Assembly (NCBI GenBank): GCA_019359675.1
Contig: JAHHGX010000082.1
Location: 1-64,000, forward strand
Reading direction: 5' to 3'
Length of the DNA stretch: 64,000 nt
Source of the DNA: Calothrix sp. FI2-JRJ7
GTDB lineage: Bacteria; Cyanobacteriota; Cyanobacteriia; Cyanobacteriales; Nostocaceae
Translations under genes and position numbers: made by a program
The notes under the pieces: model-generated
Databases searched by the model: none
Seen by the model: only the letters and a program-made list of their open reading frames with translations
Told to the model about the DNA's origin: nothing
In this document: one piece after another, positions 1-64,000 of the stretch
Layout of the letters: every line of letters begins with the position of its first letter
Numbering within the stretch: the first letter of the stretch is position 1

Positions 1-542
1 AGGTACAATATACCTTTGACATCTAACGTTAACTCATCTTCTGAAAGCGCTTGAGTAAGTGCATTGAACACTTTATATTCAGCATGAGCTTCATTTAGAT
101 AAGGTGGATAACCTACAGTATCATAATGTGGTTCAACTTGATTACCAGCACTATCTAATACAGTACTATATCGAGTAAATACACTTAATGCGCTACCAAA
201 AGCAGTTAAACACAAATCAATACCAGGGGGTTTAATACGGCGCCTGGGGTCTGCTATTCTATCAGCAGCAGGACGACTATCGGCAGTTAAAGATTTTTCA
301 ATATCAGGCGCCTTTTCAAATACAATATTTCTAACATCGCGACGCACATCATCCCACCAAGCTTGTTCAGCATCAGGCGCGCGTTTGCGACAAACTAAAA
401 GTACAGTACTAGAAACAGCATTTTTCTGCGCTTGGTGTAAATTTTGCGGGTTCTCGGTACTAACTGCCCAAGATGCAGTAATTTCAAAACCAGCATCAAT
501 AAGAGACTTTGCGAGAACATCCCAGAAAAACTTGACAGGCAA
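1..542 (-). pseudogene. C-terminal fragment of DUF1156 DNA methylase (Hma-like), runs off window
   Basis: An open minus-strand frame runs from about 542 to the window edge. It contains FFWDVLAKSLIDAGFEITAS, then STENPQNLHQAQKNAVSST and VLLVCRKR. This is the pattern I associate with the C-terminal part of DUF1156 adenine-methylase proteins, which sit beside DUF499 ATPases in defence loci (Hma: helicase, methylase, ATPase). No start codon or upstream methylase motifs are present, because at about 535-548 the frame abuts the N-terminus of a DUF499 gene in another frame. I read it as a rearranged, non-functional remnant. The part left of position 1 cannot be seen. Family assignment is from memory of conserved motifs, not a search. 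Confidence 0.6.
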
Positions 543-921
543 TAGCGGCAACTTTTACCGGACGTTCGGGAATTAAATTTAAATCTACAAATCTAGATAA
601 GCCAGAAATACTTCTCCCATGCTTGGCAATATGCCAGAGTGCTATTTCATCATGGGTTTTACCACCACCGAAACTTGTTTCTAAACGAATTATAGGGGAA
701 CCTGTCGCTGCACCAACAAGGCGCCCAAACACTTCAGCTATCAAAGTTTTCAACCCATCGGTCGCAAAAGTCGAAGCGAAAAACGTTGCTGGGTCTTGAT
801 ATACTTGAGGCGCCTTACCTTCAACAACAAGTCTCAACTTTGCAGCAAACAAGTCAAGCGAAAGCTCTCCCGCTAAAATTTCTCCTCTAGGAACACAAGT
901 TTTGAATACGGTTGGTAACAT
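541..921 (-). pseudogene. N-terminal fragment of DUF499 AAA-type ATPase
   Basis: It starts at ATG 921 (MLPTVFKTCVPRGEILAGEL) and contains the P-loop-like segment LETSFGGGKTHDEIALWH at about residues 80-97, typical of DUF499 ATPases, which are normally near 1000 residues. After about residue 127 (PERPVKVAAIA) the homology ends. The frame reads out-of-frame DUF1156-type sequence and stops at 496. Only about 13% of a normal gene remains, so the ATPase cannot be functional. The DUF499 start joined to the DUF1156 end suggests a deletion or recombination between two genes of one defence operon. Confidence 0.65.
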
Positions 922-983
922 ATTTTATTTACTATATAACAATGATGTCTCGTTTACAGACATTCTAGATTACTGACGATTAT

Positions 984-1042
984 GGTGCGTAACGCCACAA
1001 AGTTTTTCGCTTCGTTGAAATATTTTTATGGCGTTACGCACC
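984..1042. repeat. GGTGCGT-type inverted repeat
   Basis: Arms GGTGCGTAACGCC (984-996) and GGCGTTACGCACC (1030-1042) are perfectly complementary around a 33-nt loop. A related hairpin lies at 4406-4476, so this is an interspersed repeat family. It lies between divergently ending/starting genes and may also act as a transcription barrier. Confidence 0.75.
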
Positions 1043-1147
1043 CTACAATTAAACGTCCGTTGCCAAAATTAATAAAGGGCGCCACTATTTATATAGGCGC
1101 CCTCAATATACTAATCAGGTGCAAAATATATTAGACGTAATCCAAAA

Positions 1148-3175
1148 TTATTTGTGCCCACCATTGGCAAGAATACGTTCGGTTAGTTTTTCTGGTACTT
1201 CTTGGAGGTGGTCAAAGTCCCAATGGAATGAACCAACACCTAAAGTTTGCGAACGTAGCTCAATTATGAAGCTTTGCATCTCTGCTTGGGGTAAGTATGC
1301 AACTATACAATCCCAACCGTGCCAATCTTCAATACCTTCGTATCCTAATATTTGTCCACGTCTACCGCTAACGATTTGCAGCACTCTTGCTGTAAATTGG
1401 TTCGGTGTAGATACTTGGACGCGAAGTATAGGTTCTAACAGTGCTGGCTCACATTGTGGCATTCCGGTTTGCATTGCCAAGCGCGCAGCTTGTTTGAATG
1501 CTTGTTCGGAACTATCGACGTTGTGGTATGAACCATTTGTTAATGTAACCGCTACGTCTACAACGGGGAAACCTAAAGGCCCATGAGCAAGAAATTCACG
1601 CACTCCCATTTCTACACCAGGAATATATTGTTTGGGCACTACACCACCAACAATAGTTTCTTTGAATGCGAATCCTTCACCGCGCGTTAGTGGTTTGATA
1701 TCTAAGAAGACATCACCAAATTGTCCGTGTCCACCGCTTTGATGTTTGTAGCGACCGTGTACCGCTGATGTTTGTTTTTTGATGGTTTCTTTATAAGGTA
1801 CTTGCGGTAAGCGCGTTGTCATTGGTAAGTTATACTTGCGGCGGAGTCTATCTAGTGCAACTTGAAGGTGAATTTCTCCTTGTCCCCATAAGATGACTTC
1901 GTGTGTGTCACCGTGTTGTTCCCACATTAATGATGGGTCTTCTTCGAGTAGTTTGGTGATGGCGCCGCTTAATTTAACTTCATCGTTGCGTTTTTCTGGA
2001 ATTATTGCGAGCGCATACACTGGTTCAACTACTTTAGCTTTAGCTAATATCTCCTCTTTAGAGTCTGCTGTCAGAATATCTCCGGTTTTAATACCTTCCA
2101 TCCGACTGAGTGCAACAATTTCTCCTGCTTCCGCGCACATTATAGAATTTTGTTGCTGTCCACAAAGACGATAAATTCCACCCGCGCGCACATTGTTAAG
2201 AACTGTGCCATCTTTGATTTTACCTTGCCAAACTCGCACAAGTGATAGTTTGCCGCCTTGTGGAGTGTAGAAAGTTTTTAATACCTGCGCTACAGGGTTA
2301 TCATTGCCTGCTTTAATACCGCGTCTTTGTGCCGTAACTTCTGGTTCGGGTGCTTCTTTATATAATGCTTCGAGTAAAGGTCTAACACCGTAGTCTTGTT
2401 CTGCTACACCAAAGAACACTGGTACTACTAAATCGGCGCCTAATTCAAGTTTTAAGTCTTTGAGAATTTCCTCTTGTTCTGGTTCGATATCTTCTAATAG
2501 TTCTTCGAGTAAGTGGTCATCAAAATTAGCTAGAGCTTCGAGCATTTCTGCTCTTGCGATGTGTTCTTCTTGTTTAAGGTGTTCGGGAAACGGAATTGGG
2601 TCGGCAGCGGCGCCGCTATGATATTGATAAGCTTGTTCGCTAACTAAATCAATAAACCCTGTAAGTTCTTCACCTCGTAGAATTGGATATTGGTGTGCTA
2701 CGAGTGGACGAGAGGAAACGGCTTTGAGAGCGTGTAAAGTATCCAATACGTGAATATTTGCTCTATCCATTTTGTTGACAAACACAAGATGAGGAATTTC
2801 TTGGTCGTCAAGGAATTTAAATAAAGGTGCAAGCGTTTGAACTCTGTCGTTAATAGGTTCACAAACTACAATCGCTGCATCTACTCCCATTAAAGCGTTG
2901 TATGTCTCTTGGCAAAATTCGACGCTACCCGGACAGTCGATAAAAGTAAACCGCAAATCATTATACTCTGTACATGCGGCGCCGACTTCAACGGTCATTT
3001 TGCGTTCCCTAGCTTCTGGAGCGTGGTCTCCAACGGTCGAACCGTCTTTAACACTACCTTTTCGCGTTATTGCCCCCGTGACAAACAGCAGACTTTCTAG
3101 TAGAGTAGTTTTTCCACTCAAGTATGGACCGACGATTGCGACATTCCGCGAACCCGATTTGACTTTTTCGGTCAT
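1148..3175 (-). CDS. EF-G-like translational GTPase
   Basis: A 675-residue member of the EF-G/FusA-like family found beside the canonical EF-G in many bacteria. G1 is GPYLSGKTTL (about residues 17-26), G3 is DCPG (about 80), G4 is NKMD (about 135). The domain II beta-barrel follows (KTFYTPQGGKLSLVRVW), then EF-G domains III-V (GQFGDVFLDIKP; the RRGQILGYEG stretch typical of domain V). The length is slightly below the usual 690-700. It stands alone with TPR gene 3449 divergently placed upstream. The likely role is ribosome-associated GTP hydrolysis. Whether it does true translocation, as a paralogue of fusA, cannot be told from sequence. The frame is intact. Start ATG 3175 is preceded by GGAGG. 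Confidence 0.9.
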   Translation of the reverse strand: MTEKVKSGSRNVAIVGPYLSGKTTLLESLLFVTGAITRKGSVKDGSTVGDHAPEARERKMTVEVGAACTEYNDLRFTFIDCPGSVEFCQETYNALMGVDAAIVVCEPINDRVQTLAPLFKFLDDQEIPHLVFVNKMDRANIHVLDTLHALKAVSSRPLVAHQYPILRGEELTGFIDLVSEQAYQYHSGAAADPIPFPEHLKQEEHIARAEMLEALANFDDHLLEELLEDIEPEQEEILKDLKLELGADLVVPVFFGVAEQDYGVRPLLEALYKEAPEPEVTAQRRGIKAGNDNPVAQVLKTFYTPQGGKLSLVRVWQGKIKDGTVLNNVRAGGIYRLCGQQQNSIMCAEAGEIVALSRMEGIKTGDILTADSKEEILAKAKVVEPVYALAIIPEKRNDEVKLSGAITKLLEEDPSLMWEQHGDTHEVILWGQGEIHLQVALDRLRRKYNLPMTTRLPQVPYKETIKKQTSAVHGRYKHQSGGHGQFGDVFLDIKPLTRGEGFAFKETIVGGVVPKQYIPGVEMGVREFLAHGPLGFPVVDVAVTLTNGSYHNVDSSEQAFKQAARLAMQTGMPQCEPALLEPILRVQVSTPNQFTARVLQIVSGRRGQILGYEGIEDWHGWDCIVAYLPQAEMQSFIIELRSQTLGVGSFHWDFDHLQEVPEKLTERILANGGHK

Positions 3176-3448
3176 ACAACCTCCTTGCGGTCAGCAACAC
3201 TGCCGCGTTCATGGTTTATGAAGAGATTAAGAAAGGTTAATTGCGAATTTATCCTTTCTTTAATTTGACTCTACTACCAAATTGTCAATTTAGCTGCAAT
3301 TAGTATTTTGTTGTAATATTTATTTCAAGAAAATTTAAACAATGCTAAGAAAGATTTACAAAGTTGAAGATTTGTATATATGATGCTTCCTTACTAATTT
3401 ATTTCAGTCGTTGATAACAAAATTTACTTCGGGATATTCAAATTAACT

Positions 3449-4405
3449 ATGCTTAGACAAAAAAACAAAAGGGTAAAGAGCTTACTAAAGTATCGTTTAA
3501 CGAGATTAATCGGTGTTATACTAGCTTTCTCGGTTTTACTTTCTGCCTCAACACCAAGCGGCGCCTCGACAGCATCATCTTATAACAAAACTTTACATAT
3601 TGCTCAAGGATATGTAGGAGGAACAGCCGCAGACTTTTTAAATCAAGGATTACAGTTAATTCAAGCAGGTAGAGCGCCAGAGTCAATAGCTTACTTCCAA
3701 AAAGCTACCGAACTCGACCCAAATATGGCGCCAGCGCACTATAATTTAGGATTAGCCTTACGCCAAGCAGGACAATTACAACCTGCGGCAGATGCATTTT
3801 ATCGTGCTACCCAAGCAGATGCAAAATTTGCACTAGCATATGCTAACTTAGGAGGCGCCTTACTCGAAGGAGCGAACTGGCAACAAGCAGGAGATTATTT
3901 ACAGCGCGCGATAGAAATTGACCCAAAATTAGGGATGGCGCATTATAACCTCGGCTTACTGAGAAAACAGCAGCGCGACTGGGAAAATGCCATTAAATCA
4001 TTCAAAAAAGCAATGGAATACAGCAAAAACGCACCAGAACCAGCATATTATTTAGGTGTATCCTACATGGAACAAGGACAATTAGATAAAGCCGGAGACG
4101 CATTCCGCAGAGCCACAAAAATTAACCCGAATTACACAGAAGCACACTACAACATCGGCTCAATATTATACAATCAGAGAAAATACAAACAAGCTCTAGA
4201 ATCATTTAGAAGGTCAGCAGAAACAAATACCAACTATCCCAACGCTTATTATGGCGCCGGCTTAGTCTTCATGCAACAGCGTCAATGTAACGATGCAGCC
4301 CAAGTCTTTCAATACGCCTTTAACTTATTTAACGCCCAAGGAAACGCTCAATGGGCAAACGCATCTCAACAAATGTTACAACAAGCACAAACATGTAGAT
4401 ATTAA
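3449..4405 (+). CDS. Secreted/periplasmic TPR-repeat protein
   Basis: 318 residues. A basic N-terminus (RQKNKRVKSLLKYR) is followed by a hydrophobic stretch (IGVILAFSVLLSAS, about residues 22-36), a signal peptide or anchor. From about residue 60 there are at least six to seven tandem TPR units. Typical cores are GRAPESIAYFQKATELDP, MAPAHYNLGLALRQAGQL and LGMAHYNLGLLRKQQRDW. TPR arrays form a protein-binding superhelix, so a scaffolding or envelope-assembly role is likely, but no partner is encoded next to it. A GTGACGC-type hairpin lies directly after the stop. The specific function is unknown. Confidence 0.85.
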   Translation: MLRQKNKRVKSLLKYRLTRLIGVILAFSVLLSASTPSGASTASSYNKTLHIAQGYVGGTAADFLNQGLQLIQAGRAPESIAYFQKATELDPNMAPAHYNLGLALRQAGQLQPAADAFYRATQADAKFALAYANLGGALLEGANWQQAGDYLQRAIEIDPKLGMAHYNLGLLRKQQRDWENAIKSFKKAMEYSKNAPEPAYYLGVSYMEQGQLDKAGDAFRRATKINPNYTEAHYNIGSILYNQRKYKQALESFRRSAETNTNYPNAYYGAGLVFMQQRQCNDAAQVFQYAFNLFNAQGNAQWANASQQMLQQAQTCRY

Positions 4406-4476
4406 AAGTAGGGTGTGTGACGCTACCAACAATCTCAAAACGAAGCAGTAATCCAGTAGCGTCACGCACCTTACTT
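4406..4476. repeat. Long imperfect inverted repeat, GTGACGC family
   Basis: The arms at 4406-4426 and 4456-4476 pair over about 21 bp (core GTGACGCTAC / GTAGCGTCAC, with one wobble and one mismatch). It sits right after the TPR gene stop and is related to the hairpin at 984-1042. It may double as a terminator, but there is no clear T-run. Confidence 0.7.
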
Positions 4477-4715
4477 ATGCCATATATATTATTTATATTT
4501 CCAGATGAAATGAGACAGTTTCGATCGTCCAAGTAACGTAAGATAGAGGCTCTTGTAAGGTCACTTCCCATTATAAAAATACCTGGACGGCGCCTGGTTT
4601 TCATGCTGGAATTGTTGTCCCAGTTTCGCCGGGTGTATTTAATTATCTTGTTTATGATACTTCTAGGTAGCTTCTGGGTATCCTAAGCTCGACATTCTAA
4701 GTTGAGATAATACTC

Positions 4716-6875
4716 ATGAGTACTAACTACGTAGAACAAAGCAACGAATTACAGGTTCTGAAGGAAGCATTAAAGCAACAAGAGAAAAATAATAGTTTAC
4801 TCAAGGCAATTGCACTTGCCCAAACACAGTTTATCGTTGAATCCAACCCCCGGATAGCTTTTAATGTACTGCTCGATAATTTATTGATAATAACAGAGAG
4901 CGAATACGGTTTCATTGGCGAAGTTTTCCATACAGAAAATGGAGAATTTGACATGAAAGCGCATATGAAAGTACGTGGAAACCCTTACTTAAAAACCCAT
5001 GCAATCACAAATATTGCTTGGAACGAAGAAACGCGCGCGTTTTATGATGAAAATGCACCGCGCGGTATGGTGTTTAATAATTTAAAGACACTTTTTGGCA
5101 CAGTGTTAGTAACAGGTAAACCTGTTATATCAAATTCCCCATCTACAGACCCACGTCGAGGTGGTATCCCAGAAGGTCATCCACCGTTAAACGCATTTCT
5201 GGGAATACCATTTTACAGCAATAAAGAATTAGTCGGGATGGTAGGAATTGCCAATTGCCCAAGTGGTTATGATGAAGCGCTAATTGACTATCTGCAACCG
5301 TTTCTAGCAACTTGCAGCAATTTAATTCAATCCCACCGCGATTATAAACTAAGACAGGAAGCTGAAGGCGCCTTACGCGAAAGTCAAGAAATGTTGCGTC
5401 GTGCAAATGAAGATTTAGAAAACCGCGTTAAGCAAAGAACGCAGCAGTTACAAGAGGCAAAATTAGCTGCTGACAGCGCTAATAAAGCTAAAAGTGAGTT
5501 TCTTGCCAACATGAGTCATGAATTACGGACACCGCTTAATGGTATTCTTGGCTACACGCAAATTCTTCATCGTTCGCAACTTACAGAAGATGGACGCAAG
5601 GGAGTTGATATTATCCACCAATGTGCTTCACATTTATTGACGTTAATTAATGATGTGCTTGACCTTTCTAAAATCGAAGCACAAAAAATGGAAATTTACC
5701 CAGTTGATTTTCATTTTCCATCTTTTTTAGAAGGAGTTACAGAAATTTGTCGCATCCGCGCGGAACAAAAAGATATTGCGTTTATTTATCAACCTGACAC
5801 CCAAATACCTATAGGTATAAAAGCAGATGAAAAACGTTTACGCCAAGTTTTAATTAATCTACTTGGTAATGCTATCAAGTTTACTGATTTTGGTGAAGTT
5901 ACTTTTCGAGTTAAAACTGCTTTTAATGAAGCAGCTTCTAGATATAAAATTCGATTCGAGATAGAAGATACAGGTGTGGGGATGGCGCCAGAACAGCTTG
6001 AGAAAATTTTCCTTCCATTTGAACAAGTAGGTGAAAGCGTAAAGCAATCGGAAGGTACAGGGTTAGGATTAGCAATTAGTGGTAAAATTATATCACTAAT
6101 GGATAGTAAAATTGAAGTCCAAAGTGAATTAGGCAAAGGTAGTATTTTTGCCTTTGAAGTGGAATTACCAAAAGCATTAAATTGGACACAATCTTCTAAA
6201 TTGAGTAAACGTGGCGCCATAATTGGATATGAAGGCAATAGACAAAAAGTTTTGGTTGTAGATGATAAATGGGAAAATCGGTCGGTTATTGTGAAATTAC
6301 TTGAATCACTTGGTTTTGAAATAGCAGAAGCGCAAAATGGACACCAAGGATTAGAAAAAGCAATTGAATTTCAACCAAATATTATAATAACAGATTTAGT
6401 CATGCCTGTAATGCACGGTTTTGAGTTCATGAAAAATTTACGAGCGTTACCAGAATTTGAAAAGGTTGTGATAATTGCTTCTTCTGCAAGCGTATTTGAC
6501 ACCGACCAATACAAAAGTTTAGATGCAGGTGCTGCGGCATTTTTGTCCAAACCTATATCAGCAGACGCTTTATTTGAGATGCTAAGTAAACATTTGGAAA
6601 TAGAATGGCTTTATCAGCATAATTCCGAGCAAAGCACTCAAAATAAAACTAATACAACTTCACCTAATCAAATAGCTATCCCATCTCAGGAAGTATTAGA
6701 GTATTTATATGAGATTGCAAGAAAGGGGAATATTAAGAAAATTAGCTTTGAAGCAGAAAAGCTCAAAGAAGCTACGGAAACACTAAGACCTTTTGCTGAT
6801 AAAATTATTAATTTATCTGAAAAGTACCAAATTAAACTTATCCGTGATTTTCTCAAAGGTTTACTAGATAATTAA
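4716..6875 (+). CDS. Hybrid sensor histidine kinase (GAF-HisKA-HATPase-REC)
   Basis: 719 residues, cytoplasmic, with no membrane segment seen. Order: N-terminal coiled coil; GAF-like domain (about 30-205, with FGTVLVTGKPVISNSP and GIPFYSNKELVGMVGIAN); coiled coil (VKQRTQQLQEAK); HisKA with phospho-accepting His in NMSHELRTPLNGILGY (about 265-280); HATPase_c with N-box NLLGNAIKFTDFGEV and G-boxes DTGVGMAP and GTGLGLAI; C-terminal receiver (VLVVDDKWENRS; acceptor Asp in IITDLVMPVMHG) and a short helical tail. It should sense a cytoplasmic signal through GAF, autophosphorylate and pass phosphate to its own receiver. The next gene begins 21 nt downstream and is also a receiver-kinase protein, so the two probably form one phosphorelay operon. 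The ligand is unknown. Confidence 0.92.
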   Translation: MSTNYVEQSNELQVLKEALKQQEKNNSLLKAIALAQTQFIVESNPRIAFNVLLDNLLIITESEYGFIGEVFHTENGEFDMKAHMKVRGNPYLKTHAITNIAWNEETRAFYDENAPRGMVFNNLKTLFGTVLVTGKPVISNSPSTDPRRGGIPEGHPPLNAFLGIPFYSNKELVGMVGIANCPSGYDEALIDYLQPFLATCSNLIQSHRDYKLRQEAEGALRESQEMLRRANEDLENRVKQRTQQLQEAKLAADSANKAKSEFLANMSHELRTPLNGILGYTQILHRSQLTEDGRKGVDIIHQCASHLLTLINDVLDLSKIEAQKMEIYPVDFHFPSFLEGVTEICRIRAEQKDIAFIYQPDTQIPIGIKADEKRLRQVLINLLGNAIKFTDFGEVTFRVKTAFNEAASRYKIRFEIEDTGVGMAPEQLEKIFLPFEQVGESVKQSEGTGLGLAISGKIISLMDSKIEVQSELGKGSIFAFEVELPKALNWTQSSKLSKRGAIIGYEGNRQKVLVVDDKWENRSVIVKLLESLGFEIAEAQNGHQGLEKAIEFQPNIIITDLVMPVMHGFEFMKNLRALPEFEKVVIIASSASVFDTDQYKSLDAGAAAFLSKPISADALFEMLSKHLEIEWLYQHNSEQSTQNKTNTTSPNQIAIPSQEVLEYLYEIARKGNIKKISFEAEKLKEATETLRPFADKIINLSEKYQIKLIRDFLKGLLDN

Positions 6876-6896
6876 GCTAACTACAAAATTAATAAT

Positions 6897-8165
6897 ATGT
6901 CACTTATTAATAACGAGACGAGTTTCATTTTGATTGTAGATGATAATCCTACAAATTTGGAAGTATTAGCTAAAACTCTTGACGATGCGGGTTTTAATAT
7001 TCGTATTGAAGTTGACGGCGCCAGTGCATTAGAATTATTAGAAGAGGACGAACATCCAGAATTAATATTACTTGATGTTCAAATGCCAGGTATTGATGGT
7101 TTTGAAACTTGTCGCAGAATCAAAATGAATCCTAAAACTCAAGATATACCTATAATATTTATGACCGCATTAGCTGACACTGAAAGTAAAGTCAAAGGAT
7201 TATCGTTAGGCGCCGTTGATTATATCAGTAAACCATTTGAAGGACAAGAGGTATTAGCAAGAGTAAAAGTACATCTACAAATACGTTATTTAACAAAAAC
7301 GCTTCAACAGTGGAATGAAGATTTAGAACAACGTGTTAGAGAACGTACTAAAGCGTTAGAAACAGCACAAGTGCAACTAGTACAGCAAGAAAAGTTTGCA
7401 ACAATGGGTCAATTAGTTGCAGGAGTAGCACACGAAGTTAATAATCCAATTGGTTGTATTACTAATAATATCGCACCTGCACATGATTTTGTGGCGAATA
7501 TAACTAAAATGATTCGCATCTACCAAAAATACTGTACAACTTTGATACCAGAAATCGAGCAATCATTAGAAGAACTCGATATTGAATTTGCGCTCTTAGA
7601 CTTACCTAAACTTCTTCATTCAATGAAATTAAGTGCAGAACGTATTAAAGATATTTCGGTATCATTACGAAACTTCTCGCGTTTGGATATAACGAATAAA
7701 GAATTAGTAAGTTTACACGCTGGACTTGATAGCACATTAATGATATTACAACATCATTTGAAATGTAAAGATAGTCGTCCTGCAATAGAGGTTATTAAAC
7801 AATATGGCGCCATACCAGAAATTCAATGCTATGCAGGACAATTAAACCAGGTATTTATGAACTTGCTTGCAAATGCTATCGATGCAGTGAGAGATGTTAC
7901 TAACCCCAAAATTTGTATTTCTACAGAAATGCCTAACTCTACTACAATAGTAGTTCGCATCGCTGACAACGGTACAGGAATGAGTGAAGAAGTCAAAAAA
8001 AGACTATTTGAACCGTTATTTACAACAAAACCAGTAGGTAAAGGTACAGGTTTAGGGTTATCAATCGCAAAGCAAATAGTAGAAGAAAAGCATGGTGGTA
8101 AACTTAGCTTTGAATCTTACTTAGGCAAAGGAACAGAATTTTACTTAAATCTACCAATTAATTAA
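6897..8165 (+). CDS. Receiver-histidine kinase hybrid protein
   Basis: 422 residues. An N-terminal receiver domain (ILIVDDNPTNLEVL; acceptor Asp in LILLDVQMPGIDGFE; conserved Lys in YISKPF) is followed by a coiled coil (NEDLEQRVRERTKALETAQ), a HisKA-type box with His in QLVAGVAHEVNNPIGCI (about 178), then HATPase_c (N-box FMNLLANAIDAVRD, G-boxes DNGTGMS and GKGTGLGLSIAKQ). This receiver-first layout is common in cyanobacterial phosphorelays, where the receiver is controlled by a partner kinase. The partner is probably the GAF hybrid kinase 21 nt upstream. No DNA-binding output domain is present. Confidence 0.92.
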   Translation: MSLINNETSFILIVDDNPTNLEVLAKTLDDAGFNIRIEVDGASALELLEEDEHPELILLDVQMPGIDGFETCRRIKMNPKTQDIPIIFMTALADTESKVKGLSLGAVDYISKPFEGQEVLARVKVHLQIRYLTKTLQQWNEDLEQRVRERTKALETAQVQLVQQEKFATMGQLVAGVAHEVNNPIGCITNNIAPAHDFVANITKMIRIYQKYCTTLIPEIEQSLEELDIEFALLDLPKLLHSMKLSAERIKDISVSLRNFSRLDITNKELVSLHAGLDSTLMILQHHLKCKDSRPAIEVIKQYGAIPEIQCYAGQLNQVFMNLLANAIDAVRDVTNPKICISTEMPNSTTIVVRIADNGTGMSEEVKKRLFEPLFTTKPVGKGTGLGLSIAKQIVEEKHGGKLSFESYLGKGTEFYLNLPIN

Positions 8166-8266
8166 CGTGCATACTTTATTAAAAAGCACAACTACCACAC
8201 GGTACATTGACCGTATCTAACTTTAAAGATAGGTTTTGAAAGTGTTGAGTGCGCGCGTTCATTATA

Positions 8267-8959
8267 ATGACTGAATTTAAGCTTGTTCCACCACAACTTG
8301 TTATTAACAGCCGAATGCTTTACTTCGGTTGGGTTCCAGAGTACCCAGATGCAGTAAAAGCACTTGTTCCAAAAGCGCTGCAACCAAAAGATAACGGCGC
8401 CGTTTTTATGAACCAGTATGTCGTAGATACTGCGGAACAAACTTCGGGTTTTGGAGCTTATTCACTCACTTATATTGGTGCTGACCTCAAAGACTTAGAT
8501 GCTCCTGATGGTGTCACACCAGGTAGATGGTGGACTCATTACTTCAATTCTAGCGAGAGTATGGGCGCCTACGTTAAAGAAAGTGGTGTTCCCTTCTCAA
8601 TAGGAGAAACCAATATCACACTTGATGGAGATAATTTAATTGCAACTACCTTTTCGGATAGCACCCCCATCATCCGTACTACTGCTCGTGTTGGAAATAC
8701 GATTAACAATATTGCTCGTGGACAGTTGCGTTATCTTAGTGCATTGAACGACACCTTTATTAGCGGCATTTATCCGTTCATCTCAGAAACAGTAGCACCT
8801 TGGGAAATTCTAAACCTGGAATTTTTAGAACCAACTCATTCTGTGTATGCGTTGCGACCAAAAAAACCATTAGAAATTATTTGGGGATTTTACTCACCGC
8901 GCGCTTCGTTTTGTTACCCAGGTGGACAAGTCACACTTAACGTAATGCCATACTCATAA
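8267..8959 (+). CDS. Acetoacetate decarboxylase-like protein lacking the catalytic Lys
   Basis: About 230 residues from ATG 8267; a GTG at 8249 would add six residues but is less likely. The fold signature resembles the acetoacetate decarboxylase superfamily: MNQYVVDTAEQTSGFGAYSL, then GRWWTHYFNSSESMGAYVKE and ESGVPFSIGETNITLDGDNL. In true decarboxylases the segment aligned with GVPFSIGE reads like GYPKKIG, and its lysine forms the Schiff base. Here Phe-Ser replaces Lys-Lys. A different reaction (related Schiff-base-free paralogues exist) or a binding role is therefore more likely than decarboxylation. It stands alone after the kinase pair. The superfamily call is by motif memory. Confidence 0.6.
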   Translation: MTEFKLVPPQLVINSRMLYFGWVPEYPDAVKALVPKALQPKDNGAVFMNQYVVDTAEQTSGFGAYSLTYIGADLKDLDAPDGVTPGRWWTHYFNSSESMGAYVKESGVPFSIGETNITLDGDNLIATTFSDSTPIIRTTARVGNTINNIARGQLRYLSALNDTFISGIYPFISETVAPWEILNLEFLEPTHSVYALRPKKPLEIIWGFYSPRASFCYPGGQVTLNVMPYS

Positions 8960-9065
8960 ATACTCATCACCCAAAAGATTATTTTGCGTCTCTACATATA
9001 GAAAGATGAATCACATATTGCACAAAGCTAAAAAAGGAGTGTATTGCAATTGAGAGGGTAATTTT

Positions 9066-9308
9066 ATGACTCAAGCAACCAATGGAAACCAAACCCGCGC
9101 GTTAAATGACCTAGAATACGATTTTATTACTGTACTCCAAAATAAAGCAGAGGCAGTCAAAGCATACGAAACTTACATCCAAGACGCACAGCAAGCAAAC
9201 TCTCAACCTTGCGTAGAACTATTCCAAAAACTACGTCAAGCTGATATTGAACAGGTACAAGAAATTCGCCACCATTTGCAACAAGTAATGCAAAGCGGCA
9301 AAATGTAA
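9066..9308 (+). CDS. Small helical protein of unknown function
   Basis: 80 residues, soluble, almost entirely predicted helix (NDLEYDFITVLQNKAEAVKA; LFQKLRQADIEQVQEIRHHL). Its single Cys is not in a metal-binding pattern. The start ATG is preceded by a purine-rich stretch (GAGAGGG). I do not recognise a named domain; short helical proteins of this kind are common in filamentous cyanobacteria. It is monocistronic and is followed by a long inverted repeat. Confidence 0.65.
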   Translation: MTQATNGNQTRALNDLEYDFITVLQNKAEAVKAYETYIQDAQQANSQPCVELFQKLRQADIEQVQEIRHHLQQVMQSGKM

Positions 9309-9314
9309 CTTGCA

Positions 9315-9414
9315 ACGAATACAACGGATGTAACGGATGGATGATTAATTTAGCACAGGTGCTGTAAAAAACATGCTTTACTTAAATAAGCATCCGTTAC
9401 ATCCGTTAATTCGT
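9315..9414. repeat. Long inverted repeat with ACGGATG units
   Basis: The left arm (about 9315-9339) carries two copies of AACGGATG. The right arm (9391-9414) carries CATCCGTTACATCCGTTA. Together they pair over about 24 bp with one bulge and a 50-nt loop. A degenerate relative (ATCCGTTACATCCG) occurs near 25890, so it is an interspersed element. Confidence 0.7.
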
Positions 9415-9425
9415 ATATTTTGCCA

Positions 9426-10268
9426 ATGTATTTAGGAATTACAGCAGTAGATAATTTAATAAGTTTACTCCAGTTACCATTTATGCAACGCGCAATAGTA
9501 GGCGCCCTTTTAATGGGAATAGTTGGAGGGTTATTAGGTTGTTTTGTAACTTTACGTTCTTTATCGTTTTTTAGTCATGCAGTAGGACATGCGGCATTAG
9601 TAGGTGTAGCATTAGGTGTCCTTTTACAAATTAATCCAACTTGGATGTTACTACCTTTTACTTTGGTATTTGGGGTAGTTGTTCTTTATTTTATAGATAA
9701 AACAGATATTGCTAGCGATAGCATTCTTAGTATAGTGCTGAGTGGCGCCTTAGCAATTGGATTAATTCTAACCAGCTTCATACAGGGATATCGCGGCAAC
9801 TTAATGAGCGTATTATTCGGGGATATCCTCGCAATAGACAACACTGACTTGATACTAACGGTGATTTTACTACTGGCAGGCGCCGTTTTTTTATTATCAA
9901 CCCTGAGTCAGCAAATATTATTAACCCTAAACCCAGCGGTTGCCCAAGTTCAAGGAATACCCGTACAACTATATCGTTATACATTCGTAGTATTATTATC
10001 ACTTGCAGTAGCTATAGCGATAAAAGCCGTTGGTGTTTTATTAGTAAATGCCTTTTTAGTCATTCCCGCTTCTACTGCAAAAGTAATGACCCATCACTTT
10101 AGCCGTTTCTTAATTATGTCTGTAATTATCGGTTCAACAACCAGTATAGTTGGTATTCTTGCCTCAGCATTATTCAAAATAGCCTCTGGACCAAGTATTG
10201 TTCTCGTCCAGTTTGTCGTATTTATCCTTGTATTTGGCGCCTTCAAGCTAAAAATCAAGCCCACCTAA
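9426..10268 (+). CDS. ABC-3 family metal (Zn/Mn) transporter permease, ZnuB-like
   Basis: 280 residues from ATG 9426 (a TTG two codons earlier is possible). Seven to eight hydrophobic helices and the ABC-3 permease signature are present: RAIVGALLMGIVGGLLGCFV, RSLSFFSHAVGHAALVGVAL, and LVNAFLVIPASTAKVMTH near the C-terminus. It would form the inner-membrane channel of a zinc or manganese importer. The usual ATPase (ZnuC) and binding protein (ZnuA) genes are not adjacent, so it must pair with subunits encoded elsewhere or is a leftover. No Zur-type operator was recognised upstream, only the inverted repeat. Metal specificity cannot be read from the permease alone. Confidence 0.85.
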   Translation: MYLGITAVDNLISLLQLPFMQRAIVGALLMGIVGGLLGCFVTLRSLSFFSHAVGHAALVGVALGVLLQINPTWMLLPFTLVFGVVVLYFIDKTDIASDSILSIVLSGALAIGLILTSFIQGYRGNLMSVLFGDILAIDNTDLILTVILLLAGAVFLLSTLSQQILLTLNPAVAQVQGIPVQLYRYTFVVLLSLAVAIAIKAVGVLLVNAFLVIPASTAKVMTHHFSRFLIMSVIIGSTTSIVGILASALFKIASGPSIVLVQFVVFILVFGAFKLKIKPT

Positions 10269-10368
10269 ATACTTTTTCAAATATTTCTCAAAATATTTTC
10301 AAAACCTATTGCATTATCTAAATATCTTTGCTACATTTATTAATCGTTGCCCCAATAAAAAGCAACAA

Positions 10369-10441
<73 letters not shown>

Positions 10442-10501
10442 TCCCTTTAAAATCTAAGTTATTCCTTATGGAGCAAGGGTTTTAGAGGTTGAGTCGAAGA
10501 A

Positions 10502-10602
10502 GGTGTAATCCAATTGTTGGGTACGTTTAGGTCGATTTGAATTAAAAATTGGTGTAAAGATGGTGTAATCCTTGTGTACAATGGATAGTGGATTACACCA
10601 TC
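10502..10602. promoter_or_regulatory. Triplicated GGTGTAATCC sites between tRNA-Phe and integrase
   Basis: GGTGTAATCC occurs at 10502-10511 and 10562-10571, and inverted at 10590-10599. The last two extend to a 13-bp inverted repeat (GATGGTGTAATCC / GGATTACACCATC) ending 8 nt before the integrase ATG. They fit integrase arm-type sites or an autoregulatory operator. Confidence 0.55.
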
Positions 10603-10609
10603 TTAACTC

Positions 10610-11812
10610 ATGACTATTAAAACTGCAACTGGTAGAACCCCCAAGGGTTCTGTATCGGTCATTTTATCAAATGGTCGTATTCAGCTACGCTTCCATTTTG
10701 CTGGCAGCCGTCATTATATATCTACAGGCTACCCAGATACGCCCCATCATCGGAAATTAGCCGAACTTAAGGCTTCAGAGATTGAAAAAGATATTTTGTT
10801 TGAGCGGTTTGACCCCAACGATTTGAGCAAGTATACGCCGGAAGCCGCCCCCCGTAAGCTTACACCAGTTACACCACCAAAAAAGGTTCAACCAAATTTA
10901 TCCGAATTGTGGGAGAAGTATACAGAATTCAAGCGCCCTAATTTATCTCCAAGTACTTTGGCGAAAGATTATAAGCGAGTTGAGCGTTGTATAGATTTAC
11001 ACTTACCAAGTAAATCGATTGATGATGCAATTGCAATTCGGGATTGGTTAGTTGCCAATAAACCAGCCAATTCAGCAAAGCGAATGCTCACAGAACTTTC
11101 TGCTTGCTGTAAGTGGTCGGTGAAATCAAAACTGATTACAGAGAATCCATTTGTGGAAATGGCTGGTGACGTTAGAGTTCCTAAAGGGCAATGTGAGGAC
11201 ACCGACATTGACCCCTTTACTCTCGAAGAACGAGACAAAATCATCGAAACTTTTAAAAATGAACGTCACTACAAGTACTATGCTCCTTTCATTGAATTTC
11301 TGTTCATGACTGGATGTAGACCATCTGAAGGAATTGCTTTGCAGTGGAAACACATCTTAAATGATTTCAAGACAATACGGTTTGAGCAAGCAGTGGTGAT
11401 ATCTGAAGATGGTTTGGTTTGTAAGCAAGGATTGAAGACTCAGAGGAGGCGCCAGTTTCCAGTCAATCCTAAGTTGGCAGCGCTGTTGCAGTCTATAAAA
11501 CCAGAAGGCGCCACGGATGACATGAAAGTATTTCCGGCGCCGAAAGGAGGATGGATTGATGTCCATAATCTGACGACCAGAGCTTGGCGCCGAGTTTTGG
11601 AAAAATTAAATACCAACATGCAGTACCGCAAGCTTTATCAGACCAGACACACCTTCATTACCGCAGCATTGGAAACACCTATTACCATGCCAGATGGAAG
11701 AACAAAGATGCTTGATGCTAAGGATGTTGCCAAATTAGTTGGTACAAGCGCAAAGATGATTTATCAACATTACGCAGGAGCAATCAAAAAGTTGTTTGTA
11801 CCAGAGTTTTAG
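10610..11812 (+). CDS. int: Tyrosine recombinase / integrase
   Basis: 400 residues. The N-terminal arm-binding region (about 1-60) has SVSVILSNGRIQLRFHFAGS, like the DUF3596/arm domain. A core-binding SAM-like region (about 95-180) follows, then the catalytic domain: first Arg in FLFMTGCRPSEGIALQW, box II with Arg-His in LYQTRHTFITAAL (Tyr in place of the usual first His), and nucleophile Tyr in MIYQHYAG. The catalytic set is therefore intact apart from the His-to-Tyr variant common in this group. Its position beside tRNA-Phe argues that it inserted the following DNA at the tRNA 3' end. No excisionase gene was recognised nearby. Confidence 0.9.
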   Translation: MTIKTATGRTPKGSVSVILSNGRIQLRFHFAGSRHYISTGYPDTPHHRKLAELKASEIEKDILFERFDPNDLSKYTPEAAPRKLTPVTPPKKVQPNLSELWEKYTEFKRPNLSPSTLAKDYKRVERCIDLHLPSKSIDDAIAIRDWLVANKPANSAKRMLTELSACCKWSVKSKLITENPFVEMAGDVRVPKGQCEDTDIDPFTLEERDKIIETFKNERHYKYYAPFIEFLFMTGCRPSEGIALQWKHILNDFKTIRFEQAVVISEDGLVCKQGLKTQRRRQFPVNPKLAALLQSIKPEGATDDMKVFPAPKGGWIDVHNLTTRAWRRVLEKLNTNMQYRKLYQTRHTFITAALETPITMPDGRTKMLDAKDVAKLVGTSAKMIYQHYAGAIKKLFVPEF

Positions 11813-12332
11813 GTTGTGTACGCTTTATATAAACGGTTGTGGCAAATTTGTCATGACCGTATCAGTTCTTGGATGTATACAACGGCATCTGATTAGAGCA
11901 AGCTACTTTAGATACCATCAGTCACGCGCGCTCGCAATTTTGCAGGAGTGAATCTACCGTAAGCTACCGTCAGATAAAAGTATTATTGATTAATGAAATG
12001 CACATGCTTGCTGCTTCTATGCTGCTCAGGTCTTTTTTATCGAACGGCAACAGTTGCCGTTCGGTGATTTTAGTTAATTAAATTACTAATATAAAATATT
12101 CTTGCTGGCGCCTGTTTTACAAAGAGGTTTACACTTATTTCTATTAAAAACCGCCGCACCAGAAGTATTACAGCTATATGCTCTATAGTTAAGCGTGTAA
12201 TTACTACCATTTATAGGTGCTGTATTAATGCACTATTAACTCATTGCCAAGACATTTTAAATAACTGCGGATATGATTGGAACTAAGTGATTGTCAAAGA
12301 CGCGCGTTATATAAAAAGGGTAGTAGTTAGGG
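11813..12332. other. Intergenic region between integrase and first cargo gene
   Basis: 520 nt without a supported gene. It holds the perfect palindrome at 12041-12063 and otherwise AT-rich, featureless sequence. Promoters for the downstream helicase operon presumably lie here, but I could not place a convincing -35/-10 pair. Confidence 0.6.
12041..12063. repeat. 23-bp perfect palindrome, copy 1
   Basis: Two 11-nt arms, CGAACGGCAAC and GTTGCCGTTCG, around a central A. A copy with central T and matching flanks (ACC before, ATAA after when read in the same sense) occurs inverted at 58872-58894. It has no T-run fitting a terminator. It may be a site-specific recombination, replication or protein-binding site near both ends of the element. 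Confidence 0.85.
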
Positions 12333-15300
12333 ATGCAGCCAGTTTTTCAAGTGGGGCAACTAGTATGCTTACGAGCAGAACCGTCAAGATTAGGGCCAAT
12401 TATAGAAATTCTTCCACCTGTTAGCGGGCAACATCGCTACCGTGTTTTTCATTCTCTTACCCAGATCGGCGAATATCACGAAGAGCAATTGCTAGCGGTT
12501 GATGACACATCTAATAAATTCGCAAAAATTACAGAAATTCTTACCGCAGGTCAATGGCTAGAAGTTGACAAGTTTCGTGCCCAACTAACCGCATCCCGTC
12601 TCTCTAATCCACAAATTGATAATCTTTATGCTTTACAAGCAGCAAGAATTCAGTTTATACCTTTCCAGTTTAAGCCTCTACTGCGTTTTCTCCGTGCAGA
12701 ACAACCTCGTCTTTTAATTGCAGATGAGGTTGGTGTTGGAAAAACAATTGAGGCAGGCTTAATATTAAGAGAGCTACAAAGTCGGCAACACTTGGAAAAA
12801 GTACTTATAGTCTGTGGTCAGAAAGACCTTGTACCTAAATGGCAAAAAGAGATGCGCCGTTTTGATGAAGATTTTCGTCCTTTGACAGCAGAAAATCTTA
12901 ATTACTGCTTGCGTGAGTCACATTTAGATGGTGTATGGCCTCAACAATATTCTCGTGCTATAGTCCATCTGGAATTGCTCAGAATGGAAAAATATGTTTT
13001 TGGACAAGGTAAGCCTAAAAGTAGTAAGTACCAACCAGGTTTATTTAATCTTGAACCTCCACCCAAATTTGACTTGGTTATCGTTGATGAGGCTCACCAT
13101 CTCAGAAATCCTGAGAGTTGCTCGCATGAAGTAGCTCAATTTTTATGTGAGATTAGCGAAGCTGTTGTTTTCCTTTCTGCTACACCTTTACATCTTGGTA
13201 ATAAAAATCTCTATACCCTGTTAAATTTATTACGTCCAGACTTGTTCATTGATGAAACCGTTTTTAACGAAATGGTTGAGCCAAACCGATATATTAACCA
13301 AGCTATTCGCTGTATTCGTCATCAGGCGCCAGAAAATAATTGGCTTTTGTCAGCATCTGAGGCTTTAGAAAAAGCTGTAAACACTGATTGGGGTAAAAAA
13401 GTATTAAATAAAGATTTTAGATTTATAAATTGGTCTCAAAAGCTTAGTCAAAGTCATAATTTAACTGATGTAGAAAGGATTAGTTGTTTACGAGACTTGG
13501 AAGAAGTCCATACCTTGGCTCATGTAATGAATCGTACCCGTAGAAGGGATATTAGTAAATTTACGATTAGAGAGCCACAAACAATCCTTGTACCTTTTAC
13601 ACAAGAACAACAGGAGTTTTATGAAGCATTGCTAGAATTTCGTACTCGAATGCTCCTGCAAGATCATGATGCACAGATTGTTCGCTTTATATTAGATACG
13701 TTGGAACGTCAAGTCTCTAGCTGCTTACCAGCACTTGTACCACTATTGGATACGTTCATCAGTACTGGAAGGTTTAGTTCTCAAGTTGCAAGCGATGATG
13801 ACTTTGAGGAACAAGAATTTAGGCTATCGTCCGAATTAGTAGAGCAATCAGAAAAACTTCGTCAACTAGCAGCTAAACTACCAAAAGAAGACCCAAAATT
13901 TAATAGGTTGTTAGAAATTGTCAAAACAGCTATATATAGTAATGAAGGACCTGGTAAAGTTTTAGTCTTTTCATTTTTTCTGAAAACTATATTTTATTTA
14001 GAAGAACAATTACAACAACAAGGCATACGAATTGGTGTTATAACTTCTAAAACGCCTGATGAAGAAAGGGAAATATTACGCGAGCGTTTTAGATATTCGC
14101 GAGATAATTTAGAGGCAATTGATGTTTTGTTATCTTCGGAGGTGGGATGTGAAGGCTTGGACTATGAGTTTTGTGACCGACTTGTAAATTATGATATTCC
14201 TTGGAACCCAATGCGAATTGAGCAACGTATTGGACGAATAGACCGTTATGGGCAGAAGAGTGAAAAAGTACTTATATATAATTTTGTTACACCAGACACG
14301 GTTGAAGAGCGTATTTTTTTCAGATGTTTTGAGCGTTTAGGAATTTTTCAAGACACAATAGGCGATTTAGAAGAAGTGTTGGGAAATACAGTACAAGATT
14401 TAACTCGAATTGCGCTTGACCCAAACTTGACACCACAGCAGGCAGAACAAAAGGCGCAGCAGAAAGCTGATAATGTTCTTCGTTTAGCAGAAGAGCAACG
14501 TCGGCTTGAATCTGAGGGCGATAATTTATTGGGCTTGGATACAAGTTTTACAGAAGAAGTTGAAAATTTAATAGATCAAGGTAGATTTGTCAAGCCTGAT
14601 GATTTACGCCAGATGATTACAAAATTTTTGGTGCAACCTAGTTTTGGAGGACAAATTACTGCTGATAGTCGCCACTCTGGACTGTATCGACTACGATTAA
14701 ATAAAGATGGAAGAAATACTTTACTGGAAAAAGTACGTGAATTAAATGATTTCAACCGCACAACTCGGATTTTTACAGATTGGTTGGAAGGTAACGAAGC
14801 ATACTGGACGATAATCTTTGAGCAGCAAGTAGCGCTTGAAAATCGTGATATCCCATTTATTACACCAATTCACCCCTTAGCAAAGTTAGCAGCAAATTAT
14901 TGGGCTAGTATTGACGAACCATTAGTTACCCAAATTCTCATCCACGACAATTCTTTACCATCTGGACACTATTTATTTTCGTGTGACCTTTGGGAAACAG
15001 TAGCTGTAAGGTCTGAAACTCAGTTAGTGTCACAAGTTTGGAATTTAGAATGCTCTTGCTTGGTGCCGGAGATTGCAAGTGTGTTAGGGCGTTTGTTAAG
15101 CAGTGCTGAACAGCCATCAGAATTTATTAATATTGAACGTCAAACTATTGAGCTAGCTATTCAGCAGTTAGATGAAGCCGCACATCAGCAACGTTTAGAA
15201 GCCTTGACTGCACTACGAGAGCGTAATGATAATATATTGAATAACAAGCTGGCTTCTTTAGATAGTTATTATCAAAATCGTAGTGCTAAGGTTGCTAATG

Positions 15301-15503
15301 AGCTTCGACAGTCAACTAATGAGCGAATCATAAAGATGAAAGAAGCTGAAGCTCGGCGCCTGCAAAGAAATTATGAAACTAGACGTAGAGAATTAGAGAA
15401 CCGCCGAGAAGCCGATATTGTTAGTAAACGAATTGCTGTGGGTATCCTAAATGTAAAAGGGGATACAAAATATGAACAGCAACTACCTAGAAATAACATC
15501 TGA
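12333..15503 (+). CDS. SNF2-family helicase (defence-associated)
   Basis: 1056 residues. The N-terminal small beta-domain (FQVGQLVCLRAEPSRLGPII) is followed by the SNF2 ATPase: Walker A LIADEVGVGKTIEAG (about 125-140), DEAH box LVIVDEAHHLRN (about 248), SATP motif (VVFLSATPLHLGN), the C-terminal helicase lobe with motif VI EQRIGRIDRYGQ (about 627-638), then a long C-terminal coiled coil (about 950-1045). The motor is intact. It likely translocates on double-stranded DNA. Its last 32 nt overlap the start of the sacsin-type ATPase gene, so the two are translationally coupled and probably form a complex. GGCGCC sites are rare here compared with the later genes, which suggests a separate origin. 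It is not a recognised named Drm protein. Confidence 0.88.
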   Translation: MQPVFQVGQLVCLRAEPSRLGPIIEILPPVSGQHRYRVFHSLTQIGEYHEEQLLAVDDTSNKFAKITEILTAGQWLEVDKFRAQLTASRLSNPQIDNLYALQAARIQFIPFQFKPLLRFLRAEQPRLLIADEVGVGKTIEAGLILRELQSRQHLEKVLIVCGQKDLVPKWQKEMRRFDEDFRPLTAENLNYCLRESHLDGVWPQQYSRAIVHLELLRMEKYVFGQGKPKSSKYQPGLFNLEPPPKFDLVIVDEAHHLRNPESCSHEVAQFLCEISEAVVFLSATPLHLGNKNLYTLLNLLRPDLFIDETVFNEMVEPNRYINQAIRCIRHQAPENNWLLSASEALEKAVNTDWGKKVLNKDFRFINWSQKLSQSHNLTDVERISCLRDLEEVHTLAHVMNRTRRRDISKFTIREPQTILVPFTQEQQEFYEALLEFRTRMLLQDHDAQIVRFILDTLERQVSSCLPALVPLLDTFISTGRFSSQVASDDDFEEQEFRLSSELVEQSEKLRQLAAKLPKEDPKFNRLLEIVKTAIYSNEGPGKVLVFSFFLKTIFYLEEQLQQQGIRIGVITSKTPDEEREILRERFRYSRDNLEAIDVLLSSEVGCEGLDYEFCDRLVNYDIPWNPMRIEQRIGRIDRYGQKSEKVLIYNFVTPDTVEERIFFRCFERLGIFQDTIGDLEEVLGNTVQDLTRIALDPNLTPQQAEQKAQQKADNVLRLAEEQRRLESEGDNLLGLDTSFTEEVENLIDQGRFVKPDDLRQMITKFLVQPSFGGQITADSRHSGLYRLRLNKDGRNTLLEKVRELNDFNRTTRIFTDWLEGNEAYWTIIFEQQVALENRDIPFITPIHPLAKLAANYWASIDEPLVTQILIHDNSLPSGHYLFSCDLWETVAVRSETQLVSQVWNLECSCLVPEIASVLGRLLSSAEQPSEFINIERQTIELAIQQLDEAAHQQRLEALTALRERNDNILNNKLASLDSYYQNRSAKVANELRQSTNERIIKMKEAEARRLQRNYETRRRELENRREADIVSKRIAVGILNVKGDTKYEQQLPRNNI

Positions 15504-18500
15504 TAACATCCGGCGCCGTGGCGAAGACTTTGATGACATTGGTTCTTTTGTCGCGGAGCAACTGTACAGTGACCGGACTCACTTTATATACGAATTACTG
15601 CAAAACGCTGAAGATGCTCTTGCCCGACGGCTTAAAAGTGAGCCAGATAGCAATTTCCCTAAAAGTGTAACCTTCAAGCTGTATCCTGACCGCTTAGAAG
15701 TAAGTCATTTTGGAGAAAAATTTTCAGAGAAGGATGTACGCGCGATTTCAGATATACTTCGAGGAACTAAAAAAGATAATAATAAGCAAATAGGTAAATT
15801 TGGTATTGGGTTTAAATCAGTTTATGCCTTTACCTCAACTCCAAAAATACATTCGGGGGATGAACACTTTCAGATTGAGCGTTTTATCCGATTATCTGGG
15901 ATAGAAGCAAGAGAATTACTAGAGGGACAAACACTGTTTATTTTCCCGTTTAACCATCACTCAGAATCTCAGCTTAATACATTTAACCGCATCAATAATT
16001 TCCTTAGCTCATTAAAACCACGTATTCTCATATTTTTACGCAATATTGAAGAAATCTCTTGGAGTGTGGAAAATAATAACGGTCAGACTGTAAGTGGATA
16101 TTATAGACGGGAATCTGAGCAAATAGATGTTGTTTCTATAAAAGGTAAAAATCCAGAGAAATGGCTGATATTTAGTAAGTCAATGCCAAATACTAATGTA
16201 GAAGACAACGTAAAAGTAGAAGTCGCTTTTCTGCTTGGGCATGACCAATCTACTGGTGCAGAACAAATTATACCTGTAAATAATGGCTCACCTTTATTTG
16301 TGTACTTTCCCACAGAAATTGAAACAGAATTAAAATTTTTGATTCAAGGACAATATCGAACTACACCTGCACGCGATAATATTCTTAGAGATGATGATTT
16401 CAATAAAAATTTGATTGCGCTTACAGCAACACTAATCGCAGAAGTATTGCCAAAAATTCGTGAACGAGGTTTATTAACAGTTAGTTTTCTTAACATACTA
16501 CCAATACGTAAATCTGATTTTGAGAAAAATTCTTTATTTCTCCCAATTTTTGATGAGGTAAAATCTACCTTTCAACAAAAAAAGTTACTGCCTACTATTG
16601 AAAAAGGTGAGTATGTTTCATCACAACATGCAAAATTAGCCCGCAGTAAAGATTTACGTCAGTTACTAGCACAAAAACAGTTAATGCAATTATTCCAAGG
16701 TAATTATAGATGGTTATCAGATGAGATTACTTTGGGTAAAACGCCTGATATATATACATATATTAAAGATGAACTAAAAATACAAGTTGTTGAACCAGAA
16801 GAGTTTGGACGACAATTAAATAAATCTTTTGTTGAGCAACAGACAGATGAATGGCTAGCTGAGTTTTATGCTTTTTTAAATAGTCAAGCAGCACTATGGA
16901 GAAGTGATGGAGTATTAAGAAAAAAAGCATTTATTCGGTTAGAAGATAAAACTCACGTGGCACCATTTAATAGAGATTTACCAAATGCTTATATTGTTTT
17001 GTCACAAAATGAGAAGACAGAATTTCCTATTGTTGCAAGAGCTATTATTTCAAATAAGGCACATGGAAAAGATGCTCTTAGGTTTTTACTATATCTTGGA
17101 TTATCTCAACCAGATGTATTCGACGAAGTGATGAGTAAAACAATTCCAAAGTATGAGCAAGGAATTATTAAAATTACTGATACCATTGCACATGAAGAAA
17201 ATATTAGTAAAATTATACAAGCTTTAAAACACGTATCTGTTTCAAATACTAATAAAGATAAAAAAGAAAAATTAATTAGTAGGCTAAAACAAACGCCTTT
17301 TCTTCGGGCTGTTAATTTTGTTACAAACAGAAAGATTTATAAAAAGCCTGGTGATAAAATCAAAGAAATAATATATTTTCCTTCTCCTGAGTTAGAAGTT
17401 TATTTTAAAGATAACCCAGACATATGGTTTTTAGATGAAACATCAGCAGAAAAAGAGCAGTTTAGTATTTTAGGAGTACTTAATAAAGTAAAAGTTGTTT
17501 GTAGAGTACCTGAAGCTGATGGAAACATAATTATCAAAAGTTCTCGTAGTAATCATCAGCGAGGATTAAGAGGGTTTGATCCTAACTGTGAAATTGACGG
17601 ATTAGAGTTTGCTCTGTCAAATCCAACAGTTGTGAAATCTACGTATATTTGGAATAATTTATTAAAAGATAATATACAGCATATATCAGGAGAAATTCAA
17701 TCATCTACTACTAAAACATTTACTAATCCAGAACCTCCAATAAGAATGGTTTCCAAATTAGGAAATCTTGTTTGCAACAAGGCATGGCTTCCTGATAAGA
17801 AGGGTAAGTTTCATGTACCAAGTAACTTATCTCTTGACGATTTAAGCGGAGATATCATAAAAAGCCCAGTGTTAGCCAAAAGTTTGGAAGTGAAACCAGC
17901 AAAATCACTCCAAGAATTAGAAGCACAATTATTTAAGCGATTTAAGAAAAAAATTAAGTTTGAATTACTAGATTATGTGATGAATAATCCAGAAACAATT
18001 GAAAGATTAATCCACGAAGAGCAAATTAAAAGCTCTCAACAAGCAAAGACACATCATAATACTAAGAATGAGAATCAAGAAGAAGCTGATTTAGATTATC
18101 TTGCAGCTTTAAGAGAAGCATTTAACCAACCAGGACAAACAGAGTTACTGGATAGTCATCTTCCATTAGCTCCTATTCCTGACCCTAAAGATAGAGAAAG
18201 CAAAGTAAAAAGTGAAATTAGAGATGGTAAAAAGCAGGAACCTTTTCGAGTAGAGCGTTTTAAAAAGGTGCCCGTAAATCAATGGGAATCAAAAAATACT
18301 GAGTTTGTTAGAGGTTTTCTCAAAAATACATATGGAGGAAATTGTCAAATTTGTGATGCTACTTTTCCAAAAAGGGATGGCACCGCCTATTTTGAAGGAC
18401 TTTATATAGTATCTTTTTCCAAAGCAAGATGGATTGACAGACCAGGAAACGTCTTATGTTTGTGTGCTAACTGTTGTGCTAAATTCCAGCATGGCTCCGT

Positions 18501-18681
18501 TGAAGTTAATGAAGACATACTTGAACAAATTAGTAGGTTTAAACCTCATAGTGCTGGTGGCTCAACAGAATATAGAGTAAGTATTCAACTTTGTGGAGAA
18601 CCAGCAGAAATTAGATTTAATGAGAGGCATATGATAGAGATGCAGCAATTAATCGAAGTCGCTGCCGAAGATGATTCATAA
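15472..18681 (+). CDS. Sacsin/HSP90-type ATPase with C-terminal Cys4/HNH-like motif
   Basis: 1069 residues. The N-terminal GHKL ATPase resembles the sacsin repeat region: N-box FIYELLQNAEDALARR (about 40-55), then GKFGIGFKSVYAFTSTP (about 108-124) as the G2 box. A long middle region has no recognised motif. Near the C-terminus, CQICDATFPKRDG and NVLCLCANCCAKFQHGS (about 960-1015) give two CxxC pairs in HNH-like spacing. The usual catalytic histidine pair is replaced by GLYIVSFSK, so it may be a zinc finger rather than an active nuclease. The start overlaps the upstream SNF2 gene by 32 nt. A defence role in partnership with that helicase is inferred. Only one GGCGCC lies in 3.2 kb, at its 5' end. 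Confidence 0.82.
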   Translation: MNSNYLEITSDNIRRRGEDFDDIGSFVAEQLYSDRTHFIYELLQNAEDALARRLKSEPDSNFPKSVTFKLYPDRLEVSHFGEKFSEKDVRAISDILRGTKKDNNKQIGKFGIGFKSVYAFTSTPKIHSGDEHFQIERFIRLSGIEARELLEGQTLFIFPFNHHSESQLNTFNRINNFLSSLKPRILIFLRNIEEISWSVENNNGQTVSGYYRRESEQIDVVSIKGKNPEKWLIFSKSMPNTNVEDNVKVEVAFLLGHDQSTGAEQIIPVNNGSPLFVYFPTEIETELKFLIQGQYRTTPARDNILRDDDFNKNLIALTATLIAEVLPKIRERGLLTVSFLNILPIRKSDFEKNSLFLPIFDEVKSTFQQKKLLPTIEKGEYVSSQHAKLARSKDLRQLLAQKQLMQLFQGNYRWLSDEITLGKTPDIYTYIKDELKIQVVEPEEFGRQLNKSFVEQQTDEWLAEFYAFLNSQAALWRSDGVLRKKAFIRLEDKTHVAPFNRDLPNAYIVLSQNEKTEFPIVARAIISNKAHGKDALRFLLYLGLSQPDVFDEVMSKTIPKYEQGIIKITDTIAHEENISKIIQALKHVSVSNTNKDKKEKLISRLKQTPFLRAVNFVTNRKIYKKPGDKIKEIIYFPSPELEVYFKDNPDIWFLDETSAEKEQFSILGVLNKVKVVCRVPEADGNIIIKSSRSNHQRGLRGFDPNCEIDGLEFALSNPTVVKSTYIWNNLLKDNIQHISGEIQSSTTKTFTNPEPPIRMVSKLGNLVCNKAWLPDKKGKFHVPSNLSLDDLSGDIIKSPVLAKSLEVKPAKSLQELEAQLFKRFKKKIKFELLDYVMNNPETIERLIHEEQIKSSQQAKTHHNTKNENQEEADLDYLAALREAFNQPGQTELLDSHLPLAPIPDPKDRESKVKSEIRDGKKQEPFRVERFKKVPVNQWESKNTEFVRGFLKNTYGGNCQICDATFPKRDGTAYFEGLYIVSFSKARWIDRPGNVLCLCANCCAKFQHGSVEVNEDILEQISRFKPHSAGGSTEYRVSIQLCGEPAEIRFNERHMIEMQQLIEVAAEDDS

Positions 18682-18774
18682 TATGCTTTTATATATTTGT
18701 GATGGCGCCGCCTTTGGGTAAACACGATTAGCACTTGGTAGTATATCATACTTCTTGGTGGTAAGAACAAATAA

Positions 18775-21700
18775 TTGGTAATGGCTAATCTGCTTGCTGG
18801 TACAGAAGTTGAAGCACGAAATTTACGTTGGGAGGTAGTCTCTTCCACCCAGTTAGGGCAACAAACTCTTTACAGGTTACGCTGTTTGGAGGGGGAATTG
18901 CTCGGAAGAGAATTTGACATCCTTCATCCCTTTGAGTCTGTGGCGCCAATAATTCGTGACTTGCGTCCAGGTAAAGCGGCGCCTTTACCTAATTGGTTAG
19001 TTTATCATCAAGCTTTTTTGCTGGAACAAGCTTTGGGAAGTGATGCAATACTTGCTGTACAACCAGGTCGTTTACGTGTAGAGGCGTATCAATTAGTTCC
19101 TGTATTACGAGCAATCCGCATGAGTCGAGTGCGGTTACTGCTTGCAGATGGGGTAGGTTTAGGGAAAACTATTCAAGCTGGATTAATTATTACTGAGTTA
19201 ATGGCGCGACGGGTAGCGCATCGCATTTTAATTGTGTGTCCAGCAGGGCCATTGTTGGAACAGTGGAAGTTGGAGATGGCGGAACGCTTTGGTTTACGGA
19301 TGGATGAGGTCAACCGAGGTAGGTTGGAAGAAATTCGTCGCAGTACAGAGCTAGGCGCCAACATGTTCGATTATATTCCTCTAGGTATTGCTTCGATTGA
19401 TTTTCTCAAGCAAGAGAAAATTCTGGAGTTATTAGAGCGCGCAAGTTATGACATGGTAGTACTGGATGAAGCGCACCATTGTATGGACTTAGGCAATATT
19501 GAAGAAAGGGAAGACTCTCAACGGCGCCGTTTAGCATCTGTTTTAGCAAGACGTTGTGATTCATTATTATTGTTAACGGCAACTCCTCATGATGGGAATG
19601 ACCGTTCGTTTGCTTCGTTGTGTGAGTTATTGGATTTGTCTTTAGTAGATGGTGTGGGAAATTTAAGAGGGGAACGTTATCGTAATCATGTTGTTCGTCG
19701 TTTAAAGTCGCATATTCCCAACCGTTTCAAAAATCGCATTGTGGAACCAAAACCAGTTGTTGCCAATAGTAATGAGCATCCTGATTATGTAGCATTACAA
19801 CAAGGTTTACTTGAGTTTTTGGCGCCAGAATTGCGGAAAGCTTTTCAAAAGAAGCGTTATAGCGATGTTTTAGCTTTTCTAGCTTTGCTCAAACGTAGTG
19901 TTTCTACAGTAGATGCTTGTAAAGCTACGCTCTCAGTAGTTGCAGAAAGATTTCAGCAGTTATTAACATCTGGTTCAGAAACTCAAGAAAGTCGTCGTCA
20001 GCGGTTAAAAAGTTTGCGGGAATATTATCGCAAAATAGAACGGTTTGGCACGGTAAGTTTTGAAGAAGAACAAGAACAATTTACCCTAGAAACAGAAGAA
20101 TTAGCCCAAAAGCTGGCAGAATTACAAAGAGAGGTGCGTTCTGAGTCTCGTTCGTTAACAAAAATTTCTAGTTTTGTTGAAGCATTAGATAATTTAGTTG
20201 ACTTAGCTGACGCTGCAAGTAACCAAGACCCAAAATTACAACAGTTAATTAGGGAAATTCAAGATATTCGCGCGCGTGAAAACAACGCCAATGTTTTAGT
20301 TTACACAGAATATACAACTTCTCAACGCGCGGTAGCAAAGGCACTGGCAGCAGCTAATATTAGTACAGTGCTGACATTGAGTGGTAATGATAGCGATAAA
20401 GTCAGGCTAGAAATTACCGACCGTTTCCGTAGTGAAGGTAATTTGGTGTTAGTTAGTACAGATACTGCGGCAGAAGGTTTAAATTTACAGCAGCGTTGTC
20501 ATCACTTAATACATTTAGAATTACCATTTAACCCCAACCGTTTGGAACAGCGTAATGGACGCATTGACCGTTATGGACAAGAGTATGACCCAGTAGTACG
20601 TTATTTATTTTTGCGTGGTACTTTTGAAGAGCGAATTTTATTAAGATTAATTGCAAAATACGAACGTCAGCGCGCTTCGTTAACTTTTGTTCCCAACACC
20701 TTGGGGTTAACAACTTCTTCAGATGCTTCTGCCGTGCGGTTACTACAAGGTTTAATGGAAGAAGACCAAAAACTGTTTAAGAATGATACACCGCTATTGG
20801 TTGATTTTCATTCTACTGAAGATGATAATACAGGCGCCGACGCAGCGACAAAGGAACTTTTAGAAGAAATTGACCGTTCGTTAAAGGGTTTCCAGCAAGC
20901 AGCAAGGACACATGCTTGGTTAGGAGATGCAGGAATGAACGCAGAAAAACAATTGTTAGCAAAAGCAACAGAAGCGAGAGAAAAAGGTGCTAGCACTGCT
21001 GCGGTTGACTTATTTAACTTTGCTCGCGATGCAGTTTTACTCGATGGTGGAGATTTTCAGGTCAGTAACCATCCAGAAATTTTTACAGTGCGTCTTCCCT
21101 CAGTTTGGAGTTATGGACTCGATGAGTTACCTGGATATGACACAGACACTCGTTGTTTACGGTTAACTACTAATATAGATATAACCCGCGATGAACAAAA
21201 TCGTCCTGTTGGCTTTTTAGGTCGCGCGCATCCTTTGGTCAGACGTGCTTTAGATAGAGTACGTAATTTATCATTTGGTGGCGCCGATAGTAACCAAGAT
21301 AGTCGTGTTAGTGCCGTAAAAGCAGATATTAAAACTTATACTTTATTATTTACCTTCTTGGGTAGAGTAACCAGCGGCGCCGGGTCAGAATTTGAAAGAG
21401 TCTTAGCAGTAAAAGTATCGCTAGATGGGGAAACCCTATTTTACGACCAAGCAGAAGAATGGTTATCTCTAGCAGACCCGAAAAAAGCAATACGAACAAA
21501 AGACGTATGGAAAAACTACTTTGAGCAAAGCTTCTCAACCGCAAAAGAGCAAGCACAAAATATAGCTCAACAAAATTGGTCATCCATAGCATCCAACTTT
21601 AGCGCATCTCATAATCGCGAAATGGAGATAGAAAAAGCGCGTCAAACCGAATGGTTACAACAACGTAGTCAAGAAATTACAGGAACACAAGTAGAAACAG

Positions 21701-21957
21701 CGGTGCAAATTAGTTTATTTGATACCTTAACAGAAAACAATCAACCCACACCTCAATCAACTTGGATATCTGTAACTGACCCAATAGAAAGGTTAGCACT
21801 GTTCGCAACCGATACAAATCAAACCGCACGCTTACGTAGCGAAGCAGATGGAGTGTTACGCATTTATCGTCAACGATTAGCAATGTTAGAGTCAAAATTA
21901 GCATTACAGGCGCCGTCTGTTTTGCCTTTGGGTGTGTTGATGTTAGTCCCTAACTGA
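18775..21957 (+). CDS. drmD: DISARM-type SNF2 helicase, DrmD-like
   Basis: 1060 residues. The N-terminal region carries segments I associate with DrmD (LPNWLVYHQAFLLEQALG, VQPGRLRVEAYQLVPVLRAI). Walker A is LLLADGVGLGKTIQAG (about 120), the DEAH box is MVVLDEAHH (about 227), SATP is replaced by LLLTATPHDGNDRSF, and motif VI is LEQRNGRIDRYGQEYDP (about 590). The C-terminal third is specific to the family. In class 1 DISARM the SNF2 helicase DrmD works with the methylase DrmMI and a DUF1998 helicase system to restrict phage. The methylase-like gene lies 4 kb downstream on the same strand, separated by an inverted protease/AAA pair. The start is ATG 18781 or TTG/ATG nearby; 18781 (ATGGCTAAT) is most likely. 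Confidence 0.78.
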   Translation: MVMANLLAGTEVEARNLRWEVVSSTQLGQQTLYRLRCLEGELLGREFDILHPFESVAPIIRDLRPGKAAPLPNWLVYHQAFLLEQALGSDAILAVQPGRLRVEAYQLVPVLRAIRMSRVRLLLADGVGLGKTIQAGLIITELMARRVAHRILIVCPAGPLLEQWKLEMAERFGLRMDEVNRGRLEEIRRSTELGANMFDYIPLGIASIDFLKQEKILELLERASYDMVVLDEAHHCMDLGNIEEREDSQRRRLASVLARRCDSLLLLTATPHDGNDRSFASLCELLDLSLVDGVGNLRGERYRNHVVRRLKSHIPNRFKNRIVEPKPVVANSNEHPDYVALQQGLLEFLAPELRKAFQKKRYSDVLAFLALLKRSVSTVDACKATLSVVAERFQQLLTSGSETQESRRQRLKSLREYYRKIERFGTVSFEEEQEQFTLETEELAQKLAELQREVRSESRSLTKISSFVEALDNLVDLADAASNQDPKLQQLIREIQDIRARENNANVLVYTEYTTSQRAVAKALAAANISTVLTLSGNDSDKVRLEITDRFRSEGNLVLVSTDTAAEGLNLQQRCHHLIHLELPFNPNRLEQRNGRIDRYGQEYDPVVRYLFLRGTFEERILLRLIAKYERQRASLTFVPNTLGLTTSSDASAVRLLQGLMEEDQKLFKNDTPLLVDFHSTEDDNTGADAATKELLEEIDRSLKGFQQAARTHAWLGDAGMNAEKQLLAKATEAREKGASTAAVDLFNFARDAVLLDGGDFQVSNHPEIFTVRLPSVWSYGLDELPGYDTDTRCLRLTTNIDITRDEQNRPVGFLGRAHPLVRRALDRVRNLSFGGADSNQDSRVSAVKADIKTYTLLFTFLGRVTSGAGSEFERVLAVKVSLDGETLFYDQAEEWLSLADPKKAIRTKDVWKNYFEQSFSTAKEQAQNIAQQNWSSIASNFSASHNREMEIEKARQTEWLQQRSQEITGTQVETAVQISLFDTLTENNQPTPQSTWISVTDPIERLALFATDTNQTARLRSEADGVLRIYRQRLAMLESKLALQAPSVLPLGVLMLVPN

Positions 21958-21971
21958 GTTTTCAAATTATA

Positions 21972-23993
21972 TTAAATTTCGACTCGTGTTGGAATCTCTA
22001 CTTGAACTTGAGCTTCTACAAAAGAGGTGTAAATGGGAATATTTGCTTGGGTAGTTTCAAAGCTAATAGCCAGGGAATACGGAACTGTAGCATCTGGGTC
22101 GTTGTTCCAACCTTCGTGTCCCACTACAGAAATACAAAAAGCTTCCGTTAGTTCAAAGGACTTTACGTAAGCCCAATCTTTTTGGATAGTTCCAGCACTT
22201 CTGGATACATCCTTAACTATTCCATGATTATTTTGTTTGCCAAGTGTCCATTTAAAAATACCATCTTTCTTATCAGCATCATCGGGTGCATCGTGCTTCT
22301 CTAAAATTCTTTCTAAAAAACGTTCTGGGTCTTCTCCCTTACCACTACAATCCCAATCGAGCCAAGTTGAAAGATACTTTCTGCGATTTCTCCGTGTTCG
22401 ACGTGGTTGTGCTTTGTAAGACAAAGTAACTTCCACCAAAATCTCAACTTCCTCACCTGGAGAGCGTAATTGTTCTGGCAGTTGAACTTGATAAATATGA
22501 GCTTGCCTAGCTTTTATACTACGTTCTTCTCTTGTAATTAATGTAACGCGATTAGGAGAATTACCTAAAGCACGGTCTAAATCTGGAATACCATAACCTA
22601 TTTGCCTTAAAACTTCTAGTTTGTCTACGTTAGAACTAATTGCCCATTCCGGCCATCGGGCTGATTGTACGACTAATGCACGGTATAAAAGGCAACTTTC
22701 GTCTCTTAACTCAGCAGCGAGGCAGGCAACAATATGGCTAACTTTTGGCGCCGCAAAAGATGTTCCAACAATATCACAAGCAACTGCTGGGCCACCTTTT
22801 AAAGTTGAGCGAACTAATTCGGGGCAAACTTCTTTAGGATAAGTAATATCAGGTGGTGTACTTTCATTTTTGACTAAATCGCCACCATACTCAACAACTT
22901 CTGGCTTAATCGTAGACCAAATTCCTAAGCCAGAACATGAGAAGGCTGAGGGTTTATCTTTCTGTGATATGGAAGAATACGGTAATGCATTGTAAGAAGC
23001 TAAAGAAATGGAGCCAACGGTTAATGCCTGAAAACTTTGTGCTGGGTTAGCAATTCTACAAGAATTTTCTAGAAGATAATCTGGATACTGTCGATTTGCT
23101 GCAAGATGGTCACTAACAGATAATCTAGTAAGGCTGATTTTCCCGCTTAACGGTAAATTACCTGCTGCCACAATAAAAAGAATGTCTTTTTCCCATGTAA
23201 GATTATCGATAGTTGATGCCCAGGCGCTCATATATTGAGTTCTACAGGGAACAGTAGCTGTTACGGAATGGTTAAAAATTCTTGTCCCTGTTTGATTGTG
23301 ATAAAATTCTACAATTTCACCTAGTAAATTAGGGGGAAATAACTGATCAGGAAGTTTGCAGTCAGCACCAAGAATTCTTGCATTTTGAATCCAACAAATA
23401 GCTTTATCACTGCCACTTCGAGGTATCGTTTTAGGGTAAATTATCGCGCCAGCAACTCTAGTACCGTGCCCACCGTCCTTAACATAATCAGCTGTTGTAT
23501 GAATTTCTCCTGGCACCCAAGACCTTGAATTTGCTGAATCAACTGCTGCTCTTAAAAGAGAATGCCGTTCTTGAATACCACTATCAATAACACAAACTTT
23601 AGGAGCATTTAAATCTGGTGGTTCTAGCCTAAATGCAGGCGTTTCAACATTATCTGAAGTTTCTCGTGTAGCGATTTCTGCAAATTCATCTGGCTCGCTG
23701 ATATCAAAAATATAGGGAAAGTTAAAAACTAAATCCCTTAAGCCAGTACCAGAAATTCTAATACGGCAAGAAAAACTATCAGATAACTCTGCTGATTTCG
23801 GTATATTCCCATCAACTATACTTAAAACTTTTCCTTCATATAACTTTACAAAATCGGTAAATTCATCTTCTCTCTGTGATTTTATATTATCCCATTCTTC
23901 GTAAGTTAAGTCACGTTTATTTATCCAATTATTAAATCTTCTAATGTATGTTTCATCACTCTCATTTTCTTTAGGCTCTGGACAATTAGGTAA
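21972..23993 (-). pseudogene. ietS: Subtilisin (S8) protease, IetS-like: catalytic part downstream of in-frame TAG
   Basis: The frame is open from the TAG at 23994-23996 down to 21972, in the same frame as the N-terminal part at 24560. The S8 triad is complete: Asp in KVCVIDSGIQERH, His in GGHGTRVAGAI, oxyanion Asn in LFIVAAGN, Ser in VGTSFAAPKVSH. Without read-through, translation could restart only late (GTG at 23516, after the Asp motif), which would lose the Asp. It pairs with the AAA ATPase gene just upstream, as in IetAS defence pairs (AAA ATPase plus subtilisin-like protease). The stop fits a CAG-to-TAG change at a Gln codon. It is a recent nonsense mutation, a sequencing error, or a real split. 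The 3' end is 15 nt from the convergent drmD-like stop. Confidence 0.7.
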
Positions 23994-24560
23994 CTATGAT
24001 TTGGAACCTACACAAGCTATCCCCACATCTACAAGATATATTTGGCCATCTTGTATAGAATCCCATGAATTGAGTAATTCTGGTGATAATATATATTCTG
24101 GGCGCCGACTACCATCAAGAATTTCCCATATTCCTGCAACATTACCACCACCTCGCTTTTCTTGAATAAACAACTCAATCTTTTTTTGAAGCTCACTAAA
24201 ATCATCATCTTCAACGGAAGCTCCAATAATATATCCATCTTCTAATTCGGCAATTACCTCTATTCCATATGTTCTCAAATCTTCCGCGTCAAATACAACT
24301 GGGTCAACTTGTAAAATAATAGGTACAGCTTTTTCTGGTAATGGAGGTTTTCCTTCTTCTTCGCGTTGGTCTTCAGTATTTCTCCAGTCAAAGATTAAAG
24401 AGTCTAATGAACCCTTTAACTTCCTGCCGTGCCCTTGGCGATTACCCGCATTGGCAAGTGTGATTTGATTTTGTCTTCCTCCCCCTCTTGGAGATGATGC
24501 GCTTCCTTCGGTTGTCAAACTAAGTTGAATATGGGGTAATCGCTCCGAACGTTCAACCAT
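23994..24560 (-). CDS. ietS: IetS-like protease, N-terminal part (188 residues before TAG)
   Basis: Starts at ATG 24560 (MVERSERLPHIQLSL). It contains the Gly-rich stretch PRGGGRQNQI and the region around KLKGSLDSLIFDW and PLPEKAVPIILQVDP that precedes the protease domain in IetS-type proteins. It ends ...VGIACVGSKS at TAG, after which the same frame continues directly into the protease domain. The intact gene would be 24560-21972, about 862 residues. On its own this part has no catalytic residues; its role in the family is probably substrate or partner recognition. It begins 30 nt after the AAA gene stop, so the two are one operon. Confidence 0.65.
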   Translation of the reverse strand: MVERSERLPHIQLSLTTEGSASSPRGGGRQNQITLANAGNRQGHGRKLKGSLDSLIFDWRNTEDQREEEGKPPLPEKAVPIILQVDPVVFDAEDLRTYGIEVIAELEDGYIIGASVEDDDFSELQKKIELFIQEKRGGGNVAGIWEILDGSRRPEYILSPELLNSWDSIQDGQIYLVDVGIACVGSKS

Positions 24561-24589
24561 TTATTTCTCCATACACACCAAATATAATT

Positions 24590-25618
24590 TTAGCCAACTT
24601 TGATTTCTGCAATAGCTTCTTCTAAGTGTTCCTGAATTACTAGCTCTTCCCGTTCGAGGATTGCTCGTTTTGCAGCATCTTGTGCAACCCTTACAACTTG
24701 AGCAGCAGAAAATCCATCCATTTGCTTAATAATAGTAGACCAGTTTATGGCGCCTACTTCAAGCGATGAGAGTGTTTCTCTAAGTATAAATTCTAGCTCT
24801 TTTTCTCCTGGCTTGGGAACCTCTATCAAATCATCAAATCGTCTCCAAAGGGCTATATCAAGAGTTTTATTTAGATTAGTTGCCGCCACTAAAAGCCCAG
24901 ATGACGGCTCATACTCGTCTAAGATTTGTAAAAACGTGTTAACAACCCGCTTAATTTCACCTACTTCTTGGAAATCCTCTCTTGATTTAGCGATTGAATC
25001 ACACTCATCTAGAAACAATAAGCATGGCTTTTTTGATGCTTCTTCAAACACAAGCCTTAAATTACTGGCTGTCTCACCTAAAAAAGATGATACCATTGCA
25101 TCAAATCGAACTTTGATTAAGGGTAAACCTGTATTCCAAGCTAAACGTTCAGCCCCCAATGTCTTGCCACAACCGGGAGAACCATATAATAAAATTTTTT
25201 GACGGTAACGCAAACCGTGATGAGCTAACCTGTCTCTAGCTGCATACTCACGTTCAATTCGACGGAAACGTTTCTCTATATTTGGAGTTAACACCATATG
25301 ATGCCGTAGTTTTTCTCTCGGTACGGCACTCACTAAAGGTATATTAAGCCTCTTGCTCGTAGGTAGCTCGCTTAAAGCTTGAAGATTCTCTGGTGGAGAT
25401 AATGTATGCTTGCCATTTGAAGGAGGCAATGTAGAATTGCCGTTTGAAGATGATTTTTCCTTTTGGCTCTTTTTGGCAATATTCTCAAGTTGATCTGCTA
25501 GGAGCGTATGTCCTTTGCTACGCTCTTCCTCTATCACCAGGTTTGTAAGTTTATCAATCGCTTCAGTGTCTGAGCTAGCAATCGCTCTAAACAATCTTTT
25601 GAGAAGCTCCGCTTTCAT
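24590..25618 (-). CDS. ietA: AAA ATPase of an IetAS-like pair
   Basis: 342 residues from ATG 25618, preceded by GAGAGG. An in-frame ATG at 25630 is possible. A helical N-terminus and a Ser/Asn-rich linker (about 55-75) are followed by the AAA core: Walker A LLYGSPGCGKT (about 144-154), Walker B CLLFLDECDS, sensor-1 LLVAATNLNK, arginine-finger region ALWRRFDDLI, and a C-terminal lid (DGFSAAQVVRVAQDAAKRA). It belongs to the classic AAA clade that remodels or delivers protein substrates. In IetAS systems the ATPase is paired with a subtilisin-like protease, as here with the gene 30 nt downstream. The pair sits in reverse orientation between the drmD-like and methylase genes, as if inserted into the DISARM-like operon. 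Confidence 0.8.
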   Translation of the reverse strand: MKAELLKRLFRAIASSDTEAIDKLTNLVIEEERSKGHTLLADQLENIAKKSQKEKSSSNGNSTLPPSNGKHTLSPPENLQALSELPTSKRLNIPLVSAVPREKLRHHMVLTPNIEKRFRRIEREYAARDRLAHHGLRYRQKILLYGSPGCGKTLGAERLAWNTGLPLIKVRFDAMVSSFLGETASNLRLVFEEASKKPCLLFLDECDSIAKSREDFQEVGEIKRVVNTFLQILDEYEPSSGLLVAATNLNKTLDIALWRRFDDLIEVPKPGEKELEFILRETLSSLEVGAINWSTIIKQMDGFSAAQVVRVAQDAAKRAILEREELVIQEHLEEAIAEIKVG

Positions 25619-25760
25619 AACGCCTCTCATCCTAAATAATTTTTTATAGTATTATTGTATCGTTAAATGGGTTTTGCGAAAATAATATAGTGTACTCATA
25701 GATTTTAAGGCAAATTGTGCCAGATGCTTCTATCTGGGCATGACAGAAGCTAAAGCGTAG

Positions 25761-25833
25761 GTTGGGGAGCCACCTCCGTGCGCGGGTTTCCCGCGTTGAG
25801 GAGAGTGGCGTTGGAGGCTTTGCGTAACCCAAC
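25761..25833. repeat. Nested hairpin repeat (GTTGGGGAGCCACC family)
   Basis: Outer arms GTTGGG (25761-25766) and CCCAAC (25828-25833) enclose an inner hairpin CGCGGG-TTT-CCCGCG (25781-25795). The unit GTTGGGGAGCCACCTCCGTG resembles a repeat common in filamentous cyanobacterial genomes. It occupies the 355-nt gap between the AAA gene and the methylase gene, which otherwise holds no gene; a degenerate ATCCGTTACATCCG copy lies near 25890. Confidence 0.7.
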
Positions 25834-25985
25834 ATATCGATTACATAGTAACCAAAAGGTATGAAGGCGCCTCCAAAACAAACAACCTATCCGTTACATC
25901 CGCTATAATCCGTTGCCAGCGACATAACACTAAATTTTAAGCTACACTTCAGCTTGAGGATATTTGTTAACTCGCCCATACTATA

Positions 25986-28900
25986 ATGCCCTTAGAACTC
26001 CTTCAACACTGTACTTTTACTGGTCCTGCGTTACCTGAGCCTTTTGTTCGCTTTGAGTTAGAAAAAGAACTAGTAAAAGCCAAACTTATCCCTAAAAATA
26101 CAGGGAGCGAGGGTAAGGAATTGCAAGAGGCTTGGAGTGTATATCGTCGTAAATTGAGGGAGTTAGTAGCAAGAGGCGGCGCCTTACGAGTACGGAATCA
26201 TGTAATTACACCGTTATTAAAGTTAGTAGGCTATGACCGTATAGAGTTAGCAGGGGAAGTTGCCACTCGTGAGGGACTAGAATCTGGGGGTGAGTTATTA
26301 GTAAATGCCAACGGTGATAAAGTACGGGTATGGTGTGTTGACTTTGAAACAGATTTAGATGCACCTGCAAGAAGAGGAAGTGCTTATCGCTACAGTTATT
26401 TACGCATAGCACAGCGGGTTTTACTTGCTAGTGGGGAACGATTTGGATTACTAACAAACGGGGTAGAATTACGATTACTAATTTCTGACCCCGCGCGTCC
26501 TGACTCTCAAGTAACAATTGCCATTGACCCATATTGGAAACGCACGCGCGATATTCCTGATTCTTTCTTGCTTTTACTCGCGCTAGCTTGTCCAGAAGGT
26601 GTAAAAGCAATACCTGACTTAGTTGAGAAAGCACGGTTACAACAAGCGCGCGTTACCAAAGAACTACGAATACAAGCAAGACGTGCAGTTGAAAGATTTA
26701 TCCAAGAAATATTAGATAATCCCAAAAATGTAGACGCGCATTTTATTGTGTCTGCCAAACAATCAGAACAATTAGCAAAATCTTTATGGAAAGAAGGTTT
26801 AATAATCGTTTATCGCTTACTATTTATTCTCAAACTAGAAACAAGCGATAACCCTGCACAAGCATTTAGTTTTGCATCAACAAGCTTATGGCGCAATACC
26901 TTCTCACCAAGTATGGCATTAGCAAGTTACGCACGCAAAGTATTAGATGACGGTTGGCAGACAGGGAGTTTATTAGAGTCAGGGATGCGCGCGTTATTTA
27001 AAATGTTCGTCTCTGGCATAGACTGTACAGAAATGTCAGTCAAACCATTAGGTGGTGCCTTATTTGGAGAAAATGCCACACCTGTACTATCTAGCTCAAC
27101 TTGGGGAGAAAGGGCAGTTGCACATTTATTAGACCAGTTGCTATGGACAACACCGCAAAAAGGTAAAGGAAGAGAACGAGTACATTATGGTCCATTAGAT
27201 GTAGAAGACTTAGGAAGGGTTTACGAAGCATTACTCGAATTAGAACCAGGTATTACAACAGAACCAATGTGTCGTTTACGGCGCCAGAAATTAGAGGTAG
27301 TTGTACCAGTAGCACAGGGAGAGAAATATCGTCCAGCTAAATTAATCGACTCATCAACAACCGAAGAAATTGAAGAAGACATAGAAGAAATTGAAGAAAC
27401 AGAAGAAGAGGAAGAAACACCAAAACAAGGTAAAAAAACTAAAGTCGAATGGATAGAAGAAATACCACCGGGACGATTTTATTTGCGCGTTGGTTTAGGG
27501 AGAAAAGCAAGTGGTTCATATTATACACCGCATTCATTCGTGCGATTTTTAGTAAAAGAAACACTAGAACCACAAATTAATGAACGTAGCCCTAAAGAAG
27601 ACCCTAACCCTGGAGAAATATTAAAATTAAAAGTATTAGATCCCTCGATGGGAAGCGGGCACTTTTTAGTAGAAGCGTGTCGATATTTAGGAGAAAAACT
27701 ATACGAAGCATGTCGCTTATGCGATGAATTAGCATCTCCAAATTCTACCTCTACAAAAGCCAAAATATATCGTCAACGAGTTATTGACTTACCCGACCCA
27801 GATGATAAACTAATAAAATATTTACCATCTGCGGCGCCGGAAGGGCAAGAAACAGGTTTTTCTCAAGCCGAAGCAATTGCATTGTGTCGGCGTTTAGTAG
27901 CAGTACACTGTTTATATGGAGTAGATAAAAACCCTTTAGCAGTAGAATTAGCAAAATTATCTTTATGGCTAGAGTCCCACGCAGAAGGTTTACCTCTGAC
28001 ATTCTTAGACCATCGCTTAGTATTAGGAGACTCTTTAACAGGCCCATTCTTTGAACATTTATTAAAATATCCAGGTGGCAAGCAAGATAGAGTAGATGAT
28101 GTCTTTGCAATGAACTTGCGTCAGCAATTTAAACAAAAGATGAATGAAGCGTTGAAATACGCACGTGACTTAGAAGCAACAATAGGGATTAACATTGCTG
28201 ATATATTAACAAAACAAGCAGCCAAAGAAAAACTAGATGCAGCATTGGCGCCTTTTAAAATTGTAGCAGCCGCTTGGTCAGGTGGCGTAATGCTAGGAAA
28301 AGAAGGATGTAGTGATTTAGATTACTCGTGGTTAATTCAAACAGTTGCAGCAACAGGAGAAATACCAGAAGATTTAACTGATAAACCGAAGTTATTGGCA
28401 ATGATAGCGCGCGGTTTGGGAATAGAACAGGCGCCGTCAACGCACGATGAGTTGTTAGCAGTTCTAAATAGTAAGGAATGTATACCTGCTTTAGCTTATG
28501 ATTTAACTTTTGCAGAAGTATTTTATAGAAGCGGAGATTTGGAAGATAAGCAAGGTTTTAGTGCAGTTTTAGGAAATCCTCCGTGGGATAGAATGCTTCC
28601 TGCTGATAAAGAATTTTTTGCCGCCTATGATTTTAACATTTTAGAGGCGCCAACGAAACGCGAACGAACAGCGATAGAAAAGCGTCTTTTGAGTGATGAT
28701 GAAATAGTTGCTAAACATCAAGCTTATCTTGAAGATTTTCGTAGTGTAGAAAGAATTATCAAAACAATTTATAAATATCAAATAGCAATTATTAACGGTG
28801 AAAAAACCATAGGTAAACAGGATGCATTTCGGGCATTTATGGAACGCAATGCAAAATTACTAGCCTCTACTGGCTTAACTGGCGTTGTAGTTCCTTCCGC

Positions 28901-30263
28901 TTTTCATGCAAATGAAGGCGCCACTGGTGTGCGTAAGCTTTATTTTGAAGATATGGTTCCCAAGTGCTGTTATTCCTTTGAGAACAAAAGGAAAATTTTT
29001 GAAATTCATGCTAGTTTTAAATTTGCGACAGTTGTTGCTAAATCAACAGGAGTTAAAACTGCATTCCCTTGTGCGTTTTATTTACATGATGATGAATGGT
29101 TATTTAGTGATACCAGCGAACGTAAAGTACTTGATTACAATCTTGATTTTGTTCAAAAAACAGGCGGAGAATACCTGAGTTTATTAGAGTTGCGTTCAGA
29201 AAAAGATTTAGATGTCGCTAAAACTTGTTTTGCTAACGGTGAACCTTTTGGAAAAGTATGTGAACGTCTAGGCATTAAGTTAGGTCGTGAATTAAATATG
29301 ACTGATGATGCTTGGCGGTTTACACCTACTTCTGAAATTTTACCAGAAGGTAAAGACCCGCGTGATCCTGAAATAGCAAAGCAGTTATTAGAAATGGGTT
29401 ATTTAGTGCTACATGAGGGAAAAACACTACATCAATATGATGATAGATGGCAAGCGAGACCAAGGTATATTATTTGTACTAAAGCTTTGCTTGATAAAAC
29501 AGAATATATCCTTTCTGCTCACTATTTCCGTTTATCTTTCCGTGATGTTGCTCGTGCAACTGATGAAAGAACTATGATTTTTGCAATAGTTTGCTTATCT
29601 ATTTTTGGAAACACAGCACCTTGTGAAAAAAATACTACAGAACGACCTAATTCATATGCACTTTTGATTGCATCTTTAATAAATACGTTTTGTGCTGATT
29701 GGACAATAAGGCTTAAAGCTGCTGCACATGTCAATCTTTTCTTATTATCATTAGTTCCTATTTGCGATTACAAAGGATTAGAGCTTTTTCTCTCCCATTC
29801 CGCCCTTCGTCTCAGTTGCAACCATACTGGCTACTTTCCTTTATGGCAAGAACAATTAGGCGAAACTTGGCGTGAACCTAACCCCTCCTTTACCTTCCCA
29901 GTCCTTGCCACAGATGATGAACGCTGGCAAGTACGCGCGGCTATAGATGCAGTAGTTGCGGATGCTTACGGACTCAACCGCGAACAATATGCTCATATTC
30001 TCTCAAGCTTCAGTCACAAAAGTTATCCCAAGGCGCCGCAACTGTGTCTAGCTTGCTTTGACGAACTGCAAAGCATTGGAATTGAAGCATTTACTAAAAA
30101 GTATGACCCATACTGGGATATTTATTTAAATGAAAATTTACCCAAACCAGTGATAGAGTTACCAATTCTCAACCAAAATAATGAAAATGCTATCTCTACA
30201 GATGATGGTAGCTTTCAACTTAGTGGTGAGGCGCCTTCTAAAACACGACGAAAGAAAAAATAA
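25986..30263 (+). CDS. drmMI: DISARM-type adenine methylase, DrmMI-like (Eco57I family)
   Basis: 1425 residues. The N-terminal region (about 1-400) includes LRIAQRVLLASGERFGLLTN and DPARPDSQVTIAIDP, a type of sequence I associate with DrmMI. An acidic linker (about 455-480, runs of Glu) is followed by the Rossmann methylase core: motif I VLDPSMGSGHFLVEA (about 546-560), catalytic motif IV VLGNPPWDRM (about 861-870), then a target-recognition region to about 1400. NPPW is the N6-adenine methylase signature. In DISARM the methylase marks host DNA while the helicase complex restricts unmarked DNA. The next genes on this strand are the UvrD-like and DUF1998 helicases. GGCGCC density is high, like the drmD-like gene. 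Confidence 0.82.
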   Translation: MPLELLQHCTFTGPALPEPFVRFELEKELVKAKLIPKNTGSEGKELQEAWSVYRRKLRELVARGGALRVRNHVITPLLKLVGYDRIELAGEVATREGLESGGELLVNANGDKVRVWCVDFETDLDAPARRGSAYRYSYLRIAQRVLLASGERFGLLTNGVELRLLISDPARPDSQVTIAIDPYWKRTRDIPDSFLLLLALACPEGVKAIPDLVEKARLQQARVTKELRIQARRAVERFIQEILDNPKNVDAHFIVSAKQSEQLAKSLWKEGLIIVYRLLFILKLETSDNPAQAFSFASTSLWRNTFSPSMALASYARKVLDDGWQTGSLLESGMRALFKMFVSGIDCTEMSVKPLGGALFGENATPVLSSSTWGERAVAHLLDQLLWTTPQKGKGRERVHYGPLDVEDLGRVYEALLELEPGITTEPMCRLRRQKLEVVVPVAQGEKYRPAKLIDSSTTEEIEEDIEEIEETEEEEETPKQGKKTKVEWIEEIPPGRFYLRVGLGRKASGSYYTPHSFVRFLVKETLEPQINERSPKEDPNPGEILKLKVLDPSMGSGHFLVEACRYLGEKLYEACRLCDELASPNSTSTKAKIYRQRVIDLPDPDDKLIKYLPSAAPEGQETGFSQAEAIALCRRLVAVHCLYGVDKNPLAVELAKLSLWLESHAEGLPLTFLDHRLVLGDSLTGPFFEHLLKYPGGKQDRVDDVFAMNLRQQFKQKMNEALKYARDLEATIGINIADILTKQAAKEKLDAALAPFKIVAAAWSGGVMLGKEGCSDLDYSWLIQTVAATGEIPEDLTDKPKLLAMIARGLGIEQAPSTHDELLAVLNSKECIPALAYDLTFAEVFYRSGDLEDKQGFSAVLGNPPWDRMLPADKEFFAAYDFNILEAPTKRERTAIEKRLLSDDEIVAKHQAYLEDFRSVERIIKTIYKYQIAIINGEKTIGKQDAFRAFMERNAKLLASTGLTGVVVPSAFHANEGATGVRKLYFEDMVPKCCYSFENKRKIFEIHASFKFATVVAKSTGVKTAFPCAFYLHDDEWLFSDTSERKVLDYNLDFVQKTGGEYLSLLELRSEKDLDVAKTCFANGEPFGKVCERLGIKLGRELNMTDDAWRFTPTSEILPEGKDPRDPEIAKQLLEMGYLVLHEGKTLHQYDDRWQARPRYIICTKALLDKTEYILSAHYFRLSFRDVARATDERTMIFAIVCLSIFGNTAPCEKNTTERPNSYALLIASLINTFCADWTIRLKAAAHVNLFLLSLVPICDYKGLELFLSHSALRLSCNHTGYFPLWQEQLGETWREPNPSFTFPVLATDDERWQVRAAIDAVVADAYGLNREQYAHILSSFSHKSYPKAPQLCLACFDELQSIGIEAFTKKYDPYWDIYLNENLPKPVIELPILNQNNENAISTDDGSFQLSGEAPSKTRRKKK

Positions 30264-30917
30264 AGAACAAAGTTAGTAAATAAACGAGCGCCACTGTAAA
30301 CTTGTATGTTCTGAAGAGAAAAAAGGTCTAATGTAAAGCAGAGCATTGATTCTCTAAAAAAATATTCCAAATTTTTTTGTGGGATGGGTGTCAACGTCAA
30401 AATCTTATAAGGTGCTTCTAAGATGCTTCGTGCCTCAGCATGACATAATTTTAGATTTTATCCATTTGCAGTATATCACTGCTCTACAGTGAAATTAAAG
30501 CAAACTTTTCCTCAATAGCTTTTTATTGATTTTTCTCAAAAAGGTTCTCTAAATTCCTATAATATAACGGTTCGCGGCGCCTATTTATTTCAAGCTTACA
30601 CAAATTTTTGGTGATTGACTGCGTTTGAAAATTGTCGTGACGCTGTAGCAGATGCGTAAAAGCAGTTTAATTTTTCAATAAGCGTGAAGACTGTTATCGC
30701 TTTCACGCACCCGACTCTGTAATAAAACTTAATATATAACTTGTTGGCATTGTTTTATACAGCAACTTCTTCAAAGAACGTAACTAAAACCAGGTTTCTA
30801 CCATTGGAGAATATTCATCGTTACTTACGGATGCAGTGACGCTAGGTAGTGTCTCATCCAATACAGCCTGATATTTGATTACTATATTAAAAGCAGGTTT
30901 AGATAACGGTTCTTGCA
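30264..30917. other. 654-nt intergenic region with degenerate repeats
   Basis: No supported gene. It contains a GATGCTTC...CAGCATGACA motif (about 30418-30450), similar to one near 25720 and typical of cyanobacterial interspersed repeats, and a half GGTGCGT-type site near 30690. No antitoxin-like ORF precedes the RelE-like domain of the next gene. Confidence 0.55.
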
Positions 30918-32999
30918 ATGTCTACTTTAGCTACATCAACTTGGGCTGTATCTTTTGCTCATACGTTTCTCAACGAAATCCTTAATATACCGAGAAAAAT
31001 TAGCCAGCGCTTACCCAAAGTAGTCAAGGTGCTGGAGAAAGACCCTATTTCTGCCCAAGGGGATGCTAAAAAGCTAAAGAACTATAAAAATGTTTATCGC
31101 GTTCGCATTGGTGACTACAGGTTAATTTATAGTATCGGTAAAAACAGTGTTAAGCTGCTTAGTCTCCGTAAACGCAATGAAAGAACTTACGAGTTGGAAT
31201 TTTCTGCGTCAGAGACCGAAGTCGTTGATATTACTGATTGTGAACCAATTTTAGAAGAGACTGAGACGTGGGTAGACCAGATAAACACGGCGCCAAACAA
31301 TATAGTAGACGTGACATGTCTCGTCTCTACAAATTTGAAAAAATGGCGCATTCCTGAAGAATATTGGAAAGATTTACTTCATGTTCGCACGGAAGATGAT
31401 TTGTTAAACTTACCAATACCTCACCAGTTTATCGAGCGCATTTTAGATAACCTGTTCCCGCGCGCTTTGGAAGAAATTGATACTCAACCAGAATACTTGC
31501 TGCAAAACCCCGAAGACTTGGAGCGTTATGTAGAAGGTGAGCTTACTGCTTTTTTGTTAAAACTTGACCCTGAACAAGAGAAGTTACGCGATGGAATAAC
31601 CAATGGCCCGACTTTGGTTAAAGGTGGCCCTGGTACGGGAAAGTCAACTTTAGCGCTGTATCAGGTGCAAAAACTCCATAATTTGGGTTGTAAGTCTATT
31701 TTGTTTACTACTTATACTAATGCGCTTGTTAATTACTCAGAGCAACTTTTAACTCAATTATTAGGTAAGTCCCCCAAAGAATGCGGTGTTGACGTTCTTA
31801 CCGTTGACTTTCTAACTTATCATTACTACAAACAGCGCTACGGTGAAGCTAATTTCGCTAAACCCGAACAAGCGCTTGGTTATTTACAAACAGCACTACA
31901 TTCTACACAAATTCCTGCTAAAAACGCTTTTGACCGTCAAGTACAATTACAAACTTTGCAGCGTTTGGGTACGAGTTACCTGCTCGAAGAAATATTAGAT
32001 GTCATCGAAGCTTGGGGTATTTCTAGTTTAGACGAATATCTCGCCACAAGTCGCCAAGGTCGGGGAGTTCCTCTTCGCAGTCAAACGCGCACAGCTATCT
32101 GGGCAGTATACCAAACTTGGCGCCAGCGTATGGCACAAAACCGTTTAATTACTTGGCAGCAATTACGGTGCCTAGCTTTAGAATATGTTTTAACACTTCC
32201 GCAAAAACCTTACGAAGCAATTCTAATTGATGAAGCGCAAGATTTATCACCCGTTGCTCTACGGTTCTTACTTGCGCTTGTACCTTCATTTACAAAAGTT
32301 TATCTGACAGCAGATGCTTCTCAATCTTTATATCAACGGGGTTTTACCTGGAAGCAAGTCCATACAGATTTAAAAGTAAGTGGACGCACTTTAACGTTGC
32401 GACGTAATTATCGTAACACTCAACAAATCGTTACAGCTTGTGCCAGTATATTAGAAGGAACGGGTGCAGGTGATGACGAATGTCTGCAACAATTATCTTC
32501 TCCTTACCAAGCAAATTTACCAACTTTACTTTTAGCAGATAGCATCGACAAGCAAGTGCAAGCGATAGGCGAATTTTTTACCAGTGCTGCAAAACAGTTT
32601 CGTCTTACTATATATGGTGGCGCCGTATTATGTCCAAATTACCAAGTCGGACAAGACATTGCTCGTCGTTTAACTAAATGCGGTTGGGAAGCAGCATTTG
32701 TCTCTGGTAAAGAAATTAACCTCAACGCGCGCAAAATAAAGGTGTTGACACTGCATTCTGCCAAGGGTTTAGAATTTCCTTTTGTAGCTGTAGTCGGTTT
32801 ACAAGAAGGAATGCTACCGCGTATTGATGCTAATATTCCTCAAGATGAAGTTACTGCTACACTTAACGAACAACGACGTTTATTTTACGTCGGTTGTACT
32901 CGTGCTATGCGCGCGTTAACTGTTGTTGGTTCTAAAAAGTCTCCTTCTCAGTTTCTCAACTCTCTTTCACCGTCAAATTGGCAAAAGCAGGAAGCGTAA
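30918..32999 (+). CDS. UvrD-family helicase with N-terminal RelE/ParE-like domain
   Basis: 693 residues. Residues about 1-100 resemble the RelE/ParE toxin fold: KKLKNYKNVYRVRIGDYRLI followed by IGKNSVKLLSLRKRNERTY, including the conserved Arg positions and terminal Tyr. After a linker (100-220) comes an SF1 helicase: Walker A VKGGPGTGKSTLAL (about 233), Walker B ILIDEAQDLSPVAL (about 433), motif III-IV region TADASQSLYQRGF, motif V LTLHSAKGLEF, motif VI RRLFYVGCTRAMRAL (about 648). It is shorter than UvrD itself and lacks large inserts. The stop overlaps the start of the next helicase (TAATG), so expression is coupled. It probably acts on DNA ends made by the island's other motors (inference). 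The RelE-like part may bind nucleic acid or block translation. Confidence 0.85.
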   Translation: MSTLATSTWAVSFAHTFLNEILNIPRKISQRLPKVVKVLEKDPISAQGDAKKLKNYKNVYRVRIGDYRLIYSIGKNSVKLLSLRKRNERTYELEFSASETEVVDITDCEPILEETETWVDQINTAPNNIVDVTCLVSTNLKKWRIPEEYWKDLLHVRTEDDLLNLPIPHQFIERILDNLFPRALEEIDTQPEYLLQNPEDLERYVEGELTAFLLKLDPEQEKLRDGITNGPTLVKGGPGTGKSTLALYQVQKLHNLGCKSILFTTYTNALVNYSEQLLTQLLGKSPKECGVDVLTVDFLTYHYYKQRYGEANFAKPEQALGYLQTALHSTQIPAKNAFDRQVQLQTLQRLGTSYLLEEILDVIEAWGISSLDEYLATSRQGRGVPLRSQTRTAIWAVYQTWRQRMAQNRLITWQQLRCLALEYVLTLPQKPYEAILIDEAQDLSPVALRFLLALVPSFTKVYLTADASQSLYQRGFTWKQVHTDLKVSGRTLTLRRNYRNTQQIVTACASILEGTGAGDDECLQQLSSPYQANLPTLLLADSIDKQVQAIGEFFTSAAKQFRLTIYGGAVLCPNYQVGQDIARRLTKCGWEAAFVSGKEINLNARKIKVLTLHSAKGLEFPFVAVVGLQEGMLPRIDANIPQDEVTATLNEQRRLFYVGCTRAMRALTVVGSKKSPSQFLNSLSPSNWQKQEA

Positions 33000-35900
33000 T
33001 GAATATACTTTACCTCAAAGATATATTAAAACAGGGTGATGATGCCATCGCTGCCGCCAGCACTTTTCTCAGTCTGAAAATGGCTCAGTTAGACTGTTCT
33101 GAGGTAGATAATATTACAACCGCACAACTTACACTGCTATTTTCCAAGATTCCTGAAACTTGGGAATTTGTCGAACTCGCAGAAGGAGTTATTAACGTTG
33201 AAACTTTCAGCGAGACTCTAGCTACACAGTTTGTTGATTTTATTAATAACAGGCACCTACCACAACCCAATAGCGCAAATAATCATCAAAACAAAAATAC
33301 TACTAAGGACGCAGGTGTTAAAGATAGGGGGTCAGGATATTATGTATCTCCATCACCTGTGAAGGACAGACAAGATGCCTATCCTGCGGTATCGTTGGTT
33401 GCTAAGGACAGGCAAGATGCCCATCCCACGGTTCCTCTCCACCCAATTAAAGTTCTTGATAAGGTTATTACTGAGTACCGAGACTATCTAATAACCGAAT
33501 TTAGAGCAAAAGACCCAAAGTTAAAAGCCGCTTTAGAACAAGCTATTGACCAACCTTTATTTTTAGCCCAAGAACCATTTTATCAAGCACATCGCCCTTT
33601 CAAATCTGGTGATGCATGGCGCCAGTTACCTATCGATGCAAAACTAGCGCAAGTAATGCAAAAACGTTCGCGTAGTGAGTTTGCTTATTTACACCAAAGT
33701 GAAGCTATTAAACATTTATTAGGAGAAAATGCTTCCCCTTTAGTTGTTACAACTGGCACAGGTAGCGGTAAAACAGAAACTTTTCTTTTACCTGTTATTC
33801 AAAACGCTATCGAAGATGCAACCCAGTTTCGCAGGCACCCTGGACTAACGGCAATACTCGTTTATCCAATGAACGCTTTAGCTAATGACCAATTACTGCG
33901 TATTCAGAATTACCTAAAAGAATCTGGATGGGATGGTGCGATTACTGTTGCAAAATACGACCGAGGTACTACGCAAAAAGAACGTATTGCATTACGTCAA
34001 AATCCACCGCATATTCTTTTAACTAATTATATGATGCTGGAATACCTTTTAGTACGCCCAGCAGATAGAGAAGATATTTTTGCTAACCATCGCTGTCGCT
34101 TCTTAGTACTCGATGAAGTTCATACTTACCGTGGCACTTTGGGAAGTAATATTGCATTGTTAGTACGACGCTTACGAACTCACCTAAACAATGCTAACCA
34201 AGATTGGTGTATTACTGTCCCAACAGAAGTATATTCCAAACGCTATCCTGAATTTCTCCCCGTCGCAACTTCTGCAACTATTAAAAGTGTAGCTGAGGGA
34301 GAATACACCCCCGAAGAAAAAATTCGTCTTCGAGATGAAGCCGTTCAAGAGTTTTTTCATAAAATTTCCGGCGCCTCTAAATCAAGTATACGAGTCATCG
34401 GTGAAGAACTAGCAGAAATTCAAACACCAGCAGAAGCAGTATATTCTCCCCAACCTGTAAATATTGCTGACCTAGATGTAACTGACCCAGAAGCTGTTAG
34501 AAAAGCCCTTAATATTCTTAGTGATACTCAGCACTCAGCACTCAGCACTCATCACTCCCGTTTATTGTGGGATTTAAATCGCTGGTTAATTCGTTCTCCC
34601 CTTTCAATTTCCCAACTTGTTGATAAGGTTAAACAAGAAATTAAAGAACGTTCGCACTTCTCAAATACCGAAATTGAAAAAGAAATCCGTACTGCTTTAC
34701 TAGTTGGCGCCGCTTTACCAGAGGGTACACCAGGTGCTTTACAACTACGCGCGCATCGATTTATTCGTGGTGGTTGGCAATTTCACCGCTGTATTAACCC
34801 AACTTGCGGCAAACTTTACCCAATGGGTGAGGAACGCTGTGAGTGTGGTTGTGTAACGGCGCCTCTTTACCTTTGCCGTAACTGTGGTGCAGATTATTTA
34901 CGCTTCGTTGGCGAACCTACTGCCGCACCGTTACAACCCAGTGCTGTTCCAGATGAAACAGAATGGATGCTTTATGACCATAATCGCTTTGATGATACAA
35001 ATATTGGAATTGGAGAAGAAGATGAAGATATTAATGATGAAGTGGCACCTCAAGTTCGTCGAGGTACTCAAAAGAAACCGCAACAAATTAAACGTAAACC
35101 AATATTGAATGGTTCATTTGATATTTCTAGTCTTGCTTTTAGCAGCGATGCAAATGATTATCCTTGGCGTGTTACTTTAGCCCCCGCTCGAACTCGCTGT
35201 CTGTGTTGCGGCGCCACTGCGGGTAGTCGTAATGTTATTACACCCGTAGCTTTAGGAACTTCGGCGGCAGTAAAAGTACTAAGCGAAGGTTTGGTAGAAT
35301 CTTTAGCGACAACAAACCGCAGTCAACCAGGATATGACGGTAAAGAAAGATTATTAATTTTTAGCGATAGTCGTCAAGATGCTGCACACCAAGCTAGATT
35401 TATTGTTTTCGCTAGCCGCTACGACCGAATGCGGCGCCGGGTAGTAGAATTATTATCTAATGAAGCATTATCTTTACAAAGAGTTGTAGAACTTCTAGGC
35501 GACAAAGGCGTAAAAGAGCAAGATAATAAATATGCCCCTATTGACCCAAGTGCATGGATTAATGATGAAAATATGCAGAGAATCCGTGCGTGGGAAGAAG
35601 CTCCTTTACTCGATGAAATAGCCGTTACTGCTGGTTATCGCGCGACTTTAATCAATCTAGGATTAGTGCAAATCAACTATCATCGTTTAGACGAATATGT
35701 AAAGCAGCAAGGTACAGACATTGCTAGAAGTCTTGGTATATCAAGAGAAAACTTAGAATATATTTGCCGTAGTTTACTTAATGAAATGCGACGACGTGGT
35801 TGTGTTAGTAGGGAATTATTACGTTATCATCCTGCACATCCAAGTTGCCCTAGTTACACCAAAGCTGCTGAGTGGGAACGACGGTTAAAAAGACCCCAAG

Positions 35901-38710
35901 GTTATGCACTTTCGTCTGGTTTACCCGTTGCTTACATAGATAGTGCTAATGTACCTTATGGTGTGCAAGCAAGTAACCCTTGGCGAAAACCTAAAGCTGG
36001 TGGCAGAGGACCAAGTTTAGAACGAATTTTCAAGCATTTATTGTTACGGTTTGGTGGTATTGTACCAAACGAAGAAAACATCGTTGAATTATTAGAATGG
36101 TTATTACAAGGCAGTTTTGTGATAGCTGCCGATGTATATGGTTTTCGAGATAAAACACAACTTCTACAAGTAAATGCGGAAGTACTGCATTTACAATTAT
36201 CTACCGAACAAAAACGTTACCGTTGTCAAGTTTGCGCTACCCCAATGTTAGGAGGACAAAATAATTATCCTTGTCCTTACTGTCATGGTAATTTAATTCG
36301 CTGGCACCAGTCGGAAGTAATGGAAAATCGTCATGTTAAAAGAATACTCTCAGCAGATTTTATTCCCTTGGTTGCAGGAGAACATACTGCCCAAGTACCC
36401 AACGACCTGCGTGTAGAATTAGAAGATGACTTCAAAGCAACAGCATCTCAATCAAAAATTAATTTATTAGCTTGTTCTCCAACCCTAGAAATGGGTATAG
36501 ATGTTGGTGGTTTAGATGCAGTAATTTTACGAAATATCCCACCACGTCCTGATAACTATGCTCAACGAGGAGGACGTGCAGGGCGCCGAACTCGTATAGG
36601 TTTAGTAGTAGGGTATGCTCGCAATACTCCCCACGACCAATATTTTTATGATAAACCTGGAGAAATGATAGCTGGAGAAGTACCTGCACCAGCTTTAGCA
36701 CTAGGAAACCGAGACGTAATTTTCCGTCATTTAAATGCTATTGCCTTTGGCGCCGCCTCTCCTGGTTTAGCAAGCAAAATGGTAGAATACATTACTACAG
36801 TAGGTGATATTAACACTGAAAAAGTCGAAGCATTGATTGCTGGAGTTCAAGCTCAAACCGATAAAGCAATTAGTATCGCTAACATGGCTTGGCAAGGTAT
36901 TGTATTAGAAGAAGCAGGACTCGATGAAAACGCTCTACGTCAACACCTAAATAAATTACCCGAACGTATTTGGGATGTAATTAACCGCACAGCATTACAA
37001 GTAAAACAACTTAGAACTGCCCTAGATACTTATTCTCAAGACCTACAAGGAGAACGCGCGGCAACTCGCGCAGGTCAATTAGTTGCCCGAATTTTAGGGC
37101 TTCCAACAGACAGACAAGGCAATAAAGAAGCAGACGACCGTTCGAGTGGGTATCCATTGCGACGCTTTGCCGAATTTGGCATCCTTCCTGGTTACGAATT
37201 TCCCACACAACCCGCTGCACTGCGACTATTAGGAGATGAACACGAAGAAGACCCTGTAAGTGTCGCGCGACGTTTTGGTATCGGTCAATTTCAACCCGAA
37301 GCACAAGTATTTGCCCGTACCAAACGCTGGAAAGTAATAGGACTAGATAATGCTTCACCCTGGAACCCAAGAAGCGAAGGCGCCACTTGGTTATATAGAA
37401 TATGCAATACTTGTAAACTACGCTTTGAAGCTGACAAACCCGCTTGTCCGCGATGTGGGAATAACGCACCAGGAAAAGCACATCCAGGTGGAGAGTTTGC
37501 TGGTTTCTTAGCACGACGCGATGAAAGTCCTATCCTTGATGAAGAAGAACGTTATGTCACCCGTAATTTAGTTAAAACTTACCCACAATGGGACGGGCAA
37601 GTATTAGGACGTTGGACATTAAGCAATGGTTGGGGTTTACGATGGAGCCAAGATGAAGAAGTACGCTGGGTAAATGAAGGAGTGGCGCCGAAAGATAAAG
37701 ACAGAGAACAAGGTATTCCTTTATTACATGATGAAGCCAAAGGATACATGTTATGCGCCGATTGCGGGAAAATGTTACAAAACCCCGATTTAATACAACC
37801 AACTTCAGGACGACGTAAAACCCGTCAAACTGGAGAAGACCCCTACGGTCATGCAGAAAATTGCAGCCAAAAAGGTAAGGCGCCGCAACCCTTAGCAATT
37901 GTAACAGCAGGCAAAGCAGAAATATTACGATTAACAATCCCCGTTCCCACTTCCATAGACGAAGAAGACTTACAATCTTGGGGATTATCACTTGGTTATG
38001 CATTAAAAGCAGGAATGCAGCACTTGTATATGCTCGATGGCTCTGAAATTGACTTTGAATATGAGGCGCCTTGGCTTGTTAACAGCAATGGTAAAAAATA
38101 CAACATGATTTCGCTGACATTTATTGACCCTAGTTTAGGTGGCAGTGGTTACTTACGCCGCATTGCTACAGAATTACATCAAGTAGCAAAAAGAGCAATT
38201 GAACACTTAGACCATCCCAACTGCGAAACAGCATGTTACCGTTGCTTAAAATCCTATCAAAATCAGCGATACCACGAATTGCTCAACTACCCCCAAATTA
38301 TGAGTGCCTTAGAGCAACTTTCCCATACGCCACCAACACAGCAACCATTAGAAACAGGCGATATTAAAGACCCACTTCCTTGGTTAGAAGCATATGCAGC
38401 AGGAGTTGGTTCACCGCTCGAACTTAAATTTTTGCGGCTATTCGAGCAGTATAACTTCCATCCTCAAAAACAAGTACCAATACCATCCGAGGCGCCTATT
38501 TCCATCGCTGACTTTGCGATGCCAAAAGAGCGACTAGCAATATATATAGATGGCGCCGCATTTCATAGTGGAGGAAACAGACTGCGTGATAAATTCATCC
38601 GCGACCGTTTGCGTGGCGCCAATCCTCCTTGGCATATAGTAGTTTTGTATGCTGCGGATTTAGCTAAGGGTAAGGCATTGGTAGAGGAATTAAAGGATAT
38701 TATTAGGTAA
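32999..38710 (+). CDS. Giant DEAD-box/DUF1998 helicase with C-terminal nuclease-like domain
   Basis: 1903 residues from ATG 32999, overlapping the previous stop (TAATG). Order: N-terminal region with two repeat-derived inserts; Walker A VTTGTGSGKTETFLLP (about 250); DEVH box FLVLDEVHTYRG (about 370); Cys-rich cluster CINPTCGKLYP and CRNCGADY (about 600-635); CQVCATP and CPYCHG (about 1075); motifs V-VI CSPTLEMGIDVGGLD and QRGGRAGRR (about 1155-1200); further CxxC pairs (about 1470 and 1585); DUF1998 with HPNCETACYRCLKSYQNQRY (about 1740); last 100 residues like a DUF559/Vsr PD-(D/E)XK fold (SPLELKFLRLFEQY, ISIADFAM, LAIYIDGAAFH). It combines what DISARM splits into DrmA (helicase) and DrmB (DUF1998), with a nuclease-like tail where DrmC (PLD nuclease) would be expected. 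Confidence 0.85.
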   Translation: MNILYLKDILKQGDDAIAAASTFLSLKMAQLDCSEVDNITTAQLTLLFSKIPETWEFVELAEGVINVETFSETLATQFVDFINNRHLPQPNSANNHQNKNTTKDAGVKDRGSGYYVSPSPVKDRQDAYPAVSLVAKDRQDAHPTVPLHPIKVLDKVITEYRDYLITEFRAKDPKLKAALEQAIDQPLFLAQEPFYQAHRPFKSGDAWRQLPIDAKLAQVMQKRSRSEFAYLHQSEAIKHLLGENASPLVVTTGTGSGKTETFLLPVIQNAIEDATQFRRHPGLTAILVYPMNALANDQLLRIQNYLKESGWDGAITVAKYDRGTTQKERIALRQNPPHILLTNYMMLEYLLVRPADREDIFANHRCRFLVLDEVHTYRGTLGSNIALLVRRLRTHLNNANQDWCITVPTEVYSKRYPEFLPVATSATIKSVAEGEYTPEEKIRLRDEAVQEFFHKISGASKSSIRVIGEELAEIQTPAEAVYSPQPVNIADLDVTDPEAVRKALNILSDTQHSALSTHHSRLLWDLNRWLIRSPLSISQLVDKVKQEIKERSHFSNTEIEKEIRTALLVGAALPEGTPGALQLRAHRFIRGGWQFHRCINPTCGKLYPMGEERCECGCVTAPLYLCRNCGADYLRFVGEPTAAPLQPSAVPDETEWMLYDHNRFDDTNIGIGEEDEDINDEVAPQVRRGTQKKPQQIKRKPILNGSFDISSLAFSSDANDYPWRVTLAPARTRCLCCGATAGSRNVITPVALGTSAAVKVLSEGLVESLATTNRSQPGYDGKERLLIFSDSRQDAAHQARFIVFASRYDRMRRRVVELLSNEALSLQRVVELLGDKGVKEQDNKYAPIDPSAWINDENMQRIRAWEEAPLLDEIAVTAGYRATLINLGLVQINYHRLDEYVKQQGTDIARSLGISRENLEYICRSLLNEMRRRGCVSRELLRYHPAHPSCPSYTKAAEWERRLKRPQGYALSSGLPVAYIDSANVPYGVQASNPWRKPKAGGRGPSLERIFKHLLLRFGGIVPNEENIVELLEWLLQGSFVIAADVYGFRDKTQLLQVNAEVLHLQLSTEQKRYRCQVCATPMLGGQNNYPCPYCHGNLIRWHQSEVMENRHVKRILSADFIPLVAGEHTAQVPNDLRVELEDDFKATASQSKINLLACSPTLEMGIDVGGLDAVILRNIPPRPDNYAQRGGRAGRRTRIGLVVGYARNTPHDQYFYDKPGEMIAGEVPAPALALGNRDVIFRHLNAIAFGAASPGLASKMVEYITTVGDINTEKVEALIAGVQAQTDKAISIANMAWQGIVLEEAGLDENALRQHLNKLPERIWDVINRTALQVKQLRTALDTYSQDLQGERAATRAGQLVARILGLPTDRQGNKEADDRSSGYPLRRFAEFGILPGYEFPTQPAALRLLGDEHEEDPVSVARRFGIGQFQPEAQVFARTKRWKVIGLDNASPWNPRSEGATWLYRICNTCKLRFEADKPACPRCGNNAPGKAHPGGEFAGFLARRDESPILDEEERYVTRNLVKTYPQWDGQVLGRWTLSNGWGLRWSQDEEVRWVNEGVAPKDKDREQGIPLLHDEAKGYMLCADCGKMLQNPDLIQPTSGRRKTRQTGEDPYGHAENCSQKGKAPQPLAIVTAGKAEILRLTIPVPTSIDEEDLQSWGLSLGYALKAGMQHLYMLDGSEIDFEYEAPWLVNSNGKKYNMISLTFIDPSLGGSGYLRRIATELHQVAKRAIEHLDHPNCETACYRCLKSYQNQRYHELLNYPQIMSALEQLSHTPPTQQPLETGDIKDPLPWLEAYAAGVGSPLELKFLRLFEQYNFHPQKQVPIPSEAPISIADFAMPKERLAIYIDGAAFHSGGNRLRDKFIRDRLRGANPPWHIVVLYAADLAKGKALVEELKDIIR
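33362..33445 (+). repeat. Two in-frame copies of a 42-bp repeat inside the giant helicase gene
   Basis: Units starting AAGGACAGACAAGATGCC (33362) and AAGGACAGGCAAGATGCC (33404) encode KDRQDAYPAVSLVA and KDRQDAHPTVPLHP. The sequence resembles a cyanobacterial interspersed repeat that has entered a linker without breaking the frame (42 = 14 codons). Confidence 0.75.
34526..34560 (+). repeat. Heptamer tandem repeat (ACTCAGC)n inside the giant helicase gene
   Basis: Three perfect ACTCAGC units followed by ACTCATC and ACTCCCG, encoding the stretch TQHSALSTHHSR. This is the STRR type of heptanucleotide repeat known in heterocystous cyanobacteria, here inside coding DNA with the frame kept. Confidence 0.8.
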
Positions 38711-38872
38711 AACTGTTGTTCTATAAATACAACACGTTTAGTTTCAAAATGAACATTCTTGATGCTTTTAATCAAAGCACGCACATAAACTCTTGCAAAA
38801 TTTTGATTTGCAGCTTCTCCACATTTAAAACTGTTTATCTTGAAAACAATAGCAGTAAATGCGGTTATGTTA

Positions 38873-40756
38873 CTAGTTAATAGTTAATTGTTCTGGTTGA
38901 GTAATTTTCACTTCAAAGGTATTAGTGTCTAATTGTTTAGGTACTACACCAGAAACTTTCACATCTTTTTTTTGCAAAGCTATTGGGTTAGAAGCGCCAG
39001 GAATTTGGCTAAGAGTTTGCCTGCTGATAAGCAGAAGATATATTTTACCACCTGCAGACAGCCTAAACTTTTCAGTCTCGCTATCTTGTTTGCTCCATCC
39101 ATTAATTTTACCTACTATAGTTGAATCAGCATTTTGACCAGAGACATTTTGACTTGAAGCAGAGGTAGTGCAGTAGAAATTAACAGGATTACTCTGAAAG
39201 TCAGCACACTTTAGAACTTCTTCAGATTTTTGAGAAAGTTTTACAAAGGTAGAGTAGTCAGGTTCTTCACCAGCACCATAGTTAGCTTGCCGTTGGATAT
39301 TGCTAGGAACATCTAGGAGAGCCTTTTTAATAACTTCTCGATCTGACTCAGAAAGATTAGGCGATAGGTAAACACCAGACCCTGGAATTTTTCGACTTAG
39401 ATGAATAATTCTTAAGCCTTTGTTATTTTCAATCCGACTTAAAGCAGCAGCACCCACATCTGCTTTACCAGTTTCTACCATTGTCACAATATTTTGGCTG
39501 CTGTGTCCTTCATCTACTCGCAAAGTTTTACCAAATAAGTCGTAGGCAGGCATATAGAAACTAGATGCTGAATTAAAGTCTCCAAGAGCTATATTATGTG
39601 ATGGCTTTAAATCATTAAAGGATTTAATAGAGCTATTATACTTGACAAATAGTGCTGCTTGGTAGTAAAGAGGATTGTCTGGGAACATTTGAGCCGCATG
39701 AGTATAGCCATTATCTTTAGCTGCTACAGAAAGCATGGGGGAGAGAGTAAAAGCAATATCCCACTCCTTGCGGATGATACGATTTCTTGCTTCCGTATAA
39801 GAAATGGAACTGTCTCCATCAATTGTTATCTGTATATTATTCCCAAATTGAGAGCGCAGGTGCGATTCTAACTCATTGTAGTTTTTTGGCTTTCCTAGTA
39901 TACCTATCTTTAAAGACTTCGACTGCAAGCGATACTTGACAACTTTTTCTGTACTGTTAACCGTGAGAGACATTGAGGTATTGTTTACTGAGAAAGACTG
40001 GAAAGACTTAATTGCTACTACTACCCCAAGACTAAACATAGCTATTATCGTCAGCGATAATTTAGCGATTGAATTAACTGTGTATATTTTCTTAGTTGAT
40101 GTATTATCATTTGTATCAGGATTTAATTCTTGAGGTTTCTCAACACTCTCAATATCCGGGTTGGGATTATTAGTTTTTCTAAAAGGTTGATCCAAGTTTG
40201 TTTTATCCTCTGGATAGGATGCCTCTGGAGTTTCGTTAATATTTGCTGTACTAGTATCAACTTCATTAGAGCCTGTTTCATTACGTAAATAAGATACGCC
40301 TTGCCTCAAATTTCTAAAGCTATCCACATCATCAGGCGATATAACTTCAACAATATTTTGCATCTTGAATAAATTTTCTTCAACTTCGTCTAATGAGAAA
40401 CTGTTTGCAACACACTGATGTGCATAACGATTTCTAATATTCCTGAAGCTTACTAATTGGCTTTGGTGTATACTCGTTAATATTGTTGTATTAACAAGAG
40501 TTTGATTAAAGGCATCCTCCCAAATATTATTGTTATCAATAATATTAAGTAGTAAGCTAATATCTAAATCATCAAGGCTGTATTCTATCTGATTTGGATT
40601 ACTGCGTCTGAGAATATTTCTTACACCACTATTATTGTTAAGCCACTCATCACCGTGTTGTTTTGTCATTTTACTATTAACGAACGTTAATAGTACAGTC
40701 TGTAATATTGTCAACCCTTTTCCCATTAATTCTAATTCAGCGTTTGTATTAGACAT
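38873..40756 (-). CDS. HEPN (Swt1-like) - transmembrane - PhnD-like binding domain fusion
   Basis: 627 residues from ATG 40756, chosen because TCTGGAGGT precedes it; an upstream frame to 40891 has no such site. Residues 1-160 resemble the Swt1-like HEPN family (MGKGLTILQTVLLTFVNSKM; RNRYAH at 108-113, matching the HEPN Rx4-6H ribonuclease motif). A low-complexity linker with Asn/Asp/Glu (160-225) leads to one TM helix (about 229-250, AKLSLTIIAMFSLGVVVAIK). The rest resembles a periplasmic PhnD-type phosphonate-binding fold (KIGILGKPKNYNELE; WDIAFTLSPMLSVAA; VTMVETGKADVGAAALSRI). The topology would put HEPN in the cytoplasm and the binding domain outside. It could sense a ligand and trigger RNA cleavage. 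No GGCGCC is seen in it, unlike neighbouring genes. Confidence 0.72.
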   Translation of the reverse strand: MSNTNAELELMGKGLTILQTVLLTFVNSKMTKQHGDEWLNNNSGVRNILRRSNPNQIEYSLDDLDISLLLNIIDNNNIWEDAFNQTLVNTTILTSIHQSQLVSFRNIRNRYAHQCVANSFSLDEVEENLFKMQNIVEVISPDDVDSFRNLRQGVSYLRNETGSNEVDTSTANINETPEASYPEDKTNLDQPFRKTNNPNPDIESVEKPQELNPDTNDNTSTKKIYTVNSIAKLSLTIIAMFSLGVVVAIKSFQSFSVNNTSMSLTVNSTEKVVKYRLQSKSLKIGILGKPKNYNELESHLRSQFGNNIQITIDGDSSISYTEARNRIIRKEWDIAFTLSPMLSVAAKDNGYTHAAQMFPDNPLYYQAALFVKYNSSIKSFNDLKPSHNIALGDFNSASSFYMPAYDLFGKTLRVDEGHSSQNIVTMVETGKADVGAAALSRIENNKGLRIIHLSRKIPGSGVYLSPNLSESDREVIKKALLDVPSNIQRQANYGAGEEPDYSTFVKLSQKSEEVLKCADFQSNPVNFYCTTSASSQNVSGQNADSTIVGKINGWSKQDSETEKFRLSAGGKIYLLLISRQTLSQIPGASNPIALQKKDVKVSGVVPKQLDTNTFEVKITQPEQLTIN

Positions 40757-41035
40757 AGTAGACCTCCAGATAAATGTTTTGTTAAATATTGTGCTAAAAT
40801 ATTTATTTACGAAAATCGAATATAGTTGATTTGCAGAAAATCTATAATTTTTAGACGCTTGACTAGATAAAAACTGAAAACGATGTTTCATATTTTATTT
40901 ACTATGCAGAAAGTATGTGATAAAATAGATGTCTCAAGAAATTAAGACTTTTCCACATTTATTTACTCTAGAATAAGAATAAAAACTGGTATGCACCCAG
41001 TGTTAAAACGTCTATTTTGTAGACCTGCCTAGCAA

Positions 41036-41257
41036 TTAGTTTTTAGCATCATTAATTTGTTTAAGCATTTCTTCAATTTTTTCCATTGCTAACGGGGATG
41101 GTTTAGAACGCCCATTTTCCCAACGATTGATTGTAGAAAAAGTAACGCCTAAAGAAGCAGCGAATTGTTCTTGCGTTAAACCTGTGTTTAACCTCAACTC
41201 ACGAATTAGCTTACCAAGTTCTGGTTGATTTGCTAGTGGTGTTTTTTTGATAATCAT
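41036..41257 (-). CDS. XRE-family helix-turn-helix regulator
   Basis: 73 residues from ATG 41257 with a GGAGGTTGA ribosome site. It is a classic HTH_3 domain: LGKLIRELRLNTGLTQEQFA, then SLGVTFSTINRWENGRSKPS (recognition helix), and a short C-terminal helix. It is followed after 280 nt on the same strand by the HEPN-TM gene, which it may regulate. Small XRE proteins often accompany defence or toxin genes. No operator repeat was recognised in the 520 nt upstream. Confidence 0.88.
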   Translation of the reverse strand: MIIKKTPLANQPELGKLIRELRLNTGLTQEQFAASLGVTFSTINRWENGRSKPSPLAMEKIEEMLKQINDAKN

Positions 41258-41781
41258 TCAACCTCCAACCTACTACATGACATAGCAAGTAACATACAAT
41301 TTGCTATATGCTAACTAGATAGAAAACAAAAAGTCATCAGCAAAAGTCCTGACGATTCGCTTGAAAAAATAAGTATTAACTGAATAATTATAAGTAGAGT
41401 AATTACTGAAAGTTTATAAAGTATTTATATCAGCCCTAACAATTTCAAACGGAATGGCTAACTTGGAAATACAGAGAAGACTGTTTCAAAGTGATAACAC
41501 GTAATTTGGCCTAAGCGCACTTGGATGGCACCCGAAGGTAAAATTATTAGGATGTGCTTTGAACCTCACATCTGTTAGTGCAAAAGTACTTTAACATACA
41601 TGTAGTTAGCCAGTAACGCACGTAAATATTTTATGAAAGATGGCGCCTACGCACGGTTGCCATTAACTAATTTTTATTGTACTGGCATCTGCAAAGGTCG
41701 TTCCGGAAACATTCATAATTTTCGTGCTTAAAACAGGGAACACTAAATGTAATAAACTTTACACAAAATGTATTTCATATT
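41258..41781. other. Intergenic region, no gene seen
   Basis: 524 nt between the divergent XRE gene and the SH3 pseudogene. It is AT-rich with one GGCGCC near 41642 and a partial AACGCACG element near 41617. No ORF with a coding look or RNA gene was found. Confidence 0.5.
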
Positions 41782-42367
41782 ATGAAGTTACGTAAAATCG
41801 CTCTCTGTTCTAGCATCGCCTTTACATTTGCAATTACTGGGGTAGGTTTGAACTACCTGATGCCTGTGAGTGCCCAAAAACCTGCTAATTCTAAGTTTAT
41901 GTTGAGTCAAGCTGGTTCTACTAAGTCGGTGCCTTGTCAAGAGGAGCGCTTATGTTATTGATAAAGACCCTAACGGTTTAAATGTCAGGAAGGCGCCTCC
42001 CGTTCCTCAATAATAGGAAAGCTTCCTACTACTGCATTGGCTGTGAATGTGAATATTATTGCTTGCCAAGGCGAGTGGGCACAGATAAGTAGAGCCGAAA
42101 GCACCCAGCAGTCGCGGAGTACCTTTTCAAGGTCGAGGTTGGGTACACGCGCCTTTGTTAGGAACTACTACCCGTGGTTATGGTACAGGAGTATATCTTT
42201 ACAAAGAGCCAAAAACAAAAAGTCGTAAGGTTGGTAAGGTTCCTGAAAGTACTAAAGTCAAACTTTTAGGTGGTAATGGTAAATGGATATTTGCCGAGTA
42301 TGGTAAATTGAGAGGTTGGTTGGCACCATCTGACCAATGTCCATCGACTTTAACTACATGTCCTTGA
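41782..42367 (+). pseudogene. Secreted bacterial SH3-domain protein, frameshifted
   Basis: It starts MKLRKIALCSSIAFTF with a signal peptide ending near VSAQ, then stops after about 58 codons (ERLCY). The expected continuation (AYVIDKDPNGLNVRKAPP) is in another frame. A second shift leads to IIGKLPTTALAVNVNIIA and a third to GYGTGVYLYKEPKTKSRKVG and WIFAEYGKLRGWLAPSDQC. These are two tandem SH3b-like repeats. At least three frameshifts make it a pseudogene. In intact form it would be a cell-envelope protein that binds peptidoglycan or ligand. Confidence 0.75.
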
Positions 42368-42400
42368 AAAGCGACCTTACACGAATAATGAATTTACAGT

Positions 42401-42475
42401 GGCGCCGTTATAAATTAAAAGTTCAACTTTTAAATAAACAAGAACTCAAAATAAAATCATAACTAGTTCGACTTG
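42401..42475 (+). repeat. Imperfect direct repeat, left copy
   Basis: It shares GGCGCC, AGTTCAACT, AAATAAA, AAATAAAATCATAAC and TTCGA in the same order and spacing with 44246-44319. The two copies enclose the coiled-coil gene at 42670. Confidence 0.65.
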
Positions 42476-42669
42476 TGGCATAGTGGCTTGCTTTCTCACA
42501 CCCAATAACTAATATTTTACGCTTCTCCTTGTGAAAGCCCGCCTGTCTCCAAGTCTTTACCACGAAGTACGGAGTATACGTACTGTGACTGCGCGCGTTT
42601 AAATGCCAAAGTGATAAAGCAAAAGAATTTTTGGGAATACTAAAAGTAAGTGTACTCTGGCGACTTAAC

Positions 42670-44052
42670 ATGTTTAATTCTTTTACTCAAAAACCAGAAG
42701 CATATCTATTTAAAGGGGGAAATGCTTTTGATTATGAAGTTTTTGTTGGTAGAGCGGGTACTTGGTGTACACGCCATCGCGCAAGTGGAGAAACAATTCA
42801 ATCTGTTCAACCTGGTTTTGATATGTTAAATATTGCAAATCTTGGATTAAGTATACTTAACCTTGGTGTTGGTATATATAATGGCATTCAAATTCGTAAA
42901 CTTAAAAAGCAATTAGAAAAAAATCATAAGGATATTAAGTCAGATTTAGAAAATCTAGAAGATAAACTAGATAAAAATAGCGAGCAAGTTCAAACGAGTT
43001 TTCATATTATTAATGAACAAATTCAATCAGGTTTTAATAGCATAAAACATGTTCTAGCTGTACAACATCGTACACTTGAGCTATTGGTTTCTAACCAAAA
43101 TAATCTAACAGAAAAAATGAATATACTCCGTGAGGAGATACGTACAGGATTTCAATCAGTGATTGAAGAGGTTAAAGATATAGAGGCATTGAGAAAACGA
43201 GAAGAGTTTGAAACTCGAACTTTTAAGTTATTGAAGGCATACGAACGATTTACTCATATATTACCAGAATTAACGGAAGCAGACCAGTTGATTGAAAGAG
43301 CAGAAGATTTAGAGGCATGGGTGAGAACTCAACTGAATCGAATTGAATCAGGAAAACCTGAGAGATTACCTTTATTTGTAGCTTTAGCTTTTAGTGTAAG
43401 AGCAAAAGCAGATGCATTTGAAGCGAAAGGGGGAGACTACATAAATTTTGCAGTCAAGGATATTACTACATTAATAAATGAAATATGCCATGAGGCTGAT
43501 AAATTTTGTGAAGGGCTTAGTTTATACGCCCTTGGTGTGGAAATGCCTGAGATTCTTTACCAATATGTTTTGTTAAATCGCAGCCTTCGTAGGGGACTTG
43601 AGTTACAAAAACAACCTGAAAGCGAAGTCTTATTTTCATCGAATCAAATGATTTGGGATGATGAGTTAGAAGATTTTAGAAATTTATTTAATCCTGATAT
43701 CGAACATGTTGAGGTATTTGATGGAACAAAAAAAATTGCACTAGAAACTTTACAAGATTATGATTGGTATATACGTTTTGCTGGCGAAGATAGATTGACT
43801 TTTAGTGTTCACTCTCGCCCTTCAATCCTACTCTCTGAAATCTTGAGAAAGATAGGCCATCCAAATCCTCAGAATATAAAAATAGGGAAAACCGCTCTCA
43901 ATACTCTGATGGATTTTGCTCTTCCTGAGAAAAGCAATCACATTTCGCATTTCATACAAGCTGAGTTTGAGTTAAAAGTATCACCCCTAATTCTTGGGTG
44001 TAACAGAAGTGAGGATTCAGGTGTCAGCATGGTCTCGTTCCCAAAATTTTAA
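42670..44052 (+). CDS. Unknown protein with hydrophobic N-terminal helix and long coiled coil
   Basis: 460 residues from ATG 42670 (a TTG 13 codons upstream is less likely). Residues about 55-75 (MLNIANLGLSILNLGVGIYN) are a Gly-containing hydrophobic helix. A charged coiled coil follows at about 80-185 (KKQLEKNHKDIKSDLENLED; SIKHVLAVQHRTLELLVSNQ). The C-terminal half is a soluble mixed domain without a motif I recognise. The helix-plus-coiled-coil layout recalls membrane-acting effector proteins, but that is speculation. The gene is isolated between two imperfect direct repeats, faces the conjugation-type operon, and contains no GGCGCC, which suggests recent arrival as a cassette. Confidence 0.7.
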   Translation: MFNSFTQKPEAYLFKGGNAFDYEVFVGRAGTWCTRHRASGETIQSVQPGFDMLNIANLGLSILNLGVGIYNGIQIRKLKKQLEKNHKDIKSDLENLEDKLDKNSEQVQTSFHIINEQIQSGFNSIKHVLAVQHRTLELLVSNQNNLTEKMNILREEIRTGFQSVIEEVKDIEALRKREEFETRTFKLLKAYERFTHILPELTEADQLIERAEDLEAWVRTQLNRIESGKPERLPLFVALAFSVRAKADAFEAKGGDYINFAVKDITTLINEICHEADKFCEGLSLYALGVEMPEILYQYVLLNRSLRRGLELQKQPESEVLFSSNQMIWDDELEDFRNLFNPDIEHVEVFDGTKKIALETLQDYDWYIRFAGEDRLTFSVHSRPSILLSEILRKIGHPNPQNIKIGKTALNTLMDFALPEKSNHISHFIQAEFELKVSPLILGCNRSEDSGVSMVSFPKF

Positions 44053-44245
44053 GCTCGTGACTCTCTCTGGTAAGCTATCGAACCTAAAAGCAAGAATAAA
44101 TCAAATTGATTAGATTGATATACCACTGGAGCTATTAGACGCTTTCTGTTTGTAGGTTCGATATAATGTGTTTGATCTGGCGCCATTGTAACAACATGTA
44201 TAAATTTTTGCTACATGCCGTTACAAAATAACATGTATTTATAAC

Positions 44246-44319
44246 GGCGCCATTGTGCCATTCAGAGTTCAACTCCCAAATAAATAGCAAATATAAATAA
44301 AATCATAACGACTTCGATT
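44246..44319 (+). repeat. Imperfect direct repeat, right copy
   Basis: Matches 42401-42475 (see that entry). Its right part overlaps the last codons of the minus-strand gene ending at 44303. Just upstream, GGCGCCATTGT occurs twice (44178 and 44246 areas) with ACATGTAT twice between, a small nested repeat. Confidence 0.6.
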
Positions 44320-45193
44320 TTTGATTCATACCAACACGAGAAACAAGCATTTTAATAAAAAGCTTCGAGAAAAAATAATCTTTGTGTTTCGTTTGAATAT
44401 GCGGGTGAAAAAGCTTCGCAGTTTGGCTCGCCTTTGTCAAAACTTGGTTTATCGCTTCTAAGCGGCGCCGCTGATCCAAAGCAATACAATTCCAACGCCA
44501 GCGTTCTGACCACATGGGGTACTGCTGCAACCGAGTTGTATAGTATGTATTGCTTGGATTAGCGCAAATCGAGAACAACCCGACTCGCGAGTTACCAGCC
44601 TCCAACTCTCCATTATTCTTGCGAAAAGCCTCAACCCTTGCCCACAAGATAGCTTCTTTACCCTTCAATCCTTGTTTGATAGCAGATGCGTAACGTAGAG
44701 CAAATGTATTACTAACACGAGGAGATGCTTGATTCCATTGGTCAATCGAATTTAAAAACACTTCTACATTTTCTTCTGGATTTAACCCAGCAGCTTGCAT
44801 TTTATGAACCAATACAGAAATACGACTTTGAGTTCTTCTTAAACAGCCAGCATCCGCATTTTGCAAATTAGTTCCTCCTCTACCTTGGTCACTACACCAG
44901 CCTCTGTTATTAACTCTGTTTCCAGGGTCAACATGCCCGTAGTATAAAGAAGTTTTGTTGCCTTCAATGGTACAGTTACCTTCCGCAGCACACAAGGCTA
45001 ATACTCCTACTGAAGAATTATTGGCAAATAAAGTATTTAGCTTACCTGAATAAGATGCATTGACTTCACTCAAACTTTCTAAACCATCAGTACTAAATTT
45101 TATAGCAGGCTTACTAAATACAAAGATGACGATACCAACTAATAATAGGGCGTTGAGGAAATCCCACTTACGCCCTAGCTTCTGTAAATACAT
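44303..45193 (-). CDS. Membrane-anchored putative cell-wall enzyme (lysozyme-like?)
   Basis: 296 residues. An N-terminal TM helix (LNALLLVGIVIFVFSK, about 14-29) is followed by an exported domain with SVGVLALCAAEGNCTIEGN and KTSLYYGHVDPGNRVNNRG. The conserved acidic, Tyr and His residues and Cys pairs suggest a lysozyme- or transglycosylase-like fold. I am not certain of the family. It is the last gene of the minus-strand operon beginning at 51457. In a transfer operon such an enzyme would open peptidoglycan locally. The C-terminus is basic. Confidence 0.6.
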   Translation of the reverse strand: MYLQKLGRKWDFLNALLLVGIVIFVFSKPAIKFSTDGLESLSEVNASYSGKLNTLFANNSSVGVLALCAAEGNCTIEGNKTSLYYGHVDPGNRVNNRGWCSDQGRGGTNLQNADAGCLRRTQSRISVLVHKMQAAGLNPEENVEVFLNSIDQWNQASPRVSNTFALRYASAIKQGLKGKEAILWARVEAFRKNNGELEAGNSRVGLFSICANPSNTYYTTRLQQYPMWSERWRWNCIALDQRRRLEAINQVLTKASQTAKLFHPHIQTKHKDYFFSKLFIKMLVSRVGMNQKSKSL

Positions 45194-45198
45194 GAAAG

Positions 45199-45654
45199 TT
45201 AACTAAATAGCAACACTAAAAGAAAAACACCTAAAACAAAACCTATCCACCAAGAAACAGAAAATGCAATCAGTAATCCAATAACCAAGAAAACTAATTG
45301 TTTTAATAGCAGTGGTAAACTACACCAAAAGTGCAGTGTTTGCTGAACAATATTCGGTTTCCAGGGAGCTTTAGCTTTCATATACCCACCATGAATTAGC
45401 CAGTGAGCAAGTGGGCACAGCGGAAGTACATCTGTCCACAACTCTTCATGTCCCAAGTGACGATAACCAACACCCGTATGGTGTATACTATACTTCCCAT
45501 ACTTTTTAGATGCATATTTTCCAATTCTGACCCAAGGAAACATTGAGCATCGGTAATTACATTGCTTTAACCAACAATAGTGCTTATTTCTCCAAGCATC
45601 AGACTTCATGTACAAATAATAATCACTTGGGGAAAGATATTTTTTCGTCTTCAT
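45199..45654 (-). CDS. HNH-like domain with two C-terminal membrane helices
   Basis: 151 residues. The N-terminus has DYYLYMKSDAWRNKHYCWLK and CNYRC. The middle has YSIHHTGVGYRHLGHEELW and VLPLCPLAHWLIHGG, the His-His, Asn/Asp-like and His spacing of HNH-type proteins with an LxxLC...H ending. Residues about 110-150 form two hydrophobic helices (LLLKQLVFLVIGLLIAFSV; WWIGFVLGVFLLVLLFS). A membrane-tethered nuclease-like domain in a transfer operon is unusual. The first Cys pair may bind zinc. Genes on both sides are within 5 nt, so it is co-transcribed. Catalysis is not proven. Confidence 0.65.
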   Translation of the reverse strand: MKTKKYLSPSDYYLYMKSDAWRNKHYCWLKQCNYRCSMFPWVRIGKYASKKYGKYSIHHTGVGYRHLGHEELWTDVLPLCPLAHWLIHGGYMKAKAPWKPNIVQQTLHFWCSLPLLLKQLVFLVIGLLIAFSVSWWIGFVLGVFLLVLLFS

Positions 45655-46014
45655 TTACAAACCCCTTGATTGCGCCATCCGACTAAAAATTCTTTGAGCA
45701 ATTCCACAAATTCTAGGGTCGCGAATTGACTTCAGTATTTCTACGCCTTCGGTTAAATCAAATCTATCCAAAGCAGCGATTAATCTAATAGCAGTAGTAA
45801 AATCAATTCCATTTGCAATAAATTGTCCTTCTAAGCCAACCGGAAACTGTAATAGCAGTTGCTCTGTATCTTGCAATGCCTCATCTAAAAAATCGCTATG
45901 TTCTGAAAACGTATAAGCAGCGGCATAGAGTTGCTTTAAAACAGCTAAAATTCCTGTTAAAGCTTCAGAAACTAACTCAGAATGCTGATTATTTAATACT
46001 CTATTTCTCGACAT
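45655..46014 (-). CDS. Small helical operon protein, unknown
   Basis: 119 residues, soluble and helical (NNQHSELVSEALTGILAVLK; QDTEQLLLQFPVGLEGQF; GIAQRIFSRMAQSRGL). No recognised motif. The start ATG has GAGG eight nt upstream, and the stop touches the next gene's start region. Position within the minus-strand operon suggests an accessory role in the membrane complex. Function not recognised. Confidence 0.6.
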   Translation of the reverse strand: MSRNRVLNNQHSELVSEALTGILAVLKQLYAAAYTFSEHSDFLDEALQDTEQLLLQFPVGLEGQFIANGIDFTTAIRLIAALDRFDLTEGVEILKSIRDPRICGIAQRIFSRMAQSRGL

Positions 46015-46016
46015 AA

Positions 46017-46877
46017 TTAGAACCTCAAATCCTTGGCAGTAATAAAACTCGTAGAAAAAATGAATTTTTTGTCTAGAGAATAATTAACGTCTTGTTGTAA
46101 AAATCTCATAAATTCCTGATGCCCTTTAGATGTGCGCCCTACCGGACAACCTGCACTTGCATCATCAACTAACTGCTGGTCATGTGCGCTATGTTGATTG
46201 GCGCCAATTAACGCGCGCTGTTTCAAATCACCTTCATCAGTCTTACCGTTACGATTTTTATCACGCGATATATCAACAGGCGCCACTTGTACCAAAGCAA
46301 GTTCTCGGTTTTTATGCATACCAATACGCCATGCTTTATACTGCCCTGGTACTTGTATATGCGCCGCACCATTAACATTCATTGGTTGCTTGGTGTAATG
46401 ATTTCCTGGTTCAACAGAAGCATCCCAGGCGCCAATCAAACGCGGAGTCGGATTGACTTCAACTAAAAAGCGACTGTCATTAAACTGATTCGGAGCGTTA
46501 TCATTACTAACACCATTGGGAAACATACCTTGAACGTAAAAGATGTTGTAACGACGGGCGCCAGTACGTACTTCCCAGTTATGAGCGCGCGCGTAAGAAA
46601 CAAGTGCAGCAGCTATTTTGTCTGCTTCTTTAACCTGTGTAGAACTTATAGAACTAATGCCAATAAAACGGTTGAACTGAAGCTTGCTCTCAACCCACGC
46701 ATTAGCACCAGGATGCACAATCACGATTGCCATAATTAAAGACAATCCAAAACAGCAAACACGTCCCCTTGCTTGAGCTATAACATTTTGGCGAAGTGCT
46801 TCTTCTACTGCTTTAATTTCCTGGTATTGGGCTTCTGGGGGGAGATATTTGAATAAGTCGGTGGCTCGAATTGGCAT
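46017..46877 (-). CDS. Exported putative cell-wall peptidase/transpeptidase-like protein
   Basis: 286 residues. A short cytoplasmic N-terminus is followed by a TM helix (VCCFGLSLIMAIVIVHPGAN, about 40-58) and an exported domain. The C-terminal part has ALVQVAPVDISRDKNRNG, RALIGANQHSAHDQ and DASAGCPVGRTSKGHQEFM. The His and Cys in the order NQH...SAGCxVGR recall cysteine-dependent peptidoglycan endopeptidases or L,D-transpeptidases. The start overlaps the upstream gene by 73 nt and has AAGGTG as ribosome site. In a transfer operon it would remodel the wall around the channel. Confidence 0.6.
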   Translation of the reverse strand: MPIRATDLFKYLPPEAQYQEIKAVEEALRQNVIAQARGRVCCFGLSLIMAIVIVHPGANAWVESKLQFNRFIGISSISSTQVKEADKIAAALVSYARAHNWEVRTGARRYNIFYVQGMFPNGVSNDNAPNQFNDSRFLVEVNPTPRLIGAWDASVEPGNHYTKQPMNVNGAAHIQVPGQYKAWRIGMHKNRELALVQVAPVDISRDKNRNGKTDEGDLKQRALIGANQHSAHDQQLVDDASAGCPVGRTSKGHQEFMRFLQQDVNYSLDKKFIFSTSFITAKDLRF

Positions 46878-47143
46878 TTAGCACCTTGTCTATAAGCATC
46901 TAGCAAAGTTTGGCAATCTTTATTTGTGGGTTGTTTTTGCACCCTATTGCTGGGTAAGGACTTTGAGCGCATCAAACTTTCCAAGTCAGAACGCACATCA
47001 GTTGTTAGTGCAGTGATATTAAGGCGCCAGTTTGGAATTAGAGCAAACGAACCATAACCAGGGCTAGCCATATCTAGAACAAACACAATAAATACGGCGC
47101 CTGTAATTAAAAAGCTTGACGCATGAATCCTCACCCAAAACAT
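46805..47143 (-). CDS. Single-pass membrane protein, unknown
   Basis: 112 residues. One N-terminal TM helix (SSFLITGAVFIVFVLDMAS, about 9-27), then a polar domain with two Cys (KDCQTLLDAYRQGAKCQF) that may form a disulfide outside the cytoplasm. GGAGGAAG precedes the ATG. It overlaps the next gene by 73 nt, which strengthens the operon call. Family not recognised. Confidence 0.6.
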   Translation of the reverse strand: MFWVRIHASSFLITGAVFIVFVLDMASPGYGSFALIPNWRLNITALTTDVRSDLESLMRSKSLPSNRVQKQPTNKDCQTLLDAYRQGAKCQFEPPTYSNISPQKPNTRKLKQ

Positions 47144-47146
47144 TTT

Positions 47147-47815
47147 CTACTTCCTCCCTACAGATTGATAACCCCCGGCGCCTGTCCAATTAGTTAAAGG
47201 CAAAGTAGTGGTTGGTTGTTGTGACTGTTGTACAGTTACTCTTGGTTGTTGCCAATCGTTGGCGCCTGAATTTAACCGTACTGCTTTATCGAAACTGTCA
47301 CCCGCTCCCGTGGCAACAGTACCAAACCCATTCCAAACTCCTGTTGCAACAGGTTTACCAGCATTTACAACACCATGACCAAATCTAACTGCCGTGGGAG
47401 CATTTTGTGGAAGTTGTCTTGGATTACGAGTTGCAATCAGTCCACCCAAAAAGAATTGAGCAACCCATCCACCAACAATTAAAGTACCGATGCCCATCGA
47501 CCAGAAAGCAAAAGACCTCCACGGTTTGAAAGGGTTGGTGTGACTAGCAACAGTGCCCAAAGTACCAATAGCTGCACTGGCACCGTTTTCCATTGCTGGT
47601 GTAATACCACGACTATAATTTTGTCCCCAATCGTAGGCGCCTCTCGCATAACGTCCAGCACGGTACGCGCGTCCATGCCAGTTTGACCCTCTGTTGTGGC
47701 GATTGGTGTAATCATCGTTTTCTTCTTCGTAATTTGCGTCCATAACATCAGTATCTAAATAATTGCTTGAACGTAACTCTGGTAAGTTGGTGCCTCTTAA
47801 TTGTTTTCTAACCAT
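47147..47815 (-). CDS. Membrane protein with Gly/Tyr/Arg-rich N-terminus, unknown
   Basis: 222 residues. The N-terminal third is Asn/Tyr/Arg/Gly rich (NRHNRGSNWHGRAYRAGRYA). One or two hydrophobic segments follow in the middle (SFAFWSMGIGTLIVGGWVAQ). The C-terminus is Gln/Thr rich (VTVQQSQQPTTTLPL). AAGGAG lies upstream of the ATG. The layout suggests an anchored structural subunit of the operon's complex. No known family recognised. Confidence 0.6.
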   Translation of the reverse strand: MVRKQLRGTNLPELRSSNYLDTDVMDANYEEENDDYTNRHNRGSNWHGRAYRAGRYARGAYDWGQNYSRGITPAMENGASAAIGTLGTVASHTNPFKPWRSFAFWSMGIGTLIVGGWVAQFFLGGLIATRNPRQLPQNAPTAVRFGHGVVNAGKPVATGVWNGFGTVATGAGDSFDKAVRLNSGANDWQQPRVTVQQSQQPTTTLPLTNWTGAGGYQSVGRK

Positions 47816-47830
47816 TGAAAACTCCTTAAA

Positions 47831-49225
47831 TTAATGATTTGGTTCTTCATCAAGCCCCCAGATGTCTTCCTGTTGTATTAGCTTTTGACGAAACTGTTCT
47901 GTATCAACCGAACTTGGGGAATTATCGGATATAGGTTGTTGAGCATTAGTTGGAAGATACAGAAATTGAGGACAATATTTTTGGACGAGTTGTATGTAGT
48001 TGTACTTGTCTTTTCCATCAATTCGAGTCGCAGGTGGTCCCTGCATCCAATGGGGAATATCAACTCTTAGTTTCTGACGCTCTCCTCCATCTGGACGAAT
48101 TAAATATGCCCAACCAGCACAACGTTTATTGCCTTCAATATTTCTATCCGTTACCGCTTGGGCGTACAACCAAACAATCGCATCTTTAATAGTTTCTGAT
48201 TTTCCAGCAAGAGCTTTGGCGCCACCCAACATTGCCTGAGTATCACCGTGGCTGGCAAAAGATACTGACATATTGGCTTGTCGCACGAACTGCACTACTG
48301 CTTCCCAGAATTTAGGCATGACGGTAGCATCGATAGTATCCACTTCGCTTGAATAATTGGACATTTCATCAAGCGCAAGATGAATATGAATATCTTCAAA
48401 TGGCTCATATTCTTTAGTTTCATCGCCGGCTTCAGCAATTCTAAAAAAAGCAATACGAGTAAAATCACGGATAGCATTTGTAGCTTCGACAAAATTATAA
48501 CCGCGTCCAAATACCTTTATTCCTTTCCAGTGTTGACCCTTAGCGAAAGGGTTAACCATCCATACTAAATGACCAAGTTTAATATGCTCGGCAATTAGAT
48601 AACCAAGCTTGGATGTTTTACCGCTCCCTTTCTCCTTACCAACGATGCCCACTGTGTTTTCATAAACAAGAGATTTTACGTCTCCATATTTATCTTCACT
48701 GTTACCGCGCGACTCTTTAGTACTAACTTTATTAACTTCATCAACTTTATTGCCTGAGTTTATAGATTCATAGGCGCCTGTTTGATAGAAATTTGGAACT
48801 TGCTTGGAAACTGGAGGACTATTTGTTTGTTGGTAGCTTGTATCAACTCGATTAATCTCAGTAGGAGTATTAGCAACACTTTTAACCTTGGGCTGCGTAT
48901 TGTCTACCCCAAACGAAGATGGTTGAGGATGCTGAGGCAAAACGTTTTGGTTCGCTTTCAACAATAGTTGAGGCTGTTGTACAAAGTGTCGTTTTTTACT
49001 AGCTAATTCCCAAAAAACTAAAGTTGATGGTCCTGCAACAGCTAAAACGGCGCCTCCAATTCGCAGAAAAGACTTGGCTGGTTCTGGCATCTCCACTTCA
49101 ACTGGCTGCTGTTGCGTAGAGTATGGTGTTGTTGGCTGCATTATCGTACTTACTGTAAAGCTGCTTGTGAACATCCAGCCACCTACTAGCAAAGGTACGG
49201 GAGCAAGAAATAACTTACTGCTCAT
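47831..49225 (-). CDS. Membrane-anchored P-loop ATPase (coupling-protein/HerA-FtsK-like)
   Basis: 464 residues from ATG 49225, chosen for AAGGAGGAAAACA just upstream and the 11-nt overlap with the previous stop; the longer frame to 49348 is unlikely. Two N-terminal hydrophobic helices (LAPVPLLVGGWMF; IGGAVLAVAGPSTLVFW) precede a Gln/Pro-rich linker. The ATPase core has Walker A VGIVGKEKGSGKTSKLG and Walker B IHLALDEMSNYSSE, then FVRQANMSVSFASHGDTQAM. This layout matches DNA pumps such as VirD4/TraG coupling proteins or HerA/FtsK motors. It is the likely energy source of the operon. No VirB4 or relaxase was recognised beside it, so a transfer role is inference. Confidence 0.72.
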   Translation of the reverse strand: MSSKLFLAPVPLLVGGWMFTSSFTVSTIMQPTTPYSTQQQPVEVEMPEPAKSFLRIGGAVLAVAGPSTLVFWELASKKRHFVQQPQLLLKANQNVLPQHPQPSSFGVDNTQPKVKSVANTPTEINRVDTSYQQTNSPPVSKQVPNFYQTGAYESINSGNKVDEVNKVSTKESRGNSEDKYGDVKSLVYENTVGIVGKEKGSGKTSKLGYLIAEHIKLGHLVWMVNPFAKGQHWKGIKVFGRGYNFVEATNAIRDFTRIAFFRIAEAGDETKEYEPFEDIHIHLALDEMSNYSSEVDTIDATVMPKFWEAVVQFVRQANMSVSFASHGDTQAMLGGAKALAGKSETIKDAIVWLYAQAVTDRNIEGNKRCAGWAYLIRPDGGERQKLRVDIPHWMQGPPATRIDGKDKYNYIQLVQKYCPQFLYLPTNAQQPISDNSPSSVDTEQFRQKLIQQEDIWGLDEEPNH

Positions 49226-50168
49226 TGTTTTCCTCCTTGGTTGGTTTTGGAGGGAAGTTTGACTGCTGCGGTTTTCGCGGTTTTGGTTCTGGTTTATCCT
49301 GCTGGTAATCAGATATTTCAGCACCTTGTGGATTTGTTGTATTTCCAAACCAATCGGTCTTTTCTAACTGCAATGCAACAGGCGCCAGTCCTTTGACTCG
49401 TAATGCTTCGACTCTTGTGTTTTTGATTTCTGTTAAAGCTTTGCGCGTGTTTTGGACAATTGTAATCAAGTCAAAGCGTTGTGTTGTCTCCCTTCTACTA
49501 TTTGAGATAATGTTTAATTTGACTAAACCACTCGCTGCTAATTCGGCAGAGTCGAGGGGAATTGTTACCCACAAGTCAGTGCTTGGGTCAATATATCGTA
49601 ATTCTGCTTCTTTGCCAGATGCTCCCAAGTTGATACGTTTGAGCGCTTCAATTTCTGAGCCATAATTAATCACCTCCTCATGCTGGTTGTATGCTTGGTT
49701 TTGAAGATTATTTTGACTAGCAACTATCCGATTACGGTAACGCGCGGAAGCTTCTAGAACTGCTGCTTGTAGTAAACCGGGATTGCTTACCATGCCAGAA
49801 CTGTAATCATTGCGCGTCACATATTCCCGAAAGTTAGTATCGCTTGCCTCTAAATTTTGAGATTTTTGTAACAGTGCTTGCTGTGTTTCTTGTTCGGGTG
49901 TAAGTTCTGTCGAACGTTGACCCAGAATTATTGCTGCAATTGAAGCAATCAATATTGAGATTACTGTGGCGATAAAAATCGATACGAGCCAAGGATTTGT
50001 TAGTAAAGAATCTAAACTCCCCGATTTGATAATACTGATAAGCCCTGTTGAGGGAGGTGCCTGGTTTTGCTGAAATTTCCCATGTGGGTTTGGAACCCAG
50101 TCCGCATCAAAATCATCTGAGCTATATTCATGGTCTTGGTAATTAGATGGCGAATCAGTAAACTGCAT
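49215..50168 (-). CDS. Bitopic membrane protein, channel-subunit-like
   Basis: 317 residues. A cytoplasmic acidic N-terminus (about 1-60), one TM helix (LVSIFIATVISILIASIAAI, about 60-80), a coiled-coil-rich external domain (ELTPEQETQQALLQKSQNLE; VLEASARYRNRIVASQNNL) and a Pro/Lys-rich tail (KPEPKPRKPQQSNFPPKP). It resembles the layout of VirB10/TrbI-like bridge proteins, but no sequence signature supports this. It overlaps the next gene by 11 nt and abuts the previous one. Confidence 0.6.
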   Translation of the reverse strand: MQFTDSPSNYQDHEYSSDDFDADWVPNPHGKFQQNQAPPSTGLISIIKSGSLDSLLTNPWLVSIFIATVISILIASIAAIILGQRSTELTPEQETQQALLQKSQNLEASDTNFREYVTRNDYSSGMVSNPGLLQAAVLEASARYRNRIVASQNNLQNQAYNQHEEVINYGSEIEALKRINLGASGKEAELRYIDPSTDLWVTIPLDSAELAASGLVKLNIISNSRRETTQRFDLITIVQNTRKALTEIKNTRVEALRVKGLAPVALQLEKTDWFGNTTNPQGAEISDYQQDKPEPKPRKPQQSNFPPKPTKEENNEQ

Positions 50169-50455
50169 TACTGCCTTTGGTGTAAAACTTGCTTTCTGTA
50201 ATGCCGAAGAATTAATGTTGCTAGCGCTATTCCCAAAATAGTTCCACCCATGCCAACACCTATAATCTTCAATAAAACTGGTTTTGGAGGTGCGGTAATA
50301 GCAACACCAATTGTAGTAGTAGTAATCGTTGTCGTAATTGCAACAGTAGTGGCAACTGCTCCCCCTTCAGTCATATAGTTTGTGATGGTTTGGCGGTCGT
50401 TAATAACGGTTTTGTTAATCGCAGGCGCCATTACTTGTAACGTTTCTGCTGCCAA
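50168..50455 (-). CDS. Small Thr/Ala-rich membrane protein
   Basis: 95 residues if it starts at TTG 50455; ATG 50431 gives 87. The centre is Thr/Ile/Val rich (AVATTVAITTTITTTTIGVA). A hydrophobic helix with glycines follows (IIGVGMGGTILGIALATLIL) and a basic tail. It could be a pilin-like or channel subunit; not recognised. It sits in a tight operon with its stop at the next gene's start. Confidence 0.5.
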   Translation of the reverse strand: MAAETLQVMAPAINKTVINDRQTITNYMTEGGAVATTVAITTTITTTTIGVAITAPPKPVLLKIIGVGMGGTILGIALATLILRHYRKQVLHQRQ

Positions 50456-50472
50456 AGCTGGTGCCGCTTCAA

Positions 50473-51099
50473 CTATTTCTTCGACACATGGGACGTTGAT
50501 GTAGTCGTTTTCTTGGCGCCTGGAAGCGATGTTTGTTGTGCCGCTACTAACACTGGGTGTTCTTCCTCCCCCCAGTTTACTGACGTTCCTAAAAAATTTT
50601 GCTCGAACTGATGCTCGATACTCTCAAATGCGGCGCCGAAACCATTGACTGTTTGGTTGTGTGTAATTTCTGATTCTTCCACACCGTTTAAAATCAAATC
50701 CTGGGTTTGACGTAGAAACGCTTCTCTAAATAGCGTGTAGCCGACTTGAGATATTGAATGAGATTTTAATAACAGTTGGTAGAGGTCATAGTGGTAGCTA
50801 CCAGGTTTTATTACTTGTGGGTCAACACCAATGCGCTGCCTGAAAAATTCATCCAAATTAAATCTGGCGCCCATTGTTTGTTGTTGTGCTTGTGCTTCGT
50901 TTTTGAGACGCAACAATTCTTGAATACCCTCAGCAAATGAACACGCGCGTTCCTTGCAAGCAGTAACGAAAGCTTGAACTTTCTGGAAATTGTCATCGCT
51001 AATAGAGTTATCGGTAATTGGAATATCTAAAGCTTGGCAAATAGCTTTCAATTCGGTTACGGGTATTTCAAGCTGCTGTACTGCTGCTGACAGATTCAT
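50473..51099 (-). CDS. Soluble operon protein, unknown
   Basis: 208 residues, starting at an ATG preceded by AAGGAGGAACAAGC and inside the end of the HTH gene (32-nt overlap). The N-terminal 40 residues (LEIPVTELKAICQALDIPIT) look like a small HTH or SAP-like helix pair; the rest is helical with many Gln. It is probably a cytoplasmic accessory protein, perhaps DNA-binding. Family not recognised. Confidence 0.6.
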   Translation of the reverse strand: MNLSAAVQQLEIPVTELKAICQALDIPITDNSISDDNFQKVQAFVTACKERACSFAEGIQELLRLKNEAQAQQQTMGARFNLDEFFRQRIGVDPQVIKPGSYHYDLYQLLLKSHSISQVGYTLFREAFLRQTQDLILNGVEESEITHNQTVNGFGAAFESIEHQFEQNFLGTSVNWGEEEHPVLVAAQQTSLPGAKKTTTSTSHVSKK

Positions 51100-51457
51100 T
51101 TGCTTGTTCCTCCTTCAATTTATCAACCAATATTTTGACGAAAAAGTTATCTTGTTCCTCTGGAGTTAAAAACTCAGTCACAAATGTGTACAAGTCAGTA
51201 CGTCGGATTTCGCGAACGTATAATTTTATTCCTCCTCTGCTGACGACTTCTTTTTGGTAATCGACTTGCGCGACTCTTAAAAAGCGATTAGCAACGTAAA
51301 AACAAGCTAATAACTCTAAATCGAGGCAGCTAAATAAACCTCCACGCTTTGGTGATTTGATGTCAGCGAACTCACACCAGTTTTTGATGGTTGTTACGCA
51401 AACACCTGATTCTTTGGCTAATGTAGTTTGGGAGTAAAGTCTTTGTACATATTTCAT
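51068..51457 (-). CDS. MerR-like helix-turn-helix protein, first gene of operon
   Basis: 129 residues from ATG 51457; a TTG ten codons upstream has no better site. The N-terminal HTH (YSQTTLAKESGVCVTTIKNW, then CEFADIKSPKRGG) resembles MerR or excisionase-type winged helices. The rest is helical and ends Ser-rich. As first gene of an eleven-gene minus-strand operon it is probably its regulator or a DNA-binding transfer component. Confidence 0.65.
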   Translation of the reverse strand: MKYVQRLYSQTTLAKESGVCVTTIKNWCEFADIKSPKRGGLFSCLDLELLACFYVANRFLRVAQVDYQKEVVSRGGIKLYVREIRRTDLYTFVTEFLTPEEQDNFFVKILVDKLKEEQANESVSSSTAA

Positions 51458-51983
51458 GGAGCCAATTTTAATGACAGTCAAACTCAACTTGAAGTTGAAC
51501 TAAATTCCAGTTTGGATTCTGCTCACTCTTCAGTTGCATAGCATTACTTTTTATTTAACACTCAATGACTTTACGATTACCTACATTTACGCAAAATTTC
51601 GGTAATTAGCTCACACAAAGTCACAGACTTATTTACAGAATTTTTGTGTTTATATTGTTTGCTGCTACAATAATTTTATTTCATTACAAATGATGTGGAA
51701 GTAATGTATTGACGCTCGTTATAACGCTTATAATCGTCTGAAATTTTATGTTTCCACTTTGACGACGTTTCAAGGCGCCTTGATTACAATTCGCAGTTGA
51801 CAATTAGAATAATTACAACGCCATCTTCAAATGTAATAAATTATACATGTGAGAGTTCTGAAATAAATAGCATATAATTATAAGAACGCTGGATTTATAT
51901 AAAGCCAGTTGTATTTATAATGGGTTTGAGATATAAAACACTTGCTCAACACCAAAATATTAAAAATGATTGAGGAGTACTAA
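51458..51983. other. Divergent intergenic region between transfer operon and PIN module
   Basis: 526 nt without a gene. Promoters for both directions should lie here. TTGACG at about 51709 and TATAAT at about 51729 are only 14 nt apart, too close for a good sigma-70 site. Nothing else recognised. Confidence 0.5.
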
Positions 51984-52262
51984 ATGAAAGTTAGAGCAAT
52001 AAAACGTGGTCAGATTATCGAATTATTGGAACAAATTAACGACATTCCCGATAATACAGAAATTTTAGTTGAGTTGCAGGTGCCAAGAGCTACAACACAA
52101 GAGGCTTTAACGTCGGACGAAAAGTTAGCAAAACTTAATCAATTATTTGGCGCCTGGAAAGATGACACAGAATTAATAGAAATATTTACAGAAATCGATA
52201 AAGACCGTCATGCTTATAAAGGCAGAGAAATTAACTCGCTTGATAACCAAGTGGAGGACTGA
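51984..52262 (+). CDS. Antitoxin of PIN-domain toxin pair
   Basis: 92 residues, small and acidic, directly before the PIN toxin with TGATG overlap. The N-terminus (KVRAIKRGQIIELLEQINDI) resembles short cyanobacterial antitoxins without a clear DNA-binding domain. The C-terminal half is charged helix (FGAWKDDTELIEIFTEIDKD), likely to wrap the toxin. The ATG has TGAGGAG upstream. Antitoxin function is inferred from position and size. Confidence 0.75.
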   Translation: MKVRAIKRGQIIELLEQINDIPDNTEILVELQVPRATTQEALTSDEKLAKLNQLFGAWKDDTELIEIFTEIDKDRHAYKGREINSLDNQVED

Positions 52263-52657
52263 TGTATTTACTAGACACCAATATTTGTATTGCGCTACTC
52301 CAAGATAATCGTTTAGCAGTAGGAAAATTCAATCGGTTTTTTGGTCAGTGCTATCTGTCTACGATTGTTGTTGCTGAACTTTACAAAGGTGTTTACTGTT
52401 CTCAACAATTTCAAAATAATTTAGAAGGATTAGCTTCCTTCATAGAATTATTACCACTGGAGCCATTTACTGAAGATGCAGCAGAAGAATTTGGTAAAAT
52501 TCAACTTGAACTGAGACGCATTGGTAGACCAACTGGCGAATTCGATGCATTAATTGCGGCTGTCGCGCGTTCTCGCAATGATATTATTGTTACCAACAAT
52601 ATCAAAGATTTTGAAAATATCGAAAATTTGCGATTAGAAAACTGGTTGCAACCTTGA
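52262..52657 (+). CDS. vapC: PIN-domain ribonuclease toxin (VapC-like)
   Basis: 131 residues, typical VapC length. Acidic metal-binding residues are in place: Asp in MYLLDTNICIALLQ, Glu in TIVVAELYKGVY, Asp in TGEFDALIAAVARS, and the distal NDIIVTNNIKDFENI. It would cleave RNA when freed from the antitoxin encoded immediately upstream. Placed between transfer operon and replicase, it is well suited to stabilise the element in its host. Confidence 0.92.
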   Translation: MYLLDTNICIALLQDNRLAVGKFNRFFGQCYLSTIVVAELYKGVYCSQQFQNNLEGLASFIELLPLEPFTEDAAEEFGKIQLELRRIGRPTGEFDALIAAVARSRNDIIVTNNIKDFENIENLRLENWLQP

Positions 52658-52721
52658 AATTACGTTTGTCAATTCAGGCGCCATGAAGTATGACTATTTA
52701 AAAACTAATAACTTATGTACG

Positions 52722-53096
52722 CTAGTTCTTTAAACATTGCTGCAATTTAAAAATTAAATGAAAACAGCGTAGTAATATGCCAACCGAATAGTGGTATGGC
52801 TTTCCGTAAAACCAACCTTCGATAGTTCTCTGGTTGTAACCAGTTAATAAGGTGAGAGTCGCATTACAAGCTTTCATGTATCCAGTTGGGTTACGTTCCC
52901 CAGGAGTTGGAAGTTCCACATCTGGAAAAATTACTGGTATCCATATAATACACCACTCGGATGGCGTCATCGGTTTCAAAAGTTCAAAAAATATTTGTTT
53001 ACTCTTAGGGTTATCCCGTGTTGAAATTAATATAAACTTCGCTAGCCAACGCGGAATTTTTAGAGCTTGTTGTGATTCTTTATTTGGTATTTGCAT
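52722..53096 (-). CDS. Hypothetical protein, possible HTH
   Basis: 124 residues. The middle (ERNPTGYMKACNATLTLLTG, then YNQRTIEGWFYGKPY) looks like a helix-turn-helix, with the second helix in recognition position. It ends with a hydrophobic helix (SVGILLRCFHLIFKLQQ). It may be a small DNA-binding protein of the replicon. Not recognised by family. Confidence 0.5.
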   Translation of the reverse strand: MQIPNKESQQALKIPRWLAKFILISTRDNPKSKQIFFELLKPMTPSEWCIIWIPVIFPDVELPTPGERNPTGYMKACNATLTLLTGYNQRTIEGWFYGKPYHYSVGILLRCFHLIFKLQQCLKN

Positions 53097-53192
53097 TTAA
53101 TCATCTGTAGTTATTTTGGATTATGGATTCAAGAAGGGGAAGTTTTTTAATATTTAATAAAACTTCCCGTTTAATGGAACGATTAGCAGATT

Positions 53193-54596
53193 TTAGTTCA
53201 ACAGCTTCTGGTGAGATTGTTGAACATTCTGCATCCAAGCTTGTATCGCTGTAACTTCGAGAATTCCTGAAGCAACAGCCTCAACTACATGTTCGTGATA
53301 TGAGCTAACCACATGGTTAGGATGCTCAAATTTATCTTGTCCCCAAGATAAACACATGCTTTTCACCAATTCGTCAACTTGGCTGTCTTGGAGTTCGCTT
53401 GGACGCTCTACTTCTTGAAAACCTAGCCATTCGACTACGCTCTTTACTGGGTAGTTTAGTAAAGTACGAATTTGCTTAACCCGCAAATCTTGATTCGGTT
53501 TCGATGAAGCAGGAACAACAGCTTGATGTACTTGAGTTTGTTCCTGTTGTGGTAAAGGAACCTCTACTGATGAACCAGCTAATTTAGATTGAACGTAGCT
53601 TATGATTCCAGCCCAATCAGCATCTTTATTCCACTCACACCGAATCCTGATTTTAGTTGCAGCATCATAAAGCCGACAGAAAACCACATTTTCCTCACCA
53701 GGCGTTGCCGCTAAAATTAGAGGCCTAGAAAAATCTTGCACTTGCGACACTGCTAAAAGGAATGTTTTCGCAAAGTTCGTTTCTATCCCGGTTCTAATGA
53801 CATATAATTCATCCGCTGCGACAACGATATCAAGCTTCATATTGTCCTTACCTTTGAACTCTTTACTCGTTAATCGCAGATTTTGTAAATATCCGCTCAA
53901 AGCTCTTTGCTGCACGGGAATCGTTTTCTCGTTGTTGATATCGTAGTTATACCAAAGGTAAGACTCACCACTGAGTTCTGCATTTTTAACGTACAAATAA
54001 ATTGGCTCTGGTGGATTACAAAGCCCTAATTTAATTTCTGCAACCATTTCAATTCCTCCTTTATTGTCTGTAGTGATAGCAGCATCGTTACGGCAGTTGA
54101 GTTTATTTACGCGATATTTCAACTTGAATCTGTGGCGCCTGCTGCATTTAGTACTGATAATTGTACTAAAGCCACAATAAATTTGATGGTTTTCTTCTAA
54201 TATTCTCGTTCGCAAACAATGATTGAAATCCAGTAACTCTCGTTTTTGAGAGTCAACAATAAATACAGGTATTTTGACGCGCGCACTTTCGGGGGTGCCT
54301 GTTTCTACTTCTTGTTGTTGCATGGGCAAGGTTTCTTGCTTGTAGTGCCATGTAATGTAGTTGTAACATTTAGCCCAAGTATTAGACCTGTGGATTTCTA
54401 CATCATTTATGATGACTAGCCAGCACTGGGTAACAAACTCATCACTATCGTAGATAATTTTTGCTATTAGCTTTTCTAATGCATATACTTCGTGCTTGTC
54501 AAACGAAATTTCCAAAGCCCTAATATTATCCCGGCTTTGAAGTGATTCCCGTTTATTACTTGTAAACGATTGCTGTGTATAGCTTACATACGTCAT
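53193..54596 (-). CDS. Unknown plasmid-type protein, possibly two genes fused in frame
   Basis: 467 residues if read from ATG 54596. At residue 184 (ATG 54047) a strong AAAGGAGG site precedes MVAEIKLGLCNPPEPIYLYV, so translation may start there, giving 284 residues. The part before it (WAKCYNYITWHYKQETL and RRHRFKLKYRVNKLNCRND) is open but of different character. It may be a separate gene whose stop was lost, or a true N-terminal domain. The C-terminal 80 residues are helical and include VVEWLGFQEVERPSEL. No domain recognised. The gene belongs to the plasmid-like block and is transcribed away from the RHH gene. Confidence 0.55.
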   Translation of the reverse strand: MTYVSYTQQSFTSNKRESLQSRDNIRALEISFDKHEVYALEKLIAKIIYDSDEFVTQCWLVIINDVEIHRSNTWAKCYNYITWHYKQETLPMQQQEVETGTPESARVKIPVFIVDSQKRELLDFNHCLRTRILEENHQIYCGFSTIISTKCSRRHRFKLKYRVNKLNCRNDAAITTDNKGGIEMVAEIKLGLCNPPEPIYLYVKNAELSGESYLWYNYDINNEKTIPVQQRALSGYLQNLRLTSKEFKGKDNMKLDIVVAADELYVIRTGIETNFAKTFLLAVSQVQDFSRPLILAATPGEENVVFCRLYDAATKIRIRCEWNKDADWAGIISYVQSKLAGSSVEVPLPQQEQTQVHQAVVPASSKPNQDLRVKQIRTLLNYPVKSVVEWLGFQEVERPSELQDSQVDELVKSMCLSWGQDKFEHPNHVVSSYHEHVVEAVASGILEVTAIQAWMQNVQQSHQKLLN

Positions 54597-54725
54597 AATT
54601 AAATTCCTGACTCTATATAGGGTTAGGTATTTTATAAGGGGCGTACTTAAACAAGGACATCAACCCCTAACTGCGACCGCAAGTTCTCCAGACAAAGCGG
54701 TCGCATCTTCTTGTGATTTCCCTAG

Positions 54726-54840
54726 TATAGGCAAAGTCCGAAATAAAATCAAGTCCTTGTATATAAATTTGTACAGGCAAAAACATTGAACATCTTATGT
54801 TATAGGCAAAAAAAAGGCTGACAAGTAGAATTAGGCATAG
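54726..54840. repeat. TATAGGC repeats upstream of the RHH gene
   Basis: TATAGGCAAA occurs at 54726-54735 and 54801-54810, with TACAGGCAA at 54772 and TTAGGCATAG at 54831-54840. The same core recurs as inverted repeats after the RHH gene (55269-55296, 55336-55358). The spacing and repeats fit an operator or iteron/partition site. Confidence 0.6.
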
Positions 54841-54875
54841 ACTAAAAGCCATGATTGAGAAGCGAGAAACACAGT

Positions 54876-55127
54876 ATGCCAAGAAATCTTGCAGAAGGGG
54901 AAACCCAGATGAACTTTCGTATTCCAGAAGAAAAGAAAGTCGCTTTTTTGAAAAAGGCCAAAGCAAACGGTACTTCAGCTAGTAAAATCCTACTAGAATT
55001 TATCGATAGCTATTTGGGAATATCATCAAATAACAGCTCAGAAATCGACAGCATCAAGAAAAAAGTTGCTGAACTTGAGGAGTTTAAGGAACGTGCAGAA
55101 AAAATCTTGGGGGAATTAGCAGCCTGA
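54876..55127 (+). CDS. Ribbon-helix-helix DNA-binding protein with coiled coil
   Basis: 83 residues from ATG 54876. MNFRIPEEKKVAFLKKAK gives the beta-strand and first helix, NGTSASKILLEFIDSYL the second helix, as in plasmid copy-control or partition RHH proteins. The C-terminal heptads (IDSIKKKVAELEEFKERAEK) would add a dimer coil. It is flanked on both sides by TATAGGC repeats, so it may bind them to control its own gene, replication or segregation. After the stop, an open stretch of about 28 codons continues in the -1 frame behind a G5 run and a stem-loop (see findings). Confidence 0.75.
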   Translation: MPRNLAEGETQMNFRIPEEKKVAFLKKAKANGTSASKILLEFIDSYLGISSNNSSEIDSIKKKVAELEEFKERAEKILGELAA

Positions 55128-55194
55128 GAAGCGCCTCGGAGCAACTCAGGCTATCACGCGAACGCATTCGCCAATTTTTAGAATCCGAAGGTAA

Positions 55195-55224
55195 GACCCC
55201 TGGAACTTAGCATTCAGGGGTTTT
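55195..55224 (+). terminator. Possible rho-independent terminator
   Basis: GACCCCTG pairs with CAGGGGTT around a 12-nt loop and is followed by TTTTA. It lies 67 nt after the RHH stop. Confidence 0.6.
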
Positions 55225-55268
55225 ACGGTTATTGAGGCTCTTGCCATGCGTTTGTCATGGTTTGTAAT

Positions 55269-55358
55269 TATAGGCTAGGCTAGCAACTAGCCTATAAAAA
55301 TTATAGATTAACTATTGCTTTTATGATTTCCTTTGTATAGGCTAGGAAAGTGCCTATA
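55269..55358. repeat. Two TATAGGC...GCCTATA inverted repeats upstream of the replicase
   Basis: The first is 55269-55296: 10-bp arms TATAGGCTAG / CTAGCCTATA, 8-nt loop. The second is 55336-55358: TATAGGC / GCCTATA with TAGGAAAGT between. They lie about 350-440 nt before the CyRepA1 start and share the core with 54726-54810; candidate origin or operator sites. The rest of 55128-55708 shows no gene. Confidence 0.65.
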
Positions 55359-55708
55359 TTTAAAAACCTTGCAAGATTTGGATGAGTATAACCAAATTTT
55401 CTCTGTGCTTTTGACTTAATTGGCTACCAATCTCTTGTAAACGCGGCATCTGTTCCTTGAAAGCCGCTTCTTTGTCATGCGGAGGGCGCCATACTGATCT
55501 AGATACAGTAATATTGACGAAAGCTGAAATTTATATATAAGTGTAAAACGCTCCTGCATCAAATTAAATTCTTTACCTTTTGCATCGCAACACTGCAACA
55601 TTCAGTTCAGTTATAACAACACTCATCCCATAGAGTTTTACGTCAAATACTTATAAGCAAAGAAGGCGTTCTAGCTCGTGGCAAATAGTTCAACAATTGG
55701 AGTTTTTT

Positions 55709-58627
55709 ATGAACGCAGTTAATATTGACGAGAGTAATTTCCAATTTCAACATCTTACTGAATGGCTCAATAGCTCAGTTGATAAAGAAATCATTGCCCT
55801 TAACGTTATATCGCTATCAGGAACAACGCCCTACGAGTATTTACTTTATAGCTCCAGTATCTCACGCCGTAACGACGGGCGCCTGCGAGATAAGGATTTA
55901 AAGAAATATCGCCACATTGAATACGGAGGTTGGTGGTGTAATGGCATTGACCCTCTCAACAACTACAATCCAATGATGTGGGGATGTTTTAAGCCAGATA
56001 AACCCAGACGTGATTATGAAAAAATTCATAAATTTATTAAATATGAGCATCCTTATAAAGAGGCAACGCGCGCATTTTTTCTACAAGTGCCAAAAAGGAT
56101 TTGGGAAAAAGTTGCCGAACGTTATAGTATCGCCGTTACTCCAGGTGAATGGGAACATCCGCATGGATTTTGGTACTGGGTATGGCGCCGAAATGTTCCG
56201 GTAGTAATTGTTGAAGGAGTTAAGAAAGCAGCTTGTTTACTAACTGCTGGCTATGCTGCAATTGCAATCCCTGGAGTCAACGCTAGCTACCGCACTCCCA
56301 AAGATGAAGCAGGTAATGTTATCGGAAATCCCTTTCTCGTTCCAGATTTGAAACATTTTGCGACGTTAGATAGGCAGATTACTATTTGCTTCGACCGAGA
56401 TGATAAACCAGAAACTGTTCAACGGGTAAGAACTGCTACCCAAAGAATGGGGAAATTACTTGCGTACTCTGGCTGTGAGGTTAAAGTAATTGATTTACCA
56501 GGACCTACCAAGGGAGTTGACGATTTTATTTTTGCTCAGGGAGAAGAAGAATTTGAGACTCTTTACGAAAAAGCCGACACCTTAGAGATTTGGCAAGTCA
56601 AACTTTTTACACTTTTGACTTATCAACCAGCTATTTCACTTGAGCAAAAATATCTTGGACAAATATCTGTTCCAGAGTCTGAAAAGCTTATTATCCTTCA
56701 ATCAGCAAAAGGAACGGGTAAAACCGAATGGTTAACTTTGGAAGTCGCAAAAGCTCATGAACAAAATCGGCGAGTGTTAATTATTACTCATCGCATTCAA
56801 TTAGGGGAAGCATTATGCGAACGTTTTGGAGTCAATTATGTAACTAAAGTACACTCTTCTGGCACGGGGGATTTACTTGGATATGGAGTCTGTATTGATT
56901 CTCTCCACCATAATAGCCAAGCTAGGTTTAATCCCAGCGATTGGTATAACGATACGGTAATTATCGATGAGTGTGACCAAGTATTTTGGCATCTTCTCAA
57001 TTCTTCAACAGAAGTTGCAAAACATCGGGTTTCTGTACTTAAAAATCTAAAGTTGCTAATTCAGAATGTTTTAAGTAGCCCCAAAGGAAAGATTTATTTA
57101 GCAAGTGCTGATGTATCCGATTGTGATGCAGACTACGTGCTTTCTTTAGCAGGAGAGATTAAGGTTAAACCATTTGTAATTCTTAACAATTATCAACCTC
57201 AAGCAGGAAATTGTTACAGCTACGACGGTACTAATCCGAAAAATTTAGTTGCAGCACTTGATAAGGCAATTTCCAAGGGGGGACATCATTTACTATGTTG
57301 CTCTGCCCAGAAAGCGAAATCAAAATGGGGAACTCAGGCTTTAGAAGAAAGATTTCGCCGTAAATTCCCACAGTTGAGAATTTTACGAATTGACAGTGAA
57401 TCTGTTGCAGACCCAGAGCATCCTGCTTATGGTTGTATTGCTCATCTCAACTCGATTCTGCGGGAATACGATTTAGTTATTGCTTCACCCAGTTTAGAAA
57501 CTGGCGTGTCTATCGATATTCAAGGTCATTTCAACGCTGTATGGGGAATATTTCAAGGAGTTCAGTCAGCAAACTCCGCGCGGCAGATGTTAGCAAGATT
57601 GAGAGAAACTGTTTACCGCCACATCTGGGTTAGGAATTGCGGCATGGGATTTGTAGGAAACGGCGCCGCCTCATTAGGTGTACTTTTAGCAAGTCAACAT
57701 GTAGCGACAAGAGCAAACATTGCGTTATTGTCCGAAGCTGATAATGCTGATTACAGTTGCATCGATGAGAATTTCCAACCGGAATCATTACAGACTTGGG
57801 GAAAACGAGCTTGTGTTATCAACGCTCAAATGCGGTGCTATCGAGAATCTGTGCTGAAGGGTTTGGTAGAAGATGGTTACACAATTATTGATGTAGAAGA
57901 TATGGAGCCTCTTGAGAGTGAGCAAGTATTTGAATCCGTTAAAGCAGCTTCTATGGAGTTACATGTATCTGAATGCCGCGCGGTTGAAACAGCATCCGAT
58001 ATCTCTGACGTTGAGTTGGAGAAACTAAAAGATAAGCGCGCGAAAACTACTACCGAACGGCAGCAAGAGCGCAAAGCTGTGTTAAAAGAACTTTATGGTA
58101 TTGATGTAACGGCTTCCTTGGTATGGAAAGACTCGGACGGCTGGTATCCTCAACTACGCTTGCATTACTTTTTCACCTTGGGACGAGAGCATCTTGCCCA
58201 ACGTGATGTAACAACAGCTAAGGCACAAATAGAATTGGGTGAGAATGCGATTTGGAAGCCAGATTTTAATCGAGGACAGCTTTTACCTGTGGTTTTATTA
58301 TTGGAAAATCTTAACATTAGTTATTTTCTAACTCCAGGAGTGATGTTTCGTGGTTCTGACCCACAATTACAGCAGTTTAAGGCTTTGGCTGTACAGCATC
58401 GGTATATTATTAGGAACTATTTGGGGGTTTCCATTTCCGAGGGATTAGGCGCCATCACAATTGTTCAGAAAATACTGGGTAAGCTGGGGTTGGGATTATC
58501 CTATGTTGGGCGATTTGGGAGTAGAGGTCATAGGGAAAGAGTTTATCGATTTGTTGAGCCAAAAGATGAACGTGACGTAATTTTTGCCCAATGGGAAAAA
58601 CGCTATGCTCCTGGTGTCCAGCACTAA
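55709..58627 (+). CDS. Plasmid replication protein, CyRepA1 family
   Basis: 972 residues from ATG 55709 (TTGGAG ribosome site; a TTG at 55697 is less likely). Residues about 100-290 match the DUF3854/toprim-like domain (VPVVIVEGVKKAACLLTAGY, ITICFDRDDKPETVQR, GVDDFIFAQGE). A helicase-like module follows: Walker A IILQSAKGTGKTEWL (about 330), DExx VIIDECDQVFWHL (about 415), and VIASPSLETGVSIDIQG (about 590) before SARQMLARLRE. A primase-helicase architecture is typical of cyanobacterial plasmid initiators. Its presence in chromosomal context next to a tRNA-targeted integrase suggests an integrated plasmid or an integrative element that replicates after excision. The frame is intact. Confidence 0.88.
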   Translation: MNAVNIDESNFQFQHLTEWLNSSVDKEIIALNVISLSGTTPYEYLLYSSSISRRNDGRLRDKDLKKYRHIEYGGWWCNGIDPLNNYNPMMWGCFKPDKPRRDYEKIHKFIKYEHPYKEATRAFFLQVPKRIWEKVAERYSIAVTPGEWEHPHGFWYWVWRRNVPVVIVEGVKKAACLLTAGYAAIAIPGVNASYRTPKDEAGNVIGNPFLVPDLKHFATLDRQITICFDRDDKPETVQRVRTATQRMGKLLAYSGCEVKVIDLPGPTKGVDDFIFAQGEEEFETLYEKADTLEIWQVKLFTLLTYQPAISLEQKYLGQISVPESEKLIILQSAKGTGKTEWLTLEVAKAHEQNRRVLIITHRIQLGEALCERFGVNYVTKVHSSGTGDLLGYGVCIDSLHHNSQARFNPSDWYNDTVIIDECDQVFWHLLNSSTEVAKHRVSVLKNLKLLIQNVLSSPKGKIYLASADVSDCDADYVLSLAGEIKVKPFVILNNYQPQAGNCYSYDGTNPKNLVAALDKAISKGGHHLLCCSAQKAKSKWGTQALEERFRRKFPQLRILRIDSESVADPEHPAYGCIAHLNSILREYDLVIASPSLETGVSIDIQGHFNAVWGIFQGVQSANSARQMLARLRETVYRHIWVRNCGMGFVGNGAASLGVLLASQHVATRANIALLSEADNADYSCIDENFQPESLQTWGKRACVINAQMRCYRESVLKGLVEDGYTIIDVEDMEPLESEQVFESVKAASMELHVSECRAVETASDISDVELEKLKDKRAKTTTERQQERKAVLKELYGIDVTASLVWKDSDGWYPQLRLHYFFTLGREHLAQRDVTTAKAQIELGENAIWKPDFNRGQLLPVVLLLENLNISYFLTPGVMFRGSDPQLQQFKALAVQHRYIIRNYLGVSISEGLGAITIVQKILGKLGLGLSYVGRFGSRGHRERVYRFVEPKDERDVIFAQWEKRYAPGVQH

Positions 58628-58871
58628 TAATAAAGAGACTATTCAAATAGATTTTGGACACAACCATTCATAATCTCCCAAATATTTTTATGGGGGGTGG
58701 TAGTGTTTCAGCATGTGGCAAGAATTGTAAAAATAATGCTTTAAGCATCCAATAGTATTATTCACTCTCACCTGTTTTTGGAGGATTAGCCTTAGATAAG
58801 GAATTTGGGTGCCTTTGTAAACACGATTACTACAATTAGTACAAAAAAGCTAATAATGTAAACCATTCTAC

Positions 58872-58894
58872 CGAACGGCAACTGTTGCCGTTCG
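58872..58894. repeat. 23-bp perfect palindrome, copy 2 (inverted relative to 12041)
   Basis: Arms CGAACGGCAAC and GTTGCCGTTCG around a central T. The match with the reverse complement of copy 1 extends to ACC on the left and ATAA on the right (29 nt). Confidence 0.85.
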
Positions 58895-59018
58895 ATAATT
58901 CTGCCCTTTTGTGTTTCTCCAAACCTTGTTAAAACGTTAATTGAGAACGTGCGAATTGGAATTTAGAGTTTCTACCTTCTAATTAGAAGGTGGTAGAGAA
59001 GCAAATCAAGCTACAAAC

Positions 59019-59197
59019 TCAATCAGGATTGGTTAGTACGGATGGTGATAGCCTGAATTTTTCTTGTATTGCTTTAGTAAGAAAATCTTGAGCTAATTCT
59101 GATCAATCTCCAAACTCAATAAAATTGTATTATTTTCCATATTCTGCTCTTTTTGGTTGTCACTCTCAAACGCTTGCTAGATAGTAGTTTCAGCCAT
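59019..59197 (-). pseudogene. Short degenerate coding remnant
   Basis: From ATG 59197 the frame reads MAETTI, TAG, QAFESDNQKEQNMENN, LLSLEIDQN, TAG. A shifted frame then reads ELAQDFLTKAIQEKFRLSPS and SVLTNPD to TGA at 59019. The residue choice looks protein-like, but two stops and a shift break it. Family unknown. Confidence 0.4.
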
Positions 59198-59538
59198 TAT
59201 AAACAGTCTATGGTTGTCGCCCCTTCAGCGCAGCTTAAGTTGATTACAAGGGGGTGTATTACTATTTAGGATAACAAGCTAGTTGAAGCGCTTGGCATCA
59301 AGCAACTGCCTAGTAGCAGGCTATTTGATGCTTCATAGCACCTTAATTATTTAACATAAGCGATTCATGGCGCCGAGACGTATGTTGCGCTGATCTATTT
59401 TCACGCAAATCAGAGGAGGATTAATAAATTCGATTAGTTTAAGCGACACCAATAAAAGTTCATTCGACCACCCATTGATTATATGGCGCCATTTGCAAGC
59501 CCTATGTAGGTTTTGGATTTTTCGTACCATTTGGGTAT

Positions 59539-59612
59539 GTAGAGACGCGCAGGCGAAGCTTCGATTGGGCGCTAAAATTTACCTGCCGTAACACTGGTGA
59601 ATGTGTCTCTAC
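59539..59612. repeat. GTAGAGAC inverted repeat
   Basis: GTAGAGAC (59539-59546) and GTCTCTAC (59605-59612) flank a 58-nt centre that also pairs loosely. This is a common cyanobacterial interspersed repeat. It lies 37 nt from the acetyltransferase stop. Confidence 0.7.
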
Positions 59613-59648
59613 AAGGAACGGGATTGTTATAGGGCTGTAAGGATTCTT

Positions 59649-60107
59649 TCACTTGTGTTTCTCCATGAATACGAACGATAAGTTTTTATTTATTTCCTCA
59701 TTCTTGAATATCTTATATCCAAGCCGCTCATAAAGATGAATATTACGATTGCTCTTGGTTCCCGTGAATAGTTCAAACCGTTGCACTTGACTGAAACATG
59801 ACTCAAACGACTCCATTAATGCCGTGCCGATGCCTTGTCCTTGATAATTGGGGTGAACAATTAGCCGCTCAATATAGCAAGTATTTCCTGCTTGATAGCC
59901 TCTAACTGAACCAATAAGAAAGCTCTCAACTTGAGCCTTCAAGAAAGCTTTACTAGTAAAGTCCACTTTTAATTCTTCCATCGTTTGAATCAGCGGTGGA
60001 ATATTAAAGTCGTTGTACAGCTTTGCCTCACTCTGATATGCTAACTTTTGTAGTTCTAGAATGGCTGGTGCATCTTCAGTTGAAGCATATGTGATATTTT
60101 CTATCAT
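59649..60107 (-). CDS. GNAT-family N-acetyltransferase
   Basis: 152 residues, typical single GNAT domain. Motif A is intact (IERLIVHPNYQGQGIGTAL, with the Q-x-x-G-x-G acetyl-CoA pyrophosphate loop). The C-terminal NIHLYERLGYKIF is motif B. The substrate could be a small amine or a protein N-terminus and cannot be inferred. It lies just right of the probable element edge and next to the broken HAD gene. Confidence 0.9.
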   Translation of the reverse strand: MIENITYASTEDAPAILELQKLAYQSEAKLYNDFNIPPLIQTMEELKVDFTSKAFLKAQVESFLIGSVRGYQAGNTCYIERLIVHPNYQGQGIGTALMESFESCFSQVQRFELFTGTKSNRNIHLYERLGYKIFKNEEINKNLSFVFMEKHK

Positions 60108-60170
60108 CTAACAATATTGATTGGGAGTAACCTGACCTCGACAATTTGAGCTTATGGAGTGAGCGGTGTG

Positions 60171-60910
60171 TTAGGCTACACTCGGTTCATACCTAGTTAA
60201 CCCATTGAGCTTTGTACCAACGGGAACAAACTGCCACCCAAGCGCTTTGGCAGCGACGGCATCCCAGTGTCCGTCCCCATAAGTACCTACGCAAAAATAT
60301 TTATGCAAAAATCTAGGGAATTATGATTTAGTTCAAACCCTTACCGTTAATAGGTTTTACTCCATTCCATTTGCTTCCAACAGATACATAATTAATTTTG
60401 CGTTACTACTTAGTACGTAACGGTTTCAAAGACACCATCCATTTGCCGGAGCGCGCGGAGCATTATTTCCTTCCTCTGGAAATGGTCATCGCAGGTGGCC
60501 AGTGGGATGCCCGTCACAGGAAAACCTGAGAGCGACAGTTTTAGTATTGCCGATCCACGCCAACCGCCTGTTGCGTAGGCAATTCGATACATGGTCGAAT
60601 TGTGAAGACTCTGCACAAAGTCAAGAGCGCCCGGTATCTCTACGAACGGGCCGTGCTTGGAGACATGACTACGGACACTTTCAACAAAGCGCTCTCTCAC
60701 TGCGGCTACTCTCTCTGATGTTGCTTCTATAGCGTTGTCATTCAGAATCTCGGCCAAGATGCCAGCTGCGGTGAATTGTGTATACATCCCCCAGGAAGGA
60801 CGCAAGCTGACATCGCCAAGTATATCGCGGACTGATGCTAAGTACATCGCATCGTCATTTGCATCTGACTGTAGGAGCGTGCCGTCTATGTCGAAAATCA
60901 TTGCTTTCAC
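60171..60910 (-). pseudogene. HAD-superfamily hydrolase, split by MITE-like insertion
   Basis: The N-terminal 166 codons (60910-60413) carry HAD motif I (MIFDIDGTLLQSD), motif II Thr (YRIAYATGGWRGS) and motif III Lys (HFQRKEIML), ending ...VFETVTY at a TAA created by the insertion. The C-terminus continues at 60281-60171: YGDGHWDAVAAKALGW, FVPVGTKLN, ending PSVA. Removing 60282-60410 and one TA restores VTYYGDGHWD, the motif IV acidic pair, in frame. The ancestor was an approximately 200-residue phosphatase-like HAD protein. The truncated product lacks motif IV and should be inactive. Confidence 0.8.
60282..60410. mobile_element. 129-bp MITE-like insertion with TA target duplication
   Basis: Flanked by TA at 60280-60281 and 60411-60412. 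The ends are imperfect terminal inverted repeats: AGTACCTACGCAAAA on the left, and on the right AGTAGTAACGCAAAA read on the minus strand (12 of 15 identical). It is non-coding, AT-rich and interrupts the HAD gene exactly. TA duplication and short size point to an IS630/Tc1-mariner-type non-autonomous element. Confidence 0.75.
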
Positions 60911-60932
60911 TTTTGTGCCACCTAACTATTTA

Positions 60933-60955
60933 TTATACGGAATCTTTCCGTATAA
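60933..60955. promoter_or_regulatory. Perfect TTATACGGAA inverted repeat
   Basis: TTATACGGAA-TCT-TTCCGTATAA lies just upstream of the HAD start, with a further half site TTATACGGAA at about 61006. Candidate operator or repeat-element end. The 382-nt gap 60911-61292 otherwise has only the hairpin at 61077. Confidence 0.5.
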
Positions 60956-61076
60956 CCTTTTTCTAAATCTATATATATCAAGCATCATAGTCACCTATGT
61001 GGGTATTATACGGAAAACTTCTTTTTTATGTCCTTATTCGGATATTTTAAATTGAGGTCGCGCTTCCAAGCGTAGA

Positions 61077-61099
61077 CGGCGCCCGCTATGTGGGCGCCG
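61077..61099. repeat. GC-rich hairpin
   Basis: CGGCGCCC (61077-61084) pairs with GGGCGCCG (61092-61099) around a 7-nt loop. It may be a terminator without T-run, or simply two adjacent GGCGCC sites. Confidence 0.5.
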
Positions 61100-61292
61100 A
61101 GCGACAACTTGAGCAAGGGCTAGTATTATGCGCTTGTGCAATTTTTGAGCGATTTGTGGAAGAGGCGCCCTTAAATATTAATTCTCGCAGAGGAACTCTA
61201 CTCTATAATTTTGGTTTTGATTTCACTTTATACCTATTTTGTAATGCTCCTAATTTTGTCAAATTGTTATAACTGCACGATAAAAAAGCTTG

Positions 61293-61910
61293 TTACACAT
61301 AGACCAAATAAAATGTACCATTCCAGTAGCCAGATACAAAGTCATTCCCCATGACTAGGGAATCGTAATCATCATAGTTATCACCCAAAACTACATCAAT
61401 AAAAGTAGATAACTCTTGGCTTGTGAAAAATAGCTTCCAAAATGCATCTGCAATGCTTCTACACTGTTCGGGGGTAGTAGTTTCGTAAAATTCAAGCCCT
61501 GCTGAGAGGTTTTCTTCAAAACATATAAAAGGATGCAGTAAAGGAAATTCATTTGAATTACTGAGAATTACTCCTAGAAAGGGGACATTTAATAGCTGAT
61601 AACGCCAACCAAAAGCAGATGGGGGATAAAAATTAAAGATTTGTGGAATTTTAGCCCGAACCCAAATAGCATCATATTGATTTATAATTTCAAATTCTGA
61701 ATAAAATTTGTAAAATTTAGGGCATACTTCAGAAAAATGATAGCCATTCTGATTCATGTACTTGTTTAAAGAAAAATCAAGTATAGATTCATACTTTCTT
61801 AGGTTAGGAATGATTTCATAGAAAGCTGGAAATATCACAATGTTATCAAAGCTAGCAGACTTTCCAACAACCTCATATAATACAATATCTTTGAGCGATG
61901 TTCGATGCAT
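61293..61910 (-). CDS. Hypothetical protein
   Basis: 205 residues, soluble, rich in aromatic residues (KFYKFYSEFEIINQYDAIWV; QIFNFYPPSAFGWRYQL; GNDFVSGYWNGTFYLVYV). I recognise no domain. It begins 18 nt after the small upstream gene at 61928, so the two probably form one unit. The pairing of a very short gene with a mid-size one resembles toxin-antitoxin or small regulatory pairs, but nothing in the sequence proves it. Confidence 0.6.
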   Translation of the reverse strand: MHRTSLKDIVLYEVVGKSASFDNIVIFPAFYEIIPNLRKYESILDFSLNKYMNQNGYHFSEVCPKFYKFYSEFEIINQYDAIWVRAKIPQIFNFYPPSAFGWRYQLLNVPFLGVILSNSNEFPLLHPFICFEENLSAGLEFYETTTPEQCRSIADAFWKLFFTSQELSTFIDVVLGDNYDDYDSLVMGNDFVSGYWNGTFYLVYV

Positions 61911-61927
61911 GACTAAGTTGTTGATTG

Positions 61928-62095
61928 CTAGGTGTTTGTCTCCAATCGTTCTATAAGTTGACGCAATTTAGTAACATCAATTTTATTTGGCTCAATAAAG
62001 GTAACAAGAACTTGAGTACCATCAGCGATTTGGTTAGGTAACTCGTTGAGTTCAATTTGCCCATCCTTATAAATGCCTTCGATTGTTATCAGCAT
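61928..62095 (-). CDS. Short conserved-looking protein, 55 residues
   Basis: ATG 62095, reading MLITIEGIYKDGQIELNELP then GTQVLVTFIEP and TKLRQLIERLETNT to TAG at 61928. The opening (a beta-hairpin with YKDGQIEL followed by a TQVLVTF strand) closely resembles small antitoxin-like proteins widespread in cyanobacteria. The hypothetical gene 61293-61910 follows after 18 nt. It may be an antitoxin or small regulator. Confidence 0.7.
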   Translation of the reverse strand: MLITIEGIYKDGQIELNELPNQIADGTQVLVTFIEPNKIDVTKLRQLIERLETNT

Positions 62096-62488
62096 AATTT
62101 GTAAGTTTTAACAAAGTTAATATCCCCTATTTTAACGTGAAGCGTGATAAATAACGGGTATTAGTTCGTGGGTATTATCACTTAAATGGTATTTGGGTAC
62201 TATTTTTAAGCCCGTAGACTCGTGACGCAGCGCAAGCGGCGCCGAAACTAATTATGTCAATTGTGTAAATCTAATTTATTAAAACATCACAATTTAATCA
62301 ACATAATTTTTTTACTGGTATATTTTCGGAGGCAATATGGGAAATTATTTTAAAATAAATTAACTTTTTACCTATCGCGCATTTATCAAAAATTACCTAA
62401 AAAACACAAATTATTTACAGGAACAAAATAATTTAATTTCACACAAATTTTAATATGAAAGTAATGTTTTTAATTATTAATGGTTTGC
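62096..62488. other. AT-rich intergenic region, no gene seen
   Basis: 393 nt between the divergent small gene and the kinase gene. One GGCGCC near 62239, otherwise AT-rich; promoters for both directions are expected here. Confidence 0.5.
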
Positions 62489-64000
62489 ATGAAAAATCTA
62501 CCATACCAGCAGGGAGATATCATTACCGCTCCAGGGGGAATGCGTTACCGGGTGATTGATGTTTTGGGTGAGGGAAGCAGTGGAGTTACTTTCGCAGTCG
62601 AAGATGTAGAACAGCCAGGTAACTGTTTTGCTCTCAAAGTGTTATCATTCCAGAAAATAAACGATTGGAAAGTGCTGGAGTTGTTTGAACGAGAGGCAAA
62701 AGTTCTCGCAAAACTGCAACACCAAGGAATTCCCCGTTATTTCGATTCGTTTTGTATTGATACAGATAATGACCGCCAATTTTATATTGTTCAGGAATTA
62801 GCCAAAGGTAAATCTCTTGCCACATGGGTAGAGTCAGGATGGCGCCCAAAAGAGGCAGCAGTTAAAGATGTTGCTGAACAGATATTAGAAATTTTGATTT
62901 ATCTACATGAGCTTGAGCCTTGGGTGATTCATCGCGATATCAAACCCAATAATATTATTCGTGACGATAACGGTTTGGTGTATTTAGTGGATTTTGGTGC
63001 GGTACGAGATACCTATTACACAACAGTGGCGCATGGTAGTACAGTTGTCGGGACTTTTGGTTACATTGCACCGGAACAATTTCGCGGAACTGTCTCACCT
63101 GCGAGCGATTTATACGGTTTAGCTGCTACATTATTATTTTTATTAACCCGTCGTTCTCCTACGGAGTTACCAGCTAAGGGTTTGAGTGTTGAATTTCGCT
63201 CGGAAGTTCAAATTTCCAATAGTTTTGCTGATTGGCTGGAGAAAATGTTGGCGCCCGATCCAAGCGTTCGCTTTTCTTCTGCGCGCGAAGCGTTAGATGC
63301 GCTCTCGAATCCACAAAAATTGCTGAATAAAAAAACTAAATTTTTACCAGCCATAATATTAACTTCCATTACACTAGTCGTTGGTAGTGTTTCATCTTTA
63401 TTGATGTCCAAGATGTCCAACAAAGAAAATTTGCCTGTTACCAACACAGGAAATATAGCGAATATGTCTCAGATGGCGCCTAGCGATACATGCGATAGCT
63501 CAGACAAATTGAGGGAATACGTACAACAAGGTCTTAATCCCAATGCTAGAATTAAGGCGTTACTAGTTCCTAATTATAACCATTCCAGTCGCGACCGTCA
63601 GAAGTCAGATACTGTTCCATTAATATTTTGTGCCGACAATGAAGATGCGAAATTTCTTTTAAAACGCGGAGCTAATTTTAATATTCCTGAATCTGGTAAT
63701 TTAATTTTATATAAATTACAATCTTCTCAGACAATCGAATTAGTCAAGTTTTTACTAGATAATGGTGCGAATCCTAACAACAAAATTGATGGAGCAAGAA
63801 GCGATTCTTTACTTGTAAATTTAATGAATCGAAATGAATATAGAAACAGGTATAGAAATGGAGAGAACAATAATAATCTTAAAGAAGTATTAAATATGAT
63901 AATAAAACATGGAGCAAATGTGAATGCACTTGACAATAATGGAACTACAGCATTAATGGCGGCTATTATAAATCAAGAGTATCATCGAGAAGAAATTATA
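62489..64000 (+). CDS. Ser/Thr protein kinase with TM segment and ankyrin repeats (partial)
   Basis: 504 codons are visible; the gene runs off the window. Start ATG 62489. The kinase domain covers about 15-280: Gly loop LGEGSSGVTFAVED, Lys in CFALKVLSF, Glu in FEREAKVLAKL, catalytic loop VIHRDIKPNNII, DFG in YLVDFGAVRD, GTFGYIAPEQF. It therefore has all catalytic residues. A hydrophobic helix (LPAIILTSITLVVGSVSSLL, about 290-310) follows, then ankyrin-type repeats outside the kinase (DAKFLLKRGANFNI; TIELVKFLLDNGANPNN; MIIKHGANVNALDNNGTTAL). The layout is cytoplasmic kinase, one TM helix, external ankyrin domain. Such kinases are frequent in filamentous cyanobacteria; the trigger is unknown. 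Confidence 0.92.
   Translation, partial: MKNLPYQQGDIITAPGGMRYRVIDVLGEGSSGVTFAVEDVEQPGNCFALKVLSFQKINDWKVLELFEREAKVLAKLQHQGIPRYFDSFCIDTDNDRQFYIVQELAKGKSLATWVESGWRPKEAAVKDVAEQILEILIYLHELEPWVIHRDIKPNNIIRDDNGLVYLVDFGAVRDTYYTTVAHGSTVVGTFGYIAPEQFRGTVSPASDLYGLAATLLFLLTRRSPTELPAKGLSVEFRSEVQISNSFADWLEKMLAPDPSVRFSSAREALDALSNPQKLLNKKTKFLPAIILTSITLVVGSVSSLLMSKMSNKENLPVTNTGNIANMSQMAPSDTCDSSDKLREYVQQGLNPNARIKALLVPNYNHSSRDRQKSDTVPLIFCADNEDAKFLLKRGANFNIPESGNLILYKLQSSQTIELVKFLLDNGANPNNKIDGARSDSLLVNLMNRNEYRNRYRNGENNNNLKEVLNMIIKHGANVNALDNNGTTALMAAIINQEYHREEII

Follow-up and report, generated by a model that had tools for sequence, protein, structure and literature searches.

A candidate third ARMADA lineage in a defence island of Calothrix sp. 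FI2-JRJ7

In this study, 64,000 nt of DNA from Calothrix sp. FI2-JRJ7 (contig JAHHGX010000082.1, forward strand), hereafter the window, were analysed. The question was to which defence family the core of an island in this DNA belongs, and how that core might act. The first-pass annotation had listed two SNF2 helicases, a GHKL ATPase, an AAA/subtilisin pair, an adenine methylase, a RelE-UvrD helicase and a giant helicase/DUF1998/nuclease protein within 26 kb, and had filed the set as a variant of DISARM. The list was accurate, as ORF reading gave every named protein as an open frame in its place (Table 1). The gene set is more than a chance assembly, since its order recurs in other phyla.

ARMADA is a system that was described in a preprint of September 2025 and that links DISARM and Druantia (PMC12458937). 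It comprises the SNF2 protein ArmA, the adenine methylase ArmB, the YprA/DruE-like helicase ArmC with a Vsr-type nuclease, and the RelE-UvrD protein ArmD. It was tested in E. coli, for Type II alone; all four genes were required singly, and protection was non-abortive (PMC12458937). ARMADA is also mentioned in the available passages of PMC13192584, and the word occurs once in PMC12904381. The available passages of PMC12839542 and PMC3710099 contained no match to the gene set of the window. By the sequence comparisons given below, the core of the island belongs to the ARMADA family and is not a DISARM variant.

Gene content and carrier of the island

Table 1. Features located in the window, with the evidence for each.
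Feature	Position	Strand	Evidence
tRNA-Phe (gaa), presumed integration site	10369..10441	+	ARAGORN
Tyrosine recombinase/integrase, 400 aa	10610..11812	+	Pfam Arm-DNA-bind_2 39.6 bits (cut-off 22), Phage_integrase 30.5 (27.1)
23-nt palindrome	12041..12063	.	second window copy at 58872-58894
SNF2b, RapA/DrmD-like SNF2 helicase, member of a distinct gene pair	12333..15503	+	HMM matches, tree
GHKL/sacsin-like ATPase with cysteine-rich C-terminus	15472..18681	+	Pfam SACS 66.5, NCBIfam sacsin-like 81.1, PADLOC TmtA 200.4
ArmA, BrxHII/RapA/DrmD-like SNF2 helicase	18775..21957	+	PADLOC DrmD 384.4; clade W
IetS-like subtilase	21972..24560	-	PADLOC IetS 162.2 bits on a 514-residue piece
IetA-like AAA ATPase	24590..25630	-	PADLOC IetA 272.9 bits
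ArmB, PglX/DrmMI-like N6-adenine methylase	25986..30263	+	Pfam Eco57I 58.2 bits (cut-off 25.3); clade W
Variable tract of ArmB, presumed target-recognition region	28667..29795	+	about residues 894-1270
ArmD-like RelE-UvrD helicase	30918..32999	+	Pfam UvrD_C 73.8, UvrD-helicase, ParE_toxin
RelE/ParE-like domain of the ArmD-like protein	30918..31202	+	Pfam ParE_toxin 24.8 (cut-off 23), residues 16-88
ArmC, YprA/DruE-like SF2 helicase with MZB (DUF1998) domain	32978..38710	+	Pfam DEAD, Helicase_C, MZB
N-terminal module of ArmC, about 90 aa	32999..33262	+	common to cyanobacterial Type I ArmC
C-terminal Vsr/EDxHD-type nuclease domain of ArmC, predicted	38375..38707	+	fold match 3r3p
CyRepA1, plasmid replication protein encoded by the carrier element	55697..58627	+	NCBIfam CyRepA1 433.2 bits (cut-off 200)

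The island adjoins the tRNA-Phe and integrase genes, and the same contig carries conjugation genes. The island is probably carried by a conjugative-plasmid-like element integrated at tRNA-Phe. Two 20-mers of the tRNA-Phe each had one place in the genome with up to two mismatches allowed, no second place was found for either, and the right end of the element was not located. The search for an attachment-site direct repeat from the tRNA-Phe region gave just two 12-nt matches within the window. The 23-nt palindrome was found at five places (three exact, two with one mismatch), all on this contig, from 12041 to 149881. Its interpretation as the terminal repeats of a 47-kb transposon was dropped, since three further copies lie outside the window.

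The SNF2b and GHKL frames overlap by 32 nt. SNF2b is distant from ArmA (stem of 4.6 changes per site); it scored 328.4 bits against NCBIfam DISARM_DrmD, under the cut-off of 610, and 153 bits against a PADLOC DrmA model, below a DrmD or DruE model. The pair also occurs apart from ARMADA, in a plasmid of an archaeon and in a further genome of the phylum, which supports the earlier view of a separate two-gene system upstream. A relative of SNF2b stood beside the GHKL gene in all four long-match places that were opened (the window, Calothrix, genome G016 and Methanomethylovorans), and none stood beside a weaker, partial GHKL relative in Chryseobacterium. The GHKL protein matched seven plasmid records, with the context examined in two of the seven. 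It resembles TmtA of Tiamat in its sacsin-like GHKL N-terminal part (match over residues 27–790) but is partnered by a relative of SNF2b.

Between ArmA and ArmB lies an adjacent pair of genes in the opposite orientation, whose best PADLOC matches were IetA and IetS. By these matches the pair has the make-up of IetAS, an IetA ATPase next to an IetS subtilase, and the first-pass reading of an IetAS-like pair inserted backwards was upheld. The pair differs from IetAS in its backward nesting within ARMADA, in a stop inside IetS, and in scores under the NCBIfam cut-offs (228.7 of 510 for IetA; 96 of 900 for IetS, of which the C-terminal piece only was scored). The stop, which the first-pass annotation did not mention, lies in frame at 23994–23996 and divides IetS into 188 and 673 codons of a single frame without a shift. 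A frameshift or insertion scar was considered for IetS and proved wrong on frame analysis.

Family assignment of the core genes

Nine island proteins were scanned against PADLOC, and the best 25 families of up to 46 for each protein were compared. ArmB scored 307.9 bits with DrmMI, and ArmA matched one DrmA model at 266.5 bits, below its DrmD score. Against NCBIfam DISARM_DrmD, ArmA reached 419.7 bits, under the cut-off of 610. The best models for ArmC were DruE1 (423.7 bits) and DruE3 (400.1 bits), and DrmA gave only 57.4 bits. The DrmA matches of ArmA, SNF2b and ArmC were always below a DrmD or DruE model. The best match of each of the nine proteins was a family other than DrmA, DrmB and DrmC, and neither DrmB nor DrmC was among their best 25 families (for ArmC, the best 25 of 33 in the case of DrmB). 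The island resembles class 1 DISARM in having a DrmD-like SNF2 helicase and a DrmMI-like adenine methylase, but a single DruE-like protein stands where DrmA, DrmB and DrmC are expected. The first-pass annotation was right in outline about a DISARM-related operon of drmD-like, drmMI-like, giant helicase/DUF1998/nuclease and RelE-UvrD genes, and the HMM comparison it proposed returned the DrmD-, DrmMI- and IetAS-like matches. DISARM as the family was rejected on the HMM scores.

Druantia was likewise rejected. The partner genes of DruE in Druantia are DruH, or DruA–D, or DruM/F/G. The likeness lies in the DruE match of ArmC, whereas the partner genes differ from those of the window; no Druantia partner genes were among the best PADLOC families of the nine island proteins. 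DruE was also matched (294–363 bits, two best models) by three reference ArmC proteins, one from Type II and two from Type I, so the DruE match indicates the wider family only.

The composition of the core agrees with ARMADA. A BrxHII/RapA-like helicase (ArmA) is next to a PglX/YeeA-like methylase (ArmB), with the IetAS pair between them in the window, and ArmB has an NPPW motif at residues 864–867. ArmC is a YprA-family helicase with RecA domains and DUF1998/MZB (Pfam), DruE-like in PADLOC. ArmC probably starts at the ATG at 32999, giving 1903 residues, because this ATG shares one base with the upstream stop codon and agrees with where related proteins begin. The modelled nuclease end, a weak model with a mean pLDDT of 64.2, had structure 3r3p as its best fold match (probability 1.00, E 0.019), which we take to be Vsr-like. 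The same end had no Pfam sequence-profile match, and a profile search against PDB sequences gave two matches in all (E 0.09 and 0.8). The putative nuclease residues E1815, D1845, D1858, H1863 and D1871 were kept in 11/11 ArmC rows of lineage W, to which the window belongs. The helicase, MZB and nuclease residues together were also kept in these rows, save single substitutions at 266 and 1204. On this model, ArmC has the C-terminal Vsr-type nuclease of ARMADA, predicted to be active. Its N-terminal module, present in 3/3 cyanobacterial Type I ArmC rows, was modelled with a pLDDT of 87–94 over residues 1–80, in a model that was weak as a whole (mean 67.7). The idea that this module is STAS-like found no support, the best fold match in PDB having an E of 1.0.

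Lineage W and its variable parts

W formed one clade beside Types I and II in the trees of ArmC (n = 11, support 100), ArmA (n = 14, support 99) and ArmB (n = 9, support 100), and the Type I and Type II references likewise formed one clade each. ArmC of W was outside the 11 Type I rows (support 100) and the 6 Type II rows. The stem of W measured 1.58 changes per site in the ArmC tree, 1.28 in the ArmA tree and 1.56 in the ArmB tree, similar to the stem lengths of Types I and II. The Type I systems of three cyanobacteria (Chroococcidiopsis, Planktothrix and P. galeata) fell inside Type I, with W outside. One Chloroflexales genome contains W and two Type I systems on different contigs. The AU test rejected neither W and Type I as one clade (p-AU 0.40) nor W and Type II (p-AU 0.115); W had been defined as a group only once the tree was known, and the tree program flagged meeting long branches and an uneven letter composition. 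The new finding is a third clade, strongly supported, in the tree of each of the three proteins ArmA, ArmB and ArmC. Relative to the chosen Type I and Type II references, W appears as a third, deep ARMADA lineage; it may instead be a deep branch within Type I.

The Type I and Type II references were a chosen part, namely 5 of 68 records (Nocardioides, D. radiodurans, Thermus, Chlorohelix and Chroococcidiopsis) plus Rhodococcus, Planktothrix and P. galeata, a further 4 of 30 records, L104–L106, L113 and the E. coli chromosome. The ArmC tree was built without W rows cut by contig ends (L034/L095, L036/L100, L037, L038/L099, L039, L040, L047/L097 and L048), the nearly full Hydrogenedentes row L056, whose frame contains stops, and DrmA rows. 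The ArmA tree was built without L036 and L037. The ArmB tree was built without Calothrix (broken), L036, L037, L039, L042, L043, L044, L047, L048, L049 (whose ArmB is nevertheless complete) and L050, and also without ArmB of G397, D. radiodurans, Thermus and the Type II system of G400.

W was found in cyanobacteria and seven other groups; Pseudanabaena sp. ABRG5-3 (WP_126390737.1), whose ArmB is intact, is among its members. Among 251 genomes of the phylum of G396, the ArmC search found the query genome plus a single further match, of 29% and outside W; among 299 genomes of the phylum of G399 it found the query genome alone. A DruE1 model search of 249 genomes gave no match, but the controls were silent too. 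The order A-B-C was found in a Pseudanabaena plasmid, Calothrix, Chloroflexales and others. ArmA preceded ArmB in 16/16 W loci showing both, and ArmB preceded ArmC in 14/14. Locus L037 has only a 97-residue piece of ArmA, and L049 has neither ArmA nor ArmC beside ArmB.

The window has the same four protein kinds (ArmA–ArmD) as Type II of E. coli ATCC 8739 and NCTC 12900, with about 20–33% identity in aligned pieces. The ATCC 8739 system is likewise beside tRNA-Phe and an integrase; the integrases of the window and of E. coli Type II gave no BLAST match at E 1e-3. The gene order is A-B-C-D in E. coli Type II but A-B-D-C in the window, whose ArmC is outside the Type II clade; the Type II order is not strict, being C-D-A-B in Cylindrospermopsis. 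Type I (Rhodococcus pCP1, Chroococcidiopsis pCHRO.01) shares the three core genes, and the three cyanobacterial Type I systems examined have the A-B-gap-C order of W. Type I nevertheless forms a clade separate from W for all three genes, with about 23–28% identity for Rhodococcus.

Cargo genes occurred between ArmB and ArmC in 12 of the 14 W loci. ArmD was in this gap in four and absent from it in ten, and elsewhere in W the cargo consisted of GmrSD-like, AAA/DUF234 or M78-protease genes. Of the gene order whose conservation the first-pass annotation proposed to test, ArmA-ArmB-ArmC was conserved, and the RelE-UvrD gene was in its place in part of the loci. The ArmD-like protein of the window was outside the Type II ArmD clade, with relatives in one Type I system and in BREX. 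Judged from these loci, ArmD is optional in W, another difference from E. coli Type II.

In a sister island of Calothrix, ArmA, ArmC and ArmD were 93–97% identical to those of the window, and ArmB was 49% identical in one tract against 93% elsewhere. The DNA of the ArmB gene was 89.6% identical to that of Calothrix sp. PCC 7716 up to 28666, 68.6% at 28885–29471 and 89.9% from 29796. In the protein, 183/377 residues were identical in the tract, against 640/690 and 140/150 in the flanks. The alignment indicates that the tract is exchanged between Calothrix islands, replaced by another open tract and not eroded. It is presumed to be the target-recognition region.

Proposed function and alternative explanations

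The explanation that we consider probable is an ARMADA system of a third lineage, with a restriction-like core, a methylation self-mark and a cargo slot, on an integrated element. It builds on the protein families, motifs, conserved order, third clade, exchanged ArmB tract and optional ArmD. If the system is active in its host, ArmB would methylate adenines in host DNA, at a sequence set by the recognition region, and so separate self from non-self. ArmA, a RapA/BrxHII-like translocase, and ArmC would recognise and destroy incoming unmarked DNA. ArmC, as a DruE-like helicase with a C-terminal EDxHD nuclease, probably loads on 3' single strands. According to passages of PMC13192584, the DruE protein of Druantia III loads on 3'-tailed DNA. 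The gap between ArmB and ArmC, at times that between ArmA and ArmB, would be a slot for interchangeable accessory genes. Here it holds ArmD, which probably adds unwinding and, via RelE, RNA cleavage. The cargo in the gap may also be passive hitch-hiking. Function may not transfer from E. coli Type II, because ArmD is essential there and absent from the gap in most W loci.

A wider reading, which we advance with considerable doubt, takes W as an ARMADA type in its own right, made as a chassis with plug-in sites. The order of the three core genes would be fixed and accessory effectors exchanged in a fixed slot beside ArmC. The N-terminal adaptor of phototroph ArmC, traded with Type I, would couple ArmC to these effectors, and ArmB specificity would be re-set by swapping the recognition region between islands. 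RelE-UvrD would be a portable effector of ARMADA types and BREX.

A true DISARM variant, with DrmD, DrmMI and a fusion of DrmA and DrmB in one protein, would explain the DrmD, DrmA and DrmMI matches of ArmA and ArmB, and these genes are described as common to ARMADA and class 1 DISARM (PMC12458937). It is very improbable, given a giant protein much closer to DruE than to DrmA, a DrmD score under the cut-off, and the lack of DrmB and DrmC among the best families. A Type I ARMADA of the ordinary kind, with the reversed gene order known from cyanobacteria and RelE-UvrD as a chance neighbour, is a stronger candidate but still unlikely. Many archaea and cyanobacteria are reported to have Type I in the A-B-C order (PMC12458937), a clade of W and Type I is compatible with the AU test, and the N-terminal module of ArmC is common to cyanobacterial Type I. 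This reading is weakened because cyanobacterial Type I falls elsewhere in the trees, with W outside on long stems; the coexistence of W and Type I in one Chloroflexales genome and the recurrence of RelE-UvrD in the same gap (4/14 loci) also stand against it.

The island could also be a decaying set of non-working remnants on a mobile element, as the in-frame stop in IetS and the transposase-like inserts that split ArmB and IetS of the sister Calothrix island would suggest. However, ArmA, ArmB, ArmC and ArmD are full-length and open in the window, the catalytic residues of ArmC are kept, and the ArmB tract was swapped for an open one. Decay is improbable, and the third-lineage ARMADA system is preferred.

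The third lineage suggests that the core of ARMADA is ArmA, ArmB and ArmC, with ArmD optional; the knock-outs in E. coli Type II, taken by themselves, would suggest otherwise. W occurs in phyla, and in phototrophs, where no ARMADA test was found. Near-identical islands that differ in the ArmB tract bear on how ARMADA tells self from non-self. The common N-terminal module, and RelE-UvrD in both ARMADA and BREX, point to part-trading between defence systems that are usually held separate.

Gene content and identity of the core

The 26-kb stretch (Table) had been described in the first-pass annotation as a DISARM-like defence island. Every gene in it was read and matched to families, and the gene set observed there proved correct. 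The frame of the IetS-like subtilase (21972-24560) was broken by one in-frame stop. The Calothrix sp. PCC 7716 sister island carries a transposase-like insert in IetS at a different place, and IetA is open in both. Just after ArmC, a 672-residue protein (38873-40891, minus strand) combines a Swt1-like HEPN with a phosphonate-binding (PhnD-like) domain, an odd pairing.

Table. Features of the window and the basis of their identification
Feature	Position	Arrangement	Basis
tRNA-Phe	10369-10441		
Integrase gene	10610-11812	after tRNA-Phe	
SNF2 helicase (SNF2b) and sacsin-like GHKL ATPase	12333-18681	overlapping frames	read and family match
ArmA	18775-21957		read and family match
IetAS-like pair	21972-25630	opposite strand	read and family match
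ArmB	25986-30263		read and family match
RelE-UvrD fusion (ArmD)	30918-32999		read and family match
ArmC	32978-38710		read and family match
CyRepA1 replication gene	55697-58627		

Against the curated DrmD model, ArmA scored 419.7 bits, below the cut-off of 610. With PADLOC, ArmA also matched one DrmA model (266.5 bits), with DrmD higher at 384.4 bits, and DrmMI models matched ArmB. ArmC matched DruE with 423.7 bits, far above DrmA (57.4 bits), and DrmB was absent among the 25 best of the 33 families matching it. The gene set of the core is that of ARMADA, which a preprint (PMC12458937) defines by a BrxHII-like helicase, a PglX-like methylase and a YprA-like helicase ending in a Vsr-type nuclease; an additional RelE-UvrD protein marks Type II (PMC12458937). 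No family named ARMADA was among the matches listed from PADLOC 2.0 of 2023.

The SNF2b-GHKL pair was also found in Calothrix sp. PCC 7716 (88 and 85% identity), in another genome of the phylum (51 and 36%) and, on a plasmid, in Methanomethylovorans (29 and 35%). In the latter two, ARMADA was absent from the 20 kb read. Chryseobacterium had a partial GHKL relative with no adjacent SNF2b. At E 1e-30, two of the 386 phylum genomes searched had the GHKL protein, one of them being the window's own genome.

Phylogenetic placement of the lineage

Type II references were E. coli ATCC 8739, plasmids of Nostoc linckia, Pseudanabaena PCC 7367, Cylindrospermopsis and Microvirga, and one further contig. 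Type I references were plasmids of Rhodococcus (pCP1), Nocardioides, Deinococcus, Thermus, Chlorohelix, Chroococcidiopsis, Planktothrix and Pseudanabaena galeata, and three loci from further genomes. Type labels were assigned in this analysis by gene order and similarity to references, not from the list of the ARMADA authors. The tree of ArmC had 33 rows and 1654 columns. In it, the window's lineage (11 rows) grouped together as one clade (support 100) on a stem of 1.58 changes per site, and is read as a probable third ARMADA lineage beside Types I and II. Type I, with 11 rows and a stem of 1.66, and Type II, with 6 rows and a stem of 1.91, reached a similar depth; three more rows and two Druantia rows lay outside these groups. 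The same partition was obtained for ArmA (14 rows of the lineage, support 99) and ArmB (9 rows, support 100), all three trees being quick searches that drew program warnings about long branches and uneven composition. The AU test rejected neither a clade with Type I (p-AU 0.40) nor one with Type II (p-AU 0.115). Literature searches, with preprints and subscription journals mostly outside their reach, did not turn up any account of a third ARMADA type.

YprA/DruE-like proteins of three further loci (L109, L103 and L112, from genomes G437, G389 and G394) were placed with strong support outside all three ARMADA clades. On the Cylindrospermopsis curvispora plasmid (L116, 12001-28674), the Type II genes run C-D-A-B, which departs from the strict order given in PMC12458937.

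In a 12-row tree, the window RelE-UvrD grouped with the copies from Calothrix, Pseudanabaena ABRG5-3, Chloroflexales, the Pseudanabaena galeata Type I locus and the Deinococcus sp. NW-56 BREX locus, separate from six Type II ArmD (support 100/100). The RelE part retained a basic stretch that was missing from five Type II rows, the sixth not being alignable there. Such a basic stretch is typical of RelE. The Deinococcus copy (plasmid locus L125, 11971-13992; 35% identical to the window ArmD) is flanked by brxC and an N-6 DNA methylase gene. A term search of the main text of a 2026 BREX survey (PMC12839542) did not return UvrD.

Variation within the lineage

Compared with their Calothrix sp. PCC 7716 counterparts, the window proteins were 97.2% (ArmA), 93.5% (ArmD), 95.1% (ArmC) and 96.5% (IetA) identical. 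In ArmB, residues 894-1270 were identical at 183 of 377 positions, with 640/690 before and 140/150 after, and the edges in the DNA were sharp (28666 and 29796). By sequence comparison, this tract of ArmB has been exchanged relative to Calothrix. It begins shortly past the NPPW motif. Among ten ArmB rows no other variable stretch is as long: its 60-residue bins stand at 32–51%, and low bins elsewhere were isolated (40, 47 and 50%). By analogy with known adenine methylases, it would be the target-recognition region. The Calothrix ArmB is itself broken by an insert, IS200/IS605-like on a reading of translated frames, which gives the IetS insert as IS630-like.

An N-terminal module of about 90 residues was found in 6 of 11 ArmC rows of the lineage (five cyanobacteria and Chloroflexales) and in all three cyanobacterial Type I rows, including Planktothrix (42% over 95 residues, E 5e-19). 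At E 1e-5 it was missing from 8 other Type I, 5 other lineage and 6 Type II rows. The module profile matched only ArmC of these kinds (frames of at least 60 residues, loci above 3500 bases). Since the ArmC bodies are more distant than the modules (window and Planktothrix, 31% over the best stretch), the module was probably traded between the lineage and cyanobacterial Type I. Its model had pLDDT 87–94 up to residue 80, followed by a disordered linker, and a fold search with it found no matching solved fold. The C-terminus was poorly modelled (mean pLDDT 64.2); its best fold match was 3r3p, the catalytic domain of I-Bth0305I (probability 1.00, E 0.019), and the acidic and histidine residues of this ArmC end were conserved in 11/11 rows.

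ArmA preceded ArmB in all 16 loci showing both, counting one (L037) where ArmA is only a 97-residue piece, and the spacing was at most 190 bases in 12. ArmB preceded ArmC in all 14 loci that had both, with a gap of at least 1 kb in 12 and nothing in 2. RelE-UvrD occupied this gap in four (window, Calothrix, Pseudanabaena ABRG5-3 and Chloroflexales). GmrSD-like genes occurred in the gap in Tolypothrix and Chloroflexales, and after ArmB in Desulfofundulus, with ArmC on a separate contig. Other gap genes encoded AAA/DUF234, NOV_C and M78 protease, and some gap proteins had no Pfam match. In Lentisphaerae, AbiEii stood ahead of ArmC on a contig without ArmB. Cargo between ArmA and ArmB occurred in exactly the four RelE-UvrD loci and in none of seven others showing both gaps, a remark rather than a test as two of the four are near-copies. 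On the Pseudanabaena sp. ABRG5-3 plasmid (L031), the ARMADA locus of this lineage lies downstream of a VWA/PP2C/kinase/AAA cluster and adjoins a DruE-like gene in convergent orientation (DruE1, 768 bits), neither of whose two neighbours matched a PADLOC model at E 1e-10.

Carrier element, distribution and proposed mechanism

The contig (154,571 bases) encodes a relaxase and a coupling protein, with TrbI slightly below the cut-off. EF-G, left of tRNA-Phe, looks chromosomal. A 23-nt palindrome occurred five times between 12041 and 149881 (12041-12063 and 58872-58894 in the window; 115281, 128917 and 149859 on the contig), three copies exact and two with one mismatch, and nowhere else in the 8.66 Mb genome; it may serve the element in partition, in transfer or as an operator. 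Most simply, these features are read as an integrated conjugative-plasmid-like element. A search for its right end found none. Likeness to the Calothrix island started at 12118 and extended to about 55.2 kb, with no match at 38.7-44.4 kb; of three Calothrix stretches, two were scanned with ARAGORN, which detected no tRNA in them. Next to the Type II island of E. coli ATCC 8739 there are likewise a tRNA-Phe and an integrase. This common target may be chance, because the two integrases did not match at E 1e-3.

By record title, the lineage in the trees covered cyanobacteria, Chloroflexota, Planctomycetota, Myxococcota, Lentisphaerae, Hydrogenedentes, Desulfofundulus and one archaeal bin; one further bin, outside the trees, was titled Pseudomonadota. 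The scan gave 17 loci from two short patterns, a lower bound, and bins are possibly mislabelled. Among 386 sampled genomes of the phylum, ArmB occurred at full length in two and ArmC likewise in two, the window's genome included both times; 40 had some methylase match at E 1e-30. The lineage is rare.

In E. coli, Type II ARMADA requires all four genes and cells remain intact (PMC12458937), and DruE is described as loading on 3' single strands (PMC13192584). By analogy with these two systems, it is likely that in the window's lineage ArmB would mark self DNA, and unmarked DNA would be attacked by ArmA and ArmC.
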